This document shows, piece after piece, positions 1 to 64,000 of a stretch of 64,000 nt of DNA. The notes beneath the pieces were generated by a model. The model saw nothing but the letters and a program-made list of their open reading frames with translations. It searched no databases and had not been told where the DNA came from. Position 1 is the stretch's first letter. Every line of letters begins with the position of its first letter. Made by a program: the position numbers and the translations under genes. Source of the stretch: Cellvibrio sp. pealriver (GTDB taxonomy: Bacteria; Pseudomonadota; Gammaproteobacteria; Pseudomonadales; Cellvibrionaceae); contig NZ_KQ236688.1 of assembly GCF_001183545.1 (NCBI RefSeq), positions 773,149 through 837,148 of the forward strand. Reading direction: 5' to 3'.

Positions 1-1
1 G

Positions 2-589
2 GTAATGGATGCGGCTAGTGTTCCCGATGATGAATACGCTGAATATGCACAGGCACCTGCGTACTATGATGTGCCTGCCACTGAACCCGCTGCTGCAACA
101 CAAGAGGTAAGCCAGCCAAAAAAGCCTGAGGCGGCGCTGCCGCCGGTTGTTGCTGCGCCTGAGCTACCGCCTGCTGCCAAAACCATACGCAAGGTGCCCT
201 ATGAACAAGCGACGCCTGCGGATTGGACCGATATTTATCTGGGCTTGGGCGTGACCGGCATTTTGCAAAGTACAGTCGCGAACTGCCAGATGACAGGTCG
301 GCAGGGCAATGAGTTTTTCTTTGTACTGGATGAAACCAACAGCACGCTTTTCGATGTAAGTCATGAAAAACGTCTGCAAGATTTATTGGTCGATTATTTT
401 GTCGAACAAGTCAAAGTACGTATTCAGGTTGGCAAAGTGACGGCGGAAACTCCCGCGCAAATGGCTATACGTTTGCGCGCAGAGCGCTTGGATGATGCCA
501 TCAAGTCAATTAAAAATGATCCTGTAGTACAGCAATTAATCGCACAATTTGGTGCGACGTTAAACGAAGAAAGTATCCAGCCAATTTAA
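2..589 (+). CDS. dnaX: DNA polymerase III subunit gamma/tau, C-terminal part (truncated by window start)
   Basis: This is the 3' end of dnaX, the clamp-loader subunit of the replicative polymerase. The open frame runs off the left edge, so the ATPase domain is outside the window. What remains is a Pro/Ala-rich linker (about 60 residues, many AAP and PP runs) followed by a compact C-terminal domain of about 130 residues that resembles tau domain V, which contacts the alpha polymerase subunit. The domain begins near the motif DWTDIYLGLG and ends with a conserved-looking QQLIAQFGA stretch. Identification is supported by position: ybaB follows after 37 bases and recR after that, the standard dnaX-ybaB-recR order of gammaproteobacteria. 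The ATG at position 5 is internal, not a start. Confidence 0.9.
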   Translation, partial: VMDAASVPDDEYAEYAQAPAYYDVPATEPAAATQEVSQPKKPEAALPPVVAAPELPPAAKTIRKVPYEQATPADWTDIYLGLGVTGILQSTVANCQMTGRQGNEFFFVLDETNSTLFDVSHEKRLQDLLVDYFVEQVKVRIQVGKVTAETPAQMAIRLRAERLDDAIKSIKNDPVVQQLIAQFGATLNEESIQPI

Positions 590-626
590 CGATGCACGTC
601 AGTTATTGTGAAGTAGGAGAAACGCT

Positions 627-947
627 ATGAATGGTCTCGGCGATTTAATGAAGCAAGCGCAACAGATGCAAGCCAATATGCAAAAAATGCAGGAAGATTT
701 GGCAAAAGCAGAAGTGAAGGGTGAGGCGGGCGCTGGTTTGGTCAGTGTGGTGATGAATGGCCGTCACGATGTGAAACGTGTTCATATCGACGCAAGTTTG
801 ATGAGCGAAGATAAAGAAATGTTGGAAGATTTATTGGCTGCAGCGGTGAATGATGCGGTGCGCAAAGTAGAAAACCAAAGCCGCGAACAAATGGCGAAAA
901 TGACTGCCGGCATGGGAATCCCGCCGGGTTTTAAAATGCCATTTTAA
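627..947 (+). CDS. ybaB: YbaB/EbfC nucleoid-associated protein
   Basis: A 106-residue protein of the YbaB/EbfC family, small DNA-binding proteins that dimerise and coat the nucleoid. It begins with the typical amphipathic helix [15 protein letters not shown] and a Met/Gln-rich heptad segment, continues with a beta-strand core containing [17 protein letters not shown], and ends with the Gly/Pro/Phe-rich tail [10 protein letters not shown]. Length matches the family (about 105-110). A GGAGA ribosome site lies 8 bases upstream of the ATG. It sits between dnaX and recR, its usual place. Confidence 0.95.
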
Positions 948-1007
948 GGCGATGAACATTCGTGTTGAAAACAATTAGTCAATTCATATTCAGTAAAGTG
1001 CACATAC

Positions 1008-1601
1008 ATGTTTAGCCCGCTTATCGATGAACTCATGGCATCCCTGCGTTGTCTGCCCGGTGTTGGACCAAAATCAGCGCAGCGTATGGCACTGCATTTG
1101 TTGGAGCGTGACCGTACCGGAGCTGAGCGGCTTGCGCAGAGCTTGCATCGGGCTGTTGAAGGTGTCGGGCGCTGCCAACGCTGCCGCACATTAACAGAGC
1201 AAGTGTTGTGTGGTATCTGCGCTAACACTCGCCGCGACAACAGTTTGCTGTGCGTCGTGGAAACGCCGGGTGATGTATTGGCAATTGAACAAGCGGGTAC
1301 GTATCAAGGTAAATATTTTGTGCTGCTTGGCCATTTGTCGCCCATCGATGGAATAGGTCCTGAAGATATTGGTGTGGATCAATTAATCGCACTCTTGCAA
1401 CAAGAGTCCATCACAGAAGTGATTTTGGCTACCAACCCTACCGTGGAAGGTGAAGCCACTGCTTATTACATCAGCGAGCGTGCTAAAAATCTGAATGTCA
1501 CTGTGTCACGTATTGCTCACGGTGTTCCACTCGGTGGTGAGTTGGAGTTCATTGATGGTGGCACGCTTGCTCACGCATTTTCCTCTCGCAGAAGTTTATA
1601 A
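1008..1601 (+). CDS. recR: Recombination mediator RecR
   Basis: RecR works with RecF/RecO to load RecA on gapped DNA. The 197 residues match the usual length of about 200. Visible elements in order are an N-terminal helix-hairpin-helix with [13 protein letters not shown], a four-cysteine zinc finger (CQRC and CGIC pairs), a TOPRIM domain starting at [14 protein letters not shown], and the C-terminal segment with [14 protein letters not shown] and [16 protein letters not shown] residues (here [13 protein letters not shown]). It follows ybaB and is followed 5 bases later by rnd, so the genes are probably cotranscribed. Confidence 0.97.
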
Positions 1602-1606
1602 CCCTG

Positions 1607-2758
1607 ATGTTAATTCCTAGTGAACCGATTTGGATTGATCAGGATGATCAATTACAAGAGCTTTGTAGTCGCTGGCGTGCGCAAGCAGCGATCGCTGTTG
1701 ATACAGAATTTATGCGCAGTGAAACGTTTTACCCGATTGCCGGGTTGTTGCAAATTGGCGATGGAAAAGGCTGCTATCTGATCGACCCTTTGGCCATCCG
1801 GAATCTAGAGCCACTGCGTGAATTAATGTTGGATGAGTCTGTTACGAAGGTATTGCATTCTTGCTCGGAAGATATCGAAGTATTTCAGCGCTGGTTGGGT
1901 GTAGTTCCTGCACCACTATTTGATACCCAAATTGCAGCTGCATTTGCTGGCTTGGGTTTTAGTTTGGGTTATTCATCACTCGTCAAACAGTTGCTTGAAA
2001 TTGAAATCCCAAAAGATGAAACACGTTCAGACTGGCTGCAGCGGCCGCTCAGTGTTTCACAATTAAAATATGCGGCGCTGGATGTTGCGCATATGTTGAT
2101 TGTTTACGGAAAGTTGTTGCAATTATTAAAAGCCGGTGGGCGCTTGGAGTGGGTCAAAAGTGATTGTGCCGATGTAGTCGGGAATGCACGCAAGCTGGAT
2201 GACTTCAGCGATGCTTATCAGAAAGTTGGTTTTGCGTGGAAGCTGCGGCCGCAAGAACTCGCGATATTGCGGCGCTTGTGTATCTGGCGGGAAACTGAGG
2301 CGCGCGCTCGCGATATTCCGCGCAATCGTTTGGTCAAGGAATCGGCGCTGTGGGAAATTGCACGCAAAAAAATTCAAGATGTTTCGCTGCTTTCCAAAGT
2401 GCCTGATATTCCCTCGCGCACATTGAAAAATGATGCGGAAACGATACTACAGATTGTGCATGACGCACTCTTGTTAGATGAGTCAGCTTGGCCTGCACGG
2501 CTCGATCCTCCGCTTGCACAGAGCGAAGGCCCTTTGATGAAATCGCTAAAAAACTGGGTGCGGGAGTTTGCTGAACAGGCAAATTTACCGGCTGAGATTT
2601 TGATCCGCAAAAAAGATTATGAATTTATTGTGCGATCGGGAATGAAAACGGGTGAATATCAATTACCTGCACGTTTATTGGGGTGGCGTTTTGCATTAAT
2701 CGGTGAGCATTTGTTGCATATCGCGCAAACGCAACCCGATAAAAGTGAAGTTATTTAG
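1607..2758 (+). CDS. rnd: Ribonuclease D
   Basis: RNase D is a 3'-5' exoribonuclease that trims tRNA precursors and other structured RNAs. The 383-residue protein carries the DEDD exonuclease signature: AVDTEFMRSETFYP (DxE), HSCSEDIEVF (second Asp), DTQIAAAFAG and YAALDVAHM (final Asp region). HRDC-type helical domains follow after about residue 200. The start ATG is 5 bases after the recR stop. The length is close to the family norm (about 375). The downstream neighbours ycgL and ycgN are often found beside rnd in gammaproteobacteria. Confidence 0.95.
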   Translation: MLIPSEPIWIDQDDQLQELCSRWRAQAAIAVDTEFMRSETFYPIAGLLQIGDGKGCYLIDPLAIRNLEPLRELMLDESVTKVLHSCSEDIEVFQRWLGVVPAPLFDTQIAAAFAGLGFSLGYSSLVKQLLEIEIPKDETRSDWLQRPLSVSQLKYAALDVAHMLIVYGKLLQLLKAGGRLEWVKSDCADVVGNARKLDDFSDAYQKVGFAWKLRPQELAILRRLCIWRETEARARDIPRNRLVKESALWEIARKKIQDVSLLSKVPDIPSRTLKNDAETILQIVHDALLLDESAWPARLDPPLAQSEGPLMKSLKNWVREFAEQANLPAEILIRKKDYEFIVRSGMKTGEYQLPARLLGWRFALIGEHLLHIAQTQPDKSEVI

Positions 2759-2810
2759 CCATCCGGATTGGGTTGTTTGCTGTAGCCGTTTACATAGAAA
2801 GATATTCAAT

Positions 2811-3107
2811 ATGAAAATTATTTGTGAAATTTATCGCAGCCCAAAAGAAGAGGGTATGTACCTCTACGTTAAGAAAGAAGAGGGTTTGAGCAGAGTGCCT
2901 GACGAACTGTTAAAGATGTTCGGCAAACCCCAGCAAGCGATGGTGTTGTTGCTAACACCGGGCAAAAAACTCGCCCATGCCAGTGTCGAAAAAGTGGCTG
3001 AAAATTTGGAAGAAAAAGGGTTTTATTTACAAATGCCTCCGCGCGGGGATCGCGATCCGGATGCGGAGCGTGTGCGCGCGCTCAACTCAAAATTATCTGG
3101 CCGTTAA
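2811..3107 (+). CDS. ycgL: YcgL domain-containing protein
   Basis: A 98-residue protein of the YcgL family (function unknown). I chose the ATG at 2811 because family members begin with a short M-x-C-x-I-Y-R-S strand, here MKIICEIYRSPKEEGMYLYV. A longer reading from 2703 would overlap the end of rnd and add unrelated residues. The rest (LSRVPDELLKMFGKP, then LMLTPGKKLA-like residues and a charged C-terminus) fits the single-domain alpha/beta fold. It follows rnd and precedes ycgN, as in other gammaproteobacteria. Confidence 0.88.
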   Translation: MKIICEIYRSPKEEGMYLYVKKEEGLSRVPDELLKMFGKPQQAMVLLLTPGKKLAHASVEKVAENLEEKGFYLQMPPRGDRDPDAERVRALNSKLSGR

Positions 3108-3152
3108 TGACGGCAGCCCCATTATTCAACAGGTAAAGCAACGGCACTTTTT

Positions 3153-3596
3153 ATGGCAGTACGGGTTTTTTGGTTAGAAAAAACGCTCGAACAGATGTCG
3201 GCAGAAGAGTTTGAATCTCTTTGCGATGGCTGCGGAAAGTGTTGCTTGCACAAATTGGAAGATGAAGATTCAGGCGATGTCTACTACACCAAAGTGGCTT
3301 GCCGGTATCTGGATCATGACACTTGCCGCTGCCAGGAATACACTGATCGCCAGCGCTTGGTAGAAGCCTGCGCCGTGTTGACGCCGCAAACTGTTGGCGA
3401 CACTTATTGGCTGCCGGAAACCTGCGCCTATCGATTAGTGGCTGAGGGGATTCCCTTGTTTGACTGGCATCCATTGGTATCGGGTGATCCTGAATCTGTG
3501 CACACTGCAGGCATCTCAGTGCGCGGGCGTGTTGTGCATGAAAACACCGTCAATCAAGATGACTTGGAAGATTACGTCATTCGTTGGGTTAATTAA
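3153..3596 (+). CDS. ycgN: YcgN family cysteine-cluster protein
   Basis: A 147-residue member of the YcgN/UPF0260 family, related to YkgJ-type cysteine-cluster proteins that probably bind zinc or an Fe-S cluster. Near residue 25 there is CDGCGKCCLHKLEDE, the diagnostic cysteine cluster, followed by further cysteines in ACRYLDHDTCRCQEY and TCAYRLV. The C-terminal half contains the typical DWHPLVSGDPESVH segment. The biochemical role is unknown. Length agrees with E. coli YcgN (about 150). It lies directly downstream of ycgL. Confidence 0.9.
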   Translation: MAVRVFWLEKTLEQMSAEEFESLCDGCGKCCLHKLEDEDSGDVYYTKVACRYLDHDTCRCQEYTDRQRLVEACAVLTPQTVGDTYWLPETCAYRLVAEGIPLFDWHPLVSGDPESVHTAGISVRGRVVHENTVNQDDLEDYVIRWVN

Positions 3597-3653
3597 GGGC
3601 AGTGCTTAAGGGTATTACCCGTTTTAAGAGTATCCGCTGGAGGAGACTGATTA

Positions 3654-4142
3654 ATGGAAAATATGACCGACTATCAATACGCGTGGATGATGTACCTCAT
3701 TGGCGCGGTAGGTTGTAGCCTGGCAGCCTGGTTGTTGTTCCGTCGCGCTGGTCGTGCTTGGACGCATTTCTTTGTTATTACTGTAATGGTGCTTCTGTTT
3801 ACGCCCTACGCGATTGATCCGGAAACCATGACGATGGCACCAGCAATCTATACGCTGGTCTTTGGCTATTTTGATGGTGGTTTTGTTGCGATCAAGCCTG
3901 TTATCAAGTTAATGCTGGGGTTATGGGTGGGGGCATTGGTCTTGTCCCTGCTATATCAATTGCTGACGCGCGGAAATACGCGCCCTGCGGTACGGCATGA
4001 ATCTTCTGCCAGTCATCGTCAATCTGTTAAGGATGATGAATATGCTGAAAGCGCTTATTACGCCAATCGCAAATTAACGCGCGAAGAGCGAATTGCACGT
4101 GATGAGCTATTACATGAAGAGCCAATCAGAGCTATCCGCTGA
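3654..4142 (+). CDS. Hypothetical inner-membrane protein
   Basis: A 162-residue protein I do not recognise by name. It shows about three hydrophobic segments: residues 8-28, 36-55 and a longer one around 85-105. It then has a charged, soluble, presumably cytoplasmic tail rich in Arg, Glu and Ser. The start is well supported by a GGAGGAG ribosome site upstream of the ATG at 3654. A strong terminator follows at 4168-4202, so it ends its transcription unit. It may be functionally tied to the downstream VWA protein, but that is only proximity. Confidence 0.75.
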   Translation: MENMTDYQYAWMMYLIGAVGCSLAAWLLFRRAGRAWTHFFVITVMVLLFTPYAIDPETMTMAPAIYTLVFGYFDGGFVAIKPVIKLMLGLWVGALVLSLLYQLLTRGNTRPAVRHESSASHRQSVKDDEYAESAYYANRKLTREERIARDELLHEEPIRAIR

Positions 4143-4167
4143 TTAAAATTCATTGGTATATCCTTTT

Positions 4168-4202
4168 CGCAAAAGCCAGCATCTCGCTGGCTTTTGCGTT
4201 TT
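4168..4202 (+). terminator. Rho-independent terminator
   Basis: A perfect 13-bp stem (CGCAAAAGCCAGC with GCTGGCTTTTGCG) and 5-base loop, followed by TTTT. It closes the unit ending with the membrane protein at 4142. Confidence 0.85.
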
Positions 4203-4366
4203 CAGGTGCGCTGTTTGATTGGTTCGCTTGCACCATTTTGGAGTCCATTTTGGATTCAACAGTGCCCAAAATGGCGAATTGACTGTTTCCTGCTATAACT
4301 AAGAGCAATATTGGCCACTATAAATTGCTGATGCTTTTGTCCGGCAATGTTTTTATGGGAACCTCC

Positions 4367-6337
4367 ATGCGACTGTTAATCCGTCTGGTTATTCAATTTT
4401 TTATTGTTGGTTGTCTGTCGCCCATCGCTCTGGTGAGCATGGCGGACGAACCGGCAAAACCGCTACCGGCAGATGTTCGGGTCATTATTGATATCTCCGG
4501 CAGTATGAAAAAAACCGATCCGGAAAATTTGCGCAAACCTGCTGTGGATTTGATTGCACGCTTGATGCCTGACAACAGCAAATCGGGATTATGGACATTC
4601 GGTCAGTCGGTCAATATGTTGGTTCCGCATCAGGTGGTTGACCAATCCTGGCGTAATCTGGGCGCGCAAAAATCAGCAAGTATCAACTCTGTCGCTATGT
4701 TTACCAATATTGGTGCTGCTTTGGAAAAGGCGACAGAAGACTATGAAACCCCTTCTGCAGATTATCGCCGCAATATTATTTTGCTGACTGATGGTGTAGT
4801 GGATATTAGTCAGGAAGCCGTGGTGAATCTCAATGAGCGCAAACGCATCCTCACTGAGCTGTTGCCGCGCTTGAAAAACGCTGATTACCGCATCCACACC
4901 ATTGCGTTATCCAGTGATGCCGATCAGGAATTGATGAAAAAATTGTCGATTGCCACAGACGGTATTTTTGAAGTGGCCGATACTGCCGATGAGCTGATGA
5001 GTACTTTCCTGCGCATTTTTGATCAAGCAGTGCCCGCTGAGCGTGTGCCTCTTGATGAAAATGGTTTTCTGGTGGATGCCAGTATCAAAGAATTTACGGC
5101 ATTGATTTTTCGACGCGCAGAAGTGCCAGCGACGGTCATTGTTGCGCCAGATGGCAAGGAGTACAGCACTACCGACCCTAAAAATAACGTCAATTGGTAT
5201 CGCACCGACAAGTACGACTTGATTACAGTGCAGCAACCATTGACTGGCCAGTGGAAAGTCAAAACCGAGATGGCTCCCGGAAGCCGTATTACCGTGGTCA
5301 GTAACCTGCAATTGGTTATGCAGCCGCCCAAAAGCAATATCCGCTCAGGGCAAACATTGGGATTGGTTTACTCATTTCAGGAAAATGGCAGCACCATCAC
5401 CAATAAAGATTTTCTTGGATTGTTAACAGCAAAAGCTTTGGTGAGTAGTCGTGGTTCGGTTGAGACCCGCGAGGTGGATTTAACCCTTCCTGCCCCCGAC
5501 GATGGCGTTTTCAAGCACGAACTGGCTGGCTTTGAGGAGCAGGGCGAGTACGATGTTTCGGTTCTCATCGACGGCAAAACTTTCAAGCGCGAATACATCC
5601 ACCATCTCAATATCACAGATTCAGCATTTGTTCTGGAAAAAAACCAGGAAGAAAAAGACGGTAAAAAAACCTGGGTTTACCGTTTGGGGGCAGATCTGGA
5701 AATTGTGGATGTAGCAAATACCAAAGTAACGGCGATCATCACCGATTCCAAAGGCAATAATCTGGAGCGGCAGCTTAATACTATTGGTAACTCTCGTTGG
5801 GAGTTTTCATTTGCCCCACTGCAACCCGCACGCTACGACATCACACTCAAGGTAGAAGGGCTGCAAATAGATGGCAGCCCTCTCACTGAAACCATTAAAG
5901 CTGACCAGTTTTATTATCCTGACGAAGCAACTGCTATGGGTATCCAAGCGCAAAGTTCGGCTGCTGCATCGTCCGCAGCCAGTGAGCCAGCTATTGAGGA
6001 AGAAGCTGCGCCAGAAGAAGATACATCAAGCAATCTTTGGATATACGCGGCACTCGGAGTTGGTAATTTATTGGTGTTGGTACTGGGATATTTCGCTTAC
6101 CGCTTGATTGCGGGTAAAGGCAGTAAAGATGAGCTGGCAGAAATTGAACAAACCCTTGCTGCCAACCCAGCTAGCAAGGCTGCTGCTGGCGCTGCGGCTA
6201 CGGCAATGCCGATAGATGTTGCCGATGACAGCCAGATGATTCCGATGGAATCATCGGAAATGAGTATGCCCGACGATCTTATGGCTGATAACCTGTTCCC
6301 GTTGGATAATATGGAAGAACCCAAAGACAAAACCTGA
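4367..6337 (+). CDS. Von Willebrand factor A domain membrane protein (TIGR03503-like)
   Basis: A 656-residue exported protein. I start it at ATG 4367, which gives a clean signal peptide (MRLLIRL, hydrophobic core, LVSMA) and has GGGA 6 bases upstream; earlier in-frame starts lack this. The VWA domain follows at about residues 35-220 with the metal-binding MIDAS motif DISGS and later TNIGAAL and LLTDGVVD. The middle is beta-rich, and a single transmembrane helix lies near residue 560 (LWIYAALGVGNLLVLVLGY), with an acidic C-terminal tail. Layout suggests a periplasmic VWA domain anchored in the inner membrane. It resembles a VWA family of gammaproteobacteria of unknown role. Confidence 0.82.
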   Translation: MRLLIRLVIQFFIVGCLSPIALVSMADEPAKPLPADVRVIIDISGSMKKTDPENLRKPAVDLIARLMPDNSKSGLWTFGQSVNMLVPHQVVDQSWRNLGAQKSASINSVAMFTNIGAALEKATEDYETPSADYRRNIILLTDGVVDISQEAVVNLNERKRILTELLPRLKNADYRIHTIALSSDADQELMKKLSIATDGIFEVADTADELMSTFLRIFDQAVPAERVPLDENGFLVDASIKEFTALIFRRAEVPATVIVAPDGKEYSTTDPKNNVNWYRTDKYDLITVQQPLTGQWKVKTEMAPGSRITVVSNLQLVMQPPKSNIRSGQTLGLVYSFQENGSTITNKDFLGLLTAKALVSSRGSVETREVDLTLPAPDDGVFKHELAGFEEQGEYDVSVLIDGKTFKREYIHHLNITDSAFVLEKNQEEKDGKKTWVYRLGADLEIVDVANTKVTAIITDSKGNNLERQLNTIGNSRWEFSFAPLQPARYDITLKVEGLQIDGSPLTETIKADQFYYPDEATAMGIQAQSSAAASSAASEPAIEEEAAPEEDTSSNLWIYAALGVGNLLVLVLGYFAYRLIAGKGSKDELAEIEQTLAANPASKAAAGAAATAMPIDVADDSQMIPMESSEMSMPDDLMADNLFPLDNMEEPKDKT

Positions 6338-6359
6338 TCCAGCGCAAGGTAATTTCCTC

Positions 6360-6800
6360 GTGTCACCCGTTAGTATTTCCCCGTGTATTGTTGAAATCCA
6401 ACCACCGGAGCGCTTTGCTCTGGTGGATCGGTTTTATCGTTCCCAAGGTTACAAAGTGAAATGCGCCGCTGGTGAGCGTGTTTACACCCAATCCCACGAA
6501 AATGAGGGTTTTATTGCAGCGGCGCGTCTTGTTCCACAGCAGTCCGGGCATTATTGGCTGCGCAATTTGTTAGTAAGGGATGACTGGCGAGGCAAGGGGC
6601 TGGCAAAAGGGTTGATGCGCTCATTGTTGCAGAATATAGCGCCTCAGGGATGCTACTGTTTTGCGTTGCCGCACCTGAAAGTATTTTACGAGGACTTGGG
6701 GTTTACCCATGAGCCTGCTGATTGCCCCGATGATATTGCCCGTAAATTCCAGACATATCGCTCGCGAGGCCGCGATTGGTTGCTCATGGGCTATCTGTGA
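6360..6800 (+). CDS. GNAT family N-acetyltransferase
   Basis: A 146-residue acyl-CoA-dependent N-acetyltransferase fold protein. The acetyl-CoA binding motif A is seen as LRNLLVRDDWRGKGLAKGLM (R-x-x-G-x-G/A), followed by the motif B region with FYEDLGFTHEP. The start is GTG at 6360, 22 bases after the preceding stop, so it may be cotranscribed with the VWA gene. The substrate cannot be read from the sequence. Confidence 0.85.
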   Translation: MSPVSISPCIVEIQPPERFALVDRFYRSQGYKVKCAAGERVYTQSHENEGFIAAARLVPQQSGHYWLRNLLVRDDWRGKGLAKGLMRSLLQNIAPQGCYCFALPHLKVFYEDLGFTHEPADCPDDIARKFQTYRSRGRDWLLMGYL

Positions 6801-6880
6801 ATGTCTTTATCTAATCGATAGGCAAAAGCTAATGGCACGCAGGTGAATGCCTGACTATAGTCTTTTTAAGTGATACATTT

Positions 6881-6915
6881 TGAACTAATACATTAAAAAT
6901 CAATCTGTTAGTTCA
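6881..6915. promoter_or_regulatory. Inverted repeat upstream of dps
   Basis: TGAACTAA at 6881-6888 and TTAGTTCA at 6908-6915 form a perfect 8-bp inverted repeat with a 19-base spacer, about 40 bases before the dps start. It could be an operator. The regulator is unknown and the repeat could be chance. Confidence 0.35.
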
Positions 6916-6955
6916 TAGGCTTCATTTTATTTATATCGTTTACCAAGGAGACACT

Positions 6956-7423
6956 ATGAATATTGATATTGGAATTTCCCAAGCGCACCGCGAAGAAATA
7001 GCCCAAGGCTTATCCCGTCTGCTGGCGGATACTTACACTCTCTATCTGAAAACCCATAACTTTCACTGGAATGTCACCGGGCCTATGTTCCAGACCTTGC
7101 ACTTAATGTTCGAAACCCAATACAACGAACTGGCACTGGCGGTGGATTTAATTGCCGAGCGTATCCGTTCTCTGGGATTTCCTGCGCCAGGTACCTACAA
7201 GCAATACGCCGCCTTGAGCAGTATTAAAGAGGAAGAGGGCATTCCTGCTGCAAAAGATATGATCCGTTTGTTAGTGGAAGGGCAGGAAGCGGTAGTGCGC
7301 ACCGCGCGTTCGCTCTACCCATCAGTTGAAGCCGCCAGTGATGAAGCGACAGCAGACCTGCTGACCCAACGTATTCAATTGCACGAGAAAACTGCCTGGA
7401 TGTTACGCAGCCTGCTGGAATAA
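6956..7423 (+). CDS. dps: Dps-family ferritin-like DNA-protection protein
   Basis: A 155-residue Dps-type miniferritin. The family forms dodecamers that oxidise and store iron and, in many species, protect DNA in stress. The diagnostic ferroxidase region is visible: [12 protein letters not shown] near residue 35 and [22 protein letters not shown] about 30 residues later. The four-helix-bundle length is normal. There is no long basic N-terminal tail, so DNA binding may be weaker than in E. coli Dps. A good AAGGAG ribosome site precedes the ATG, and a strong terminator at 7451-7480 ends the unit. Confidence 0.93.
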
Positions 7424-7450
7424 GCATGGGCTGATCTTGCCGTGATAGTA

Positions 7451-7480
7451 AAAAGGGAGCACCTAAGTGCTCCCTTTTTT
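7451..7480 (+). terminator. Rho-independent terminator after dps
   Basis: A 12-bp perfect stem (AAAAGGGAGCAC with GTGCTCCCTTTT), a CTAA loop and a T run. From here to the TBDR start at 7871 no gene is supported. The stretch is AT-rich leader sequence and presumably holds the TBDR promoter, though I could not fix its boxes. Confidence 0.9.
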
Positions 7481-7870
7481 ATTGGGATTTTTATGGGCAA
7501 AAATTGCGCGTACAAGTTGAAAATTTTTCCTAGAACGCGAATAAAAAAGATGAGACGAGTGCATCAGGTGGGGTTTTTAAGGTGAAAATAATCTAGGGTT
7601 TTAAATATAAGCCACTGAAATTAATGATCTTTTTTGATGATACGGATAAAAAGTGCTTATCTGAACTTCCCATGTTTGAAGGGGTTTGGTTATTCGGACG
7701 CGGATGGTCTTGCAAACTTGTAATTATGCGCCGGGATCTAGAGAAATAGCTGTTTGATCCCATTCAAAAACAGAGCAAGACCAGTGTAGTAACTGGCTAG
7801 GACGCTCCAGTCGGCGGCGACCACAATACAGCGAGTTACGATAACAATAAACGGTTCGAGGATTAAGTTC

Positions 7871-10819
7871 ATGCAAACCCCAATCAACTTTAAAAAGAAG
7901 GTAATCGCTAGCGCTATTGCAACTTCTATGTTGGCAGGCTTTAGCGGTGCAGTACTGGCACAAGACGGTACTGTTGAAGAAGTAGTGGTTACAGGTATTA
8001 AAGGCTCCTTGCAGCGTGCGATGGACGTTAAGCGTGAAGCTGTGGGTGTGGTAGATGCAATCTCTGCAGAAGACATCGGTAAGATGCCTGACTCCAACCT
8101 CGCAGAATCTCTGCAACGTATTCCCGGTGTATCGATTGACCGTGTAAACGGTGAAGGTAGCAAGGTAACTGTGCGTGGCTTGGGTAGTGGCTACAATCTG
8201 GTGACTTTAAACGGTCGCCAAATGCCTGCATCCTCTTTTGGTACCAGCCGTTCATTCGAATTTTCCAACCTGGCCTCTGAAGGTATTTCAGGCGTTGAGG
8301 TTTTCAAAAGCGGTCGTGCCGATGTGCAGTCCGGTGGTATGGGTGCATTAATCAACATTTTGACTCCTCGCCCACTCAGCAGCCCAGGTTTAAAAGCTGT
8401 TGTATCAGGAAAGGCGGTTAGAGATGAGTCCTCTGTTATCGAAGGTGGTGTAACGCCGGAGATTTCTGGTTTGTTTAGCAATACCTTTGCTGATGACAAA
8501 ATTGGTGTTTCCTTGACCGGTAGCTATCAAGAGCGTGACAGTGGCAACCGTCAGTCTCAAGTGAGTGGTTGGTTTGTTCATGATAAAGATAAGGGTACAG
8601 GTGGCTGGGACGACTTGCCCGGTAGTTATACCGATGTGCCGGAAGGTAGAAGCCGTGCGCTTCCATCCGAGATCATGTACCGCGTTAATGAAGTAAATCG
8701 CAAGCGCACAAATGCTCAGTTAACTATTCAGTACCAACCGGTCGAAAAACTGACAGTAACCGCTGATTACCTTTATGTTACGCAAGAGCGTGAAGAGAAC
8801 AACTTCGGTACTGGCCTGTGGTTTACCCGCCCAGGTGATGGCTCTCTCGACATCGTGTGGAGTGATACCAATCCTGCCTATCCGCTTTCGTACACAGAAG
8901 TCGCAAGAACTAAAGAACTTAACTACGTTATCAACCATAACCAAGCTAAGTCTGATCTTAAGTCAGCCGGTTTGAATGTTAAGTGGGATGTGACCGATAA
9001 CCTGGTAGTGGAGTTAGATGCACACAGCTCAGACTCTTACTCTGGTCCGAACGGTAAGTGGGGTGCTAATAACCAGTTCCACTTCGGTATTATCGATGAC
9101 TACAAAGTGAGTGTTGATTTCACCAAGAAATACCCGCTGATGCAGTTCGAGTATGCGGACGGCCGTGATCAGGTGATCCCTGATACTTCCCGTATGCAGT
9201 TGACCAACAACATTTTCCGCGTACAAGATCAAGACTCTGCGGTTGATGAGTATCAATTAAAAGGTACCTATACCTTTAACGACAGCTTTATCGACAACAT
9301 TAAAGCCGGTGCCGGTACTAACGAAATCACCAACAAATATTATTTCCTCGGCCTTCAACAGCAAAACCAGGGTACTTGGGGTGGTGTACAAGGGGCTGAT
9401 GGTGTAGGTGATATTCCACAGTACTACTGGATTATTGACAGACTGACCAACTACTTTGATAACAGCGAGTTCAGTAGCCCTTACTTCCAAAACACGATTG
9501 TTCGCGCTAATTGGGATGAATTGTTGGATGTAAGTGCAAGGCTTTATGGAACCGATTCCGGTTTCTGTCCAAAAGCCTATTGCACTACCCGCGACAATAC
9601 CAAGGCTAATGACGGCTTGAATGATGATCTGACAATCGAAACCACTGACTTTGCTTACGTACAGTTTGGTTTCAAGCCAGAGATCGCCGGTCTGGAGTCT
9701 AACTTGGCAGTCGGTGTGCGTTATGAAACTACCGATGTTGAATCATCCCAATATGTGTCTGCTTATCAGCCTTTGGTGAATTGGGAAGGTGGTAACGAAT
9801 ATAACCTGACATCTGCTGGTAGCGAGTACGGTTTCTCTACTGGTAGCTACTCCAAAACCCTGCCGAACCTCGATTTTGATATCTCGTTGACAGATGATAT
9901 TAAAGCGCGTGCGTCATTCAGCAAAACTATCGCGCGTGCTGACTTTGCCGATTTAAGAGGTGGTTTCAACTGGAATGCTGCACCGCGTAGCAATGTGGTT
10001 ACTGGTTCATCGGGTAACCCAAATCTGAAACCAATGGAGTCAACCAACTTTGATTTATCAGCAGAGTGGTATTACTCAGATGCCAGCTATGTGTCGCTAG
10101 GTTACTTCAAAAAAGATGTTGCTGACTTCATCGGTGGTTCTGCTCCTCAAAAAGGTTCTACAGCAGATTTACCGGGCGGTATATCCGAGCCTTTCCGTAC
10201 ACCTTTCCAAGGTGCGCGCTGGAATGAGGCTGTTGCGGCTCTTGGCGGTAATCCCACACCCCCGCAAATTTCCGCGTGGATTCGTGAAAACCGCCCTGAG
10301 TGGGTAAACGATAAAGGTCATATTCCCGCAGTGGCAGGTGATCCAATTCTGGACTACGAAATTAGCCAGCCCATTAACAACAAAGATGCATCTATCGATG
10401 GTATTGAACTGGCGTGGCAGCATACTTTTGGTGAGTCAGGTTATGGCTTCCAGGCGAACGCTACTGTAGTAGATTCCGATACCGAGTTTGACAATGCATC
10501 AACGGGCGAGCAGTTCGCCGTATATGGTTTGAGTGACTCTGCAAACTTTATCGGCTTCTACGATAAAGATGGTCTGCAAGCCCGTCTTGCGTATAACTGG
10601 CGTGATGACTTCTTGAATAGTTACGCAGGTTATACCGAAGCCTATGGTCAGTTGGATGCCAGTGTAAGCTATGACCTCACTGATAACTTGACTGTGTCTA
10701 TGGAAGCGTTGAACTTGACTGACGAGAACACTCGTACTTATGTGCGTGATACTGGTATGACATCAAGTTACGTCGAAACTGGTGCTCGTTACAACGTAGG
10801 TGTTCGTTACAGCTTCTAA
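7871..10819 (+). CDS. TonB-dependent receptor (TonB-Xanth-Caul type)
   Basis: A 982-residue outer-membrane active transporter. It starts with a signal peptide ending near SGAVLAQ, then a TonB-box-like segment (EEVVVTGIKGSLQRAMDVKR). A plug domain follows with the typical NLAESLQRIPGVSIDR and TVRGLG motifs. A long beta-barrel ends in Phe (VRYSF). The N-terminal GIKGSLQRA-type signature matches the TIGR01782 subfamily, usually associated with uptake of carbohydrates or other large nutrients in Xanthomonas, Caulobacter and marine gammaproteobacteria. A GAGG ribosome site precedes the ATG. Halogenase, SapC and cupin genes follow after a terminator, an association repeated elsewhere in this class. 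The substrate is unknown. Confidence 0.93.
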   Translation: MQTPINFKKKVIASAIATSMLAGFSGAVLAQDGTVEEVVVTGIKGSLQRAMDVKREAVGVVDAISAEDIGKMPDSNLAESLQRIPGVSIDRVNGEGSKVTVRGLGSGYNLVTLNGRQMPASSFGTSRSFEFSNLASEGISGVEVFKSGRADVQSGGMGALINILTPRPLSSPGLKAVVSGKAVRDESSVIEGGVTPEISGLFSNTFADDKIGVSLTGSYQERDSGNRQSQVSGWFVHDKDKGTGGWDDLPGSYTDVPEGRSRALPSEIMYRVNEVNRKRTNAQLTIQYQPVEKLTVTADYLYVTQEREENNFGTGLWFTRPGDGSLDIVWSDTNPAYPLSYTEVARTKELNYVINHNQAKSDLKSAGLNVKWDVTDNLVVELDAHSSDSYSGPNGKWGANNQFHFGIIDDYKVSVDFTKKYPLMQFEYADGRDQVIPDTSRMQLTNNIFRVQDQDSAVDEYQLKGTYTFNDSFIDNIKAGAGTNEITNKYYFLGLQQQNQGTWGGVQGADGVGDIPQYYWIIDRLTNYFDNSEFSSPYFQNTIVRANWDELLDVSARLYGTDSGFCPKAYCTTRDNTKANDGLNDDLTIETTDFAYVQFGFKPEIAGLESNLAVGVRYETTDVESSQYVSAYQPLVNWEGGNEYNLTSAGSEYGFSTGSYSKTLPNLDFDISLTDDIKARASFSKTIARADFADLRGGFNWNAAPRSNVVTGSSGNPNLKPMESTNFDLSAEWYYSDASYVSLGYFKKDVADFIGGSAPQKGSTADLPGGISEPFRTPFQGARWNEAVAALGGNPTPPQISAWIRENRPEWVNDKGHIPAVAGDPILDYEISQPINNKDASIDGIELAWQHTFGESGYGFQANATVVDSDTEFDNASTGEQFAVYGLSDSANFIGFYDKDGLQARLAYNWRDDFLNSYAGYTEAYGQLDASVSYDLTDNLTVSMEALNLTDENTRTYVRDTGMTSSYVETGARYNVGVRYSF

Positions 10820-10843
10820 TTTATTAGATGATGTGACGTAACT

Positions 10844-10873
10844 AAAAAAGCCGCTGGAAACAGCGGCTTTTTT
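10844..10873 (+). terminator. Rho-independent terminator after TBDR
   Basis: A stem GCCGCTG / CAGCGGC with a GAAA tetraloop, flanked by A6 and T6. It separates the receptor gene from the downstream halogenase gene, so receptor expression may exceed that of the accessory genes. Confidence 0.92.
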
Positions 10874-10966
10874 AACGGTTTACGCTAGCCCTGTTTCTGT
10901 TCATACTGTTTGTCAATAACATGATTGCTCGCCAATAAAAATTATCAAAAGCTCAGTAGGTCGTTT

Positions 10967-12538
10967 ATGGCTGATCAAATAACCCGTGTTGTAATAGTGG
11001 GGGGCGGTTCCGCAGGTTGGTTGGCGGCGGGCATAATTGCGGCAACAAGTCCGGCACATGTTCAAGTCACACTGATTGAATCTCCCGATGTAGCGCCTAT
11101 TGGCGTAGGTGAAGGTACCTGGCCTACCATGCGCGCGACATTACAAACGATTGGCGTATCGGAAACCGATTTTTTTCGTGAGTGCGATGCCAGTTTTAAA
11201 CAAGGCTCCAAATTTTCTCGCTGGACAAGTCTGTCAAAAGACGATGATTACTATCATCCGTTCACTCCACCAGCCAAGTACCATGAAATTAATCTGGCTC
11301 CTTTCTGGGTGCCATTTAAAGATAAAATCGATTTTGCGAATGCAGTTTGCCCTCAAGCGGCAATATGCGATTTAGGCTATGCGCCCAAACAAATCACCAC
11401 TGCAGAGTTTGGTGCTGTATTAAATTACGGTTATCACCTGGATGCAGGAAAGTTTGCGCCGTTTTTGCATAAGCATTGTGTTGAAAAGTTAGGTGTTAAC
11501 TACATTAGTGCAAATGTCACTGCCATTAATTCCCATGAAAATGGCGATATAAAATCTGTGACTACCAATACACAAGGTGAAATTGTTGGTGATCTATTTG
11601 TAGATTGCACTGGGTTGTCATCTATGTTGCTTGGAAAACATTATGATGTCCCATTTATATCACAACAAAATATTCTGTTTAATGATTCTGCCCTTGCAGT
11701 CCAAATTCCTTATGCTGAAGGCGCTGATGCAATTGCATCGCACACCTTGTCCACTGCGCAAACTAGTGGATGGATCTGGGATATAGGTTTGCAATCACGC
11801 CGTGGCATAGGCCATGTTTTTTCCAGTCGCTATACCACAGATGAACTCGCCGAGCGTGAGTTGCGCCATTACATTGCACCATCGGTCGGCGAAAAAATAG
11901 CGCAAGAGTTACCTGTTAGAAAAATTACATTTAACCCTGGTCATAGAGAAACCTTTTGGCACAAAAACTGTGTAGCCATTGGTTTGGCCGCCGGTTTTAT
12001 TGAGCCATTAGAAGCGACTGCGCTAGTGTTGATCGAGCTCTCGGCCAAAATGATCGCAGAACAATTTCCGGCTAATCGCAGTGTTATGGATATAGTGGCC
12101 AAACGATTCAATGCCACATTGCGTCATCATTGGGAACAGATAATTGATTTTCTAAAACTGCATTATGTGCTGACAAAACGAACCGATACAGAGTACTGGC
12201 GCGATAACTGCCTCGCCAGCACTATTCCCGATAGCTTGCATGAGTTACTCGCGTTGTGGAAAGTGCAGTCTCCCTGGTTGTATGACGAAATGTTACGCGA
12301 AGAAATGTTCCCGTCAGCCAGTTACCAATATATCTATTACGGTATGAAAGCGATAACCGATGTAACTGGCGTAAGTAGAAGCATTGGCAGTGGGAAGCAT
12401 CTGCACGATAAAAAATTAAGAAAAGCGGAAGCGCTGTTTATGGAAAACGCACAGCATATCCAGCAATTGAAAAAAGTATTACAGCCTAACCGCGAACTGA
12501 TTGAGAAAATAAAACAATATGGTTTGCAAACCATTTAA
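10967..12538 (+). CDS. Flavin-dependent halogenase-like protein (tryptophan halogenase family), WIWDIG variant
   Basis: A 523-residue FAD-binding protein of the tryptophan-halogenase family. The ATG at 10967 follows an AGG ribosome site, and the longer reading from TTG 10925 is less likely. Visible elements are the dinucleotide motif GGGSAGWLAAG near residue 12, EGTWPTMR, the segment holding the catalytic lysine (SFKQGSKFSRW), and GFIEPLEATAL, the region of the conserved Glu in PrnA/RebH. The family's WxWxIP motif is altered to WIWDIGL. No halogenation can be claimed from sequence. It begins a unit with SapC and cupin-8 genes, and a close paralogue with the same variant lies at 54189-55745. 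Confidence 0.88.
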   Translation: MADQITRVVIVGGGSAGWLAAGIIAATSPAHVQVTLIESPDVAPIGVGEGTWPTMRATLQTIGVSETDFFRECDASFKQGSKFSRWTSLSKDDDYYHPFTPPAKYHEINLAPFWVPFKDKIDFANAVCPQAAICDLGYAPKQITTAEFGAVLNYGYHLDAGKFAPFLHKHCVEKLGVNYISANVTAINSHENGDIKSVTTNTQGEIVGDLFVDCTGLSSMLLGKHYDVPFISQQNILFNDSALAVQIPYAEGADAIASHTLSTAQTSGWIWDIGLQSRRGIGHVFSSRYTTDELAERELRHYIAPSVGEKIAQELPVRKITFNPGHRETFWHKNCVAIGLAAGFIEPLEATALVLIELSAKMIAEQFPANRSVMDIVAKRFNATLRHHWEQIIDFLKLHYVLTKRTDTEYWRDNCLASTIPDSLHELLALWKVQSPWLYDEMLREEMFPSASYQYIYYGMKAITDVTGVSRSIGSGKHLHDKKLRKAEALFMENAQHIQQLKKVLQPNRELIEKIKQYGLQTI

Positions 12539-12582
12539 ATTCGATAATAACAAGAGTGGAGATAAGCTCTTCTGGAGACACT

Positions 12583-13314
12583 ATGCCTAATTTTGCTCTA
12601 TTAAATAATGTTGATCATAAAAACTTGCGCATTATTCGTGATTATTCACCGCAATACGGTGATGGTGAAATGTCCGTTGTGACTTTTCCCCAAGAATTCC
12701 GTGCGATCCAAAATGAATATCCCATCTTTTTTAAGAAAAATACTGAAACAGGAAAGTTTATACCTGTTGCACTGACAGGGTTGCGCCAAAATGAAAATTT
12801 ATTTTTGTCTGAAAATGGGTGGGATGCGCAGTATATTCCCGCATCTGTTAAAAGACGTCCATTTTTAATTGGTGTTCAACCACCCAAGCAAGGTGAGGGA
12901 AGTCAACCGAGCAGTTTGGTTTACGTTGATATGGATAGCCCTCGTGTCAATGATGCTGTGGGTGAGCCAGTGTTTTTACCGCATGGCGGCTATTCACCCT
13001 ATTTGGAATCAATGGTGGATTTACTGGAATACATCCAATATGGCACGGAGCTGAACGATCATTTTGTTGATGTTTTGTTGGCAAATGAATTGTTGGAGGT
13101 GGTTACCTTAGAGATCACATTGAAAAATGGGGAGCGCAACAATCTTGCAGGGCTCTATACCATCAATGAAGAGAAATTAAATGGTTTGGCGGGTAGTGTA
13201 GCTGCAGAACTGCATACAAAAGGCTTTTTGGAATGCATTTATATGGTGTTGGCTTCTCACTCTAATGTCCTCAAATTAATTGCCCGTGTTGAGGCAAAAT
13301 TATCCACTCAGTAA
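12583..13314 (+). CDS. SapC family protein
   Basis: A 243-residue SapC-like protein. Start at ATG 12583, with GGAG 7 bases upstream. The first half contains EYPIFFKKNTETGKFIPVAL and LGLR-like residues followed by ENLFLSENGWDAQYIPASV, typical of the family; no signal peptide is seen. SapC was named from a Campylobacter S-layer locus, but in proteobacteria it is found mainly beside TBDRs and tryptophan-halogenase-like genes, where its role is unknown. It follows the halogenase by 44 bases, and the same halogenase-SapC order recurs at 55745-53431 on the other strand. Confidence 0.88.
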   Translation: MPNFALLNNVDHKNLRIIRDYSPQYGDGEMSVVTFPQEFRAIQNEYPIFFKKNTETGKFIPVALTGLRQNENLFLSENGWDAQYIPASVKRRPFLIGVQPPKQGEGSQPSSLVYVDMDSPRVNDAVGEPVFLPHGGYSPYLESMVDLLEYIQYGTELNDHFVDVLLANELLEVVTLEITLKNGERNNLAGLYTINEEKLNGLAGSVAAELHTKGFLECIYMVLASHSNVLKLIARVEAKLSTQ

Positions 13315-13335
13315 TTTGAGTGGTCGCGCGGTTTT

Positions 13336-14349
13336 ATGATTAGTATCGATAAAAAAGTAAAGGTTATTGAAGGCTGTTCCCCGGATAACATTCCCGATGA
13401 AGTGTTGTCTTCATCGGAGCCTTTAATTTTAAAGGGTTTGGCATCTTCATGGCCAATTGTTAAAGCTGGCCTTTCTTCTCGCGCTGATGTTGAAAAATAC
13501 TTGCTGCAATTTTACCAAGGGCAGCAGGTGGCTGCTTTTTTGGGAAAGCAAGAAAATGCTGGGCGTATTTTTTACAATGAAGATTTGACGGGATTTAATT
13601 ACGATACTGTTAGTACAAAACTGGATTTTGCATTGCAACAGATGTCTCTTCATGCGGACAATCCCGCATCGCCAACAATTTATATTGGTTCTACCTCAGT
13701 TGATCAATATCTACCAGGTTTTCGTGCAGAGAATGATATAGCTCTGGGCGAGCATAATCCGTTGGTGAGTATTTGGGTGTCCAATAAATGCCGTATTGCG
13801 GCGCATTGGGACAGCCCATTAAATATAGCTTGCTCGGTTGTTGGGCATCGTCGTTTTACGTTGTTTCCATTTGATCAAATGGAAAATTTGTATGTAGGGC
13901 CTTTGGATAAAACACCAGCTGGGCAGGCCATCAGTTTGGTGGATTTTTATAATCCCGATTTCGAAAAATTCCCCAAATTTAAACATGCATTGCCCCATGC
14001 ACAGGTTGCGGATTTGGAGCCTGGTGATGGGCTATTCATTCCTAGTATGTGGTGGCACCATGTTGAAAGCTTGGATTCATTGAATGTGTTAGTTAACTAT
14101 TGGTTTAAGGGGACTCCCGCTTTTTTCGGAAAGCCCATAAACGCGCTTTTTAATGCAGTGCTATCAATTCGCGATCTGCCACCAGAGCTGCGCGCTGCAT
14201 GGAAAATGATATTTGATTACTACATATTTGATTACCAAAAAGAAAACTTTGCTCATATACCTGAGTATGCCCAAGGTGCGATTGGTGATTTGACCGATGA
14301 CAATGCACGGAAAATTCGTGCGCGTCTTTTGAACCAATTAAATAAATGA
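13336..14349 (+). CDS. Cupin-8 (JmjC-like) domain protein, putative Fe(II)/2-oxoglutarate oxygenase
   Basis: A 337-residue protein with a cupin-8/JmjC-like core. The first metal-binding element HWDSPLNI (HxD) lies near residue 156. The strand VVGHRRFTLFPFDQMENLYVGPLD follows, then LEPGDGLFIPSMWWHHVES, which carries the distal His. This layout fits Fe(II)/2-oxoglutarate hydroxylases of proteins or small molecules. The gene starts 21 bases after the SapC stop and is followed 59 bases later by a second halogenase, so the four genes probably form one operon. The substrate is unknown; modification of a product shared with the halogenases is an inference from context. Confidence 0.86.
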   Translation: MISIDKKVKVIEGCSPDNIPDEVLSSSEPLILKGLASSWPIVKAGLSSRADVEKYLLQFYQGQQVAAFLGKQENAGRIFYNEDLTGFNYDTVSTKLDFALQQMSLHADNPASPTIYIGSTSVDQYLPGFRAENDIALGEHNPLVSIWVSNKCRIAAHWDSPLNIACSVVGHRRFTLFPFDQMENLYVGPLDKTPAGQAISLVDFYNPDFEKFPKFKHALPHAQVADLEPGDGLFIPSMWWHHVESLDSLNVLVNYWFKGTPAFFGKPINALFNAVLSIRDLPPELRAAWKMIFDYYIFDYQKENFAHIPEYAQGAIGDLTDDNARKIRARLLNQLNK

Positions 14350-14408
14350 ATCTATTGAACCGATAAGTCAATCAAACTGCTACAACAATTACATCAATAA
14401 TATTAAAA

Positions 14409-15917
14409 ATGTTTGGTAATTCTATGGTCGGCGATCGCGCTGTAAGAAACGTGGTAATCGTTGGTGGTGGTACTGCCGGTTGGATGGCGGCGGCTTCTTT
14501 CTCCAAAATATTAGGTAAAAGCATTTCAGTTACCCTAATAGAATCAGATGAAATTGTCACTGTGGGCGTGGGTGAGGCCACGGTTCCCCCATTGATACAA
14601 TTACACTGCTACCTTGAAATTAATGAACAGGAGTTTCTTGCCTTTGTTAAAGGCAGCATCAAACTTGGAATTTCGTTTGAAAATTGGAAAAATATCAACG
14701 AAAACTATGGGCATATGTTTGGCAAGCCAGGAAAAAGCACATGGGCAGCCGATTTCCAGCATTTTTGGTTACGGGGCAAGGAGCTGGGTGTTCATAATCC
14801 TTTGAGCGACTACTCTCTTGAAAGCAAAGCCGCACAGCATAATAAATTCATGCATATGCCAAATGCATCGCTCAACTACGCCTATCATCTTGATGCAGGG
14901 TTATATGCAAAATTTTTGCGCAACATAGCAGAGAAAGCCGGAGCGAGTCGTATTGAGGGAACCGTTGTCAACGTTGCTCTGGATGAAGATGACTATATTA
15001 AATCCGTTGAATTGGCTTCAGGCAAAATTATAGAAGGCGATTTATTTATCGATTGCTCTGGTTTTCGCGGGTTGCTCATCGAACAGGCGCTGCATACAGG
15101 TTATGAAGATTGGTCGCACTGGTTGCCATGCGACAGTGCTGTAGCAGTGCAAACGGAATCAGTCCGTGATCCTGTTCCCTACACTCGTGCAATTGCGCAC
15201 CCAGCTGGTTGGCAATGGCAAATTCCTTTGCAACACAGAGTGGGGAATGGCCTAGTCTATTGCAGCCGTTATATTTCTGATGATGATGCTAAAAAATTAT
15301 TGTTGGAAAATATAGAAGGGCGTTTGATCACTGAGCCTAAAGTTATCAAATATCGCACTGGGCAACGGCTTAAGCATTGGAATAAAAATTGTGTCGCCTT
15401 GGGATTGGCAAGTGGATTTATCGAGCCTTTGGAATCTACCAGTATTCACTTAATTTTTCGGGGTATTATTCGGCTAATACAAATGTTTCCATCGGCAGGT
15501 ATTCGCGCTTGCGATGTAGATGAGTATAACGAGCAGATGAAAGTAGAGATCCTGAATGTACGGGATTTTATTATTCTGCATTATCATTTAACCGATCGAG
15601 CGGATAGCCCGTTCTGGCAATACTGCAAAAACATGGAAATCCCTGAATCGCTTGAACAGCGTATGAGAATGTTCCGTGAAACAGGCAAAGTGTTTATAAA
15701 ATCGTATGAATTGTTTTTCGAATCGTCCTGGATGCAGGTGATGCTGGGGCAGGGGTTGATCCCTGAGAATTACCACCCTGTTGTGAATGAAATGCCAGCA
15801 GATGACTTGGTAAAACTCCTCGCCGATATTCGCGCGCAGGTGAATCAAACCCTCCAGAAAATGCCTACACACAAAGATTATTTGGATTTTTACTGTAAAG
15901 CGAGTGATTGGAGCTAG
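14409..15917 (+). CDS. Flavin-dependent tryptophan halogenase family protein, canonical WxWxIP form
   Basis: A 502-residue second halogenase-like flavoprotein. It has GGGTAGWMAAASF near residue 20, VGVGEATVPP, the Lys-containing segment SIKLGISFENW, the canonical motif WQWQIPL and GFIEPLESTSIHLI with the expected Glu-Ser. It therefore keeps all motifs expected of an active halogenase, unlike the first copy. An alternative start is ATG 14424; neither has a strong ribosome site. Proteins of this family beside TBDRs in Xanthomonas have been shown to halogenate indole-type substrates in vitro, but the natural substrate here is unknown. It ends 10 bases from the convergent gene at 15927. Confidence 0.9.
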   Translation: MFGNSMVGDRAVRNVVIVGGGTAGWMAAASFSKILGKSISVTLIESDEIVTVGVGEATVPPLIQLHCYLEINEQEFLAFVKGSIKLGISFENWKNINENYGHMFGKPGKSTWAADFQHFWLRGKELGVHNPLSDYSLESKAAQHNKFMHMPNASLNYAYHLDAGLYAKFLRNIAEKAGASRIEGTVVNVALDEDDYIKSVELASGKIIEGDLFIDCSGFRGLLIEQALHTGYEDWSHWLPCDSAVAVQTESVRDPVPYTRAIAHPAGWQWQIPLQHRVGNGLVYCSRYISDDDAKKLLLENIEGRLITEPKVIKYRTGQRLKHWNKNCVALGLASGFIEPLESTSIHLIFRGIIRLIQMFPSAGIRACDVDEYNEQMKVEILNVRDFIILHYHLTDRADSPFWQYCKNMEIPESLEQRMRMFRETGKVFIKSYELFFESSWMQVMLGQGLIPENYHPVVNEMPADDLVKLLADIRAQVNQTLQKMPTHKDYLDFYCKASDWS

Positions 15918-15926
15918 CCACGTCGA

Positions 15927-16697
15927 TCATTTTAGAAAAATAAAACTATTTAATGTCAGTCGTCCGACAATTGGGTTGGGTCGGAACTGGAAGTTCTCTG
16001 GAATGGAAGCTGAGTGCAGTATGTCACTGGGGTACATAATTAAACGGTTGAAGTTGGCTTCATAGCGGGCGATTTCTTCGTAATATTGGTTGGAACCATT
16101 AATATATTTTTTATGCCAGCTCGTATCCTTGGCTTCTATTGCAAGGTGCTCACCATAAACATCCATTCGCTCTTGTGAAAGCTGCTCAAAACCTGTTGCC
16201 CTATGCCGGTACATAGACGTGCCTCCCTTATCCGGTGTGCAAAGATAATGTACACAGGCCAACTTTTCCTTATGGATTGTGTCAACGTGCGGACGTGATT
16301 GTGGAAGCGCCAAGCGAGACGGTGGTGTCAGAATTAGAGAATAAGTAGATAGCGAATAATTGATATTTTCACGTGTTAAATTGAATGCTTCACAAATAAT
16401 ATCCGGTAAATGAGTTTGAAGCGCATGACTATAGAATTCCGGCGCATTGGACTGTATTCCAGGGTAAAACTCTATTCCGTCGTGAAAATCCCCATATTTC
16501 ACTGCAAAACCCAGCAACGCCTCCGCTTCATATAAAAAATTGTCGATCACCAATATCGGCGTTTTTTCATTGCCGACAGTGTCGATGCGGTAACTGAATT
16601 GTGGATGAAGCGGAGGAATGAAGTTGTTGCCAAGCATAATTTTTTGCTCGTTAATTTTACAGTATTTATTATTGCTGATTCCGTGATTAACTTCCAC
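15927..16697 (-). CDS. DUF6445-like protein with oxygenase-type HxD...H motif
   Basis: A 256-residue protein transcribed toward the halogenase operon. It resembles DUF6445 proteins found beside TBDR/halogenase loci. A possible Fe(II)/2-oxoglutarate site is visible: SRPHVDTIHKE (HxD) in the middle, DILHSASI (distal His) and a following Arg in VGRLTLNSF. GTG 16697 gives the longest frame. ATG 16637 (MLGNNFIPPLHP) begins at the first recognisable family-like segment and may be the true start. Function is an inference from fold-like motifs and context. Confidence 0.72.
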   Translation of the reverse strand: MEVNHGISNNKYCKINEQKIMLGNNFIPPLHPQFSYRIDTVGNEKTPILVIDNFLYEAEALLGFAVKYGDFHDGIEFYPGIQSNAPEFYSHALQTHLPDIICEAFNLTRENINYSLSTYSLILTPPSRLALPQSRPHVDTIHKEKLACVHYLCTPDKGGTSMYRHRATGFEQLSQERMDVYGEHLAIEAKDTSWHKKYINGSNQYYEEIARYEANFNRLIMYPSDILHSASIPENFQFRPNPIVGRLTLNSFIFLK

Positions 16698-16870
16698 ATT
16701 TAAAGTGGGAATTCATCTTTATTTCCTGAGTGGATATTTACTTAACAATAATGATAAAACTTAAACATAAAAATAATCCCATGTTTGTATAAATTGTTTA
16801 GTGGGAATGTTTTTTAGTTAGAATAAAGATAAATTATTGATGAAGTTAATATTTAACGGAGGGAGTCAGA

Positions 16871-17560
16871 GTGTCTTTGACTAAATGGTTTTTGTGCTGC
16901 TTTTTATGCGGATGTGGGGGTTATTTTTTAAATAGTGCAACCTCATCTTCTTATGATATCTCCAAAATAAATTCCCCTGTATTAAATGCTCCTGTACAGA
17001 CTGGCGCTGACCTAAAAAGTGTCTCGACCCCAAATGGCTCTCCTATAGATTGTGAAAAACACTCAATTGTCAGGCAGCAAGTCGCGTTAGATCCCAATAG
17101 TAGTATTGATGCTGAAATTAAGCGGCTAAATCGCGATCTTCAAGAAACCAAAAGCCAATTGCAAGCGGCCAAACGTGAATTGGCTCTTGCTGAAATTAAG
17201 CAAAAATTTACTGCCGAGAAAGACTCATCATCACTCTTCAGACAAATAGAGGATAAGTTCGAAGTGGAGCCTGTTGACCTCGAATGGGCTCCAAGGCGTG
17301 AAAATGAATTGTCTAATTTGTTTATTGAAAATGACAAATTGGCGGAAATTGCTGTGAAAAATATGGAGTGCAGGTCTGATCAATGCAAAATTGTACTGGC
17401 AGCAACACATCTAGAAGATGCTAACAAGCATTTCGAGTCGTTATTCCAAGCGTTGGGAGATAGTGGTGGGTATGTTTCGTTGGTCGCATCACCCGATGTC
17501 CAACAGAACATGACTACGCTCTATGTTTCCAGAGAAGGTCGAGATTTTGAATTTAAGTAA
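16871..17560 (+). CDS. Hypothetical membrane-anchored coiled-coil protein
   Basis: A 229-residue protein that I do not recognise. It starts with GTG at 16871 behind a strong GGAGGG ribosome site. A short hydrophobic Cys-rich N-terminus (WFLCCFLCGCGGYFL) could be a lipoprotein or membrane signal. A predicted coiled coil spans about residues 75-115 (IDAEIKRLNRDLQETKSQL and onward). A small C-terminal domain contains two Cys in NMECRSDQCKIVL that could form a disulfide. It is divergent from the DUF6445 gene across a short AT-rich gap. Confidence 0.7.
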   Translation: MSLTKWFLCCFLCGCGGYFLNSATSSSYDISKINSPVLNAPVQTGADLKSVSTPNGSPIDCEKHSIVRQQVALDPNSSIDAEIKRLNRDLQETKSQLQAAKRELALAEIKQKFTAEKDSSSLFRQIEDKFEVEPVDLEWAPRRENELSNLFIENDKLAEIAVKNMECRSDQCKIVLAATHLEDANKHFESLFQALGDSGGYVSLVASPDVQQNMTTLYVSREGRDFEFK

Positions 17561-17634
17561 TCTAAATTCAAAACGTCAATTGTAAATTGATGATTAAAAC
17601 TGAGAGTTCAATTATTTTAAAATAAGGAGTTTAT

Positions 17635-18132
17635 ATGCAGTTCTTTAAGATGTTGTCTTTGGCGGGAGCAGCAATGCTGGCCGTTGGTTCAATGAGTGTT
17701 AATGCAACTCCAGTATCCTGCTCATGGGTTACCACGAGTGGTGGTGGTTCAGGTGGTTACGGACAATTCAATCAAAGCTGTAAAGATGCAAGCAACTCAA
17801 CGATTGCTTCTCGCCAAATTAATTCAACACCGACGGGATCAACCTGTACGATGACCTTTGTTGCTGCAGGGTACGATTATTCAGGCTCAGCCTGTAGTCC
17901 TTCATTTTTCACTGTAGGTTCCTCTTCAGTATCCAGTGTAAGCACCAGCTCCGCTCCTGCAACCAAAGTGGTGAATGGCGTTACAGTACCCTTCACTGCA
18001 ACTGTTTGGACCCAAGGAACTTGCTACTCTTACGGTTGCTCTACGCCATCACAAACCTGCTATAACACTTATAGAGGTACATTTGCTATGGCACCATACC
18101 CTTCACAAAACTACGTTTGCTATACCAACTAA
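17635..18132 (+). CDS. Secreted cysteine-rich hypothetical protein
   Basis: A 165-residue protein with a clear signal peptide (MQFFKMLSLAG, cleavage near VNA-TPV). The mature part is rich in Ser, Thr, Gly and Cys, with about eight Cys arranged in pairs that could make disulfides. Examples are CSWV and QSC near the start, and TCYSYGCSTPSQTCY near the end. AAGGAG precedes the ATG and a terminator follows at 18175-18211. I do not recognise a family. It is probably a periplasmic or extracellular protein. Confidence 0.75.
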   Translation: MQFFKMLSLAGAAMLAVGSMSVNATPVSCSWVTTSGGGSGGYGQFNQSCKDASNSTIASRQINSTPTGSTCTMTFVAAGYDYSGSACSPSFFTVGSSSVSSVSTSSAPATKVVNGVTVPFTATVWTQGTCYSYGCSTPSQTCYNTYRGTFAMAPYPSQNYVCYTN

Positions 18133-18174
18133 CCTTATTGGTACATTCGTTTTTATTTTGTGAATCTGATTAAT

Positions 18175-18211
18175 AAAAGCCGGACTACCTTCCAGTGGTT
18201 CGGCTTTTTTT
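18175..18211 (+). terminator. Rho-independent terminator
   Basis: An imperfect long stem (AAAAGCCGGAC with GGTTCGGCTTTT, a few mismatches) and a run of seven T. It ends the gene for the Cys-rich secreted protein and lies before hrpA. Confidence 0.8.
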
Positions 18212-18326
18212 ACGCGCATACGCTTTCATTGCCCACATCTTGATCCCCACGTATCATCCCGATCCTATTTCCAGCGCCATTTTCCTGATGGTGTTTACAG
18301 GGTTATTAAGCAGTTATTGGGTCGCT

Positions 18327-21300
18327 ATGTTGAATATTTGGTCAAGTTATAAACAGTCTATCGTCAATGTCATGGGACGTGACCGATATAAGCTTGGGCG
18401 GCGCTTGGGTGAGTTGGAAAAGCTGGCGCGGGCGGGTAAGCCTTATGAGGAGGCGCTGGAGAAGTGGCAGGGGCAATTGGCGAAGTCACAGGCAGAAGTT
18501 GAGCGTCGCCAGTTGTTGGTACCTGAGCAGATTGAATTCCCTAATTTACCCGTATGTGAAAAGCGCGATGAAATTGCGCAGATTATTGCGGCGAATCAGG
18601 TAGTGGTGTTGGCGGGCGAGACGGGTTCCGGTAAGACCACGCAAATTCCCAAAATATGCTTGAGTATTGGCCGTGGTGTAAATGGTCTTATTGGCCATAC
18701 CCAGCCGCGCCGGATTGCGGCGAATACGGTGGCTAACCGTATCGCAGAAGAATTGAAAACCACGCTTGGTGAAAAGGTGGGTTATCAGGTTCGGTTTAGT
18801 GATCAATCCAATGACAATACTCTAATCAAAGTAATGACCGACGGGATTTTACTCGCGGAAATCCAGAATGATCCTTTCCTGAATAAATACGACACGCTAA
18901 TTATTGATGAGGCGCATGAGCGCAGTTTGAATATCGATTTTTTGCTTGGCTATTTAAAACAGCTTTTACCAAAACGCCCCGATTTAAAATTAATTATTAC
19001 CTCCGCGACCATCGACCTTGAGCGATTCTCGCAGCATTTTAATAACGCCCCGATCATTGAAGTCTCTGGCCGTACTTATCCTGTTGAGGTCTGGTATCGC
19101 CCGCTCTATGAATTTGAAGCGAGTGATGATAGCGATGCAGAGCCAGATCAATATGCCGCGATTGTCGATGCAGTACATGAAATTGAACTTAACGAAAAAA
19201 CCGGTTCCGGTGTTCGCGGTGGCGATATTCTGGTGTTCTTGAGTGGTGAGCGCGAAATTCGTGAGACTGCCGAAGCGTTGCGCAAAGCACAATTTGCACA
19301 TATGGAAGTGGTGCCATTTTATGCACGCCTGAGCTTGGCCGAACAGCAAAAAGTATTTGCACCGCACACCGGTCGCCGCATTGTGCTCGCGACAAACGTG
19401 GCAGAAACCTCGATTACTGTACCGGGTATTCGCTATGTAATTGATCCGGGTTTTGCGCGTATTAGTCGTTACTCTTATCGCACCAAAGTGCAGCGTTTGC
19501 CGATTGAGCCAGTATCCCAAGCCAGTGCCAACCAGCGCAAAGGTCGCTGTGGTCGCGTTGCTGAAGGCATTTGTATTCGCTTATACAGCGAAGAGGATTT
19601 TAATTCGCGCCCCGCGTTTACCGATGCGGAAATCCTGCGCACTAATCTTGCCGCGGTTATTTTGCAAATGCTGCAATTGCGCATGGGGGATATCCATAAA
19701 TTCCCCTTTATCGATGCGCCTGATCATCGCTTGATTAGCGATGGTTTTAAACTGCTGGAAGAATTGCATGCGGTTAATTCCAAAAATCAATTGACCCCAA
19801 TTGGCCAGCAGCTGAGTAAATTGCCGCTTGATCCGCGTCTTGCGCGCATGCTGATCTCTGCACAAGAGCAATCCTGCGTGCGTGAATTGCTGATTATTGC
19901 CAGTGCGCTGTCAGTGCAAGATCCGCGCGAGCGGCCGGTTGAAAAACAGCAAGCTGCCGACCAAATGCATCGCCGTTTTTGGGCTGAGCATACCGACTTT
20001 GCCGGTTTTATTAATCTGTGGGATTACTTTGAAACCCAGCGGCAGGCACTCACGCAAAATCAATTGCGCAAACTATGCAAAAAAGAATTTCTGTCGTATT
20101 TGCGGTTGCGTGAATGGCGCGATGTGCATCACCAGTTGTGTGTTGCAGTCAAAGACTTGGGCATTCGCGTTAATACTGAGCCAGCAAATTATGAGTCTGT
20201 GCATAAAGCGCTGTTGACCGGTTTGTTGGGAAATTTAGGCTTTAATCACGAAGAGCGCGAGTACTTAGGTGCGCGTAATCGAAAATTTTCTATCTTCCCA
20301 GGATCATCACTTGCGAAAAAAACGCCCAAGTGGATCATGGCGGCAGAGTTGATTGAAACCTCAAAATTGTTTGCGCACACGGTTGCCAAAATTGAACCTG
20401 AGTGGGTCATTGCGGCTGCGGAGCATTTGATCAAGCGCCAGCATTTTGAACCCCATTATGATTCGCGCGCAGGGCAGGTGATGGCTTATGAAAAAATCAC
20501 CTTGTATGGATTGACGATTGTCGAGAAAAAATCGGTTAACTACAGTCATATCGATCAGGCTCAATCGCGTGAGGTTTTTATCCGTGCAGCGTTGGTAGAA
20601 GGGCAATACGTGCAACATTCCAAACGCAAACACTTACAACAACAAGCAGGATTTAAAGATTTTTATACGCATCAGCAAAACTTGTTGCAAGAGTTGGAAG
20701 ATTTAGAAGCGAAATCTCGCCGGCGCGATATTGTGGTAGATGAACAAGTTATTTTTGATTTTTATAACGAGCGTATTCCATCGCATATTACCAACCTTGC
20801 AGGGTTTGAATCTTGGCGTAAAAAAGCGGAGCAAAGTAATCCGCAACTGCTGTATATCACCCGCGAAACGTTGATGCGCCACGGTGCCGGTGATGTAACG
20901 GCTGCACAGTTTCCGAATGAGTTGGAATGGCGTGGTATGGTGTTCCCACTCAGTTACCATTTTGAACCCAATCACCCATTCGATGGTGTGAGTATTCATG
21001 TGCCGATGAGTGTGTTGCATCAGGTGCCTGAACATCGTTTGGAGTGGTTGGTGCCGGGAATGTTGCGCGATAAATGCATTGGGTTGATCAAATCCCTACC
21101 CAAAAATCTGCGCAAACATTTTGTGCCTGTGCCAGACGTTGTGGATAAAGTATTGGCTGTTGTTACGCCCGATAACAAACCATTAACTGAAATGATTGGC
21201 TTGCAATTAAAACGTTTAACCGGCGTAGACATTCCCAAAGACGCTTGGTTAGAAACCCAAGTAGATGACTATTACCGCTTTAATATCCATGTGGTGGACG

Positions 21301-22289
21301 ATAAAGGAAAAATTATCGCCAGCAGCCGCGATTTGGATTCACTGCGAAATAAATACCGTGAGCGGGTGCAACAAAATATTCAATCGGCAGCAACCGATAT
21401 TGAGCGCGATGCGATTACCAGTTGGGATTTTGATGAGTTGCATAAGTCGATTCAATTACCACGGGGTGGTATTAGTATTCGTGCGTATCCGGCACTGGTA
21501 GATAAAAATACCAGTGTCGCGTTGCAAGTACTCGATAGCCCGTTGCAGGCGTTGGATTTAACCCAGCGCGGTCTTGCTCGCTTGGTATATTTGTCGCTTG
21601 CACAAACGGTTAAATATTTGCAAAAAGAATTACTAAAAGGGCAAGAGGTTGCATTGACACTGGCTGGAATTGGAAACCGCGAGCAAGTAGCTGATGATTT
21701 GATTATGGCCGCGATCAAACAACTTGCGGTTCCGGATCAACAGCAGTTGCCACGCTCAAAGCCGGAATTTGATGCTTGTGTGGCAAATATAAAAGATAAG
21801 CTAACTGCATATGCGCAAGAATTGGCTAATCATCTTGTCAGTAGTTTGAAATTATTGGTCGATGTTAAAAAACAACTTAAACAGCAAAAAAATATGCTGA
21901 TATTGGCGTATACGATCAGCGATATTAATCAGCAATTAAGCCAGCTTTTTTATCCGGGGTTGGTCTATAAAACGCCGGCGCAATGGTTGTCGCAATATCC
22001 AAAATATATGCGCGGTATACAGCAACGTTTGGAAAAGGCGGCGCTCAATCCACAGAAAGATAAGCTGCAATTGGCAGAGGTTGCGCCACACTGGCAGCGT
22101 TTGGTGGATTATCTTGCGAAAGAGGGCGAGTATCGCCTCACGCAAAACGCAGCACTGCAAGATTACCGCTGGTGGATTGAGGAGCTGCGTATTTCTCTAT
22201 TTGCCCAAACCCTGAAAACCCAAGTGCCGGTATCGGATAAGCGTTTGGATAAACAGTGGGAGCAAGCCATGTTGGATGCGCAGGGATGA
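18327..22289 (+). CDS. hrpA: ATP-dependent RNA helicase HrpA (DEAH box)
   Basis: A 1320-residue DEAH-box RNA helicase; E. coli HrpA has 1300. In order there are Walker A GETGSGKTTQIPK, TQPRRIAA, the DEAH box IDEAHERSLN, SAT motif TSATIDLERF, motif VI region QRKGRCGRV, the helicase-associated domain, an OB-fold-like region and the long HrpA-specific C-terminus. I start at ATG 18327 because the segment YKQSIVNVMGRDRYKLGRRL aligns with the E. coli N-terminus, which requires residues before ATG 18372. The frame open from 18195 begins inside the preceding terminator. HrpA rescues stalled ribosomes on mRNA in E. coli. Confidence 0.94.
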   Translation: MLNIWSSYKQSIVNVMGRDRYKLGRRLGELEKLARAGKPYEEALEKWQGQLAKSQAEVERRQLLVPEQIEFPNLPVCEKRDEIAQIIAANQVVVLAGETGSGKTTQIPKICLSIGRGVNGLIGHTQPRRIAANTVANRIAEELKTTLGEKVGYQVRFSDQSNDNTLIKVMTDGILLAEIQNDPFLNKYDTLIIDEAHERSLNIDFLLGYLKQLLPKRPDLKLIITSATIDLERFSQHFNNAPIIEVSGRTYPVEVWYRPLYEFEASDDSDAEPDQYAAIVDAVHEIELNEKTGSGVRGGDILVFLSGEREIRETAEALRKAQFAHMEVVPFYARLSLAEQQKVFAPHTGRRIVLATNVAETSITVPGIRYVIDPGFARISRYSYRTKVQRLPIEPVSQASANQRKGRCGRVAEGICIRLYSEEDFNSRPAFTDAEILRTNLAAVILQMLQLRMGDIHKFPFIDAPDHRLISDGFKLLEELHAVNSKNQLTPIGQQLSKLPLDPRLARMLISAQEQSCVRELLIIASALSVQDPRERPVEKQQAADQMHRRFWAEHTDFAGFINLWDYFETQRQALTQNQLRKLCKKEFLSYLRLREWRDVHHQLCVAVKDLGIRVNTEPANYESVHKALLTGLLGNLGFNHEEREYLGARNRKFSIFPGSSLAKKTPKWIMAAELIETSKLFAHTVAKIEPEWVIAAAEHLIKRQHFEPHYDSRAGQVMAYEKITLYGLTIVEKKSVNYSHIDQAQSREVFIRAALVEGQYVQHSKRKHLQQQAGFKDFYTHQQNLLQELEDLEAKSRRRDIVVDEQVIFDFYNERIPSHITNLAGFESWRKKAEQSNPQLLYITRETLMRHGAGDVTAAQFPNELEWRGMVFPLSYHFEPNHPFDGVSIHVPMSVLHQVPEHRLEWLVPGMLRDKCIGLIKSLPKNLRKHFVPVPDVVDKVLAVVTPDNKPLTEMIGLQLKRLTGVDIPKDAWLETQVDDYYRFNIHVVDDKGKIIASSRDLDSLRNKYRERVQQNIQSAATDIERDAITSWDFDELHKSIQLPRGGISIRAYPALVDKNTSVALQVLDSPLQALDLTQRGLARLVYLSLAQTVKYLQKELLKGQEVALTLAGIGNREQVADDLIMAAIKQLAVPDQQQLPRSKPEFDACVANIKDKLTAYAQELANHLVSSLKLLVDVKKQLKQQKNMLILAYTISDINQQLSQLFYPGLVYKTPAQWLSQYPKYMRGIQQRLEKAALNPQKDKLQLAEVAPHWQRLVDYLAKEGEYRLTQNAALQDYRWWIEELRISLFAQTLKTQVPVSDKRLDKQWEQAMLDAQG

Positions 22290-22514
22290 CGGGTAGGGTT
22301 AGGTTGAGTTAACGGGTAGCGTTAAAAAGTGTTTAGCTGCTGTAACAAAGCCGGTGAATGTAAGTCTATCGGCTAAGCATTTGGTATTGGGCAGATTATT
22401 GATGCCATTATCTAACCGGACGCTGGATACACCGCTAGCCCTGTCGCCTTGGCTGTGCTAGTTTTTCTGTCGGCCTTACCGCCGTCAATAACACATAACC
22501 TGCTGGAGTGTATT

Positions 22515-22874
22515 ATGAATAACAAAATTTCTTCCATGTCTGCTTTGTTCGGCGCTGCCGTTGTTGCATCGGCTGCCTTGGCTCCTATCGCATCTGCTGC
22601 TGATGCAAATTTTACCGCGACTTCGCTGAATGCCGGTTACACCCTGGCAGATAATAGTTCTGCCAAATCTGAAGGTGAGCACAAATGTGGCGAAGGTAAA
22701 TGCGCCGCAGAACACAAAAAGTCTGATAAAGAAGGCAAATGTGGTGAGGGCAAGTGCGGCGAAGGAAAATGCGGAGCCGATAAAAAAGCCGAAGGTGAAG
22801 GCAAATGTGGCGAAGGAAAATGCGGTGAAGGCAAGTGCGGTGGCGATAAAAAAGAAGAGAAAAAAGCCGAGTAA
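22515..22874 (+). CDS. hvfA: EGKCG-repeat RiPP precursor (HvfA / bufferin-like)
   Basis: A 119-residue exported peptide precursor. An N-terminal signal (SALFGAAVVASAALAPIASAA) is followed by a linker and a Cys-rich, Lys/Glu-rich C-terminus. There are eight Cys, all in one motif type: one EHKCG, one EGKCA and six EGKCG, in two clusters separated by charged spacers. This matches the precursors of MNIO-modified RiPPs of the Hvf/bufferin type, where the Cys in EGKCG are converted to thiooxazole- or oxazolone/thioamide-type rings that bind copper. The start is ATG 22515 behind GGAG. The stop overlaps the next start (TAATG), so the three genes form an operon. The modification itself is inferred. 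Confidence 0.88.
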   Translation: MNNKISSMSALFGAAVVASAALAPIASAADANFTATSLNAGYTLADNSSAKSEGEHKCGEGKCAAEHKKSDKEGKCGEGKCGEGKCGADKKAEGEGKCGEGKCGEGKCGGDKKEEKKAE

Positions 22875-23737
22875 TGCGAGTTGATCCTGCCGCAGTGGAT
22901 TACACCGCTGCTATTAGCGGCGCAGGCCTTGGCTTGCGCCGCAGCCTCTTGAATACGCTGGAGCAATCAGCGCCGGACGATATTCATTTTATGGAAGTCG
23001 CGCCGGAAAATTGGATTAATGTTGGTGGACGTTTAGGTAAAAAATTCCGTTCATACACCGAACGTTTTCCCTTTGTTTGTCACGGCCTTTCGTTGTCCAT
23101 TGGTTCACCTGCACCGCTTAATACAGAATTATTATTGGCGATAAAAAAATTCATGCATGAACACAGTATTCGCTACTACAGCGAACATTTGAGTTATTGC
23201 AGTGATCACGGCCAGCTTTATGATTTACTCCCTATTCCGTTTACGGAAGAAGCAATCGATTACGTCGCTGAACGTATCCAGCGTGCACAAGATATTCTCG
23301 GGCAGCGTATCGCCATTGAAAACTCATCGTATTATTGTGCGCCCCAGCAAGAAATGAGCGAGAGCGATTTTATTAATGCCGTGATAAAAAAAGCGGACTG
23401 TGCGCTCTTGTTGGATGTTAATAATATTTACGTGAACAGCATTAATCACCGGTACGATCCTTACGAATTTTTGGCTAGCTTACCGGGTGAACGCACAGCC
23501 TATATTCATATTGCTGGCCATTTTGAAGAAGCAGAGGATTTGCGCGTGGATACGCACGGCACGCCCGTGATTAACCCCGTGTGGAAACTACTGGAAAAAA
23601 CCTATGAATTATTTGGCGTAAAACCCACTTTGTTGGAGCGGGATTTTAATATTCCACCGCTGCCGGAATTGATGAGTGAATTGGAAGAAATAAAAAAACG
23701 CCAGAAGCTATTTGCAACGGGAGCGCCGTTGCGATGA
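22874..23737 (+). CDS. hvfB: MNIO (DUF692) RiPP-modifying enzyme
   Basis: A 287-residue TIM-barrel enzyme of the multinuclear non-heme iron oxygenase family (DUF692, UPF0276). The family's metal-binding residues are in place: GLGLRRSL near the start, HFMEVAPENWI, VCHGLSLSIGS, YSEHLSY, AIENSSYY, LLLDVNNIYVN, YIHIAGHFE and DTHGTPV. The enzyme would oxidise the Cys of the EGKCG motifs in the upstream precursor. It overlaps the precursor stop by one base and the next gene by four (ATGA), indicating translational coupling. Confidence 0.93.
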   Translation: MRVDPAAVDYTAAISGAGLGLRRSLLNTLEQSAPDDIHFMEVAPENWINVGGRLGKKFRSYTERFPFVCHGLSLSIGSPAPLNTELLLAIKKFMHEHSIRYYSEHLSYCSDHGQLYDLLPIPFTEEAIDYVAERIQRAQDILGQRIAIENSSYYCAPQQEMSESDFINAVIKKADCALLLDVNNIYVNSINHRYDPYEFLASLPGERTAYIHIAGHFEEAEDLRVDTHGTPVINPVWKLLEKTYELFGVKPTLLERDFNIPPLPELMSELEEIKKRQKLFATGAPLR

Positions 23738-24474
23738 AAACATTCCAGCAAACTCAATTGGCATTTGCACAGCATATGCGCGCACCACATGAATATCCTG
23801 CACCGGCAGGAATAGAAGATCGTCGTGTGGGTATTTACCGCGAGTTGGTGTACAACAATATCGAAAGTTTGATTGCGACGGTTTTTCCTGTGCTGCGTTC
23901 GTTGTTGTCAGATTCCCATTGGCACAGCATGGTGCAGGATTTTATCCAGCACCATGAATGCAAAACGCCCTATTTTTTGGAAATCAGTGAAGAGTTTTTG
24001 CATTATCTTGTGCAGGAGCGTGGTGTGCGTGAGGGTGATCCGCCATTTTTGTTGGAGCTGGCACACTATGAATGGATTGAGTTGGCACTGGATGTGAGTG
24101 AAGATTCTATTCCCCCGGCAGGGGATTTGCCTGCCGATCTTATGGCTGCAAAACCGCGAGTCTCTCCTTTGGTCGCTGTTCTCGCGTATCAATATCCCGT
24201 CCATAAAATTTCCCCACAGTATCAACCGCAGCTTCCTGAGCCAGCGTATTTGGTTGTGTACCGCAACCGTGCGGATAAGGTATGTTTTATGGAAACCAAC
24301 CCACTAACCCAGCGATTGTTGTCGTTATTGCAATCCCGGTCAGATACTTTGGCTGATGTTGTGGCGACTATCGCTAAAGAGCTTGGGCATCAAGATAACA
24401 GTGATTTGGCTGCTAGTGCGCTGGAGCGGATAACCCATTTATGCAATGCAGGTGTGATTAGTCACTTTGAGTGA
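23734..24474 (+). CDS. hvfC: DUF2063 partner protein of MNIO enzyme
   Basis: A 246-residue protein of the DUF2063 family. It begins with a helical segment (TFQQTQLAFAQHMRAP), then IYRELVYNNIESLIATVFPVLRSLL, the hallmark of the family. A second domain follows after about residue 130. The family acts with MNIO enzymes, probably as the precursor-recognition partner. It overlaps hvfB by four bases. The fourth gene seen in many such operons, a DoxX-type membrane protein, is absent; the next gene is a porin with its own promoter region. Confidence 0.92.
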   Translation: MKTFQQTQLAFAQHMRAPHEYPAPAGIEDRRVGIYRELVYNNIESLIATVFPVLRSLLSDSHWHSMVQDFIQHHECKTPYFLEISEEFLHYLVQERGVREGDPPFLLELAHYEWIELALDVSEDSIPPAGDLPADLMAAKPRVSPLVAVLAYQYPVHKISPQYQPQLPEPAYLVVYRNRADKVCFMETNPLTQRLLSLLQSRSDTLADVVATIAKELGHQDNSDLAASALERITHLCNAGVISHFE

Positions 24475-24514
24475 TATTTGTACGGTGCTGCACTCTTTTT
24501 AGTCAGTGGTTGAC

Positions 24515-24531
24515 ATTTTGATTATCAAAAT
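24515..24531. promoter_or_regulatory. 17-bp perfect palindrome between hvfC and the porin
   Basis: ATTTTGAT and ATCAAAAT flank a single T. It is 40 bases after the hvfC stop and about 100 bases before the Pho box of the porin. It could be an operator for an unidentified regulator, or chance in AT-rich DNA. Confidence 0.35.
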
Positions 24532-24633
24532 CGAAAAAAATACGCAAAAAAATAGATTTTTGATCTAAAACCACGCCCAATCACAAGACTTCGTCATTTT
24601 TCTTTCTATACTTGATGCGCGTATTCGGTGCGT

Positions 24634-24662
24634 TTGTCATATTTCTGTAACTTTATGGTCAC
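24634..24662 (+). promoter_or_regulatory. Candidate Pho box upstream of porin
   Basis: Three 7-mer half-sites with exact 11-base spacing: TTGTCAT, ATTT, CTGTAAC, TTTA, TGGTCAC. The first 18 bases match the E. coli PhoB consensus (CTGTCAT-AWAW-CTGTCAY) at about 15 of 18 positions. It lies about 105 bases upstream of the porin start. Phosphate-starvation control is inferred. Confidence 0.65.
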
Positions 24663-24767
24663 ACAATGGCAATGCGACTGAAACACAAGTGTCATTATTT
24701 CAATAAGCCTGATCCCCGATGGCCAGGAATTGGACATCAAAAAACACACATCAAAGGAGTCAACTCC

Positions 24768-25739
24768 ATGAAAAAATCATTATTAGCGTTGCTGATCGCT
24801 TCCGTTATTCCCGCAGCTGCATTTGCCGATGTTGTTGTCTACGGTAAAGCAAACCTATCTGTGCAAAATGCAGATGAAGCTGAAGAATCAAAATTGGAAC
24901 TCGTGAGCAACGCCTCACGCATTGGCGTTAAAGGCAGTGAAGAAATCAATTCGGGCCTCAAGGCAATCTATCAGTTTGAATATCAAACCGAGGTTGATGA
25001 TGGTGCTGGTGGCTCCTCTAACCAAACGTTTACCCAGCGCAATATTTATGTAGGCCTGCAGGGCAGTGGCGGCACCATTATTGGTGGTCATTTTGATACC
25101 CCGGTGAAAACGGCTCAGGAAAAAGTGGATCTTTTCAATGACCTCGAAGGTGATATTAATTATCTGGTCGATGGCGAAACCCGTTCCAAGAATATTGTTC
25201 AATACACCACTCCTGCCTCATGGGGCGCTTTTGCAATCAATATTGCGGGTGTTGCTGCTGAAAATAATGCTGCAGATGATGGCGTGTCTGCTTCTGTTAC
25301 TTACACCACACCGGCGTTTTATGTAGCGCTTGCTGCAGAGCAGGACGTCAGTGCGCAAACCATGGATATTTTGCGTTTGGTTGGCCGTTATACCGTGGGC
25401 CCAGTTCAATTGGGCGCTTTGTTTGAACAATCATCCGTCAGTGCGTCTGTTGCGGGTACTGCCGTGGATTTGGATTCTGATGCGTGGTTAGTGTCGGCAA
25501 AATATAATGCAACCGATAAGTTTGCCTTGAAAGCACAGTACGGTGATGCGGGTATGGATGTCACCGCCGGTGGCTTGGTGGTTGATGCAGGTGGCGACTC
25601 TTTGAGTTTGGGTGCCGATTATTTGTTATCTAAAAATACCACTTTGTTTGGTTATTACACTCAAGAGACAGCTGAAGTTGATTCTGATGAAGTAGTGGAC
25701 GATAACTGGATTGGTGTAGGTATTGATCTTAAGTTTTAA
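24768..25739 (+). CDS. General porin family outer-membrane protein
   Basis: A 323-residue gram-negative porin. The start is ATG 24768 after AAAGGAGT. A signal peptide (KKSLLALLIASVIPAAAFA) is followed by DVVVYGKANLSVQN, the usual first strand, then VSNASRIGVKGSEEI and the alternating strands of a 16-strand barrel, ending in the required terminal Phe (GVGIDLKF). Such porins passively admit small hydrophilic solutes. The Pho-box-like array upstream suggests an anion- or phosphate-related porin, as with PhoE or OprP, though it does not closely resemble either. A strong terminator follows. Confidence 0.9.
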   Translation: MKKSLLALLIASVIPAAAFADVVVYGKANLSVQNADEAEESKLELVSNASRIGVKGSEEINSGLKAIYQFEYQTEVDDGAGGSSNQTFTQRNIYVGLQGSGGTIIGGHFDTPVKTAQEKVDLFNDLEGDINYLVDGETRSKNIVQYTTPASWGAFAINIAGVAAENNAADDGVSASVTYTTPAFYVALAAEQDVSAQTMDILRLVGRYTVGPVQLGALFEQSSVSASVAGTAVDLDSDAWLVSAKYNATDKFALKAQYGDAGMDVTAGGLVVDAGGDSLSLGADYLLSKNTTLFGYYTQETAEVDSDEVVDDNWIGVGIDLKF

Positions 25740-25756
25740 TGGTAAGGTTGATCCAA

Positions 25757-25786
25757 CAAAGGGTGCTTAGGCACCCTTTGTTTTTT
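25757..25786 (+). terminator. Rho-independent terminator after porin
   Basis: A perfect 10-bp stem CAAAGGGTGC / GCACCCTTTG, loop TTAG, then T6. Confidence 0.93.
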
Positions 25787-25841
25787 CTTACACTTGTTTT
25801 TTTATATTTGTTTTTTGCTTAATACAGCGCTGGGGATACTA

Positions 25842-26348
25842 ATGAAACCTATCATTTTTACAATGCAGTTATTGTTTATATCATCGCTGCTTACCTCTGC
25901 GGCATTTGCGGATGATGAGTGTGGCGCTGCAGTTGATGCCGCTGACTCCATGAATGTTAATCAAAAGGAATGTGACTATAGCGATAAAGGATTAAACGGA
26001 TTTCTTCATAAGGCATTTAAAAAAGGGAATGATGGTGCTGTGTTGGAGACTACTGATAGCAATCCATCATCATTAGCCAGTGCACAGGAAGAAAACATCC
26101 AGCGTAATTTCTCCGCATCTGTTAAGTCATACGCATTAACCGAAAGTAAACAACCAGTAAAAAAAGCGCAGGGCTTTTCACTGGAAGTGGAAGTTGATCA
26201 GTGGGCGAACTTGCCCGTAGCGAGAGCGCAGTTGTTGCCCAAGGCATTGGAGAAATGTGGAAAAGGCTTTTCTATCACAGGTGAGCATTATCGCAGTTTG
26301 GCCATGGGGCGAATTGAACTGCAGTTGCAGTTTGAATGTGATAAATAA
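25842..26348 (+). CDS. Hypothetical secreted protein
   Basis: A 168-residue exported protein. ATG 25842 gives a signal peptide (PIIFTMQLLFISSLL, cleavage near AFA-DDE). The mature protein has an N-terminal acidic stretch with two Cys (DECGAAV, QKECDYS), a Ser/Asn-rich linker, and a C-terminal half of about 75 residues with two more Cys (LEKCGKGF and FECDK) that may pair. I do not recognise the family. It ends at a bidirectional terminator shared with the convergent gene. It may be co-regulated with the porin, but that gene has its own terminator. Confidence 0.68.
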   Translation: MKPIIFTMQLLFISSLLTSAAFADDECGAAVDAADSMNVNQKECDYSDKGLNGFLHKAFKKGNDGAVLETTDSNPSSLASAQEENIQRNFSASVKSYALTESKQPVKKAQGFSLEVEVDQWANLPVARAQLLPKALEKCGKGFSITGEHYRSLAMGRIELQLQFECDK

Positions 26349-26364
26349 TGTAAGGTTTGAAAAT

Positions 26365-26394
26365 AAAAAAGGTCACAGCAATGTGACCTTTTTT
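26365..26394. terminator. Bidirectional terminator between convergent genes
   Basis: A stem AAAAAAGGTCACA / TGTGACCTTTTTT with a GCAA loop. The symmetric A and T runs let it serve both the plus-strand gene ending at 26348 and the minus-strand gene ending at 26412. Confidence 0.9.
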
Positions 26395-26411
26395 ACAGCT
26401 ATCGGCTTTTA

Positions 26412-27137
26412 CTATTTCGCGTAATTCACTACCGCGATGTAATGCATAGCGGTGGGTTTGTTTTCCACAAAGCCTGGAATAAATTTGGATTTTTTCAGTG
26501 AGCTTTCGATGCTATCGGCATCGGCTTGTTTGCGCAGCGCCGCTTCAATAGTGCTGACGGTTTCTACTTTTCCGTCGGCTTCAATATTGGCCATCACACG
26601 GGTCATTTTGCCTTCGGCAAAAAATAATTTACCATCGCCGCGCTCTTTGGTGGTGTAGTGCGCATACCAGTCACTGGTGTCCAAACGTTCTTGCGGTGCG
26701 AAATAGTGAGTGCCGTATTGTGCTTGCAATGTGCCCAGGTTCGGCAGCAATACAATCGGAGCCTGGGTTCCGCCCAATGAATAGACAACGCGCATTTGCA
26801 TTCTTACCGGTACGGTTTTTCCGTCGATAGTTGCGGGTTCAAAGGTGGCGGATTTCAATGCAGACTCAGTGACTTTTTGCATGGAAACCAACGGGCTGTT
26901 TTCGTAGCAATTAACAGCGTTGATATTACCGGTGCTCATCACATCGGCCTGGCAATAAACCGCAACGGTTTTTACACCTTCGCCAAAAGAAGCGGGCAGG
27001 GTAATCTGTTTAGTTAATGTTTCAGCAGCATTGCCGAAGTTAGCAGGGGTATAAGCAGTGGCGTAGCTCGCAAATGGGGCTGCAGCCGCTACAATTGCCA
27101 GTGAGCGGATCAATTTTTTAAGAATATTGTTAGTCAT
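26412..27137 (-). CDS. Secreted TonB C-terminal-like protein
   Basis: A 241-residue protein with a signal peptide (IRSLAIVAAAAPFASYATA). Two segments resemble the TonB C-terminal/energy-transducer fold: one around residues 85-115 (ESALKSATFEPATIDGKTVPVRMQM) and one near the end (EADGKVETVSTIEAALRK and SKFIPGFVENKP). It has no N-terminal transmembrane anchor of the TonB type, so it is probably a soluble periplasmic homologue. GAGGAG precedes the ATG. It lies downstream of the TBDR gene at 27443-30130, after a terminator, so it may be a partner of that receptor. Confidence 0.72.
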   Translation of the reverse strand: MTNNILKKLIRSLAIVAAAAPFASYATAYTPANFGNAAETLTKQITLPASFGEGVKTVAVYCQADVMSTGNINAVNCYENSPLVSMQKVTESALKSATFEPATIDGKTVPVRMQMRVVYSLGGTQAPIVLLPNLGTLQAQYGTHYFAPQERLDTSDWYAHYTTKERGDGKLFFAEGKMTRVMANIEADGKVETVSTIEAALRKQADADSIESSLKKSKFIPGFVENKPTAMHYIAVVNYAK

Positions 27138-27341
27138 TTTAGTGCTCCTCGTGAATCAATAAACGGCAACCTGCACCCTTTCGGGTCAACGATCTCCGAA
27201 CTCATTGTCAGATTAGCACCGGCCTTAGCACACTATTGTGAATAGTTTGTGACAATTTCAGGCTTAAACAGAAAAAAGTTAAAAATTTTTTGTTATTTAC
27301 ACCATTTTTATAAAAATCCTTACGGGAAAATAATGGCAAGC

Positions 27342-27366
27342 AAAAAAAGCCACCCGAAGGTGGCTT
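27342..27366 (-). terminator. Rho-independent terminator after TBDR
   Basis: Read on the minus strand, the stem AAGCCACC / GGTGGCTT with a four-base loop is followed by a run of seven T. It lies 77 bases past the stop of the receptor gene. Confidence 0.85.
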
Positions 27367-27442
27367 GTGTAATCCTTTTAAATAAATCTCCGTTAAATCC
27401 ATTTCCTTATAGGCGGGACATCCTGTCTCTCCCTGTCCTTTT

Positions 27443-30130
27443 TTAAAAGTTGTAGCTGATGTCAAGGCTGATGCTGGTGCCCACTTCTTGACGAAGGATG
27501 GTGACATCTTGCCCTTGCACATTGGTTTGGGTGATTTCACGATCTTCATCCAGCAAGTTGCGCAGTTTTGCTTTGAGGATGAGCTGCTCAATTGGATAGT
27601 AGGAATAGGTAAAATCCAGCGAACTAAACGGTTGCTCAAAGGCGTCGTCGTGACCAGTATCAACAGCAGCGAGTGTCAGTTTTTCACCGGCGATATTGTA
27701 GGAAAGCGCTGCGCCGTGTTTACCATCATCCGAGTCATAACCCAATTGCGCATTGAGCACGTAAGGCGATTGACCGCTCATAGTGCGAACGCTATTGGTG
27801 TAACCGCCGTTGGTGGGTGAAACCACTTCTGAATCACTTAAGGTCAGGTTGCCTGAGACGAAGAAGCCGCGCTCAAGATTCCATAAGCCTTCAAATTCCA
27901 CACCGTAGAGCTCGCCAGACAATGCGTTTTCAAAACTCATGATGATGTCGCTGTCTGAACCGGGTTCCAGTTTTTGTTCGATAGGATCAGTGATGTCTTT
28001 GTAGAACAAAGAAACGGTCAGGTTGTTGCCGCCATCGAAATACCATTCACCACGTAAATCGATATTATCCAACATGGAATCGCGCAGGTTTGGATTGCCG
28101 CGCACGCGGATATTCAATTCAGGATCGATATAAACCACATCGGCCATTTCACGCAGGTCAGGGCGCACCACCGTTTGCGCATAACTCAAACGCAACTGGA
28201 AGGTTTCTGAATTCATGAAGCCATCGTTGATGTAGGTTAATGCCGCCGATGGATACACATCATCACTGCGACGAGTGTAAGTCTGGTTTTCGTTTTGCAA
28301 TTCCTTGATCAGGTTTTCCAGCGTAATGCCGGTGTAATCGAGCAGATCGAGTGGCAACAGCGCGGTGCGGAAATCTTCGTAGCGCGCACCAGCGGTGATG
28401 CGCCAGGTATCGCTCAGGGTTGCATCGATCATCCCGTAAAACGCATCGGTCATTTGCCCGGCAATATAACTTTCAGTACCGAAACCGCGGCTCATGGTCA
28501 ATTCAAAATCGTTGTTGAGATTACTGATGTTGCTATCGGTAAACACATCGCCCGGCATGCCTTCCAGGAAGTTGCCGCCACCCACATCAATCAGCGCGGT
28601 GTAACCAAAATATTGGCGCGATTTGTCGTTGTAGCTATAACCACCGCTGAGCGTAACTTCGGCGTTGTCAAACAACAGGGGTAATTTTGCATTCCAGCCG
28701 TGGCTTATTACATCGTCTTGCAAATTCAAAAATGCAAATTGTGCCGATGAATTGGAGGTAATGCGTGTGCTGAGAATTTCACCGGTTTGTGGATCTACCG
28801 TGTTATCACCGCCAATGGTGGTTGCGCCGGGAATATTGGTTTCCACTGTGGAATCCGAATAAAACCAATCGACACTGATATCACCCAAGGTATTGCCGGA
28901 AAGTTGGTCGAATTTGTGCGTACCCAAGGCTTGGGTAATTTCAACTTCGCGATCCTGATAGCGAGTTTCGTAGGTAACTTTTTGGTTGCCGTCCGCCAAA
29001 TTGTTGTTGCTGTTTTGCGCAAAGGTAATGGCTGCTTCATCGGTTTCGTTACCGATCAACATGTAACTGGCTTCGATGTTGTGCATGTCTTGATAGTTGA
29101 TACCGACACCAATCGAACCCAGTTCTTTTGTGTCTTCCTGGGTGCGTTTAGTGGAAGAGTAGGTGACATCGGGTGAGCCTACGCCTTGGCGGATTTGGTT
29201 TTTGTTGCGCCATTCGGTTTTTTCTGACCAGTTGAGAATGCTGCCGACAGTCCAATCGTCACCAATATCCCAGGAGTTGCCGAGTGCAACCGAGCCGTTT
29301 TGATCCAAGGGTGAATCATCTTCGCGGATAGCGACATCGCGGTTTAATGACAGCATCAAACTGCGGTTGATCGCAATCGATTCTTGCGCTTGTTCGGGCG
29401 TCACACTGTTATCGACTTCGGTGCTCAGAATACGGCGGATGCCGTTGATATCCAGATAGCCTTGGTAAGTGTCCAATGCTTGGTCAATCGCTTTTGGTAA
29501 GCCACTGGTTTTACCGCCACCTGAATAGGTGATATCGCCATCGCCGCTATTGGTATTGGTGCCGGTGCCGAGGGTGATGTTAAAAATAAATTCGTCCGGA
29601 ACACTCTTGGTGCGGATGTTCACGTTGCCGCCGCCAAAGTGCGCGGGCAGGTCAGGTGAATAGGATTTTTGGATTTTTAAACTATCCACGATGGATGCGG
29701 GAATAATATCCAGCGGTAATACATTGCGCGTTAATTCTGGCGATGGCACTTGAGCACCGTTCAATTGCACGCTGGAGTAACGTTCACCAAGGCCGCGCAC
29801 ATAAACGTATTTGCCCTGATTTAAGGTCACGCCGGTCACACGGGTGAGCGCGACGGCAACATTGGAGTCACCGGTACGGGAAATTTGGTCTGAACCCATC
29901 AGGTCAGCAGCGAACGCATCTTCCATACGCTCCTGCACAATCGTTTGTGCACCGCTTTGTTGGCGGCCGGTGACTAACATTTCTTCCAGCACGGGCGCTT
30001 CTATCGCAGGCATTGGAATGGCTTGTTGTTCATCTGCTTCCTGGGCGAAGCCGGGTTGTGCCAACACGGAAAGAGAGGCCGCAGAAATGGCGAGAAATAA
30101 TTTGTGACGGTTGAGTAAACAGTTTTGCAT
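27443..30130 (-). CDS. TonB-dependent receptor
   Basis: An 895-residue outer-membrane transporter. I start at ATG 30130, because AAGG lies 8 bases before it; the ATG at 30136 is only two bases from that site. The protein has a signal peptide (SLSVLAQPGFAQ), the plug with LVTGRQQSGAQ, ALTRVTGVTLNQGKYVYVRGLG, a long barrel and a terminal Phe (DISYNF). The motif YVYVRGLGERYSSVQLNG is typical of a distinct TBDR group lacking the GIKGSLQRA start of the two other receptors in this window. The upstream neighbour is a beta-helix lipoprotein; the downstream one is a TonB-C-like protein. Pho-type half-sites upstream of the group suggest phosphate starvation control. Substrate unknown. Confidence 0.92.
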   Translation of the reverse strand: MQNCLLNRHKLFLAISAASLSVLAQPGFAQEADEQQAIPMPAIEAPVLEEMLVTGRQQSGAQTIVQERMEDAFAADLMGSDQISRTGDSNVAVALTRVTGVTLNQGKYVYVRGLGERYSSVQLNGAQVPSPELTRNVLPLDIIPASIVDSLKIQKSYSPDLPAHFGGGNVNIRTKSVPDEFIFNITLGTGTNTNSGDGDITYSGGGKTSGLPKAIDQALDTYQGYLDINGIRRILSTEVDNSVTPEQAQESIAINRSLMLSLNRDVAIREDDSPLDQNGSVALGNSWDIGDDWTVGSILNWSEKTEWRNKNQIRQGVGSPDVTYSSTKRTQEDTKELGSIGVGINYQDMHNIEASYMLIGNETDEAAITFAQNSNNNLADGNQKVTYETRYQDREVEITQALGTHKFDQLSGNTLGDISVDWFYSDSTVETNIPGATTIGGDNTVDPQTGEILSTRITSNSSAQFAFLNLQDDVISHGWNAKLPLLFDNAEVTLSGGYSYNDKSRQYFGYTALIDVGGGNFLEGMPGDVFTDSNISNLNNDFELTMSRGFGTESYIAGQMTDAFYGMIDATLSDTWRITAGARYEDFRTALLPLDLLDYTGITLENLIKELQNENQTYTRRSDDVYPSAALTYINDGFMNSETFQLRLSYAQTVVRPDLREMADVVYIDPELNIRVRGNPNLRDSMLDNIDLRGEWYFDGGNNLTVSLFYKDITDPIEQKLEPGSDSDIIMSFENALSGELYGVEFEGLWNLERGFFVSGNLTLSDSEVVSPTNGGYTNSVRTMSGQSPYVLNAQLGYDSDDGKHGAALSYNIAGEKLTLAAVDTGHDDAFEQPFSSLDFTYSYYPIEQLILKAKLRNLLDEDREITQTNVQGQDVTILRQEVGTSISLDISYNF

Positions 30131-30185
30131 GGTCATAACCTTTTCTGATTCGTTGGTCTGCAGGGCTTGGCATCCGGTGTTATCA

Positions 30186-30215
30186 AAAAGAGAGGCGCCC
30201 TAGGGCGCCTCTTTT
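30186..30215 (-). terminator. Terminator between lipoprotein and TBDR genes
   Basis: A stem GAGGCGCCC / GGGCGCCTC with a two-base TA loop and T-rich flank on the minus strand. The stem sits between the lipoprotein stop and the receptor start, so it may attenuate transcription between the two genes or process the message. Confidence 0.8.
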
Positions 30216-30250
30216 CCGTTGCCAGCAACAAGGCGTATGTATGCCCTGAA

Positions 30251-31909
30251 TTAGTTGGCGGTCATGCCTACAGTCCAGCCTGAAACCCAGTCGTTGCTTT
30301 CGCTAACCGCACCGATGAAGTTCACGCTGTCAAAGAAGTCGTTGCTTCCTGCAACCGGTGCAGTGGTAGTAGAAGGTTTTTCAGACAGTTTGGTCACGTC
30401 GGTTACCGGTACAGTGATCGCCGCCGCGTTGCCATCGGTCATGCTTGCCAGAGTCAGGTAAGCGCGTGGGTTGGTGGCCAAATCTTTGAGGATGTTGGCT
30501 GGCAAACCACCGGTGAAAGCAGAGTCGATTACCACGTTGTTGTTACCTGCGGCGGTGAACCAGGTTTTCAGGTTGAAACCAGCATTGCTTGGGTCAACCT
30601 TGCCGGTTTTGATCGCTTCGGTACAGGCAACTAGGGTGCTCTTAACAACAGAGATACCTGCTTCCATCGCATCACCAGTTTGTGGGCCTTCGGTATCGTC
30701 GTGTTCAAAACATTCGTTAGATGACATGCCGGTGGCGTTAGAGGTAATGATTGAGTTGTAGATTTCGAACTGGGTGCCTTCACGCAGCAATGGGCCTTCT
30801 GAGTCGCCTTTAGAGGTTGGGAAGGTGCCTTGGTTGGTATCAACCGCGCTGGTTACACAGGTGTGGTTGGAGATACGTGGGTGAGTCATTGGCAGAATGC
30901 CATCGCCACGGCCTTCGCCAGTGTTGTCGCCTTCGATACAACGGTTTGCACCAGAGGTGTGGATGGCCAGTGCGAATTGGATGTTACCTACGTAACCGTC
31001 AGCGAAGTCGAAAGAGTCATCGGCAACGTTCACAGCAACTACGTGCTTGAGGTTTACTGCACCGCCGAACATTTCAAAGCCATCGTCACGGGTAGAGTAG
31101 GTTTGTACGTAATCGACAACAGTGCCTGAGCCAACAGCATAGAAAGTAATACCGTTCAATTCATTGCCATCAACTACTTCATAACCGGCGTGCTTAACAA
31201 CAACGTAACGCAATACGCCTGATGATTCGCTGTTGTTGTTACCACCGTAAGTGCCTGGGCGGCCTTCAGAGGTCACGTGACAGTTGCTTGGGTCGGTACA
31301 CTTGTTGGTCAAGCCTTGGCCGAGGATTTGGATACCACCCCACAGGCCGCGATCACCTTCGGTCGCTGATTTTTCAATCAAATCTTTGGTCGCACTGAAT
31401 ACGATTGGTGCTTCTTTAGTGCCTTCTGCAAAAATTTGTGAGCCGCGCGCTACACGTACGTAATCAACCGGGTTGCTGAATGCTAATTTCGCACCTGCTT
31501 TAATGGTCAGGATGGGGCCAGCACCTGCTGCTGGTACTTTAACGCCAGCGGCAACATCGTTGGCATCTACATCTTCACCAATAAACAAGCTGTCCTGGAA
31601 GATATGTACGCCGTTGTTTGCAAGGGCAGGGATTTCAAGGTCAGTAGTCAGTGGGCGGGTATCGCTTACAAAGGTTACGCCGTAAGTACAGTTATTACCG
31701 CTGAAGGTCCCCTGGAATTTTTGACCGCCCAACTCATAAGAGGCGCAAGGGTTAGTGGCAACTGAAGAGCTGCTGGCACCGTTGTTGTTAGTGGTGTTGT
31801 TGTTTGAATCAGTCACAGTGTTGCTTGGGTTCAAATTGATATCGCCACCACCACAGGCAGCCAGGGTTGCAGCGAGTACATTCAATGCAAAAAGATTTTT
31901 CAGTTTCAT
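30251..31909 (-). CDS. Outer-membrane lipoprotein with beta-helix-like repeats
   Basis: A 552-residue lipoprotein. The signal peptide ends in the lipobox LAATLAAC, with Cys at residue 19 followed by Gly-Gly-Gly. After a low-complexity Asn/Thr/Ser linker the protein has repeated short strands rich in Gly, Val and Asp (for example GLWGGIQILGQG, LRYVVVKHAGYE, VNLKHVVAVNVADDSFDF) that look like a right-handed beta-helix. It carries several Cys that could pair. I know similar lipoproteins encoded next to TBDRs but not their function; a surface partner that captures substrate for the receptor is an inference. Pho-box-like sites lie 110-140 bases upstream. Confidence 0.82.
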   Translation of the reverse strand: MKLKNLFALNVLAATLAACGGGDINLNPSNTVTDSNNNTTNNNGASSSSVATNPCASYELGGQKFQGTFSGNNCTYGVTFVSDTRPLTTDLEIPALANNGVHIFQDSLFIGEDVDANDVAAGVKVPAAGAGPILTIKAGAKLAFSNPVDYVRVARGSQIFAEGTKEAPIVFSATKDLIEKSATEGDRGLWGGIQILGQGLTNKCTDPSNCHVTSEGRPGTYGGNNNSESSGVLRYVVVKHAGYEVVDGNELNGITFYAVGSGTVVDYVQTYSTRDDGFEMFGGAVNLKHVVAVNVADDSFDFADGYVGNIQFALAIHTSGANRCIEGDNTGEGRGDGILPMTHPRISNHTCVTSAVDTNQGTFPTSKGDSEGPLLREGTQFEIYNSIITSNATGMSSNECFEHDDTEGPQTGDAMEAGISVVKSTLVACTEAIKTGKVDPSNAGFNLKTWFTAAGNNNVVIDSAFTGGLPANILKDLATNPRAYLTLASMTDGNAAAITVPVTDVTKLSEKPSTTTAPVAGSNDFFDSVNFIGAVSESNDWVSGWTVGMTAN

Positions 31910-32017
31910 GGGCCACTCTCTTCTAGTAAGGGAACTCTGATAAGGGAAATGTGAACGCTGCGGCTTTTGTGATAGCTGTCCGCTTCTGCGTTTGTGGCGC
32001 TATCTTTGATGACAAAT

Positions 32018-32046
32018 ATGAAATCTGGACGACAGTTTGATGAAAG
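32018..32046 (-). promoter_or_regulatory. Candidate Pho box upstream of lipoprotein-TBDR genes
   Basis: On the minus strand three half-sites are spaced by exactly 11 bases: CTTTCAT, CAAA, CTGTCGT, CCAG, ATTTCAT. The first 18 bases match the PhoB consensus at about 15 of 18 positions. It points toward the lipoprotein gene starting at 31909. Confidence 0.6.
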
Positions 32047-32061
32047 TTTTATTTCGGTTAG

Positions 32062-32079
32062 ATGTCAGAAATATGTCAA
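32062..32079 (+). promoter_or_regulatory. Second Pho-type repeat in the same intergenic region
   Basis: ATGTCAG-AAAT-ATGTCAA: two TGTCA cores 11 bases apart with an A/T spacer. It reads on the plus strand toward mlaA (185 bases upstream of that start) but could equally belong to the divergent lipoprotein promoter. Apart from these sites, the 355-base gap 31910-32264 holds nothing else I recognise. Confidence 0.5.
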
Positions 32080-32264
32080 AAAGGCTTTGTTGCAATTTGT
32101 AACTGGCGCAATTTTTCGCGGTAAAGGCGGTTGTTGGCGGGGGGATGATTGGTTAAAGTGACCGGCATAGCGCCCATCCTATCGGGCAGATGTACTTTCT
32201 CTTTTTCCGCAATTCAGGTTCGTCATTCAGCCAAGAATCGCTTGCCTTATCTTCCAGGGAACTT

Positions 32265-33041
32265 ATGAAACTTAATCTCTCGCCTTCATCGTCTTTCTCC
32301 TTACGTCCATTGGTTGCCGGGTTAGCGGTTGCATTGGGCTTGGTCATTCCACTTGGCGTGTTTGCGCAGGATGACCAAGAGGCCGCAGACCAGGATCCCT
32401 GGCAGGGATATAACCGTGCCATGTTTAAATTCAATGATGCGGTTGATCGCTGGACACTCAAACCTTTGGCGAAAAGTTACAAATTTGTCATGCCCGATCC
32501 ATTAGAAACCGGTGTTGGGAATATTTTTGACAACATCCAGGAAGTACCCAATGTGATCAACGGCGTATTGCAGTGGGATCTCAAAGGTGCCGCGCATGAC
32601 ACCGGGCGTTTGCTGGTAAATAGCACCTTGGGGATTGGCGGTTTGCTGGACGTTGCCAAATACATGCATTTGCCAGCCGACGAAGATGAAGACTTTGGCC
32701 AGACGCTGGCGGTGTGGGGCGTAGGGCAGGGGCCTTATCTGGTGCTGCCATTTTTAGGGCCAAGCACTGTGCGCGACGGTTTTGGTAAACCCATCGATTG
32801 GTATACCGACCCAACTACTTATATCGATCACGTGCGTACCGAAAACACGGTGCGCGCATTTGAGTTGATGGATACCCGCGCAAGTTTGCTGGATCTTGAA
32901 AAGAATATTACCGGCGACCGCTATACCTTTGTGCGCGATGTGTATTTGCAGCGCCGCGACTATCTGATCAATAACGGTGAGGTTGAGGACGATTTTGGTT
33001 CAGAAGACTTCGACGAAGAGGATTTTGACGGGGAGTTTTAA
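32265..33041 (+). CDS. mlaA: MlaA (VacJ) family outer-membrane lipid-asymmetry protein
   Basis: A 258-residue member of the MlaA/VacJ family, which removes phospholipid from the outer leaflet of the outer membrane. Family motifs are DPWQGYNRAMFKFNDAVD, NIFDNIQEVPNVINGVLQ, RLLVNSTLGIGGLLDVA, EDFGQTLAVWGVGQGPYLVLPFLGPST and the DPTTYIDH region. The start is ATG 32265 after AGGGA. The signal peptide ends in GVFAQDD with no lipobox Cys, so unlike E. coli MlaA it is probably not lipidated. The C-terminus is very acidic. A terminator follows directly. No mlaBCDEF genes are near. Confidence 0.92.
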   Translation: MKLNLSPSSSFSLRPLVAGLAVALGLVIPLGVFAQDDQEAADQDPWQGYNRAMFKFNDAVDRWTLKPLAKSYKFVMPDPLETGVGNIFDNIQEVPNVINGVLQWDLKGAAHDTGRLLVNSTLGIGGLLDVAKYMHLPADEDEDFGQTLAVWGVGQGPYLVLPFLGPSTVRDGFGKPIDWYTDPTTYIDHVRTENTVRAFELMDTRASLLDLEKNITGDRYTFVRDVYLQRRDYLINNGEVEDDFGSEDFDEEDFDGEF

Positions 33042-33045
33042 TTGC

Positions 33046-33072
33046 AAACGGCCACTTTTCAGTGGCCGTTTT
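33046..33072 (+). terminator. Rho-independent terminator after mlaA
   Basis: A perfect 11-bp stem AAACGGCCACT / AGTGGCCGTTT with a TTTC loop, five bases after the stop codon. Confidence 0.9.
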
Positions 33073-33118
33073 GTTATGCGCGTTTGTTAAGCGCTGCAGC
33101 GCATTTATCGAGGCGGTT

Positions 33119-33430
33119 CTAGTTGGGCAGTATCTGGATAATTTCCAGCCCTAAAATGTAATCGCCATTATCATTGGTTGATACACGCGCAACCTTCGCT
33201 TTGGCTTTCAATGTTGGGCTGTGGCCGTGATCGGAAGACACTTCCACCTCAACTTCAGTGCCCGCCGGAAGGCTTTGCTTGGCTTCCACTTGCAGGCCGC
33301 CTCCGCTTAAATCCAGGCATAAACCCTCAATGACATCGGCCGAAGAGGCCAGTTTTGCACTCAAGGGTGCACCGATTTTCATCCGGATAAAATCGCGCTT
33401 TTCGCTGTAAGGCTTATCGTTAATCCCCAT
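33119..33430 (-). CDS. PilZ domain protein (putative c-di-GMP receptor)
   Basis: A 103-residue single-domain PilZ protein. The N-terminal RxxxR-type element is seen as EKRDFIRMKIGAPL, and the second motif D/NxSxxG as CLDLSGGGLQVEA. Both are needed for c-di-GMP binding in this family, so binding is likely. The remainder is a beta-barrel with VEVEVSSDHG and ARVSTNDNGDYILGLEII. It is a stand-alone gene between mlaA and fdxA; its target is not evident. Confidence 0.88.
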   Translation of the reverse strand: MGINDKPYSEKRDFIRMKIGAPLSAKLASSADVIEGLCLDLSGGGLQVEAKQSLPAGTEVEVEVSSDHGHSPTLKAKAKVARVSTNDNGDYILGLEIIQILPN

Positions 33431-33525
33431 AGCTTGTTCCTCGTTATTAGTGTGATTGACGAGAGTTTATGGTCTTGGCAAGACTTCAAAGAGTGTAGCA
33501 CAGGGCTTTTTGATTACAGGCGAAA

Positions 33526-33550
33526 AAAAACCGCGCAGTGCGCGGTTTTT
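33526..33550 (-). terminator. Terminator after fdxA
   Basis: A stem AAAAACCGCGC / GCGCGGTTTTT with a three-base loop, 27 bases past the fdxA stop on the minus strand. The flanks are A- and T-rich on both sides. Confidence 0.85.
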
Positions 33551-33576
33551 GTTAGCAGGCTGATTGCTTGTGGCAA

Positions 33577-33900
33577 TTAGCGCTCCAGATATTGCAGTTT
33601 GCCAGGAACGCCATCCCACTCGGCGTGGTCGGCGGGGGCATCTTTCATCTCGGTGATGTTTGGCCACACCTGCGCCAGTTCGGCGTTCAATTCCAGAAAT
33701 ACCGCTTGGTCTTCCGGCAACTCATCTTCCGAGAAGATGGCACCTACCGGGCATTCTGGTTCGCACAGTGCGCAATCGATACATTCATCCGGGTGAATCA
33801 CCAGAAAATTGGGGCCTTCGTAGAAACAATCTACCGGACAAACTTCCACACAGTCAGTGTGTTTACATTTGATGCAATTTTCCCCAACTACAAACGTCAT
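33577..33900 (-). CDS. fdxA: 7Fe-8S ferredoxin FdxA
   Basis: A 107-residue seven-iron ferredoxin. It has two clusters' worth of Cys: [17 protein letters not shown] near the start and [16 protein letters not shown] in the middle. The pattern of a [3Fe-4S] plus a [4Fe-4S] cluster, with a C-terminal extension ([13 protein letters not shown]), matches FdxA of Pseudomonas and Azotobacter. ATG 33900 follows GGGAG. mutS lies upstream in the same orientation, the usual mutS-fdxA pairing in this group. Confidence 0.94.
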
Positions 33901-34140
33901 AGGAGACTCCCACAAGTAACAGAATTCAGTAATGAGTGTGCGCTGCACAAAGGCGATACGCAAGAAGCGCGCATTCTAAACAGCCAAACCCGGTTTGGGT
34001 AGGCTTTTTCCGCTGAAATACCCCCGAAAAGTGTTGATTTCAGTGGGAAAAAGCGCAGTTGAGAATGGTTCTTTTTGAATACCGATTTTGGTGATAACCC
34101 ATATCAAATTTACTAATGCTCTTTTGTCATTTTCCGCGCG

Positions 34141-36813
34141 CTATTTACCTCTAGAGTAAAGTTCTTTTAGTTTGTATAACTGCTCAAGCGCTTCACGCGG
34201 CGATAAATTGTCCGGATTGATTTTATGCAATGCCGCCAACGCCGGGTTCGGCAAACTATCAAACAAACCTGATTGCGCTGGTGATTCAATAGCGGGCGCA
34301 TGTGCCGGTGATTCGGCGATAGGAGGATTCGCCGCATTGCTTAGCGAAGCAGTTACCGCTTCTACTGCGCTAGCGGGGCTTGCGTTTGATTTGATCGAGT
34401 GCGGATGCTCGCCGTTTTCCAGCAAATGCAATTGCTGCTGTGCCTCCGCCAAGACTTGCGCCGGAATTCCCGCGAGTTTTGCTACCTGCAAACCATAACT
34501 TTTGCTCGCTGGCCCTTCCTGCACTTTATGCAAAAACACAATATTGTCTTTGTGTTCGGTTGCATTCAAATGCACGTTAGCGATTCCGGAAACCGTTTCA
34601 GGCAGCGATGTAATTTCAAAATAGTGTGTGGCGAATAAAGTAAACGCGCGCACTTTTTCCGCGAGATGTTTAGCGCAAGCCCACGCAAGCGAGAGGCCAT
34701 CAAAGGTGCTGGTGCCGCGCCCGATTTCATCCATCAACACCAAGCTGCGTTCGGTAGCGTTGTGCAAAATGTTCGCGGTTTCTGTCATCTCCACCATAAA
34801 GGTAGAGCGGCCACCGGCTAAATCATCGGCTGAACCAATGCGGGTAAAAATACGGTCAACAATGCCAATTGTTGCGCGTTGCGCTGGAACAAAGCTGCCA
34901 ATATGCGCAAGCAGTGTGATTAATGCTGCTTGCCGCATATACGTGGATTTACCACCCATATTCGGGCCGGTGATGATGAGCATGTGGCGCTGCGGATTAA
35001 ATTCCAGATCATTCGGCACAAAGGGCGCGCTGGTAACCTGTTCCACCACCGGGTGACGGCCACCAACAATATGAATGCCTGCACGCAACGATAATTCCGG
35101 TTTGCAAAAACCCAGTGCATCCGCACGTTCTGCCAATGTGGCAAGCACATCCAATTCTGCAACGGCTGCAGCGGAATCTTGCAGTGGAACTAATTGCACA
35201 TTCAAAATATCAATCAGTTCTTCGTAAAGTGCTTTTTCACGCGCAAGCGCGCGGCTTTGTGCAGAGAGCGCTTTATCTTCAAATTCTTTTAATTCCGGTG
35301 TGATGTAACGCTCGGCATTTTTTAACGTCTGGCGACGAATATAGTCTGCAGGCGCTTTTTCTGATTGCGCCGAGGTCAATTCAATAAAATAACCGTGCAC
35401 GCGGTTGTAACCGACTTTTAAGGTTGGAATGCCGGTGCGTTCGCGTTCGCGCGTTTCCAAATCCAACAAATATTGCCCGGCGTTAGTGCTGATGTTGCGC
35501 AGTTCATCCAATTCAGCATCGTAACCTTCTGCAATCACACCGCCATCACGGATTACTACCGGCGGGTTTTCAATAATCGCGCGCGACAACAATTCCACTA
35601 AATCGGGAAAAGTAGAAATTTGCTGTGCAAGATTTTTTAATTGCGGCGATTTTTTTTGCGCAAGTTCGTTTTGCAATTCCGGATAAGTACCAATCGACAT
35701 CAACAAGCGCGATAAATCGCGCGGGCGCGCGGAGCGCAATGCCAGGCGGCCGAGAATGCGCTCCATATCGCCCACGCGTTTTAAAATGCCGTTGAAAATT
35801 TCAAACGCATAATTGTGTTGCAGCTCCGCAATTGCCTCTTGCCTGCCAGTTAATAAATCCAAATCGCGCAGCGGGCGGTTCAACCAGCGGCGCAACAAGC
35901 GGCTGCCCATGCTAGTGGCGGCGCGATTCAACACTGAAAATAACGTGTGTTCATCGCCACCGGTCAGGTTGATATCCAATTCCAAATTGCGCCGTGTCGC
36001 TGCATCCATAATCACCGCTTCATCACGGTTTTCATGCGCAAGGCTGCGCACATGGGGCAGGGCAGTGCGCTGGGTTTCGCGCGCGTAACTTAATAAACAA
36101 CCGGCGGCACATATGGCTGCTTTTAAATGGTCGCAACCAAAACCAGCGAGATCTTTCGTCGCGAATTGTTGGATCAACAAACGCTCGGCGGTTTCCAAAT
36201 CAAATTCCCAAGGGCCGCGGCGGCGCAACCCTTTGCGATTCTCGACTAATGCCGGTGTGGTGATGTGATCGCTAATTAATAATTCCGCCGGGTTCAGCCG
36301 CTGCAATTCACCCAGCGCCGATTCCAACCCTTCCACTTCCAACACCAGAAAACGGCCACTGGCCATATCCAGCGATGCAATACCAAACGTCTCACCCGCC
36401 TGATGCAATGCCACCAACAAATTATCGCGGCGCGAATCCAGCAGCGCCTCATCGCTCACCGTACCCGGCGTGACAATACGCACCACCTTGCGCTCAACCG
36501 GCCCTTTGCTCGTCGCAGGGTCACCAATCTGCTCACACACCGCGACCGAAACACCCTCTTTCACCAGCTTGGCGAGGTAACCATCGGCCGAGTGAAACGG
36601 AATCCCCGCCATCGGAATCGGCTCACCGTTAGATTTTCCGCGCGCGGTAAGGGTAATGTCCAAAATCTCCGCCGCACGTTTCGCATCATCAAAAAACAGC
36701 TCGTAAAAATCCCCCATGCGATAAAACACCAGCTCGTCTTTATGCTGGGCTTTAATGCGTAAGTATTGCTGCATCATAGGTGTATGCTGATCTGTTGGTT
36801 CTATTGCATTCAT
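34141..36813 (-). CDS. mutS: DNA mismatch repair protein MutS
   Basis: An 890-residue mismatch-recognition ATPase. The N-terminal mismatch-binding domain carries the Phe-x-Glu element in [11 protein letters not shown], followed by connector, lever and clamp domains. The ATPase contains Walker [14 protein letters not shown], Walker [18 protein letters not shown] and the composite-site residues after it. The C-terminus keeps a tetramerisation-like tail after a Pro/Ala-rich linker. Length is slightly above E. coli MutS (853). The region upstream of mutS is occupied by an integrase, not the cinA-recA genes common in pseudomonads. Confidence 0.97.
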
Positions 36814-36914
36814 TGCGTAAATATCTTTTAAGTTATTGATTTAAATGTTAATTAATTGATGTTGGAAGTTCGTGTGATACATCATGAAACACCCTGATAT
36901 AACCTGTAATCGCA

Positions 36915-36986
36915 CAAATTAGTATAGGTTGAAGTATAGGTTGTTTGATGTATGATCACTCTTACAAAACAACCTATACTAATTTG
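36915..36986. repeat. 17-bp perfect inverted repeat with a third partial copy, before the integrase
   Basis: CAAATTAGTATAGGTTG at 36915-36931 is exactly inverted at 36970-36986. A further direct copy of AGTATAGGTTGTTT at 36933-36946 is inverted in AAACAACCTATACT at 36967-36980. The three copies sit 36 to 107 bases upstream of the integrase start. They may be integrase arm sites, an autoregulatory operator, or part of the recombination site. The gap 36814-37021 holds nothing else. Confidence 0.75.
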
Positions 36987-37021
36987 AAAATCCTTCACTA
37001 ATTCAGAGGCTTGGATTGACG

Positions 37022-38320
37022 ATGCAGATTATCCCCCAAGATGATAAACCCGCCAAAGCTCTTACCAGTAGAGCCATCGAAACCATGAAGCCTACTTCAA
37101 AGGAGCTGGCTGATTCGGGTGAGAATCGCGGTTTGAGGGTAACCTGCGGCGCAAAAGGGATTAAGACCTTTATCTACCGCTATCGCAGCCCACTAACCAA
37201 TAAATTGGTGCAAATAAGTATCGGGCATTATCCCACAGTCTCACTGGCAGAGGCGCGCCTCAAATGCTCAGAGTTAAAGTTGATCCGCGCCAATGGGCGT
37301 TGTCCTGCTACTGAGCGGCGTGAGCGTATCCTAGAAGAAGCCAAAATCAATCAAGAGAAAAACCTTTCCGCTACTTTTACTGTAAGAGATATGGTTGAGC
37401 TCTACCTGACGCAGCACATTGAAGATCGCAAAGTAGACGGGCGGGTTATTCCCGGTGCCCGCAAACTAAAAGGGCAGTCTGAAACTAGGCGCACTCTCTA
37501 TGGGGACGCAGTGAGAGTGTTGGGTGATCATCTTGCTGCGAATATCACTCGTAAAGACATCACCTCGATGGTAATGGCGATTATCGAGCGTGGCGCGAAT
37601 GTCCAAGCCGGTAGCGTATTGCGGGAATTGTCTGCTGCCTATGAGTACGCAATTGGTTTGGAAAAATTACCCGATACATTTGCCAATCCAGCATTGCTCG
37701 CAAAGGCGGGATTACGGCAGGCAAAAATTAAATTAACCAGTGAGCGCGGCAAACGCGTTCTCTCCGAAGTGGAATTGAAAAAGCTGTTGCAATGGTTACC
37801 AGGCTCGGCTTACTCGACCACACAAAAAAATGTACTCAGGTTCACCCTGTGGACTGGTTGTCGCACTGGCGAGGTCTGTGCAGCAGCATGGAGAGATATC
37901 GACCTTGATAAAAAGACATGGCACTTGCGCGATACAAAAACCGGTGTGGAGCGCCATGTACAGTTGTCTACTCAAGCAGTTGAATTTTTAAAAATGTTGA
38001 AATTAACCACCGGCGAGTATTTGTTCCCTTCGCTAAAAGGTAAAAAGCCGCTGCAACAAAAGCAACTCACCGAACAGGCATGGCGCTTGAGAACTGATGG
38101 TCGCATGTTGGATATAGAGCCTTGGACTCCGCACGATTTGCGCCGCACGGTGCGAACTGGCTTATCAAGATTAGGTTGTCCAAACGAAGTTGCTGAAGCG
38201 ATCTTGGGACACTCCCGTCGTGGCATTGAGGGGACATATGACCTGCATAAGTATGAGAAGGAGTGCGCACATTGGTTGCAGGTTTGGAGCGACTGTTTAC
38301 ACACTTTGTCTGTAAAGTAA
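37022..38320 (+). CDS. Tyrosine recombinase / phage-type integrase
   Basis: A 432-residue site-specific integrase with an N-terminal DUF4102-type arm-binding domain (GLRVTCGAKGIKTFIYRYRSP, QISIGHYPTVSLAEAR), a core-binding domain and a C-terminal catalytic domain. The catalytic residues are Arg281 in TGCRTGE, Lys in DTKTGVE, His and Arg in HDLRRT, His in LGHSRRG and the nucleophile Tyr406 in GTYDLHKY. All are intact, so it may be active. No tRNA or excisionase is visible. It sits between mutS and the operator-bearing block to its right and could mark the edge of an integrated element. Confidence 0.93.
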   Translation: MQIIPQDDKPAKALTSRAIETMKPTSKELADSGENRGLRVTCGAKGIKTFIYRYRSPLTNKLVQISIGHYPTVSLAEARLKCSELKLIRANGRCPATERRERILEEAKINQEKNLSATFTVRDMVELYLTQHIEDRKVDGRVIPGARKLKGQSETRRTLYGDAVRVLGDHLAANITRKDITSMVMAIIERGANVQAGSVLRELSAAYEYAIGLEKLPDTFANPALLAKAGLRQAKIKLTSERGKRVLSEVELKKLLQWLPGSAYSTTQKNVLRFTLWTGCRTGEVCAAAWRDIDLDKKTWHLRDTKTGVERHVQLSTQAVEFLKMLKLTTGEYLFPSLKGKKPLQQKQLTEQAWRLRTDGRMLDIEPWTPHDLRRTVRTGLSRLGCPNEVAEAILGHSRRGIEGTYDLHKYEKECAHWLQVWSDCLHTLSVK

Positions 38321-38551
38321 TTTACGTAGGTAAATGTGGGTGTATCCAATTTAAAAATTAGTCGGTAAATCCTGTAGATAAGCGCTGGGAACTGTTATTG
38401 CTGCTAATCCATTTCTGAGTTGTGTTTTCAAGGTTGCGCTGCCCAATGCCGGGCAATGAGTCAAAGGGCGCTCCTCTGCTCGCGCTCAAAACAAGTCTGT
38501 TGTCGGGCATCTTGGGACTTTTTTTGCGACACTCATCCTATCTTTGTGTAA

Positions 38552-38563
38552 AATGTTAACAAT
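38552..38563. promoter_or_regulatory. Shared operator-like motif, site 1
   Basis: AATGTTAACAAT, preceded by GTAA, 73 bases upstream of the LEPR-protein start. It is identical to the site at 60537. The 315-base gap 38321-38635 contains no gene and no other recognisable signal. Confidence 0.6.
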
Positions 38564-38635
38564 GCCAGCGTGTGGTCCAGTCCGGCACGCACATGCTTGG
38601 CCCCCGATGTTAGTCCTAAGATAGGTTCGGTATCT

Positions 38636-41600
38636 ATGTCAAGGTCACCGCGTCGTCCTTTAATTGAAGCTCTGGAGCCAAGATTATTGTTCTCTGCCAC
38701 CGCAGATATTGCTGTCTTCGATGATGGCAATTCTGATTGGCTGTCTTTAGCGCAGGCGGCAGAGCAGGTCGATCTGGTTAGTATCTATATGCCAGATACC
38801 CCGCCGATGATGGAAGGCCAGGATTCTGGGCTTCAATCCGTTCCTGATACAGATCCTCAGGCCGATATTGCACCCAACACTCAATCTTCCGCTACTACGC
38901 TGGTATTTGTTGATACAGGGGTCGATGGTTACCAAATTTTGGTTGAAGATATCCGCAACCGTACAGATGCCGACTCCACCGCCATCGTCTATCTCGATAC
39001 CACCCAAGACGGCATTGCTCAAATCAGCAATTATCTTGCTAGTGCTAGCAGCATTTCAGTCATTCATGTGATTTCTCATGGTGTGACCGGTAATCTAATG
39101 CTCGGAAATCAAGTACTTAATGAAAATTATATTGACCAGTACGCCCAGCAATTTGTGGCTTGGAACATGGCGTTGAGCGATGAGGCCGATATTCTCTTGT
39201 ATGGCTGTGATTTGGCGGCAAACCAAAGTGGTATCAACTTATTGCGCCAATTAAGTGATTTGACCGGCGCTGATGTAGCGGCAAGTAATGACCATACCGG
39301 TAATAGTCGTGAAGGTGGGGATTGGGTATTGGAGATTAAGTATGGGCAGATAGATGCCCCCGAACTTTTTTCTGCCAAGTCATATCTTGAGTGGCAGGGG
39401 TTGTTGGCTGGTTCCAACCCTCCTAGTGGCACTGACATATCTATTCCTATCGCTGCCGGAAGTGCCTACACCATCTATGCGGCTTCCTTTGGTTTTCATG
39501 AGACCGTCGATAGCCCTTGGGATGTTATGGCGGGAGTAAAAGTTACTACATTACCTACCAATGGCACCTTAACCCTTAGCGGCATTGCGATTACAGCTGG
39601 TCAAACGGTTACAAAAAGCGATATCGATTTTGGTTTTTTGAAATATACGCCGGATGCAGCCGCTGTAGCGGCTGGCGCTTCGAGCTATACCTTTCAAGTG
39701 CAAGATAATGGTGCGAGCAATACTCTCGACATGACCCCCAATACCATGAGTTTTACAATTTCAGGGGCCGTTAATCAGGCTCCAGTTGGGACAAATAACG
39801 TAATCGATACACAGGAGGATACGCCTAAAGTTTTAACAGCGGCTAATTTTGGTTTTAGTGATCCTGACGGCAATAGTTTTGCTGGTGTAAAAATTACTGC
39901 TATAGGTGGTGGTGGCACATTCTCGGTTACGGGAAGTGGCCCTGTAAGCGTAAATCAATTTGTTACTATTGCTGATATCAATGCGGGAAAGTTAATTTTT
40001 ACCCCTGCAGCCAATGAAAATGCTACGAATTATGCGGTATTGACGTTTCAGGTTAGAGATGACGGCGGTACTGCGGGCGGTGGTGTGGATACCGACCAAA
40101 GTGCTAATAACCTTCAAATTGACGTGAGCTACGTGAATGACAATCCCGTTAATACAGTTCCGGCGGGGCCGATTACTACAGTAGAAGACACGACTGTTGC
40201 TATTTCGGGTGTTAGTATTAGCGATATCGACGACTACAATCTTTGGGATGTGGAAGTAACTTTAAGTGTTAGTCACGGTGTTTTATCTGTTAGTGGTGGC
40301 TCAGCCGCTATTTCAGGTAGTGGTACCGCCACCGTGGTATTAACCGGCACTATGGCGCAAATTAATGCAACACTTGCCGCTACGCTTAACTACACCCCAG
40401 CCAGTAATTTTTTTGGTGCCGATGTTTTCACCATAGTGACCAATGATAAAGGTGCAGGTCGTACCGGAGACTTTGATAAAACAGATACAGACACAGTAGC
40501 CATCAACGTTACTTCAGTTAATGATGCACCTATCGTTGCCAATGCAATTCCCGATCAATCAACCAATGAAGAGTCACTTTACAGTTATACATTTCCAGCC
40601 AATACCTTTAACGATGTTGATGGCAATACGCTGACCTATACCGCTACTTTATCGGATGGAAATCCACTTCCTGCGTGGCTCAATTTCAATGCGGGTACGC
40701 GTACGTTTAGTGGCGTCCCTGATGACGGCGATATTGGCACCATCAGTATTAGAGTTACGGCTAACGATGGCTTTGGTGGAACCGTAAATGAAACCTTTGA
40801 TCTGACTATCGTCAATATTAATGACTTGCCCTTTGTCAATATTCCGATTCCCAATCAGAACGCCACTGAAGACGCGGCGTTCAGTTACACTTTTCCCTCG
40901 AATGCATTTGGCGATGGCGATCTGGGTACAAGTTTTACCTATACCGCAACGTTAGTTGATGGCAGCCCATTGCCAGGGTGGTTGAGTTTTGATTCAGCAA
41001 CGCGCACTTTTTCTGGCACTCCAGTCAATGCGGATGTAGGCACGCTGTCAATTAAGGTGATCGCGACTGACAGCGCGGGAGCGACGGTATCCGACAATTT
41101 TGATATTGTTATTGCCAACTCCAATGACGCACCGACTGTTGCAAATCAAATTCCGAATCAGACGGCGACGGAAAATGCACTGTATAACTACACCTTTCCA
41201 ATCAATACATTTCATGATCAAGATGTCGGTGACACACTAACCTACACAGCGCAGAGGCCCGGTGGAGCACCATTACCTGCATGGCTCACCTTTGATGCGG
41301 CAACTCGCACGTTCAGTGGTACCCCATCCAATGGTGATGTAGGCAATATCACGATTGAAGTGATTGCCAATGACGGCACAACCTCCTTGTCGGATTTTTT
41401 TGATTTGCAAGTCGATAACGTTGGCGCCACTAACGTTAATTATGAATCTTCTGGTCCAGCTACAAATACTCAATCACTCTCATCGGGCGTGCCTTTGTAT
41501 CAGTCGTTTGCACATGACAGTGTGGGCGCAACTTACACAATTGATTCGATTATTTTACAAATCAGAAAAGATCCCTCTGCCAGCGCACAGACTATTACTG

Positions 41601-44600
41601 TCTCATTAATATCATCTACTTATAACGGTACTGTTGTTGCGAGCGATACCAAAACCTCGGCGGGATTAAATACAGTATTGAGTTGGGAGGCATTTGATTT
41701 TTCTGGCGTCGCGCTAAATGACAATCAAATTTATTTTATTAAAGTAGAAACCACCAGCTTTGATGGATTGGTGAGTGTCGGTATTCATAATACCAATGTG
41801 TATCCCAATGGATCTTACCACTCCAGTACGGGCACGCCTGACCCTGATCGCGACTTGGCTTTTCAAGTTTCCAGCGGCATCAATAATAACCCTCAAATTG
41901 CCAATCCAATTCCGAATCAAAGTGCCACAGAAGATGCAGCCTTTAATTTTCAATTTGCCGCCAATACCTTTAGCGATGCTGATGGCGATACGTTGACCTA
42001 CAGCGCAACTATGGCGGATGGCAGTGCATTGCCTGGGTGGCTAAATTTCGACGCGGCAACCCGCACATTTTCGGGTACTCCCGTCAATGCAGATGTGGGC
42101 ACTATCTCGATTAAAGTAACTGCAGATGATGCAAAAGGCGGAACACCGGCAACAGATACCTTTGATTTGGTGATTGCAAACACTAACGATGCACCTACCA
42201 TTGCCAATTCAATTCCCAATCAAAACGCGACTGAAGATGCCGCATTTAATTTTACTTTCGCTGCCAATACGTTTAGTGATGTGGATGTTGGCGATACGCT
42301 CACCTACAGCGCACAACTAGCCGGTGGTGGAGCACTGCCTGCATGGTTAAGTTTTAATGGCGGGACACGCACGTTTAGTGGCACACCTACGAATGATTTT
42401 GTTGGCACAGTTTCAATTGATGTGATTGCCAGCGATGGCAACGGCGGAACAGTAACTGACACCTTTGATATTGTTGTCGCCAACACCAATGACGCCCCCA
42501 CGGTTGCCAATGCCATCCCCAATCAAAATGCGACTGAAGATGCCGCGTTTAATTTTCAATTTGCCGCTAATACATTTGCCGATCCGGATGTTGGCGATAC
42601 GCTCATCTACAGCGCACAACTAGCCGGTGGTGGAGCACTGCCTGCATGGTTAAGTTTTAATGGCGGGACACGCACGTTTAGTGGCACACCTACGAATGAT
42701 TTTGTTGGCACAGTTTCAATTGATGTGATTGCCAGCGATGGCAACGGCGGCACAGTAACTGACACTTTTGATATTGTTGTCGCCAACACCAATGACGCCC
42801 CCACGGTTGCCAATGCGATTCCTAATCAAAATGCGACTGAAAATGTTGCGTTTAATTTTCAGTTTGCCGCTAATACATTTGCAGATTCTGATGTTGGCGA
42901 TACGCTCAGCTACAGCGCGCAACTTGCCGGTGGCGGTGCCTTACCCACTTGGTTAAGTTTTGATGCAGCAACTCGCACGTTTAGCGGTACACCAACGAAT
43001 GCGTTTGTTGGAACTGTATCAATCGATATAATCGCCAATGATGGCAATGGCGGAACGGTGACTGACACATTCGATATTGTCGTCGCCAACACTAACGATG
43101 CCCCCACAGTTGCCAACGCCATTCCCAATCAAAATGCGACTGAAAATGTTGCGTTTAATTTTCAGTTTGCCGCTAATACATTTGCAGATTCTGACGTTGG
43201 CGATACGCTCAGCTACAGCGCACAACTTGCCGGTGGCGGTGCCTTACCCACTTGGTTAAGTTTTGATGCAGCAACGCGCACCTTTAGCGGTACACCAACG
43301 AATGCTTTTGTTGGCACTGTATCAATTGATGTAATCGCCAATGATGGTAATGGCGGTACGGTCACTGACACATTCGATATAGTCGTCGCCAACACTAACG
43401 ATGCGCCTACGGTTGCCAATCCAATCCCCAATCAAAATGCGACGGAAGATGCTGCGTTTAATTTTCAGTTTGCCGCTAATACATTTGCAGATTCGGACGT
43501 TGGCGATACGCTCAGCTACAGCGCGCAACTTGCCGGTGGCGGTGCCTTACCCGCGTGGTTAAGTTTTGATGCAGCAACGCGCACCTTTAGCGGTACACCA
43601 ACGAATGCTTTTGTCGGCACTGTATCAATCGATGTAATCGCCAATGATGGTAATGGCGGAACGGTCACTGACACATTCGATATAGTCGTCGCCAACACCA
43701 ACGATGCGCCTACGGTTGCTTTCCCAATTGCTGACCAGAGTGCAACTGAAAATACCGCTTTCAACTTCACCTTTGGCGCCAATGTATTTGCTGATCAGGA
43801 TGTTGGCGACACACTGACTTACAGCGCGCAACTTGCTGGCGGCGCACCCTTGCCCACTTGGTTGAGTTTTAATTCTGCCACCCGTACTTTTAGCGGTACA
43901 CCTGCGCTTGGTGATGTGGGCAGTATCAATATTGAAGTCACTGCGAATGATGGACAGGGCGGTTCAGTGAGCGATAGTTTTGTTCTCACTGTCACTAGTT
44001 TGCCGGTCAATGCACCGCCGTTTGTACAGTCACCCATTGCCGATCAAGTGGCTGCCGAGAACCAACGCTTTGATTTCAGTTTTCCCGTGTCGACCTTTGT
44101 TGACCCAGAGGGTGATCCGCTACGTTATTCCGCTCAATTGGTAGGCGGTGGGCCTTTGCCAGCCTGGTTAAGTTTTGATGCCGCGACGCGCAGTTTTAGC
44201 GGTACTCCGACGGCGGGCGATATCGGCAGCATCAATGTATTGGTGACGGCGAGTGATGCAAATGGCGGCTCTATTAGCGATAGCTTTGTTATTGTCGTGA
44301 ACAACGTTAATGACGCACCGGTGCTGGTAAATCCTCCGGCCAACCAAACCGCACTGGAAGATCTACCGTTCAGTGTAACTTTCCTCGCTAGCATGTTTAC
44401 TGATGCCGATGTGGGCACCACCTTAGTCTATAGCGCGCAATTAGCTGGCGGCGCGCCCTTGCCAAGCTGGTTGGTATTTGATGCCGCGACGCTGAGTTTT
44501 AGTGGCACACCTAGCCAGGCGGACGTTGGAAACCTAAGTATCCAAATTATCGCCAGTGATGGCATGGCCGCTGCGACAGCTCAATTTGAGTTGACCGTGG

Positions 44601-45931
44601 AAGAGGTCAATGATGTGCCTGAAACCACCGGCAGTATCGTCATCAATAATGTTGAAGACGCGGCTGGTGATCAGGTTGATTTATGGGCCTTGTTTAGCGA
44701 TGAGGAAACTGCCACCCGCAATCTGGTGTTTTCTGTCGTTAGCAATAGCAACCCGGCCTTGGCGAGCAATGCGAGTATTGATCTTGCCACCGGTAAATTG
44801 CAGTTGAACTATGGTGCCAATCAATTTGGCAGCAGCGATGTCGTGGTGCGTGCACAAGATGAGCAGGGCGCTTGGGTTGATGCATTGGTACGCATCCATA
44901 TCGCCTCGGTAAACGATGTGCCTGTGTCGAGCGGCATGGCGGATATTAGCGTCAAGGCTGGCACCGCACCTCAGCAGATGAATTTGCGCACCGTATTTAG
45001 CGATGTGGAAAATGGCACCACGCTCAGTTGGACGCTGATGCAAAACAGCAATAATAGCGCGGTTCCCAGTATTCAAATCGACCCGGCTACTGGCCTTATG
45101 ACGCTCTCGTTTGCCTCTCAAACCGGTGGCGAGTCAACCATTACTCTGCGCGCGAAAGACAGCGATGGCGCTTGGGTAGAAACCTCGTTTAAAGTCACTG
45201 TAGCTGCGTTGGAAAAGCCACCCGTTACTGTGCCGCCGGTAGAGCCGCCAACCCCTCCAACAACGCCGCCTACCACACCTCCAACAACACCGCCTACCAC
45301 AGATGGGCCAAAAACCCCTGATGGTGCAGATACAGATCTGCCCGAGATTCCCGGTGAATTGCCAAATCAGGGTGGCAATAACAGCCTTGAGCCACTGCTT
45401 CCCGATGGCTTGGACGCCCAACAAATTATCGTGGAAACCGGCGATAGCAACCACACTGACGCGGTGATTAACGATAAGTCCAGCCGCGATTATGAACGTG
45501 CTGAGGAGATCAATAGCGATGGCAATGTTCCGCTTACCACCTTAACCGCCTCACCTAATTTGGCAGGCTTGATTGCGCCAGACGCCGGTTTTGCCCCTTG
45601 GGAAGAGGCGGATTTTGATAATGAAGTGCGCCGTTTGCGCGCCCAAATGGATGAGGCCATGGTAGAAGAGCAGGATCGCAGGGCCGTGGTGGCTGGTCTG
45701 ACTTTTTCTGTCACTACCGGTTTGCTGGTGTGGTCTTTGCGCGCGAGCAGTCTATTGTTAACCATGATGTCTATGCTGCCGCTCTGGCGCGGGCTTGATC
45801 CGCTGCCTATCCTGGAAGAAGTAAACAAAAAGAAAAAAGAATTGGAGCAGCAGCGTAAAGATAAAATTAAGGAAGACAGGGAGGCTCACGAAGTGGGTTA
45901 TCTTTTTGATCAGGTTAACAAAAAAGAGTGA
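38636..45931 (+). CDS. Giant LEPR/DUF4347/cadherin-like repeat surface protein
   Basis: A 2431-residue protein. The N-terminus carries a LEPR-XLL type motif (ALEPRLLFSA) instead of a classic signal peptide. A DUF4347 domain at about residues 86-255 shows His148 (ISHG) and Cys191 (YGCD), an arrangement resembling the catalytic dyad of caspase/CHAT-type peptidases. After two cadherin-like repeats come twelve dystroglycan-type cadherin/Ig units of about 100 residues (pattern LPxWLxFxxxTRTFSGTP). They are interrupted once by a non-repeat beta domain at about 41430-41880. The tail is Pro/Thr-rich. A transmembrane-like stretch near residues 2350-2380 is followed by a Lys-rich end. Adhesin or envelope-anchored protein is inferred; start ATG chosen for the LEPR motif. 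Confidence 0.87.
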   Translation: MSRSPRRPLIEALEPRLLFSATADIAVFDDGNSDWLSLAQAAEQVDLVSIYMPDTPPMMEGQDSGLQSVPDTDPQADIAPNTQSSATTLVFVDTGVDGYQILVEDIRNRTDADSTAIVYLDTTQDGIAQISNYLASASSISVIHVISHGVTGNLMLGNQVLNENYIDQYAQQFVAWNMALSDEADILLYGCDLAANQSGINLLRQLSDLTGADVAASNDHTGNSREGGDWVLEIKYGQIDAPELFSAKSYLEWQGLLAGSNPPSGTDISIPIAAGSAYTIYAASFGFHETVDSPWDVMAGVKVTTLPTNGTLTLSGIAITAGQTVTKSDIDFGFLKYTPDAAAVAAGASSYTFQVQDNGASNTLDMTPNTMSFTISGAVNQAPVGTNNVIDTQEDTPKVLTAANFGFSDPDGNSFAGVKITAIGGGGTFSVTGSGPVSVNQFVTIADINAGKLIFTPAANENATNYAVLTFQVRDDGGTAGGGVDTDQSANNLQIDVSYVNDNPVNTVPAGPITTVEDTTVAISGVSISDIDDYNLWDVEVTLSVSHGVLSVSGGSAAISGSGTATVVLTGTMAQINATLAATLNYTPASNFFGADVFTIVTNDKGAGRTGDFDKTDTDTVAINVTSVNDAPIVANAIPDQSTNEESLYSYTFPANTFNDVDGNTLTYTATLSDGNPLPAWLNFNAGTRTFSGVPDDGDIGTISIRVTANDGFGGTVNETFDLTIVNINDLPFVNIPIPNQNATEDAAFSYTFPSNAFGDGDLGTSFTYTATLVDGSPLPGWLSFDSATRTFSGTPVNADVGTLSIKVIATDSAGATVSDNFDIVIANSNDAPTVANQIPNQTATENALYNYTFPINTFHDQDVGDTLTYTAQRPGGAPLPAWLTFDAATRTFSGTPSNGDVGNITIEVIANDGTTSLSDFFDLQVDNVGATNVNYESSGPATNTQSLSSGVPLYQSFAHDSVGATYTIDSIILQIRKDPSASAQTITVSLISSTYNGTVVASDTKTSAGLNTVLSWEAFDFSGVALNDNQIYFIKVETTSFDGLVSVGIHNTNVYPNGSYHSSTGTPDPDRDLAFQVSSGINNNPQIANPIPNQSATEDAAFNFQFAANTFSDADGDTLTYSATMADGSALPGWLNFDAATRTFSGTPVNADVGTISIKVTADDAKGGTPATDTFDLVIANTNDAPTIANSIPNQNATEDAAFNFTFAANTFSDVDVGDTLTYSAQLAGGGALPAWLSFNGGTRTFSGTPTNDFVGTVSIDVIASDGNGGTVTDTFDIVVANTNDAPTVANAIPNQNATEDAAFNFQFAANTFADPDVGDTLIYSAQLAGGGALPAWLSFNGGTRTFSGTPTNDFVGTVSIDVIASDGNGGTVTDTFDIVVANTNDAPTVANAIPNQNATENVAFNFQFAANTFADSDVGDTLSYSAQLAGGGALPTWLSFDAATRTFSGTPTNAFVGTVSIDIIANDGNGGTVTDTFDIVVANTNDAPTVANAIPNQNATENVAFNFQFAANTFADSDVGDTLSYSAQLAGGGALPTWLSFDAATRTFSGTPTNAFVGTVSIDVIANDGNGGTVTDTFDIVVANTNDAPTVANPIPNQNATEDAAFNFQFAANTFADSDVGDTLSYSAQLAGGGALPAWLSFDAATRTFSGTPTNAFVGTVSIDVIANDGNGGTVTDTFDIVVANTNDAPTVAFPIADQSATENTAFNFTFGANVFADQDVGDTLTYSAQLAGGAPLPTWLSFNSATRTFSGTPALGDVGSINIEVTANDGQGGSVSDSFVLTVTSLPVNAPPFVQSPIADQVAAENQRFDFSFPVSTFVDPEGDPLRYSAQLVGGGPLPAWLSFDAATRSFSGTPTAGDIGSINVLVTASDANGGSISDSFVIVVNNVNDAPVLVNPPANQTALEDLPFSVTFLASMFTDADVGTTLVYSAQLAGGAPLPSWLVFDAATLSFSGTPSQADVGNLSIQIIASDGMAAATAQFELTVEEVNDVPETTGSIVINNVEDAAGDQVDLWALFSDEETATRNLVFSVVSNSNPALASNASIDLATGKLQLNYGANQFGSSDVVVRAQDEQGAWVDALVRIHIASVNDVPVSSGMADISVKAGTAPQQMNLRTVFSDVENGTTLSWTLMQNSNNSAVPSIQIDPATGLMTLSFASQTGGESTITLRAKDSDGAWVETSFKVTVAALEKPPVTVPPVEPPTPPTTPPTTPPTTPPTTDGPKTPDGADTDLPEIPGELPNQGGNNSLEPLLPDGLDAQQIIVETGDSNHTDAVINDKSSRDYERAEEINSDGNVPLTTLTASPNLAGLIAPDAGFAPWEEADFDNEVRRLRAQMDEAMVEEQDRRAVVAGLTFSVTTGLLVWSLRASSLLLTMMSMLPLWRGLDPLPILEEVNKKKKELEQQRKDKIKEDREAHEVGYLFDQVNKKE
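42185..43699 (+). repeat. Five tandem 303-bp repeats inside the giant protein gene
   Basis: Units begin at 42185, 42488, 42791, 43094 and 43397, each exactly 303 bp (101 codons), starting at the NDAPT motif. Neighbouring units are nearly identical at the DNA level, while flanking units (before 42185 and after 43700) are diverged. This points to recent duplication or gene conversion. Copy number may vary between strains and assemblies. Confidence 0.93.
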
Positions 45932-46108
45932 GATATTTCATTGATGAAAATAATGTTTATTATTGGTTCATTAATATTGAAAAATTGAATTGAGAGAGTG
46001 TCTTTATAAATTCGATGAACTGTCAAAAGACCAAATAGTTTTCAAACGTTTAATTTGAATCTTTTGTGAGTAAATCCGTCCTTGGACATAAATAAAAATT
46101 GAAAGTGT

Positions 46109-49100
46109 TTAGTGGACAGAGGGAACAATCTTTATATCATCAATAGTGGCGTCATACATTTTGCCATTACTGGATACAAATGAAGCACGCAGTTGGTAAA
46201 ACTGGCCTGTGGGTAGCTCGGCACTAGGGATTAGATCTTCAAACGAAAAGGTCATGGTGGATTTTCCTGATTCAGTTTTTAAGGCGCTTGCATCTATTAG
46301 GACTCTGTCTTTCACTGGGACCCATTTGGATTGAAAATGGCGCAGCCAAAAGCGAATTCCCCCTTCATCTGACGCAATAACTCTATTACCTGATCCGGCG
46401 TGGTATTCGACGGTTAAAGTAATTTTATCGTTTTGAGTCCATACCTTATCGCGCAATTTTTTCTCATTCGTAAATTTTATAAAGGGTGCGATGGTCGGCG
46501 CCACGTGCAGTTTTATGGTGTCTTTGACAGTAGGTTGTTTTGCGGAAGCTACTTTGATAATTGCAGTGCCGGGTTGTAGTGCGGTGATTGTTCCCGCTGC
46601 ATCTACCCGCACGACTTTTATATTGCTACTGCTCCAGATGAGTTCCGAGTTGTCGGCATGAGCTGGAAATAAAGTAGCAGTGAGTGTAAGGCTTTCACCC
46701 ACCAATAATTTTGTCGGTGATGGTTCGAGTGTTAGCGATTTTGCGGGCACGGCAAACCAAGGCTCAATGGTAATGTTGCTCTGCGCATTTACTCCATTAG
46801 TGGGGCTGGTGGCCGTTATAGTCGCGCTTTGACCAATGTTACCCAGCGCGGTGATTTGGCCTTGCTGATCTACAGCGATAATATTTTCATCGCTTGATGA
46901 CCATTGCAGCCGGGTGTCACCATTGGCTGGTGTTAAGTGGGCGGAGAGATTTAATTTTGTACCTTGGCGTAGATTTGTTTGTGCCGGTTCAAGGCGAAGA
47001 CTTTCTAAATCTGCTTTGTTGGTATCAAATAATTGATTGGCAGGTTTGTTGGTGAAATTTTGAATTTCACCATTGCGCCATCTAATACTGATGCGCTCAA
47101 TTGTTTGTGCATTCCCTAAACCAAAATGCACAATGTTTAGCAGGCTTTGGGAAAAAATTCCTCCCGCTGAACCTACCCGTTTGCGATAAACACCTTGCGC
47201 GGTGGTGATTTTAACTTCAGCGCCTATGGCATCCACATGGGCTTTAGGTGAATAGCCCACTCGTACTAATGCGTAATGTCCGGTTTCATTTTTTTTGTTG
47301 CGATAAAGATACCATTCACCACCTTCACTGCCATTTAATAGGTCTAGGCCGCCATCCAAATCAAAATCAAAGGCATGGCCCATATCACCATTGCCGGGGC
47401 CGCCAACATCATTGGCGCCGTGTTGTGTCAGCGTGTAGAAATGACCTTTGCCATCGTTTAATAGTATGTAATCAGAAATGCGCGCGCCAATATTCCCCCA
47501 GCGATAAAGAAATAAATCCGGATGGCTGTCGTTATTAAAATCACCCGTGGTGACACCCAATGTATTACCGCCGGGTTGAATCTGCCATGCGTGTGATACG
47601 TCAGTGAATTTTCCACCGTCATTGCGCAATAGAATGTCATCCATGTTGCGATTCTCGGGAATAAATTCGGTAGTGGCGCTAGTGACACCAGAGAGGCTAA
47701 ATTTAAAATTCCAAAAAATATCCCCGTTGCGAACTAATGCGGCTTTCCAGCGGCCTTTGCCCAAGTAACCAAAATAAACACCATTTTTCGCAATATTATC
47801 CGGCCAGCCTTGCGCTTCGCTTGGATCTATTTCCAGCTCCTGTCTAGCAGAAAGCATTTTTGATGTTTTTTTGCTACCCAGAAAAAAAGGATAATCTTTT
47901 CCTCTGAATTCACCTTGTGCGAGAAAATAATAATTGTGCAATTTGATTTTTCCTGCAGCGGTGAATTCGAATTTATCCACACCTTTAAAACCGCGTGGTT
48001 TGATCGAAAACTCCTGCGTGATGGGGTCGTGATCGACTGCGGGTGCTTCGCCTTTGCCGTGTTCAACTTCTTTGCCGCGTGCGAGGTAAAGATCCTGATC
48101 CCCATCATTGTCGATATCCAAATCGGCAACTGCCATTATGTTATGTAGGGCGATGACCTCGGCAGGAAATTGCGCGGTAATATCGGTGAAGGTAAAATCG
48201 CCATTGCCCAGCCAAACCGAAAGCGGGCCAAATAAAATCACATCATCAATATTGTCGTGATTTAAATCGGTCACCAAAGAGCGCGAAGGTTCCTGATCTT
48301 GCAAGTCTGCGATTGTGCGTTGCGTAAAAGTTCCATCACCTTTATTTTCGTAAAAAAAATGTTGCGGCTTTTCATGGGTAAGGCTGGATTCGTTAATGAG
48401 CATTAAATCCAAATCGCCATCCAAATCCATATCTGACCATTGTGCGGCGCGGCCACGGCCTCCTTTGTTGATACCTACATCACCTGTAGTGAGTATCATT
48501 GTGCCATTGTCATTGGTATAGAAATTGGCTTTGGAGGGATCTGTGCCATTGCCGCCACCTTGGGTGACAACCAAATCCAGATCGCCATCATTATCGTAAT
48601 CACCAGCAGCGGTGCCGTGCAGATCGTGCATAAACCAGCGCGCCAGATTTTGACTGTGTTTGGTTACAGTACCATCGCCATTATTCCAATAAAGTTTGCT
48701 GCTCTCTTCATTGTGATTATTCACAATGAAATCGTAATCGCCGTCGTTATCTATATCGGCGATTGTGGGGCCCCCGTATTTAATTGAACTGACTTTATCT
48801 ATACCAGCGCTAACGGAGATGTCTTCGAATTGAGGTACATGCTGATCGGGGATATCTATAAATTCAAGACGCTGAATGTTGAGTATTGCGTTGTTGGCTC
48901 TAAGGCTGAGCTTAAGTTTTCCCGGCGCAGGAAGTTTGATGAGCGCGGTTAATTGCTGCTGACCAGAGTGCGGAATATCAATATTGTCGAGCAGTAATTC
49001 ATCGTTGGCGTAAAGACTAAAGTTGGCATAGTTTTTTGGGTTGTCGACGACTAACACCATTTTTTTTATTAAACTGCCTTGAACCTGATATTGAATTGTT

Positions 49101-49234
49101 TTCGGTGTTACAGGGTCGAGATCAATATCGCTGACAAGGGCGGCGGCCTGACTGTTGATTGCGCTTAGGAGCAAAACTGTGCAGAGAAACGATAGATATT
49201 GAAGGCAGGAATAGGGTACTTTTTTTATCATCAT
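46109..49234 (-). CDS. FG-GAP/VCBS repeat protein with UnbV/ASPIC and Big2 domains
   Basis: A 1041-residue exported protein (signal peptide SFLCTVLLLSAINSQAAA). The N-terminal beta domain is followed from residue 140 by repeated calcium-binding-type FG-GAP/VCBS blades (DIDNDGDYDFIV, DYDNDGDLDLVV, DMDLDGDLDLML, DFNNDSHPDLFL). A UnbV/ASPIC module follows near residues 660-720 (GAEVKITTAQG, VHFGLG, ISIRWRNG). Two Big2 immunoglobulin-like domains come next (LRLEPAQTNL and LTLEPSPTKLLVGES), and a C-terminal beta domain ends the protein. It probably folds as a beta-propeller on the surface or in the periplasm, binding glycan or protein. It lies between the giant protein and the IclR gene; an operator-like site lies upstream. 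Confidence 0.85.
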   Translation of the reverse strand: MMIKKVPYSCLQYLSFLCTVLLLSAINSQAAALVSDIDLDPVTPKTIQYQVQGSLIKKMVLVVDNPKNYANFSLYANDELLLDNIDIPHSGQQQLTALIKLPAPGKLKLSLRANNAILNIQRLEFIDIPDQHVPQFEDISVSAGIDKVSSIKYGGPTIADIDNDGDYDFIVNNHNEESSKLYWNNGDGTVTKHSQNLARWFMHDLHGTAAGDYDNDGDLDLVVTQGGGNGTDPSKANFYTNDNGTMILTTGDVGINKGGRGRAAQWSDMDLDGDLDLMLINESSLTHEKPQHFFYENKGDGTFTQRTIADLQDQEPSRSLVTDLNHDNIDDVILFGPLSVWLGNGDFTFTDITAQFPAEVIALHNIMAVADLDIDNDGDQDLYLARGKEVEHGKGEAPAVDHDPITQEFSIKPRGFKGVDKFEFTAAGKIKLHNYYFLAQGEFRGKDYPFFLGSKKTSKMLSARQELEIDPSEAQGWPDNIAKNGVYFGYLGKGRWKAALVRNGDIFWNFKFSLSGVTSATTEFIPENRNMDDILLRNDGGKFTDVSHAWQIQPGGNTLGVTTGDFNNDSHPDLFLYRWGNIGARISDYILLNDGKGHFYTLTQHGANDVGGPGNGDMGHAFDFDLDGGLDLLNGSEGGEWYLYRNKKNETGHYALVRVGYSPKAHVDAIGAEVKITTAQGVYRKRVGSAGGIFSQSLLNIVHFGLGNAQTIERISIRWRNGEIQNFTNKPANQLFDTNKADLESLRLEPAQTNLRQGTKLNLSAHLTPANGDTRLQWSSSDENIIAVDQQGQITALGNIGQSATITATSPTNGVNAQSNITIEPWFAVPAKSLTLEPSPTKLLVGESLTLTATLFPAHADNSELIWSSSNIKVVRVDAAGTITALQPGTAIIKVASAKQPTVKDTIKLHVAPTIAPFIKFTNEKKLRDKVWTQNDKITLTVEYHAGSGNRVIASDEGGIRFWLRHFQSKWVPVKDRVLIDASALKTESGKSTMTFSFEDLIPSAELPTGQFYQLRASFVSSNGKMYDATIDDIKIVPSVH

Positions 49235-49349
49235 CTAACTCACCATAAAGTTATAACGGTAGGTATGGCGGCATCACGCAGCGCATTAATGTGCTACTTG
49301 ATGCGGCCGAGCCTAAACTTTAACTCAGTGTTCGGACTGGCGATAGTTA

Positions 49350-49361
49350 AATGTTGACAAA
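49350..49361. promoter_or_regulatory. Degenerate operator-like motif, site 2
   Basis: AATGTTGACAAA, differing from the AATGTTAACAAT form in two positions, preceded by AGTT. It lies between the IclR stop and the start of the FG-GAP gene (116 bases upstream of it). Weakest of the six sites. Confidence 0.35.
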
Positions 49362-49384
49362 ATTTGATGAAGGGAGGGCGCGAG

Positions 49385-50155
49385 TTACAAATCCCCTAGC
49401 TGCTGCGCAATTTTATTTGCAGTGGTCACTACCCGTGTGTGCAGTTCTTCCTGTGCTATAGCGGTGCTCCAGTGCGACTTGAGCGGCGAAATAGCCAATG
49501 CCGCAATCACTTTACCCTCTGGTCTACCAATGAGCGCGGCAAAATCGGTGGCGCCTTCGATAAAAGGGCTTGGTGCCGCGAGGTAGCCATTTTGTTTTAT
49601 CGGTTCCAATTCGTTGATCAGGGCAGTGCGTTTATTTTTACTGAGTTTGGCGTAGTCGGCGTCGCGCTCCAAAATCATATCGCGCACGGCTGGGTTGCTA
49701 TTGGCAAGTAACACCTTGCCTGCCGTGGTTGTCATGGTGGGGAATAGGGAGCCTTCACTCATATTGAGCGAGATAGGACTGTGGCCGCGCGCGTGCACAA
49801 TAATCATGGTCTGGCTTTGGTAGAGCATCGCCAAATAGCAGGATTGGCCAATGTTGACCGCCAGATCTTCCATATAGGGCAGCGCGCATTGGCGCATTTG
49901 ATCGATAGGCGAAATACTGCGCGATAGGTTGTACAGCTTGAGCGACAGCCGATAGCGCCCCGATAGTTCATCTCTCACCAAATAACCCCGCGCCTCCAGG
50001 CCGACCAGCACCCGATAAATATCATTGGGGTTGCGCCCCAAACCTTGGGCGATCTCAGTTTGAGATTTGGGCATCTCCTGAGTCACCAGGTATTCCAATA
50101 TATCCAGCCCTTTATCCAGAGCGGGAACCGCGTATTTATTGCTGGCAGTAGTCAA
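49385..50155 (-). CDS. IclR family transcriptional regulator
   Basis: A 256-residue IclR-type regulator with an N-terminal winged helix-turn-helix (LDILEYLVTQEMPKSQTEIAQGLG, NDIYRVLVGLEARGYLVRD) and a C-terminal effector domain (QSCYLAMLYQSQTMIIVHA, LPTMTTTAGKVLLA-like residues, DFAALIGRPEGKVIAALAI). Such proteins usually respond to aromatic or sugar-derived acids. It is divergent from the PhyH gene, and two operator-like motifs flank it (49350 and 50388), so it is the best candidate in this window for the regulator of that motif. This is inference. Confidence 0.92.
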   Translation of the reverse strand: MTTASNKYAVPALDKGLDILEYLVTQEMPKSQTEIAQGLGRNPNDIYRVLVGLEARGYLVRDELSGRYRLSLKLYNLSRSISPIDQMRQCALPYMEDLAVNIGQSCYLAMLYQSQTMIIVHARGHSPISLNMSEGSLFPTMTTTAGKVLLANSNPAVRDMILERDADYAKLSKNKRTALINELEPIKQNGYLAAPSPFIEGATDFAALIGRPEGKVIAALAISPLKSHWSTAIAQEELHTRVVTTANKIAQQLGDL

Positions 50156-50387
50156 AGTCGTTTGATCCTATTGTCTGGTGTCTAGCTCGATTTTTCAGGG
50201 TGAGGCAAGCCATGCATTCTTGTCCATCAACTGGCTCACCCGCAAATTAGTTCATTCACAAAAATACCCTATCCGCCGTCAAATAAACAGAAATTACCGG
50301 TTTTGAGTATAGGTTTTTTTATTTTTATAGAAATAAAGTATTTATATATAAATAAAATGCTTGCCTTTTAATATCTGTTAAATGATG

Positions 50388-50399
50388 ATTGTTAGCAAT
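50388..50399. promoter_or_regulatory. Shared operator-like motif, site 3
   Basis: ATTGTTAGCAAT, one base from the perfect palindrome ATTGTTAACAAT. On the opposite strand it reads ATTGCTAACAAT, identical to the site at 62987. It lies 37 bases upstream of the PhyH start, within the likely promoter. Confidence 0.6.
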
Positions 50400-50435
50400 G
50401 CAAGCATGCAGACATAACCCCTTGGAGACCAGATA

Positions 50436-51200
50436 ATGAATGCAAGAAAACTGACTCAAGAACAGATTGATGCCTACCATCGCGATGGCTATGTGATTGT
50501 GCGTGGCTACTACACGCCAGAAGAAATCAAACGCTTACAGGATGCCGCCTTTAATGACGACTCTTTAAATGAGCGAGCCTGGCAGAAAAAAGATGGCACC
50601 GGAAAGGTGAGCAAGGTGTGCTTGTGGCAACAAACAGGCGATGATTTTTACAGTATGTTTTCCCGTGGTCGTCGTTTGGTGGATACCGCAGAAACCTTAA
50701 TTGGTGAGCCGATTTATCACACCAGTACCAAAATTATGATGAAAGAACCCTTTGTGGGTGGTGCCTGGGAATGGCATCAGGATTTTGGTTACTGGCATCG
50801 CGATAACCTTATGCTGTATCCAAAATCCTTGAGTTGTATGGTGGCAATTAACCGTGCAACGGTAGAGAACGGCTGTCTACAAGTGTTGAGAGGATCGCAT
50901 CATTTAGGGCGTTTGGATCACAGTAAAACCGGTGATCAAAAAGGTGCTGATATGTTGTTTGTGAACGAAGCAATGAAATATCACGAGCTGATCAATGTTG
51001 AATTGGAGCCGGGTGATACTTTGTTTTTCCATTGCAATTTGCTGCACAAATCCAATGAGAATCGGTCATCCGAACCGCGCTGGTCCATGATTTGTGCCTA
51101 CAACGCCATCACCAATCAGGCGTTCCAGGAAAACGAAGCGATTTATTATCCTTTGTATCCCGTTGATGATGACGCCATTCTGAATTGGAAGGCTGCATAA
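50436..51200 (+). CDS. Phytanoyl-CoA dioxygenase (PhyH) family protein
   Basis: A 254-residue Fe(II)/2-oxoglutarate oxygenase of the PhyH family. The first metal motif is HQDFGYWHRD, giving HxD, near residue 109. The distal His lies in LFFHCNLLHKSNENRS, followed by Arg in SEPRWSM, which would bind 2-oxoglutarate. The N-terminal segment ITQEQIDAYHRDGYVIVRGYYTPEEI is typical. GGAG precedes the ATG. The partner gene is an NHL-type protein after a terminator. Substrate unknown; a hydroxylation step in a catabolic or small-molecule pathway is plausible. Confidence 0.9.
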   Translation: MNARKLTQEQIDAYHRDGYVIVRGYYTPEEIKRLQDAAFNDDSLNERAWQKKDGTGKVSKVCLWQQTGDDFYSMFSRGRRLVDTAETLIGEPIYHTSTKIMMKEPFVGGAWEWHQDFGYWHRDNLMLYPKSLSCMVAINRATVENGCLQVLRGSHHLGRLDHSKTGDQKGADMLFVNEAMKYHELINVELEPGDTLFFHCNLLHKSNENRSSEPRWSMICAYNAITNQAFQENEAIYYPLYPVDDDAILNWKAA

Positions 51201-51226
51201 CTTTTTCAGTCGTGTTGTTGATTATT

Positions 51227-51260
51227 GCTCTGCCGGAGTAGTGCTCGGCAGAGCTTTTTT
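51227..51260 (+). terminator. Terminator between PhyH and NHL genes
   Basis: A perfect stem GCTCTGCCG / CGGCAGAGC with a nine-base loop and T7. The downstream gene starts at 51288, so the two genes are partly separated. Confidence 0.85.
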
Positions 51261-51287
51261 ATTGTTTTATTCGGAGCTTGCCCGCCA

Positions 51288-52373
51288 ATGATTAAGCAAA
51301 ATATTCCCTTGCCCAAATCCAATATTGATCCACATGGTCTGATTGTAGGGCAGGGCGATTTTCAATATCGGGTTAATAGTCACTGGGGTTTGCTTGATGC
51401 GCAAAAAACGCCGGTAGAAAATTGTCATGGCTTGGCGATGGATTCGCAGGGGCGCATAGTGATGGTGACCGATCATCCGCGCAATAACGTGATTGTGTAT
51501 AACAAGGATGGCAAATTGCTCGATGCCTGGGGCACGCAATTTCCGGGAGCACATGCGCTGCGCATTGTTAATGAAAACGGTGAAGATGTTATTTATTTGG
51601 TGGATAGTGGTTGGGTGCTGAATCGCAATTGGGATGGCAAATCTACCGATGATTGGGCATCACCCTACAATAAAGTGATTGCGCAAAGTGGCTTCATCGC
51701 TAAGCTCACCTTGGATGGCCGTTTGATTTATACCATTGGTCATCCACAAACAATTGGGGTCTATCGCCCGGATCAACCTTTTCGCCCGACCGACATAGCC
51801 GTGGCGCCCAATGGCGATCTCTACATTACCGATGGCTACGGCTCGGATTATCTACTGCAGTACGACGCCAATGGGTGTTACATTCGTCACTGGGGTGGTG
51901 GCGATAACGCCAACCCTGCACACAATTTAAAAAACACCCACGGCATAGAAGTGGATTTACGCAATCCGCAAGATCCGCATTTGATGGTGAGCTCACGCGC
52001 AGAGCGAGCATTAAAATTATTTGAACTCAATGGCGATTATCGCGGAGCAATCGATGCGGCCGGAGCTTACATAGGTGGGCCGGTGTTTAGCGGCGATCAT
52101 TTTTTTGCCCCGGTATGTTGGTCGCACATCGATGGAAAAAATGCCGACGATTCAGGTTTTATTAGTGTGTTCGATCGCGACAATCGTGTTGTCGCTAATT
52201 TAGGTGGTACTCAGCCTGAATATATCAATGGTGTTTTGCAGCCTATGCGCAGCACCTGGGATGTATTTAACCACTGCCACGCACTTTGCGTGGATGAAGA
52301 TGAAAACTTGTATGTAGGTCAGTGGCGAGCAAATCAAACTTATCCGTTCAAATTGGAGCGGGTGTCAGGCTAA
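51288..52373 (+). CDS. NHL-repeat / six-bladed beta-propeller protein
   Basis: A 361-residue soluble protein without a signal peptide. ATG 51288 follows GGAG by about 12 bases; longer readings start inside the terminator. Repeated blades of the NHL/SMP-30 type are visible: HGLAMDSQGRIVMVTDHPRNNVIVYNK, FRPTDIAVAPNGDLYITDGYGSDYLLQYD, THGIEVDLRNPQDPHLMVS and HALCVDEDENLYVGQW. Such propellers act as lactonases or as lyases for peptidyl-hydroxyglycine-like substrates. Pairing with an upstream PhyH oxygenase suggests hydroxylation followed by hydrolysis or cleavage, but this is inference. Confidence 0.82.
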   Translation: MIKQNIPLPKSNIDPHGLIVGQGDFQYRVNSHWGLLDAQKTPVENCHGLAMDSQGRIVMVTDHPRNNVIVYNKDGKLLDAWGTQFPGAHALRIVNENGEDVIYLVDSGWVLNRNWDGKSTDDWASPYNKVIAQSGFIAKLTLDGRLIYTIGHPQTIGVYRPDQPFRPTDIAVAPNGDLYITDGYGSDYLLQYDANGCYIRHWGGGDNANPAHNLKNTHGIEVDLRNPQDPHLMVSSRAERALKLFELNGDYRGAIDAAGAYIGGPVFSGDHFFAPVCWSHIDGKNADDSGFISVFDRDNRVVANLGGTQPEYINGVLQPMRSTWDVFNHCHALCVDEDENLYVGQWRANQTYPFKLERVSG

Positions 52374-52541
52374 CTGCTCATTCTAAAGCGTTATTCCATT
52401 TTGAATCTATTGCGAGCGTTTAATGAAAAATTTAGACGTTCGACAATTATATTTTCAGGTATATTCTATAAGGATAAAGAGTCAATGGGTGTAATCAGTT
52501 GTTATAGGTGATTTCACTATCACAAAGGTCAATTGTTGCCG

Positions 52542-53423
52542 ATGCGTAAAAATATAATAATAAACTATGCTTTTATTTGTTTCATATTATTGAATAGTTA
52601 TATTTGTCATGGTTGTTCTCTAACAGCAACGATTCCACTTATTGAGTCGGAAAAAGATAAGCTTATCTATGATCTCTTAGTGTTGTCTTTGTCAAAAACA
52701 GACGTCAATGTTTGCTTGACTCAGTTGGAGCAAGTTATTACTGATGCGAGAAAAACCCGCCGGGTCGAAGAGGGAAGCTTAAGTCTAAAGTGGTCGTCGG
52801 CCTCTAATCCATTGGAGAAAAATCTGAAGCCAATAAAAATCCCTATTTTTAAAGGATTGCTGGGGTATCGAATTTTTGTAATTCGCAAAGGTGATCAGAA
52901 TCGATTTAATTCCATAAAAACACTTGAAGATTTACGTAAGTTAACGGCGGGGCAGGGCTATTTTTGGGGCGATACAAAAATACTGCAAACGGCTGGAATT
53001 CCGGTTGTCACGGCAGCGCAAGGGCGGAACCTATGGTCGATGTTGGCCAGTCATCGTTTTGATTATATGTCCTTGGCGGTGCATGAACCTTGGCTGGATC
53101 TTGAACATCGCGCCGAGCTTCAGCTTGAGGTGGAAAAAAATCTGCTATTAGTTTATCCATCTGCAATGTTTTTTTATGTTTCAACAGGAAATAAAGTGCT
53201 TTACGATTTGATTTCATCCGGTATGGAACGTGCGATCAATGACGGCAGCTATGATCGTTTATTTTATCAATCTCGCATGATTCAGGCTGTAGTTGAGCGC
53301 GTTAATTTTTCTACGCGCAAGGTTATCTATATTAACAATCCTTTAATTGATACGAGTCTCTTGCCGACTAATCCCAAATATTGGTTCTCTTTACCATTAC
53401 TGAATTTTATTCCTGTACAATAA
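52542..53423 (+). CDS. Periplasmic solute-binding-like protein, copy 1
   Basis: A 293-residue protein with a signal peptide (NYAFICFILLNSYICHGCS). It resembles family 3 amino-acid-type solute-binding proteins: two lobes, with RIFVIRKGDQNRFNSIKTLEDLRKL in the hinge region and SMLASHRFDYMSLAVHEPW in the second lobe. No ABC permease or ATPase gene is near. The start is uncertain (TTG 52533, TTG 52536 or ATG 52542). It is clearly paralogous to 60562-61431 (both contain R-K-x(4)-N/D-NPLID near the C-terminus). A sensory or binding role in the locus is inferred. Confidence 0.72.
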   Translation: MRKNIIINYAFICFILLNSYICHGCSLTATIPLIESEKDKLIYDLLVLSLSKTDVNVCLTQLEQVITDARKTRRVEEGSLSLKWSSASNPLEKNLKPIKIPIFKGLLGYRIFVIRKGDQNRFNSIKTLEDLRKLTAGQGYFWGDTKILQTAGIPVVTAAQGRNLWSMLASHRFDYMSLAVHEPWLDLEHRAELQLEVEKNLLLVYPSAMFFYVSTGNKVLYDLISSGMERAINDGSYDRLFYQSRMIQAVVERVNFSTRKVIYINNPLIDTSLLPTNPKYWFSLPLLNFIPVQ

Positions 53424-53430
53424 TATCGTC

Positions 53431-54168
53431 CTACGCCAGTGGGGTAATGAGGTTGCTTTTCCAGGAAATCAATTTTTCTAAATGTGTGGCTGAGCTAAGT
53501 AATAAATAGCAAAGATTTAAATAGCCTCTTTTATGACACTCTTCAAGTGCTGCACCACTGAGTTGTTGCAGAGCATTTTCGTCTATACCATAAAAACCTT
53601 CCAAGGCTGTTTGTGCGCCGTTGTTGAGTGTTATATCCAAAGTAATAGGCATTAATAGCTCATGTTGATGCAGTTCTTGTAAGGCGATGCGCGATAATTG
53701 TGCGCCGCTCATAAGCTGTGTAATCATTTTTTGGATTCGCAGGAGGTAGGGGGATGGATTTCCATTATGGTCGAATATCGCTTCTGCTTTCTCATGGGCA
53801 ATATTTTCCAGTAGTTCACTGGATTCATTGATGGCTATTTGGCCTATGGCTTTTGGGTTGTTTTCAGGAAATATTACCTGAAATGGATGCCTTAATAGAT
53901 CCATAGGTATAAAGCGTGCGTTCCATTGCTCATGTTGGAGATACAAATTTTCGCCAGTTTCAAAACCCAAAATGGCATTTAGTTGAAATTGTCCCGTAGT
54001 ACTATTTTTATTAATGAATATGGGATATTCGTGTACCAAATTTGAGAGTTCATTAATATTAATGTAAACACGATTAACTTGATGATGGGTGCTATTTAAT
54101 TTGGCGGTGTTTACACCTAGCTTATTGTGCTTAACGGGGTCTAGTAAAACAATGTTTCCAGTTTTCAT
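53431..54168 (-). CDS. SapC family protein, copy 2
   Basis: A 245-residue SapC protein, paralogous to 12583-13314. It shows HEYPIFINKNSTTGQFQLNAILG, ENLYLQHEQWNARFIPMDLLRHPF, the family's core. GAGGAAAA precedes the ATG. It lies 20 bases downstream of the halogenase gene on the same strand, the same order as in the first locus. No signal peptide is visible. Confidence 0.87.
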   Translation of the reverse strand: MKTGNIVLLDPVKHNKLGVNTAKLNSTHHQVNRVYININELSNLVHEYPIFINKNSTTGQFQLNAILGFETGENLYLQHEQWNARFIPMDLLRHPFQVIFPENNPKAIGQIAINESSELLENIAHEKAEAIFDHNGNPSPYLLRIQKMITQLMSGAQLSRIALQELHQHELLMPITLDITLNNGAQTALEGFYGIDENALQQLSGAALEECHKRGYLNLCYLLLSSATHLEKLISWKSNLITPLA

Positions 54169-54188
54169 GAAATTTTCCTCATAAAGCC

Positions 54189-55745
54189 TTAGATGCTGCT
54201 AAGGCCGTATAGATTAATTTTTTGTAGTAGTTTGCGCTGTGTCGGCAAAATATCTAGTAATTGTCTGGTAATCATTTTATTTTTCATCACCAATTCGGCC
54301 GCCATTTTTTGTATTTCCGCGGGGGTACTGAAAACGAGGTTGGTTTTAAATCCCATACCATATAAAACATATTGATAACTTAGTGCATGGAATATTTCAC
54401 CGGTGCGGTCAAAGTCATAGTGTTGAGGCGAAGTGTTTTGCCAGAGTAAAAGGCGCTCACTTAAATCTAGTGGAGTGGTGCTTGGTTGGCGATTGTCTTG
54501 CCAAAAGGGCGAGTCATTTCGTTGGTTTAAAAGATAGTGCAGTTTGAGAAAATCTACTGCTCGCTCCCATCGATAACTAAATCGCTCATTAAACCGTTTG
54601 GCAATAATGGGTATAGCGGAAGTGGTCCTAGGTAGCTGTTCGGCAATCATTAATGCCGAGAGTTCAACCATTACCAATGCTGAGGCTTCCAAGGGTTCCA
54701 AAAAACCGGCAGAAAGGCCTACTGCCACACAATTATGTTTCCAGAATTCTTTGCGATAACCAGAGTTAAAATGAATTTCTCGTATGCTGATGTGCGAGCT
54801 ATCACCGCCAGTTTCATCAATGTAGTTAATTAATTGTTGCGTGGCATGATCGATGGATTGATATTCCTTGGCAAATACATGTCCCACACCGCGACGAGTG
54901 GGTAGGCCTATATCCCAAATCCAGCCAGCTGTCTGCGCACTAGAAAGAGTGGCAGATGCTATAGGGCTATCCTCATAGGGGTAAGCAATTTGTGTGGCGA
55001 GTGCGCAGTTGGTAAATAAAATGTCGCTTATTGAAATTTTTTCAACGCCTAATGTTTCTCCCAATAGCATTGCTGTAAAACCTGTGCAGTCAACAAATAA
55101 ATCACCGGTAATTATGCCTGCACGGTCTGTTATTAATGATTGAATGTGTCCATTTTCTTGCTGCGTAATTTCTGTTACCTCGGCAAGAATATGGTGTACG
55201 TGAAGGTTGGTTAGACAGTGCTTTCGTAAAAATTCTGCGAAGCGACCAGCATTCAAATGATAGCCATAATTAACGATGGCATCATATTCAGCCGTGGTAA
55301 TCGTCTTGGGTGCCAAACTTGCTTCGCATATGGCTTCTTGCGGATGAAATGCGGTTGAGAATGACATAGGGTCATTGGTATTCAACCAATGTTCTGCCAG
55401 ATTAATGCTGGATTGACCTTGCGGGACGGAAAAAGGGTGATAGTAAAAATCTTTTTCTGAACCATCTTTCCAGCGTAAAAATTTTGATCCTTGCTTAAAC
55501 GCAACATCGCACTCACGAATAAAGGCGGTTTCGGATACACCTATTTTTTTTAAGGTTGCGCGCATGGTAGGCCAAGTGCCTTCACCTACACCAATAATAG
55601 GTATTGATGGTGATTCACAGAGCGTAATCTGGAGTTCACCTTGTTTGATTTTGTGTTGATGCTCAGCAGCAATTATTCCTGCCGTTAGCCAGCCAGCAGT
55701 ACCGCCACCGACAATCACGACTGATTGAATGAGGTTGTTTGTCAT
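54189..55745 (-). CDS. Flavin-dependent halogenase-like protein, WIWDIG variant, copy 2
   Basis: A 518-residue flavoprotein closely resembling the copy at 10967. It has GGGTAGWLTAG, GVGEGTWPTMRATLKKIGVSE, AFKQGSKFLRW with the conserved Lys, and GFLEPLEASALV with the conserved Glu. The WxWxIP motif is again altered to WIWDIGL, so this variation defines a subfamily rather than being a single mutation. AAAGGATG precedes the ATG. It is divergent from galT with a 229-base gap that carries the palindromic operator at 55885. Role in polysaccharide use is unknown. Confidence 0.88.
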   Translation of the reverse strand: MTNNLIQSVVIVGGGTAGWLTAGIIAAEHQHKIKQGELQITLCESPSIPIIGVGEGTWPTMRATLKKIGVSETAFIRECDVAFKQGSKFLRWKDGSEKDFYYHPFSVPQGQSSINLAEHWLNTNDPMSFSTAFHPQEAICEASLAPKTITTAEYDAIVNYGYHLNAGRFAEFLRKHCLTNLHVHHILAEVTEITQQENGHIQSLITDRAGIITGDLFVDCTGFTAMLLGETLGVEKISISDILFTNCALATQIAYPYEDSPIASATLSSAQTAGWIWDIGLPTRRGVGHVFAKEYQSIDHATQQLINYIDETGGDSSHISIREIHFNSGYRKEFWKHNCVAVGLSAGFLEPLEASALVMVELSALMIAEQLPRTTSAIPIIAKRFNERFSYRWERAVDFLKLHYLLNQRNDSPFWQDNRQPSTTPLDLSERLLLWQNTSPQHYDFDRTGEIFHALSYQYVLYGMGFKTNLVFSTPAEIQKMAAELVMKNKMITRQLLDILPTQRKLLQKINLYGLSSI

Positions 55746-55884
55746 TAATCATCCTTTTGGCAGGTTGCGCAGACAAGCATGATGGTCTTCATAGAGCAGC
55801 CTTGGTAGCGTGCGAAAAACAGGTTGGTAAAAATATGTGATTTATCGGTTTATTGTAGGTGCATATTCTATCTCAATGGTGTAA

Positions 55885-55896
55885 ATTGTTAACAAT
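55885..55896. promoter_or_regulatory. Shared operator-like motif, site 4 (perfect palindrome)
   Basis: ATTGTTAACAAT, a perfect 12-bp palindrome, preceded by GTAA. It lies between the divergent halogenase and galT genes (about 140 and 79 bases from their starts), so one regulator could control both. Confidence 0.65.
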
Positions 55897-55974
55897 AGGC
55901 AATTTCAGTAAATTGTAGCACGTCTACATGATGGCGCCAGTTAACACGATAATCAGCATTAGTTGGATGGGTAT

Positions 55975-57027
55975 ATGAAACCAGTGTTTGTATTGAGTGA
56001 TCATCCACACCGTCGGTTTAATCCGCTGACGGGCGATTGGGTGTTGGTCTCACCTCATAGAGCCAAGCGCCCCTGGCAGGGTCAAATTGAAGAGCTGGCG
56101 GCGGATGATAAACCTGCCTATGACTCGTCTTGCTATTTATGCCCAGGCAATACCCGCATCAATGGTGCGGTGAATGACAATTATATCGGCGCTTATGTGT
56201 TTACCAATGACTTTGCGGCGTTGGAGCCGGAAGATAGGGATTATCAAAGCAGTAGCGATTTGTTTTGTGCCGAGAGTGAGCGCGGTACCAGCCGTGTGAT
56301 TTGTTATTCCGAAAGCCACAATAAAACCCTGCCAGAAATGTCTCAGGCAGCGGTGACAGAGCTTATCGATACCTGGTGCGATTTATATCGCGAATTGGGT
56401 GAAAGTCATTCCTGGGTACAGATTTTTGAAAATAAAGGTGCGATCAACGGCTGCTCTAACCCTCATCCCCATGGACAAGTTTGGGCAACAGGTTCGGTGC
56501 CGACATTGCCGCAGCGGGAAGATGAAAAGCAGTTGGCTTATCAACATAAGCATCAACGCCCAATGCTGCTGGATTATGTGCAGCAAGAGCTGGCCTTTAA
56601 AGAACGTATTGTGGTGCAAAATCAGGATTGGTTGGTGGTAGTTCCTTATTGGGCTAGCTGGCCATTTGAAACGCTGCTGTTACCGCTGCGTCATGTGCCT
56701 GATATGTTGAGTCTTTCTTTATTGGAACGCGAATCACTGGCCGATATTCTGATTCAATTAACAACGCGTTACGACAATCTATTTAAAACCTCCTTTCCTT
56801 ACAGCATGGGGTGGCATTGCGCACCTTTTACTGCAGAAGATCATAGCCATTGGCAGTTGCATGCCCATTTTTATCCGCCGTTGTTGCGCTCGGCATCCAT
56901 CAAAAAATTCATGGTGGGTTACGAAATGCTGGGTGAAGTTCAACGCGATATTACTCCTGAACAAGCGGCGCAGTATCTGCGCGATCAATCCGGTATTCAC
57001 TATAAAAATGCGGCATCTACAGATTAA
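55975..57027 (+). CDS. galT: Galactose-1-phosphate uridylyltransferase GalT
   Basis: A 350-residue Leloir-pathway enzyme that transfers UMP from UDP-glucose to galactose-1-phosphate. The active-site motif is [10 protein letters not shown] near residue 165, with the nucleophilic His. Zinc and structural residues CYLCPGN and the second half with [10 protein letters not shown] also fit. ATG 55975 is preferred over TTG 55963; GGATGGG lies just upstream. galK follows 13 bases downstream, and the operator-like palindrome at 55885 is upstream. Confidence 0.95.
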
Positions 57028-57040
57028 AAGGTAATTGGTT

Positions 57041-58198
57041 ATGAGTATGTTGGAAAATGTTACCCAGTGTTTTACCGAGCATTTTGATCAATTGCCGGAT
57101 TTTGTTTCCAAAGCGCCGGGGCGGGTTAATTTGATTGGCGAGCACACAGACTATAACGATGGTTTTGTATTGCCAGCAGCGATTGATTTTTTCACGCTGG
57201 TTGCCACCTCTGCGCGACAAGATAACTTAATTAAAGTGATCGCGCTGGATTACGCCGGGCAGAGCGATGAGTTTGCACTGAACTCTCTCTATGAAGCTCA
57301 TCCCATCCAGATGTGGAGTAATTATGTCCGTGCCGTTGTGCGCACATTGGTAGATCGTGGTTATCAGCTCAAGGGCTGTAATTTGGTAGTGTCAGGTAAT
57401 GTCCCTCAAGGCGCTGGTTTAAGTTCTTCGGCATCTTTGGAGGTTGCCTTAGCGCAGGCGCTTTTAACCGTTGCTGGCATTCAAATTCCGGCCACCGAAT
57501 TGGCTTTAATTGGCCAGGCAGCGGAAAACAATTATGTCGGCTGTGCCTGCGGCATTATGGATCAACTGGTATCGGCTGGCGGTCAACAAGGTCATGCACT
57601 ATTGATCGATTGTCGCAGCTTGGAGACTACACCAATCCTTATGCCGTCTGAGTTGTCGATTGTTATTATCAATTCGGGTGTAAAAAGAGGCTTGGTCGAC
57701 AGCGAATATAATTTGCGTCGCGAGCAGTGTGCAGAAGCTGCGAAATTTTTTAAACAATCGGTTTTGCGCGATGTAACCAAAGAACAATTTTTTGCTGCTG
57801 CCGATCAATTACCAGAGCTGGTGCGCAAGCGCGCGCAACATGTGATTGAAGAGAATGAGCGAACCTTGAAAGCAGCTGAGGCATTGGCAACCAATAATGC
57901 CGCACTGTTAAGTCAGTTGATGGCGGAGAGCCATGGGTCCATGCGCGATTTGTTTGAGATCACCACCCCTGAAATTGATTATCTGGTGGCAGCGCTGGAT
58001 AAAGAATTGGGCAGTGATGGCGGTGTGCGTATGACCGGCGGCGGTTTTGGCGGTTGCATCGTCGCTTTAGTGCCACAACAAAAACTGTCCATAGTTGAGC
58101 CCATTCTGGCTGATTACCAATTAAAAACGGGTTTGATCGCCACGCCTTTTATCTGTACACCAGAGCAGGGCGCTAGTTTAGTAGCCTTGGAAAGTTAA
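57041..58198 (+). CDS. galK: Galactokinase GalK
   Basis: A 385-residue GHMP kinase that phosphorylates galactose. Signature motifs are APGRVNLIGEHTDYNDGFVLP near residue 25, PQGAGLSSSASLEVA (the GHMP ATP-binding motif) and MTGGGFGGCIVAL (motif 3). The frame could begin at TTG 57035; ATG 57041 has AAGG 10 bases upstream. Length matches E. coli GalK (382). It lies between galT and dgoK in one unit. Confidence 0.95.
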   Translation: MSMLENVTQCFTEHFDQLPDFVSKAPGRVNLIGEHTDYNDGFVLPAAIDFFTLVATSARQDNLIKVIALDYAGQSDEFALNSLYEAHPIQMWSNYVRAVVRTLVDRGYQLKGCNLVVSGNVPQGAGLSSSASLEVALAQALLTVAGIQIPATELALIGQAAENNYVGCACGIMDQLVSAGGQQGHALLIDCRSLETTPILMPSELSIVIINSGVKRGLVDSEYNLRREQCAEAAKFFKQSVLRDVTKEQFFAAADQLPELVRKRAQHVIEENERTLKAAEALATNNAALLSQLMAESHGSMRDLFEITTPEIDYLVAALDKELGSDGGVRMTGGGFGGCIVALVPQQKLSIVEPILADYQLKTGLIATPFICTPEQGASLVALES

Positions 58199-58239
58199 TA
58201 TTCTCCTCGTGACTCTTTGTACCTGTTGAGGGCTATATC

Positions 58240-59169
58240 TTGGGTGAGATGATTGCCATTGATTGGGGCGGTACCAATTTTCGGCTACAGGTAGTGAATG
58301 CTGTAGGCGATATTGTTTATAACATTACCCGGCCAATTGGCATTAACCAATCATCGCGCGCCGAGCTTGAGCAATGTTTAATTGATGCGACTACACAATT
58401 GCCTGCGCAGTATGCGAGTGCACCGATTGTGATGAGCGGTGCAGTGGGTTCGAATATTGGATTGTATGAAACGCCTTATATTGAATGTCCGGTGAATCCT
58501 TATCAATTGGTCGAGCATTTAATTAATATTCAAGTGAGCGACATTAATGCTTTTATCGTGCCAGGAATTAAAACTCATGTGCGCGAAGGTTTGCCTGACG
58601 TCATGCGCGGTGAAGAAACCCAAATTCTGGGTTGGATGCAGCAGGCAAGTAGAGCGGAATTAAAAGAGGCACTCCTGTGTTTGCCCGGAACCCACTCTAA
58701 ATGGGTGCTAGTTAAACGAGGAGAGATTGTTGATTTTTACACCGCATTCTCCGGTGAGCTTTTTGGCAGTTTATGTGCACAGAGTTTGTTGGTGAGCGGC
58801 ACACAAATTCATGATGAAACCGCGTTTCTTCAAGGCGTTAAGGTCAATACGAGAGATACTTTTTTATTGAATTTAATGTTCAGCGCCCGCTCCAGAGTGT
58901 TAGCAGGGCTACATGAAAAAAATGTGAGTGCTGCGTACCTATCGGGTGTATTGATAGGTGCCGAAGTAAAAGCAGCAATGAAACTGTACGGAAAGAAAAA
59001 AAATATACATCTGATTGGTGCAGATCTTTTAGTGAATAGTTACGCCACAGCGATACAAATTTACCAAGGGAAATCGATTAAACATCAAGGAGCATTGATG
59101 GCAGCAAAAGGGGCAAGGTTATTGGCTAATCGATTTTTAGTGAATCACTCGCTGGAGCGCCGCGCCTGA
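58240..59169 (+). CDS. dgoK: 2-dehydro-3-deoxygalactonokinase (DgoK)
   Basis: A 309-residue sugar-acid kinase of the DgoK family (COG3734 type), which phosphorylates 2-keto-3-deoxygalactonate. The N-terminal ATP-binding element is IAIDWGGTNFRLQVV; MSGAVGSNIGLYETPYIECP and GTHSKWVLVKRGEIVDFYT are further family segments. The TTG start at 58240 has GAGGG 7 bases upstream, while ATG 58249 lacks a well-placed site, so TTG is favoured. Beside GH117 it fits the 3,6-anhydro-L-galactose route, which leads through 2-keto-3-deoxygalactonate. The aldolase and the upstream oxidative steps are not in the window. Confidence 0.88.
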   Translation: MGEMIAIDWGGTNFRLQVVNAVGDIVYNITRPIGINQSSRAELEQCLIDATTQLPAQYASAPIVMSGAVGSNIGLYETPYIECPVNPYQLVEHLINIQVSDINAFIVPGIKTHVREGLPDVMRGEETQILGWMQQASRAELKEALLCLPGTHSKWVLVKRGEIVDFYTAFSGELFGSLCAQSLLVSGTQIHDETAFLQGVKVNTRDTFLLNLMFSARSRVLAGLHEKNVSAAYLSGVLIGAEVKAAMKLYGKKKNIHLIGADLLVNSYATAIQIYQGKSIKHQGALMAAKGARLLANRFLVNHSLERRA

Positions 59170-59258
59170 CAAAAATCGTATCTACTAAACCGTATACCGA
59201 ATAAACGCTGTTTCTGATAAAAATAGTTCAAGTCATCATGTTAAAAAGTGAGTGAGAT

Positions 59259-60353
59259 ATGGGTGATCTTCCAGAAAAAAAATTAAGCAAAGCCAGTCTT
59301 CGTGCAATTGAGCGCGGTTACGACCAAAAAAATGCAGACTGGGTATTTGAATTTGATGTGAAGCCTTTGGGCGGTGATTTTGCCTATCAAGAAGGCGTGA
59401 TTCGCCGCGATCCTTCAGCGGTTATCAGTGTCGATGGTGTTTATCATGTTTGGTACACCAAAGGTGAAGGTGAAACTATTGGTTTTGGTAGCGATAATCC
59501 TGAGGACAAAGTGTTTCCCTGGGATAAAACTGAAGTGTGGCATGCAACCTCCAGTGATGGTTGGGATTGGAAAGAGCAGGGGCCTGCAATCGTAGCCGGT
59601 ACACCTGGTTCCTATGATGATCGCGCGGTATTTACGCCTGAGGTTCTTGCCCATGAAGGTCGCTATTATTTGGTTTATCAAACTGTCCAAGCGCCTTATT
59701 TAAATCGCACCAAAGAATGCATTGCACTCGCCAGTGCAGAATCGCCTTATGGCCCTTGGGTTAAAAGTCCAGCTCCCATTTTAACGCCAGCCGATAATGG
59801 TGTCTGGGATGGTGATGAAGACAACCGCTTTCATTGCAAAATTCGCGGCGATTTTGATAGCCATAAAGTGCATGACCCATGTTTGATGTTTTATCAAAAT
59901 AAATTTTATCTTTATTACAAAGGTGAAATTATGGGGGAGCGTATGAACTTTGGTGGACGTGAAATAAAACACGGGGTTGCCATTGCCGATAAAATTGAAG
60001 GGCCTTATGTGAAATCGGAATTTAATCCGATCACCAACAGTGGGCATGAGGTTGTTGTGTGGCATGTGAATGGTGGAATTGCCAGTTTGTTGACTACCGA
60101 TGGGCCAGAAAAAAATACCTGCCAATGGTCACCGGATGGTATTAATTTTGACATCATGGCGCATATTAAAGGTGCACCAGAGGCGTTGGGTTTATATCGC
60201 GACCCCGCTGCGGACACTCAAGACCCTATGGCTGGATTGGCGTGGGGGCTGTGCCACAAGTATGATTCTTCGTGGAACTGGAATTATATTTGCCGTTTTA
60301 AAACCCGTCGGCAGATATTGGATCCTGGCACCTTTCAGAATGTAGCATCCTGA
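59259..60353 (+). CDS. GH117 family alpha-1,3-neoagarooligosaccharide hydrolase
   Basis: A 364-residue cytoplasmic glycoside hydrolase of family 117 type, which cleaves neoagarobiose or longer oligosaccharides to galactose and 3,6-anhydro-L-galactose. The characteristic N-terminal helical segment [21 protein letters not shown] is followed by [24 protein letters not shown], matching the known dimerisation region and start of the propeller. [39 protein letters not shown] and [12 protein letters not shown] are expected five-bladed propeller segments. No signal peptide is present, consistent with an intracellular step. It completes the galT-galK-dgoK group. A terminator follows at 60377-60411. 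Confidence 0.92.
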
Positions 60354-60376
60354 TAATCTCCCCCTGATATTTTCGT

Positions 60377-60411
60377 AAGCGCTGCGATAGCTTGTTTCGC
60401 AGCGCTTTTTG
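60377..60411 (+). terminator. Rho-independent terminator after GH117 gene
   Basis: A stem AAGCGCTGCGA / TCGCAGCGCTT with a nine-base loop and T-rich tail, 24 bases past the stop codon. Confidence 0.9.
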
Positions 60412-60536
60412 TTTCTGCGCTTATTCCTGCCGTCCCTTTATCTTCCTGTAAATTCCCGTAAACGTTCTTAATTTGCCGCAAAAACTTCTTGCTTATGGCA
60501 TTGCAATCTCCCTCTATTGGCGCTAGCATTGTGTTA

Positions 60537-60548
60537 AATGTTAACAAT
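60537..60548. promoter_or_regulatory. Shared operator-like motif, site 5
   Basis: AATGTTAACAAT, preceded by GTTA, 14 bases before the start of the second solute-binding-like gene. The same 12-mer occurs at 38552. It overlaps the in-frame ATG at 60538, supporting the start at 60562 instead. Confidence 0.6.
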
Positions 60549-60561
60549 TAACGGGTGGTGT

Positions 60562-61431
60562 ATGCTGCGTATAATAATTTTAAGTATTGCCATATTTGCG
60601 CTAAATGTGTTTGCAGCGGCTCCTACCGTTATCACCTTTGGTTCGGGGGAGATAGCGCCAAAAGAGGAAATCTACGAGTACCACTTGTTGCGCCTTGCCT
60701 TGGATGCCACCAAGGCGGAATATGGCGACTACGAAATTAGAGATTTACCTAAAGGTGATGTGCCTACTTATTCGCGCCTCCGGGTTTATGCTGAAGATAA
60801 TCAATTTGAAAATTTTGTTTATAAAGACTCTGCCTCCAATGAAATTGTTGAAAAATTACATGGGGTAGAGTTTCCTGTGGATCTGGGTGTTACAGGCTAC
60901 CGTATTGGTTTTGTGTCGCCAGACTCTAAGCGTAAGTTGGAAAAAATTGAAACTTTGGAAGAGTTGAAGCGGCTGACCATTATACAGGGGCGTGGTTGGT
61001 TGGATAGCGAAATACTCAAAAAAATTGGGTTTAAAGTTGTTGAGGGTGGCAATATAAAAGGTTTGTTTTATATGGCCGCTAATGATCGCGGCGACATATT
61101 CTTGATCGGTGCTAATGAATTGGAGCGGGAGTGGAAAAAGAATCAGGATGTTAATTATTTAAATTATGACCAGCATGTATGTATTTATTATCCGCTGCCT
61201 AAATTCTTTTTCTTGAATAAAAAAAATAAAACCTTGGCTGATCGAATTGAAAAGGGGCTTCACATTGCCTATGAGTCTGGTGCTGTTAGAAAGCTGTGGG
61301 ATGAATACTACGGTGATGCGGTAAAATTTTCTGCGTTGAATAAACGAAAAATATTCCGCTTTGATAACCCGTTGATTGATGCGTTAGGTAAAGATTATGA
61401 GCGATTTGTTATAAATCCTGAATTGCTATAA
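60562..61431 (+). CDS. Periplasmic solute-binding-like protein, copy 2
   Basis: A 289-residue exported protein (signal peptide MLRIIILSIAIFALNVFAA). I chose ATG 60562 since the upstream ATG is inside the operator motif. The protein is paralogous to 52542-53423: both show a two-lobed solute-binding layout, with GYRIGFVSPDSKRKLEKIETLEELKRL here. The C-terminal segment carries R-K-IFRFD-NPLID, equivalent to the copy-1 ending. No ABC transporter components are encoded near either. It may bind a ligand for sensing or for hand-over to a TBDR; this is inference. It is followed by a VOC protein after 15 bases. Confidence 0.73.
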   Translation: MLRIIILSIAIFALNVFAAAPTVITFGSGEIAPKEEIYEYHLLRLALDATKAEYGDYEIRDLPKGDVPTYSRLRVYAEDNQFENFVYKDSASNEIVEKLHGVEFPVDLGVTGYRIGFVSPDSKRKLEKIETLEELKRLTIIQGRGWLDSEILKKIGFKVVEGGNIKGLFYMAANDRGDIFLIGANELEREWKKNQDVNYLNYDQHVCIYYPLPKFFFLNKKNKTLADRIEKGLHIAYESGAVRKLWDEYYGDAVKFSALNKRKIFRFDNPLIDALGKDYERFVINPELL

Positions 61432-61446
61432 TTTTGGAGGCTATTC

Positions 61447-61782
61447 ATGCGCTGGCAATCACTAAGTGTGAAAGATCCTATTGAGTCAGCTAAACGTTAC
61501 CAGCGTTTGTTTTCTGCTCATGTTATGGAGTTAAAAAATACGCTTGGCGAAAGTAGTTTTTATATGAATTTAGGGGGAGCCAGTTTAAAGCTGGCCGTTG
61601 CTCCTTGTGTCAATGCAGATTCACAGCAGCGAATTGAGCTGCGCATGAAGGAGAAGGATATATTTTCCATAGTTGATAGCTTGATTCAGGCGCGGGAGCT
61701 TTTTCAAATTGAATCTACAACTGGAAATTTGTTTTATACGGATGTTGATGGCAATATTTTCGAAATTGTTTGCATTAAATAA
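61447..61782 (+). CDS. Glyoxalase / VOC-fold protein
   Basis: A 111-residue protein of the vicinal oxygen chelate (VOC) fold. The strand-helix start RWQSLSVKDPIESAKRYQRLF and the end LFYTDVDGNIFEIVCIK are typical of one VOC half. GGAGG lies upstream of the ATG. The metal-ligand residues of glyoxalases are only partly present, so the activity cannot be assigned. It lies between the solute-binding-like gene and galE in what appears to be one operon. Confidence 0.78.
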   Translation: MRWQSLSVKDPIESAKRYQRLFSAHVMELKNTLGESSFYMNLGGASLKLAVAPCVNADSQQRIELRMKEKDIFSIVDSLIQARELFQIESTTGNLFYTDVDGNIFEIVCIK

Positions 61783-61815
61783 GGTTTATATGAACTCCGT
61801 ATTTGGGAAATGGTA

Positions 61816-62850
61816 ATGAAATCGTATCTTAGGAAGGTTTTGGTAACCGGAGGTGCAGGTTACATAGGTAGTCATGTTTGCATCGAATTAATCAACAATG
61901 GTTACTTTCCGGTAGTGGTAGATAATCTATCAAATGGAAAATTAGAGTCGCTGGCCAGAGTTGAAAAAATTACCGGTGTTAAACCGGATTTTTTTCAGTT
62001 GGATATCAATGATAAAGCCGCGTTACATCAAGTTTTTTCTGATTATGCGATAGGTTGTGTAATGCATTTTGCGGGCTTGAAAGCGGTGGGAGAGTCTACC
62101 CAAATACCTATCAAGTATTACCGGAATAATGTGGCGGGTACTTTGTCTTTGCTAGAGGTCATGGAAGAGCATTCCGTTTTTAATTTTGTCTTTAGTTCTT
62201 CGGCGACTGTTTATGGTGATCCGGTGTCGGTACCCATTGATGAATCATTTCCTCTTTCAGCCACTAACCCTTATGGTCGCAGCAAGCTTATCGTAGAAGA
62301 TATTCTGCGCGATATGGCCAAGGCACCTGACAATCAGTGGAACTTTTCAATTCTGCGTTATTTTAATCCTGCGGGCGCTCATGAGTCAGGTTTACTCGGT
62401 GAGGATCCCAGGGGGACACCTAATAACTTGATTCCCTATATCGCCCAGGTCGCAGTGGGCAAGCGGGAGGCGCTTACCGTTTATGGCAATGATTATGCGA
62501 CCCCTGATGGCACTGGCGTGCGCGATTACATACATGTCGTGGATTTGGCCCGAGGTCATGTGGCAGCACTCAATGGTTTGACGCAGCAGTCGCGAGGTTG
62601 TTCAACCTATAATCTGGGTACTGGCGCTGGCTATTCCGTATTGGAGATGTTGAAAGCATTTGAGCTGGCGTGCGGCAAATCTATACCCTATGTGATCAGC
62701 GCGCGCCGCCCCGGTGATATCGCCAGTTGTTATGCCGACGTCTCTCTGGCTAAGGAGCGTTTAGGTTGGGCAGCTGAATACAATGTTGAACGCATGATGG
62801 CGGATACTTGGCGCTGGCAATCGCGCAACCCGAATGGTTTTGCTGAATAA
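61816..62850 (+). CDS. galE: UDP-glucose 4-epimerase GalE
   Basis: A 344-residue short-chain dehydrogenase-type epimerase. The N-terminal NAD motif is VLVTGGAGYIGSHVC; the catalytic elements are SSSATVYGD and NPYGRSK (YxxxK). RYFNPAGAHESGLLGEDPRGTPNNLIPYIAQVAVG is the usual epimerase signature. ATG 61816 is favoured over ATG 61810 because GGGA at 61805-61808 is better spaced. It completes the Leloir pathway with galK and galT, in a separate operon. A terminator follows. Confidence 0.94.
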   Translation: MKSYLRKVLVTGGAGYIGSHVCIELINNGYFPVVVDNLSNGKLESLARVEKITGVKPDFFQLDINDKAALHQVFSDYAIGCVMHFAGLKAVGESTQIPIKYYRNNVAGTLSLLEVMEEHSVFNFVFSSSATVYGDPVSVPIDESFPLSATNPYGRSKLIVEDILRDMAKAPDNQWNFSILRYFNPAGAHESGLLGEDPRGTPNNLIPYIAQVAVGKREALTVYGNDYATPDGTGVRDYIHVVDLARGHVAALNGLTQQSRGCSTYNLGTGAGYSVLEMLKAFELACGKSIPYVISARRPGDIASCYADVSLAKERLGWAAEYNVERMMADTWRWQSRNPNGFAE

Positions 62851-62881
62851 GTTTTCTCTGTGTTCGCTGTTGTGTTATTTG

Positions 62882-62905
62882 GGAGGCCTGCGCCTCCTTT
62901 TTTTT
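62882..62905 (+). terminator. Rho-independent terminator after galE
   Basis: A stem GGAGGC / GCCTCC with a CTGC loop, followed by eight T. Confidence 0.88.
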
Positions 62906-62986
62906 GTCTGTTACTTTGTCATTATCGCTTTAATGGTGCGTTCTCCATGGTTACCTTTTTTCACATTCTTTTAGCTATAAATGTAA

Positions 62987-62998
62987 ATTGCTAACAAT
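62987..62998. promoter_or_regulatory. Shared operator-like motif, site 6
   Basis: ATTGCTAACAAT, preceded by GTAA, 142 bases upstream of the TBDR start. It matches the reverse complement of the site at 50388. Confidence 0.6.
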
Positions 62999-63139
62999 CT
63001 ACAATTGATTATTGACAATGCGGAATTGCTGAGTAGTATTGGAAATGGCGTTAAATACTTTGCTTTTTTGTGCCGATTCATGTTGCTTGGAATGGATGGC
63101 ATGAAACAAAACAATAAATACCTTCATGGGGGCTTCACG

Positions 63140-64000
63140 ATGTCAAACATCACTCACCGCCTAAAAATTACGGCGTTGTCAGCAGCAATATGTGCAGTTA
63201 ATAGCGGTGCTATTTATGCACAACCAGTTAACAGTGCGTCTACGGAAGAACAGGAAGTGGAAGAGGTTACCGTAACTGGTATCCGTGGTGCACTTCAGCG
63301 CTCGATAGATGATAAGCGCAATGCAAAAAACATTACCGATACGGTTAATGCTGAGGATATGGGTAAAACCACGGACCAGAATATTGCAGACTCTTTGGGG
63401 CGTGTGACAGGGGTGACGGTCGTAAGCCGGGATGGTGAGGGGGCCAGTGTAACAGTTCGCGGTGCAACTGCTGCGCAGAATACTATCACCTTGAATGGTC
63501 AACAGCTTACCAGTACGGACTTTAGTCAATCCGTTGATCTAAGTTCATTTTCAGCAGATATTCTTTCTAAGCTGGAAGTTGTCAAAACGCCAAGTGCTGA
63601 TCACGATGAAGGTTCATTGGGAGCAAACATTAATTTAGAAACTGTTCGCCCGCTGGACCAGCGTGAAGATTCTCGCTCGATTACTGTGCAGGGTCGCTAT
63701 AACGGTTTTTCTGACGAGGCCGATCATAAGTTGCAATTTTCTGCAACACAAAAGTTTTTGGATGACACCTTGGGCGTCGCCTTGAGCGCATATGATGAAA
63801 CGAACACCTACCGTAAAGACCAATACCGAGTAGAAAACTTTATTGCTTCTCCTGAGATCGCTGCAGCGACTGACCAAAACGGTGAAATAGTTTCAGGTAT
63901 TAAGGCTATCTACCATCAAAATACCGGTTATGAGTTACATCAAAACACGTCTGATCGACAAGGTATGACTCTTGGTGTGCAGTGGGCACCTTCCGAAGAT
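63140..64000 (+). CDS. TonB-dependent receptor (TonB-Xanth-Caul type), 3' truncated by window end
   Basis: The first 287 residues of an outer-membrane transporter; the frame stays open to the end of the window. ATG 63140 follows GGGGG by 7-8 bases and gives a signal peptide (KITALSAAICAVNSGAIYAQ). Earlier in-frame ATGs (63080, 63092, 63101) would spoil it. The plug starts with EEVTVTGIRGALQRSIDDKR, then NIADSLGRVTGVTVVSRDGEGASVTVRG, the same subfamily as the receptor at 7871. It lies right after galE and the shared operator motif, and probably imports the oligosaccharide used by this locus. Confidence 0.9.
   Translation, partial: MSNITHRLKITALSAAICAVNSGAIYAQPVNSASTEEQEVEEVTVTGIRGALQRSIDDKRNAKNITDTVNAEDMGKTTDQNIADSLGRVTGVTVVSRDGEGASVTVRGATAAQNTITLNGQQLTSTDFSQSVDLSSFSADILSKLEVVKTPSADHDEGSLGANINLETVRPLDQREDSRSITVQGRYNGFSDEADHKLQFSATQKFLDDTLGVALSAYDETNTYRKDQYRVENFIASPEIAAATDQNGEIVSGIKAIYHQNTGYELHQNTSDRQGMTLGVQWAPSED

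Follow-up and report, generated by a model that had tools for sequence, protein, structure and literature searches.

The window analysed here, a stretch of 64,000 nucleotides of the Cellvibrio sp. pealriver genome, carries five copies of a palindrome and a weaker one at 49350. A motif scan of the window placed them at the positions that a preliminary description of this DNA had given. These putative operator copies and the genes around them are, in window coordinates:

38552..38563, + strand: operator copy with left outer box GTGTAA, before the giant DUF4347/He_PIG/cadherin protein
38570..45931, + strand: giant protein with DUF4347, He_PIG, Big_9 and cadherin-like domains; predicted target
46109..49234, - strand: FG-GAP / UnbV_ASPIC / Big_2 protein; predicted target
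49350..49361, + strand: weaker operator copy, AATGTTGACAAA, 116 bp before the FG-GAP/UnbV gene (- strand); kept in G016, G013 and G019
49385..50155, - strand: IclR-family regulator, the earlier candidate, judged here a neighbor or target
50388..50399, + strand: operator copy between IclR (-) and PhyH (+), 36 bp before PhyH
50436..51200, + strand: PhyH-family oxygenase; predicted target
53431..55745, - strand: tryptophan-halogenase-like and SapC genes; predicted targets
55885..55896, + strand: operator copy in the divergent promoter region of galT (+) and the tryptophan-halogenase-like gene (-)
55963..60353, + strand: galT, galK, 2-keto-3-deoxygalactonokinase and GH43/GH32-type hydrolase; predicted targets, galactose branch
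60537..60548, + strand: operator copy directly before a solute-binding-like gene (probable start 60562)
62987..62998, + strand: operator copy before a TonB-dependent receptor gene, which extends past the window end

The copies at 50388 (ATTGTTAGCAAT), 55885 (ATTGTTAACAAT) and 62987 (ATTGCTAACAAT) match ATTGYTARCAAT without mismatch; those at 38552 and 60537 (both AATGTTAACAAT) have one mismatch to it and represent the second form given earlier. Four of these five copies have GTAA or GTTA in front of them, in agreement with what had been said of most sites, the exception being 50388, where we looked for a left outer box and saw none. That the sites are intergenic, as also described, holds for all of them only if the open reading frame listed at 60538 starts at the ATG at 60562, which is our reading.

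The core of the sites is ATTGT-NN-ACAAT, the geometry of FadR-type GntR regulators. In the part of PMC4494728 consulted, operators of the FadR subfamily are A/T-rich palindromes with TKGT/ACMA boxes and a GT-AC spacing of 2 or 3 nt (2 nt in some groups), and part of the groups show an additional half-box whose distance from the site center is 7-12 nt. TTGT-NN-ACAA is present in our sites, and their assignment to a particular regulator (GntR1, below) came via co-occurrence and position. A further GT box, 7 bp outside, was found in 29/36 exact sites, a set comprising all exact sites of 11 regions, versus 1/12 outside sites (8 exact ones from a total of 19, and 4 matching the 10-mer core only). 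Because this GT lies 7 bp beyond the central GT, the outer box falls ∼10 nt from the site center, within the range described for the extra half-box. It was absent from 3/10 exact sites of the genome's own agar/porphyran block.

The preliminary description had argued that the core is rare enough for five intergenic hits within 25 kb to suggest a regulon. Within the window, this argument is weak: with mismatches allowed, there were 25 matches versus 17.4 in shuffles (6/100 shuffles reach 25), and the 10-mer core with one mismatch gave 7 versus 4.25 (15/100 reach 7). Genome-wide, it held up, with clustering well above chance. WWTGYTARCAWW has 29 exact sites in the genome (reversed-pattern control, 12), 10 of which fall in the 97-kb agar/porphyran block at 811.7-908.4 kb, where 0.63 were expected (binomial, 3.4e-10). 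At ≤2 mismatches to GTWAAWTGTTAACAAT, 11 of 17 places in the genome lie in the block (5.9e-15). Since both patterns were derived from the window's sites, we repeated the test without the window; the remainder of the block still held 5/24 exact WWTGYTARCAWW sites (p=3.6e-5) and 6/12 places with ≤2 mismatches to GTWAAWTGTTAACAAT (p=1.5e-8). A genome scan with the 16-mer at 3 mismatches gave no excess over control (102/85 versus 120/114). Sixteen distinct places outside the block were examined, and nine of them are inside open reading frames. The genome-wide motif scan, which had been named as the check on the earlier claim, supports both a shared operator and an agar/galactan regulon.

By domain annotation, predicted agarases, the anhydrogalactose (AHG) pathway, transport and galactose genes lie together here, as in an agar utilization locus. 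From 18 rows listed in this genome, we kept 14 as block sites, dropping four rows with one mismatch (860241, 910963, 911799 and 916830); the 14 precede agarases, porphyranases, TonB receptors, galT-galK and the AHG operon. Matched by order across three Cellvibrio-group genomes, they recur at 14/14 in G016, 13/14 in G013 and 12/14 in G019, where one site position is beyond the fetched stretch. Invariant columns made up 94% of the 12-mer versus 77% of the flanks (Wilcoxon p=0.0015), based on 49 partly hand-picked sites, none of which came from the other-genera regions G135 and G057. Because the sites cluster in the block and recur in three other genomes, the regulon is well supported: the palindrome is real and marks genes for the digestion of agar and porphyran that share a single switch. 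Used as a tag, the operator adds unexpected genes to the agar regulon, such as those for the PhyH, halogenase/SapC and giant surface-type proteins of this window.

The switch is likely a GntR-type regulator whose gene lies beyond the window, together with those of the agar-sugar pathway. Two regulators of this family are relevant:

G000:C2:889019-889627, ∼52 kb right of the window: GntR1, FadR-subfamily regulator (GntR wHTH + FCD), last gene of the AHG operon
892357-893025: GntR2, FCD-type GntR, adjoining a galactonate-dehydratase-like gene

GntR1 owes its subfamily placement to the domains PF00392 (GntR wHTH, 1.2e-16) and PF07729 (FCD, 2.1e-17). Members of this subfamily bind a carboxylic acid as effector. 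Its operon encodes an enolase-superfamily cycloisomerase-like enzyme, a Zn dehydrogenase, a KduD-like SDR and an aldehyde dehydrogenase, and it carries an operator at 884414, ahead of the first gene. Orthologues of GntR1 occur in 29/144 genomes of the family (at least 258 bits; next match, 74), all 29 with an identical stretch FGVSRGP(V/I)R(D/E)V; a class-wide sample of 369 genomes gave no match at E 1e-40 beyond the genome itself. Of the relatives given by a genome contig scan, two were close (91% and 74%) and 47 distant. GntR1 and the four operon enzymes were found together in 10/10 regions fetched from other genera, and GntR1 is the only one among the block's regulators present in all ten. 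Conservation of the HTH did not discriminate, as it is conserved in both GntR1 (35/65 positions invariant, 34/130 outside) and the IclR protein (22/63, 28/184 outside).

Across the family, presence of GntR1 went with more copies of the operator. At ≤1 mismatch, WTTGTNNACAAWNNACAAW averaged 12.8 copies in the 29 GntR1 genomes (reversed control, 3.1) and 3.94 copies in the 115 genomes without GntR1 (control, 3.40), a difference with MWU p=1.5e-14 that 0/5000 genus-stratified permutations reached. This test covered 144 genomes, an earlier one six genera only, and counts were transferred by hand. The test with the three-box pattern is not independent, since ten GntR1-bearing regions had been read before that pattern was drawn up. 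An initial pattern, which came from the genome's own genus, separated GntR1 carriers in genera g3 (p=3.2e-7) and g1 (p=0.002) and gave no separation in g4, g34, g36 and g40 taken singly (p=0.11-0.24). With the three-box pattern, the ranges in g1 overlap (7-14 with GntR1, 0-13 without), and the carrier in g32 (7) was not above the non-carriers (3, 8 and 12). In the pealriver genome, this pattern is too loose at 2 mismatches (64 and 70 versus 52 and 45 in the control); at ≤1 mismatch, 6/11 places are inside the block. By co-occurrence alone, GntR1 is indistinguishable from any other gene that moves together with the AHG operon.

The position of the operator relative to promoters points to how it might act. 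TTGA(C/T)N-16/17-TACAAT encloses the palindrome in 6/14 AHG-operon upstream sequences, and in 6 more of the 14 (four being near-identical Cellvibrio) the palindrome overlaps whichever -35 or -10 scored best. The -35/-10 spacer is filled by the operator in six AHG-operon promoters from other genera, which suggests a repressor. Within the pealriver genome, operator and best predicted promoter overlap in only 9/18 gene directions, in a weak scan in which few promoters beat shuffles and start codons were chosen by us.

Could another regulator bind these sites? The preliminary description had proposed the IclR protein at 49385, a family member by its domains PF09339 (HTH_IclR, 1.5e-9) and PF01614 (IclR_C, 4.7e-17). 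Its gene is indeed flanked by two operator sites, and it is missing from only 5/29 GntR1 genomes. However, operator copies remain high in those five (copies/reversed control: G104, 13/0; G101, 11/2; G044, 12/1; G125, 11/5; G042, 29/12), and, in a comparison by eye, neither of the IclR-family consensuses in the portion of PMC8222616 used (GKTYCRYW3-4RYGRAMC or TGRAACAN1-2TGTTYCA) fits the operator. We thus regard this protein as an unlikely binder of the palindrome. The reverse separation of IclR from GntR1 is impossible, since IclR orthologues, found in 24/144 genomes, never occur without GntR1. For two regions without IclR, 10 of the 17 and 10 of the 18 ORFs of 140-470 aa were submitted to Pfam, and the DNA-binding domains were one cold-shock domain and one HTH_3; overlapping ORFs had been dropped, hiding GntR1. 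The IclR gene may instead be a target, with ATTGT-NN-ACAAT upstream of it in 7/21 orthologous loci examined. A separate AT palindrome, TTTATATATAAA, lies upstream of IclR in 8/21 loci and may be the protein's own operator.

Binding by GntR2, alone or jointly with GntR1, is very unlikely. It belongs to the same regulator family and a site at 892235 precedes its gene, but orthologues occur in only 9/144 genomes, G019 lacks GntR2 yet keeps the sites, G071 (the sole genome with GntR2 but without GntR1) shows no excess (8 versus 9 in the control), and the 21 genomes with GntR1 and without GntR2 average 12.3 versus 3.1. The weak window-only counts, together with the coincidence of the third box with the -10 in six AHG-operon promoters, could also be taken to mean that these AT-rich palindromes arose by chance or belong to promoters (-35 TTGTTA, -10 TACAAT) and are not operators. 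We consider this very unlikely, as the clustering holds without the window's sites, conservation exceeds that of the flanks, the outer box sits at a fixed 7 bp, and the sites co-occur with GntR1. AraC1, AraC2 and an ECF sigma/FecR pair were rejected as candidates; they lie beside few of ten AHG operons (AraC1, 3; AraC2, 0; ECF sigma, 1).

That the palindromes are GntR1 operators, with dimer binding, promoter block and acid release all included, has in our estimate a probability of about 0.83. At the level of sequence, we established the sites together with how they cluster and how well they are conserved, the geometry of the boxes, the co-occurrence with GntR1 and the operator-promoter overlap at the AHG operon. 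A GntR1 dimer would bind the ATTGT-NN-ACAAT palindrome, with a further subunit or dimer probably resting cooperatively on the GT box 7 bp outside, and the bound protein would sit over the core promoter and block it. An early acid of AHG breakdown, 3,6-anhydrogalactonate or 2-keto-3-deoxygalactonate, probably releases GntR1, whereupon depolymerases, receptors, transporters, the AHG pathway and galactose genes would be switched on together. A broader proposal, which we offer tentatively and with rather more doubt than belief, is that a single undescribed repressor of the GntR/FCD type acts as master switch for the digestion of red-algal galactans in as many as eleven genera of one family. This protein would sense an AHG-pathway acid, also command the galactose branch, depolymerases and TonB receptors, and assemble cooperatively, as more than one dimer, on a phased row of ATTGT boxes 7 bp apart, the outer box doubling as the -10 of the AHG promoter. 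With the regulator named, the operator precise and the targets listed, the question is directly testable in culturable agar degraders.

Our literature searches, which covered open-license papers, brought up neither a regulator nor an operator for the AHG/agar regulon in these bacteria. The 77-kb agarase gene cluster of Cellvibrio sp. KY-GH-1 (PMC10163192) is an agar locus of the same type, in the genus of G019; as far as the main text goes, the word stem regulat- occurs 0 times. The carrageenan regulon of Zobellia galactanivorans, in the part of PMC5698469 consulted, is likewise a red-algal galactan regulon, but its regulator is an AraC-type activator (cgrA); the same part names the AHG dehydrogenase and cycloisomerase of Vibrio and mentions a GntR-like factor only where a figure legend deals with related loci. 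Escherichia coli NanR, as covered in the portion of PMC8012715 used, is, as GntR1 would be, an FCD-type GntR repressor of a sugar-acid pathway that places several dimers on a row of boxes, as GntR1 might with more than one dimer; unlike the (GGTATA)3 direct repeats of NanR, the sites here have a palindromic core with outer boxes 7 bp away. In architecture, there is a likeness to the FadR-subfamily regulators with 2-nt GT-AC spacing in our part of PMC4494728 (GntR, UxuR, PrpR and others), with wHTH + FCD, TTGT-NN-ACAA and a half-box ∼10 nt from the center. In contrast to these, GntR1 is tied to the AHG operon and the agar/porphyran locus, and the outer box is present in most sites (29/36) at one fixed distance.

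A motif search found all five palindromes, and also the weaker one at 49350, at their stated window positions, and Pfam annotation found downstream of them the genes that the preliminary description had named. Its further suggestion, that the core is rare enough for these copies to mark a regulon, held in part: window counts were weakly above those of shuffled sequence, and the support came from a genome-wide excess and from clustering in a gene block that overlaps the window (block, 811.7-908.4 kb of contig G000:C2; window, G000:C2:773149-837148). Exact WWTGYTARCAWW sites numbered 29 in the 4.43-Mb genome versus 12 for the reversed control, and 10 of the 29 lay inside the block (P = 3.4e-10). 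Because the pattern was derived from the window, clustering was retested with the window left out, and 5 of the 24 other sites fell in the remaining block (P = 3.6e-5). We kept 14 sites as block sites; each precedes transcription units of the agar/porphyran locus.

We annotated the 836-917 kb stretch, running 40 proteins against Pfam. It encodes agarases with Agarase_CBM domains, porphyranase-type enzymes, one GH16 enzyme, CBM6 proteins and sulfatases, as well as sugar transporters, PfkB kinases and a TonB receptor accompanied by halogenase/SapC partners. Together with galT-galK in the window, this content makes up a predicted agar/porphyran utilisation locus. Two halogenase-like/SapC gene pairs occur in it (window 53431-55745 and, in a sub-stretch of the block, L090:1054-3402), and the operator adjoins each. 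By domain annotation, one operon of the block encodes an enolase-superfamily enzyme, a Zn dehydrogenase, a KduD-like SDR and an aldehyde dehydrogenase, together with a regulator of the GntR/FCD type named GntR1; we read it as a putative anhydro-L-galactose (AHG) pathway. Two enzymes of that pathway, AHG dehydrogenase and anhydrogalactonate cycloisomerase, are described in PMC5698469. The cycloisomerase-like protein had no exact NCBIfam equivalog; its best match, L-talarate/galactarate dehydratase, was below cut-off.

Regulators of the block are the IclR protein (window 49385-50155), two AraC proteins, GntR1, a second GntR protein (GntR2) and the following pair:
858759-860899 of G000:C2 (L088:1611-3751, a sub-stretch of the block): ECF sigma gene and FecR-type protein with a Laminin_G_3 domain
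This pair may provide the locus with a second level of control that senses polymers; genome G023 has a comparable pair (47% and 51%).

Among 144 family genomes, GntR1 orthologues were found in 29, IclR orthologues (at least 196 bits; next match, 120) in 24, all within those 29, and GntR2 orthologues (at least 216 bits; next match, 74) in 9. In the own genus, 4 of 21 sampled genomes (G000, G013, G016 and G019) carried both IclR and GntR1 orthologues. Immediately left of the block (window 37016-38320) is a tyrosine integrase that carries an arm-binding domain; neither it nor the adjoining MutS gene was found in the stretches analysed that surround this block in G013, G016 and G019, and the window holds no tRNA genes. 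The location of the block may differ between genomes.

With a first pattern (GTRTAWAWTGTTAACAAW, up to 2 mismatches), 11 GntR1 genomes of genus g3 held 4-11 copies versus 0-6 in 37 without (P = 3.2e-7), the latter averaging 1.03 (control, 0.92). A second pattern (WTTGTNNACAAWNNACAAW, up to 1 mismatch), drawn up after inspection of AHG promoters of other genera, averaged 12.8 copies with GntR1 (control, 3.1) and 3.94 without (control, 3.40). Ranges with and without GntR1 separated in g3 (9-16 versus 0-6) and in genus g4 (16-19 versus 2-3); they overlapped in g1, and the GntR1 carrier of g32 showed no excess over its congeners. Because this pattern was written with knowledge of the positive genomes, its co-occurrence is supporting, not independent, evidence.

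The IclR protein had been proposed as the binder. Against this, the second-pattern excess was retained in the five GntR1-positive, IclR-negative genomes, and the sites do not match the IclR consensuses given in PMC8222616. Upstream of the IclR gene, an AT palindrome, TTTATATATAAA, recurs at 8 of the 21 orthologous loci; it may be that protein's own operator. The single GntR2-only genome showed no second-pattern excess. Co-occurrence fits GntR1 and other genes travelling with the AHG operon alike; GntR1 stands out as the candidate by the family to which it belongs, its position within the operon, the presence of an operator ahead of that operon, and the class of the operator. GntR1 has GntR and FCD domains, its best solved relative by sequence being 7xp0 (1.6e-16).

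The operator core is ATTGT-NN-ACAAT, with central bases TA, AT, AA, CG or TG differing among genera. Of 36 exact sites, 29 had an outer GT at a distance of exactly 7 bp from the central one, on one side or both, versus 1 of 12 outside sites (Fisher, 1.4e-5). A further GT at 14 bp occurred in 13 of the 36; at each of the remaining distances between 4 and 23 bp, GT was present in no more than 7 of 36. This geometry agrees with FadR-subfamily sites as described in PMC4494728 and disagrees with the IclR consensuses.

Among 14 sequences from upstream of AHG operons, six (G104, G118, G140, G135, G042 and G039) had TTGA(C/T)N-16/17-TACAAT as their best predicted promoter, with the palindrome in the spacer and the outer box as the -10 itself. 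The operator overlapped the best -10 or -35 in six more (four near-identical Cellvibrio sequences, G057 and G023); the stretches taken from G125 and G086 do not include the site. This layout is that of a putative repressor site. The own genome gave a weaker result: operator and best predicted promoter overlapped for 9 of the 18 gene directions. The effector of GntR1 would be one suggested by regulator family and operon. The closest precedent for the possible binding of more than one GntR dimer along a series of boxes is NanR (PMC8012715).
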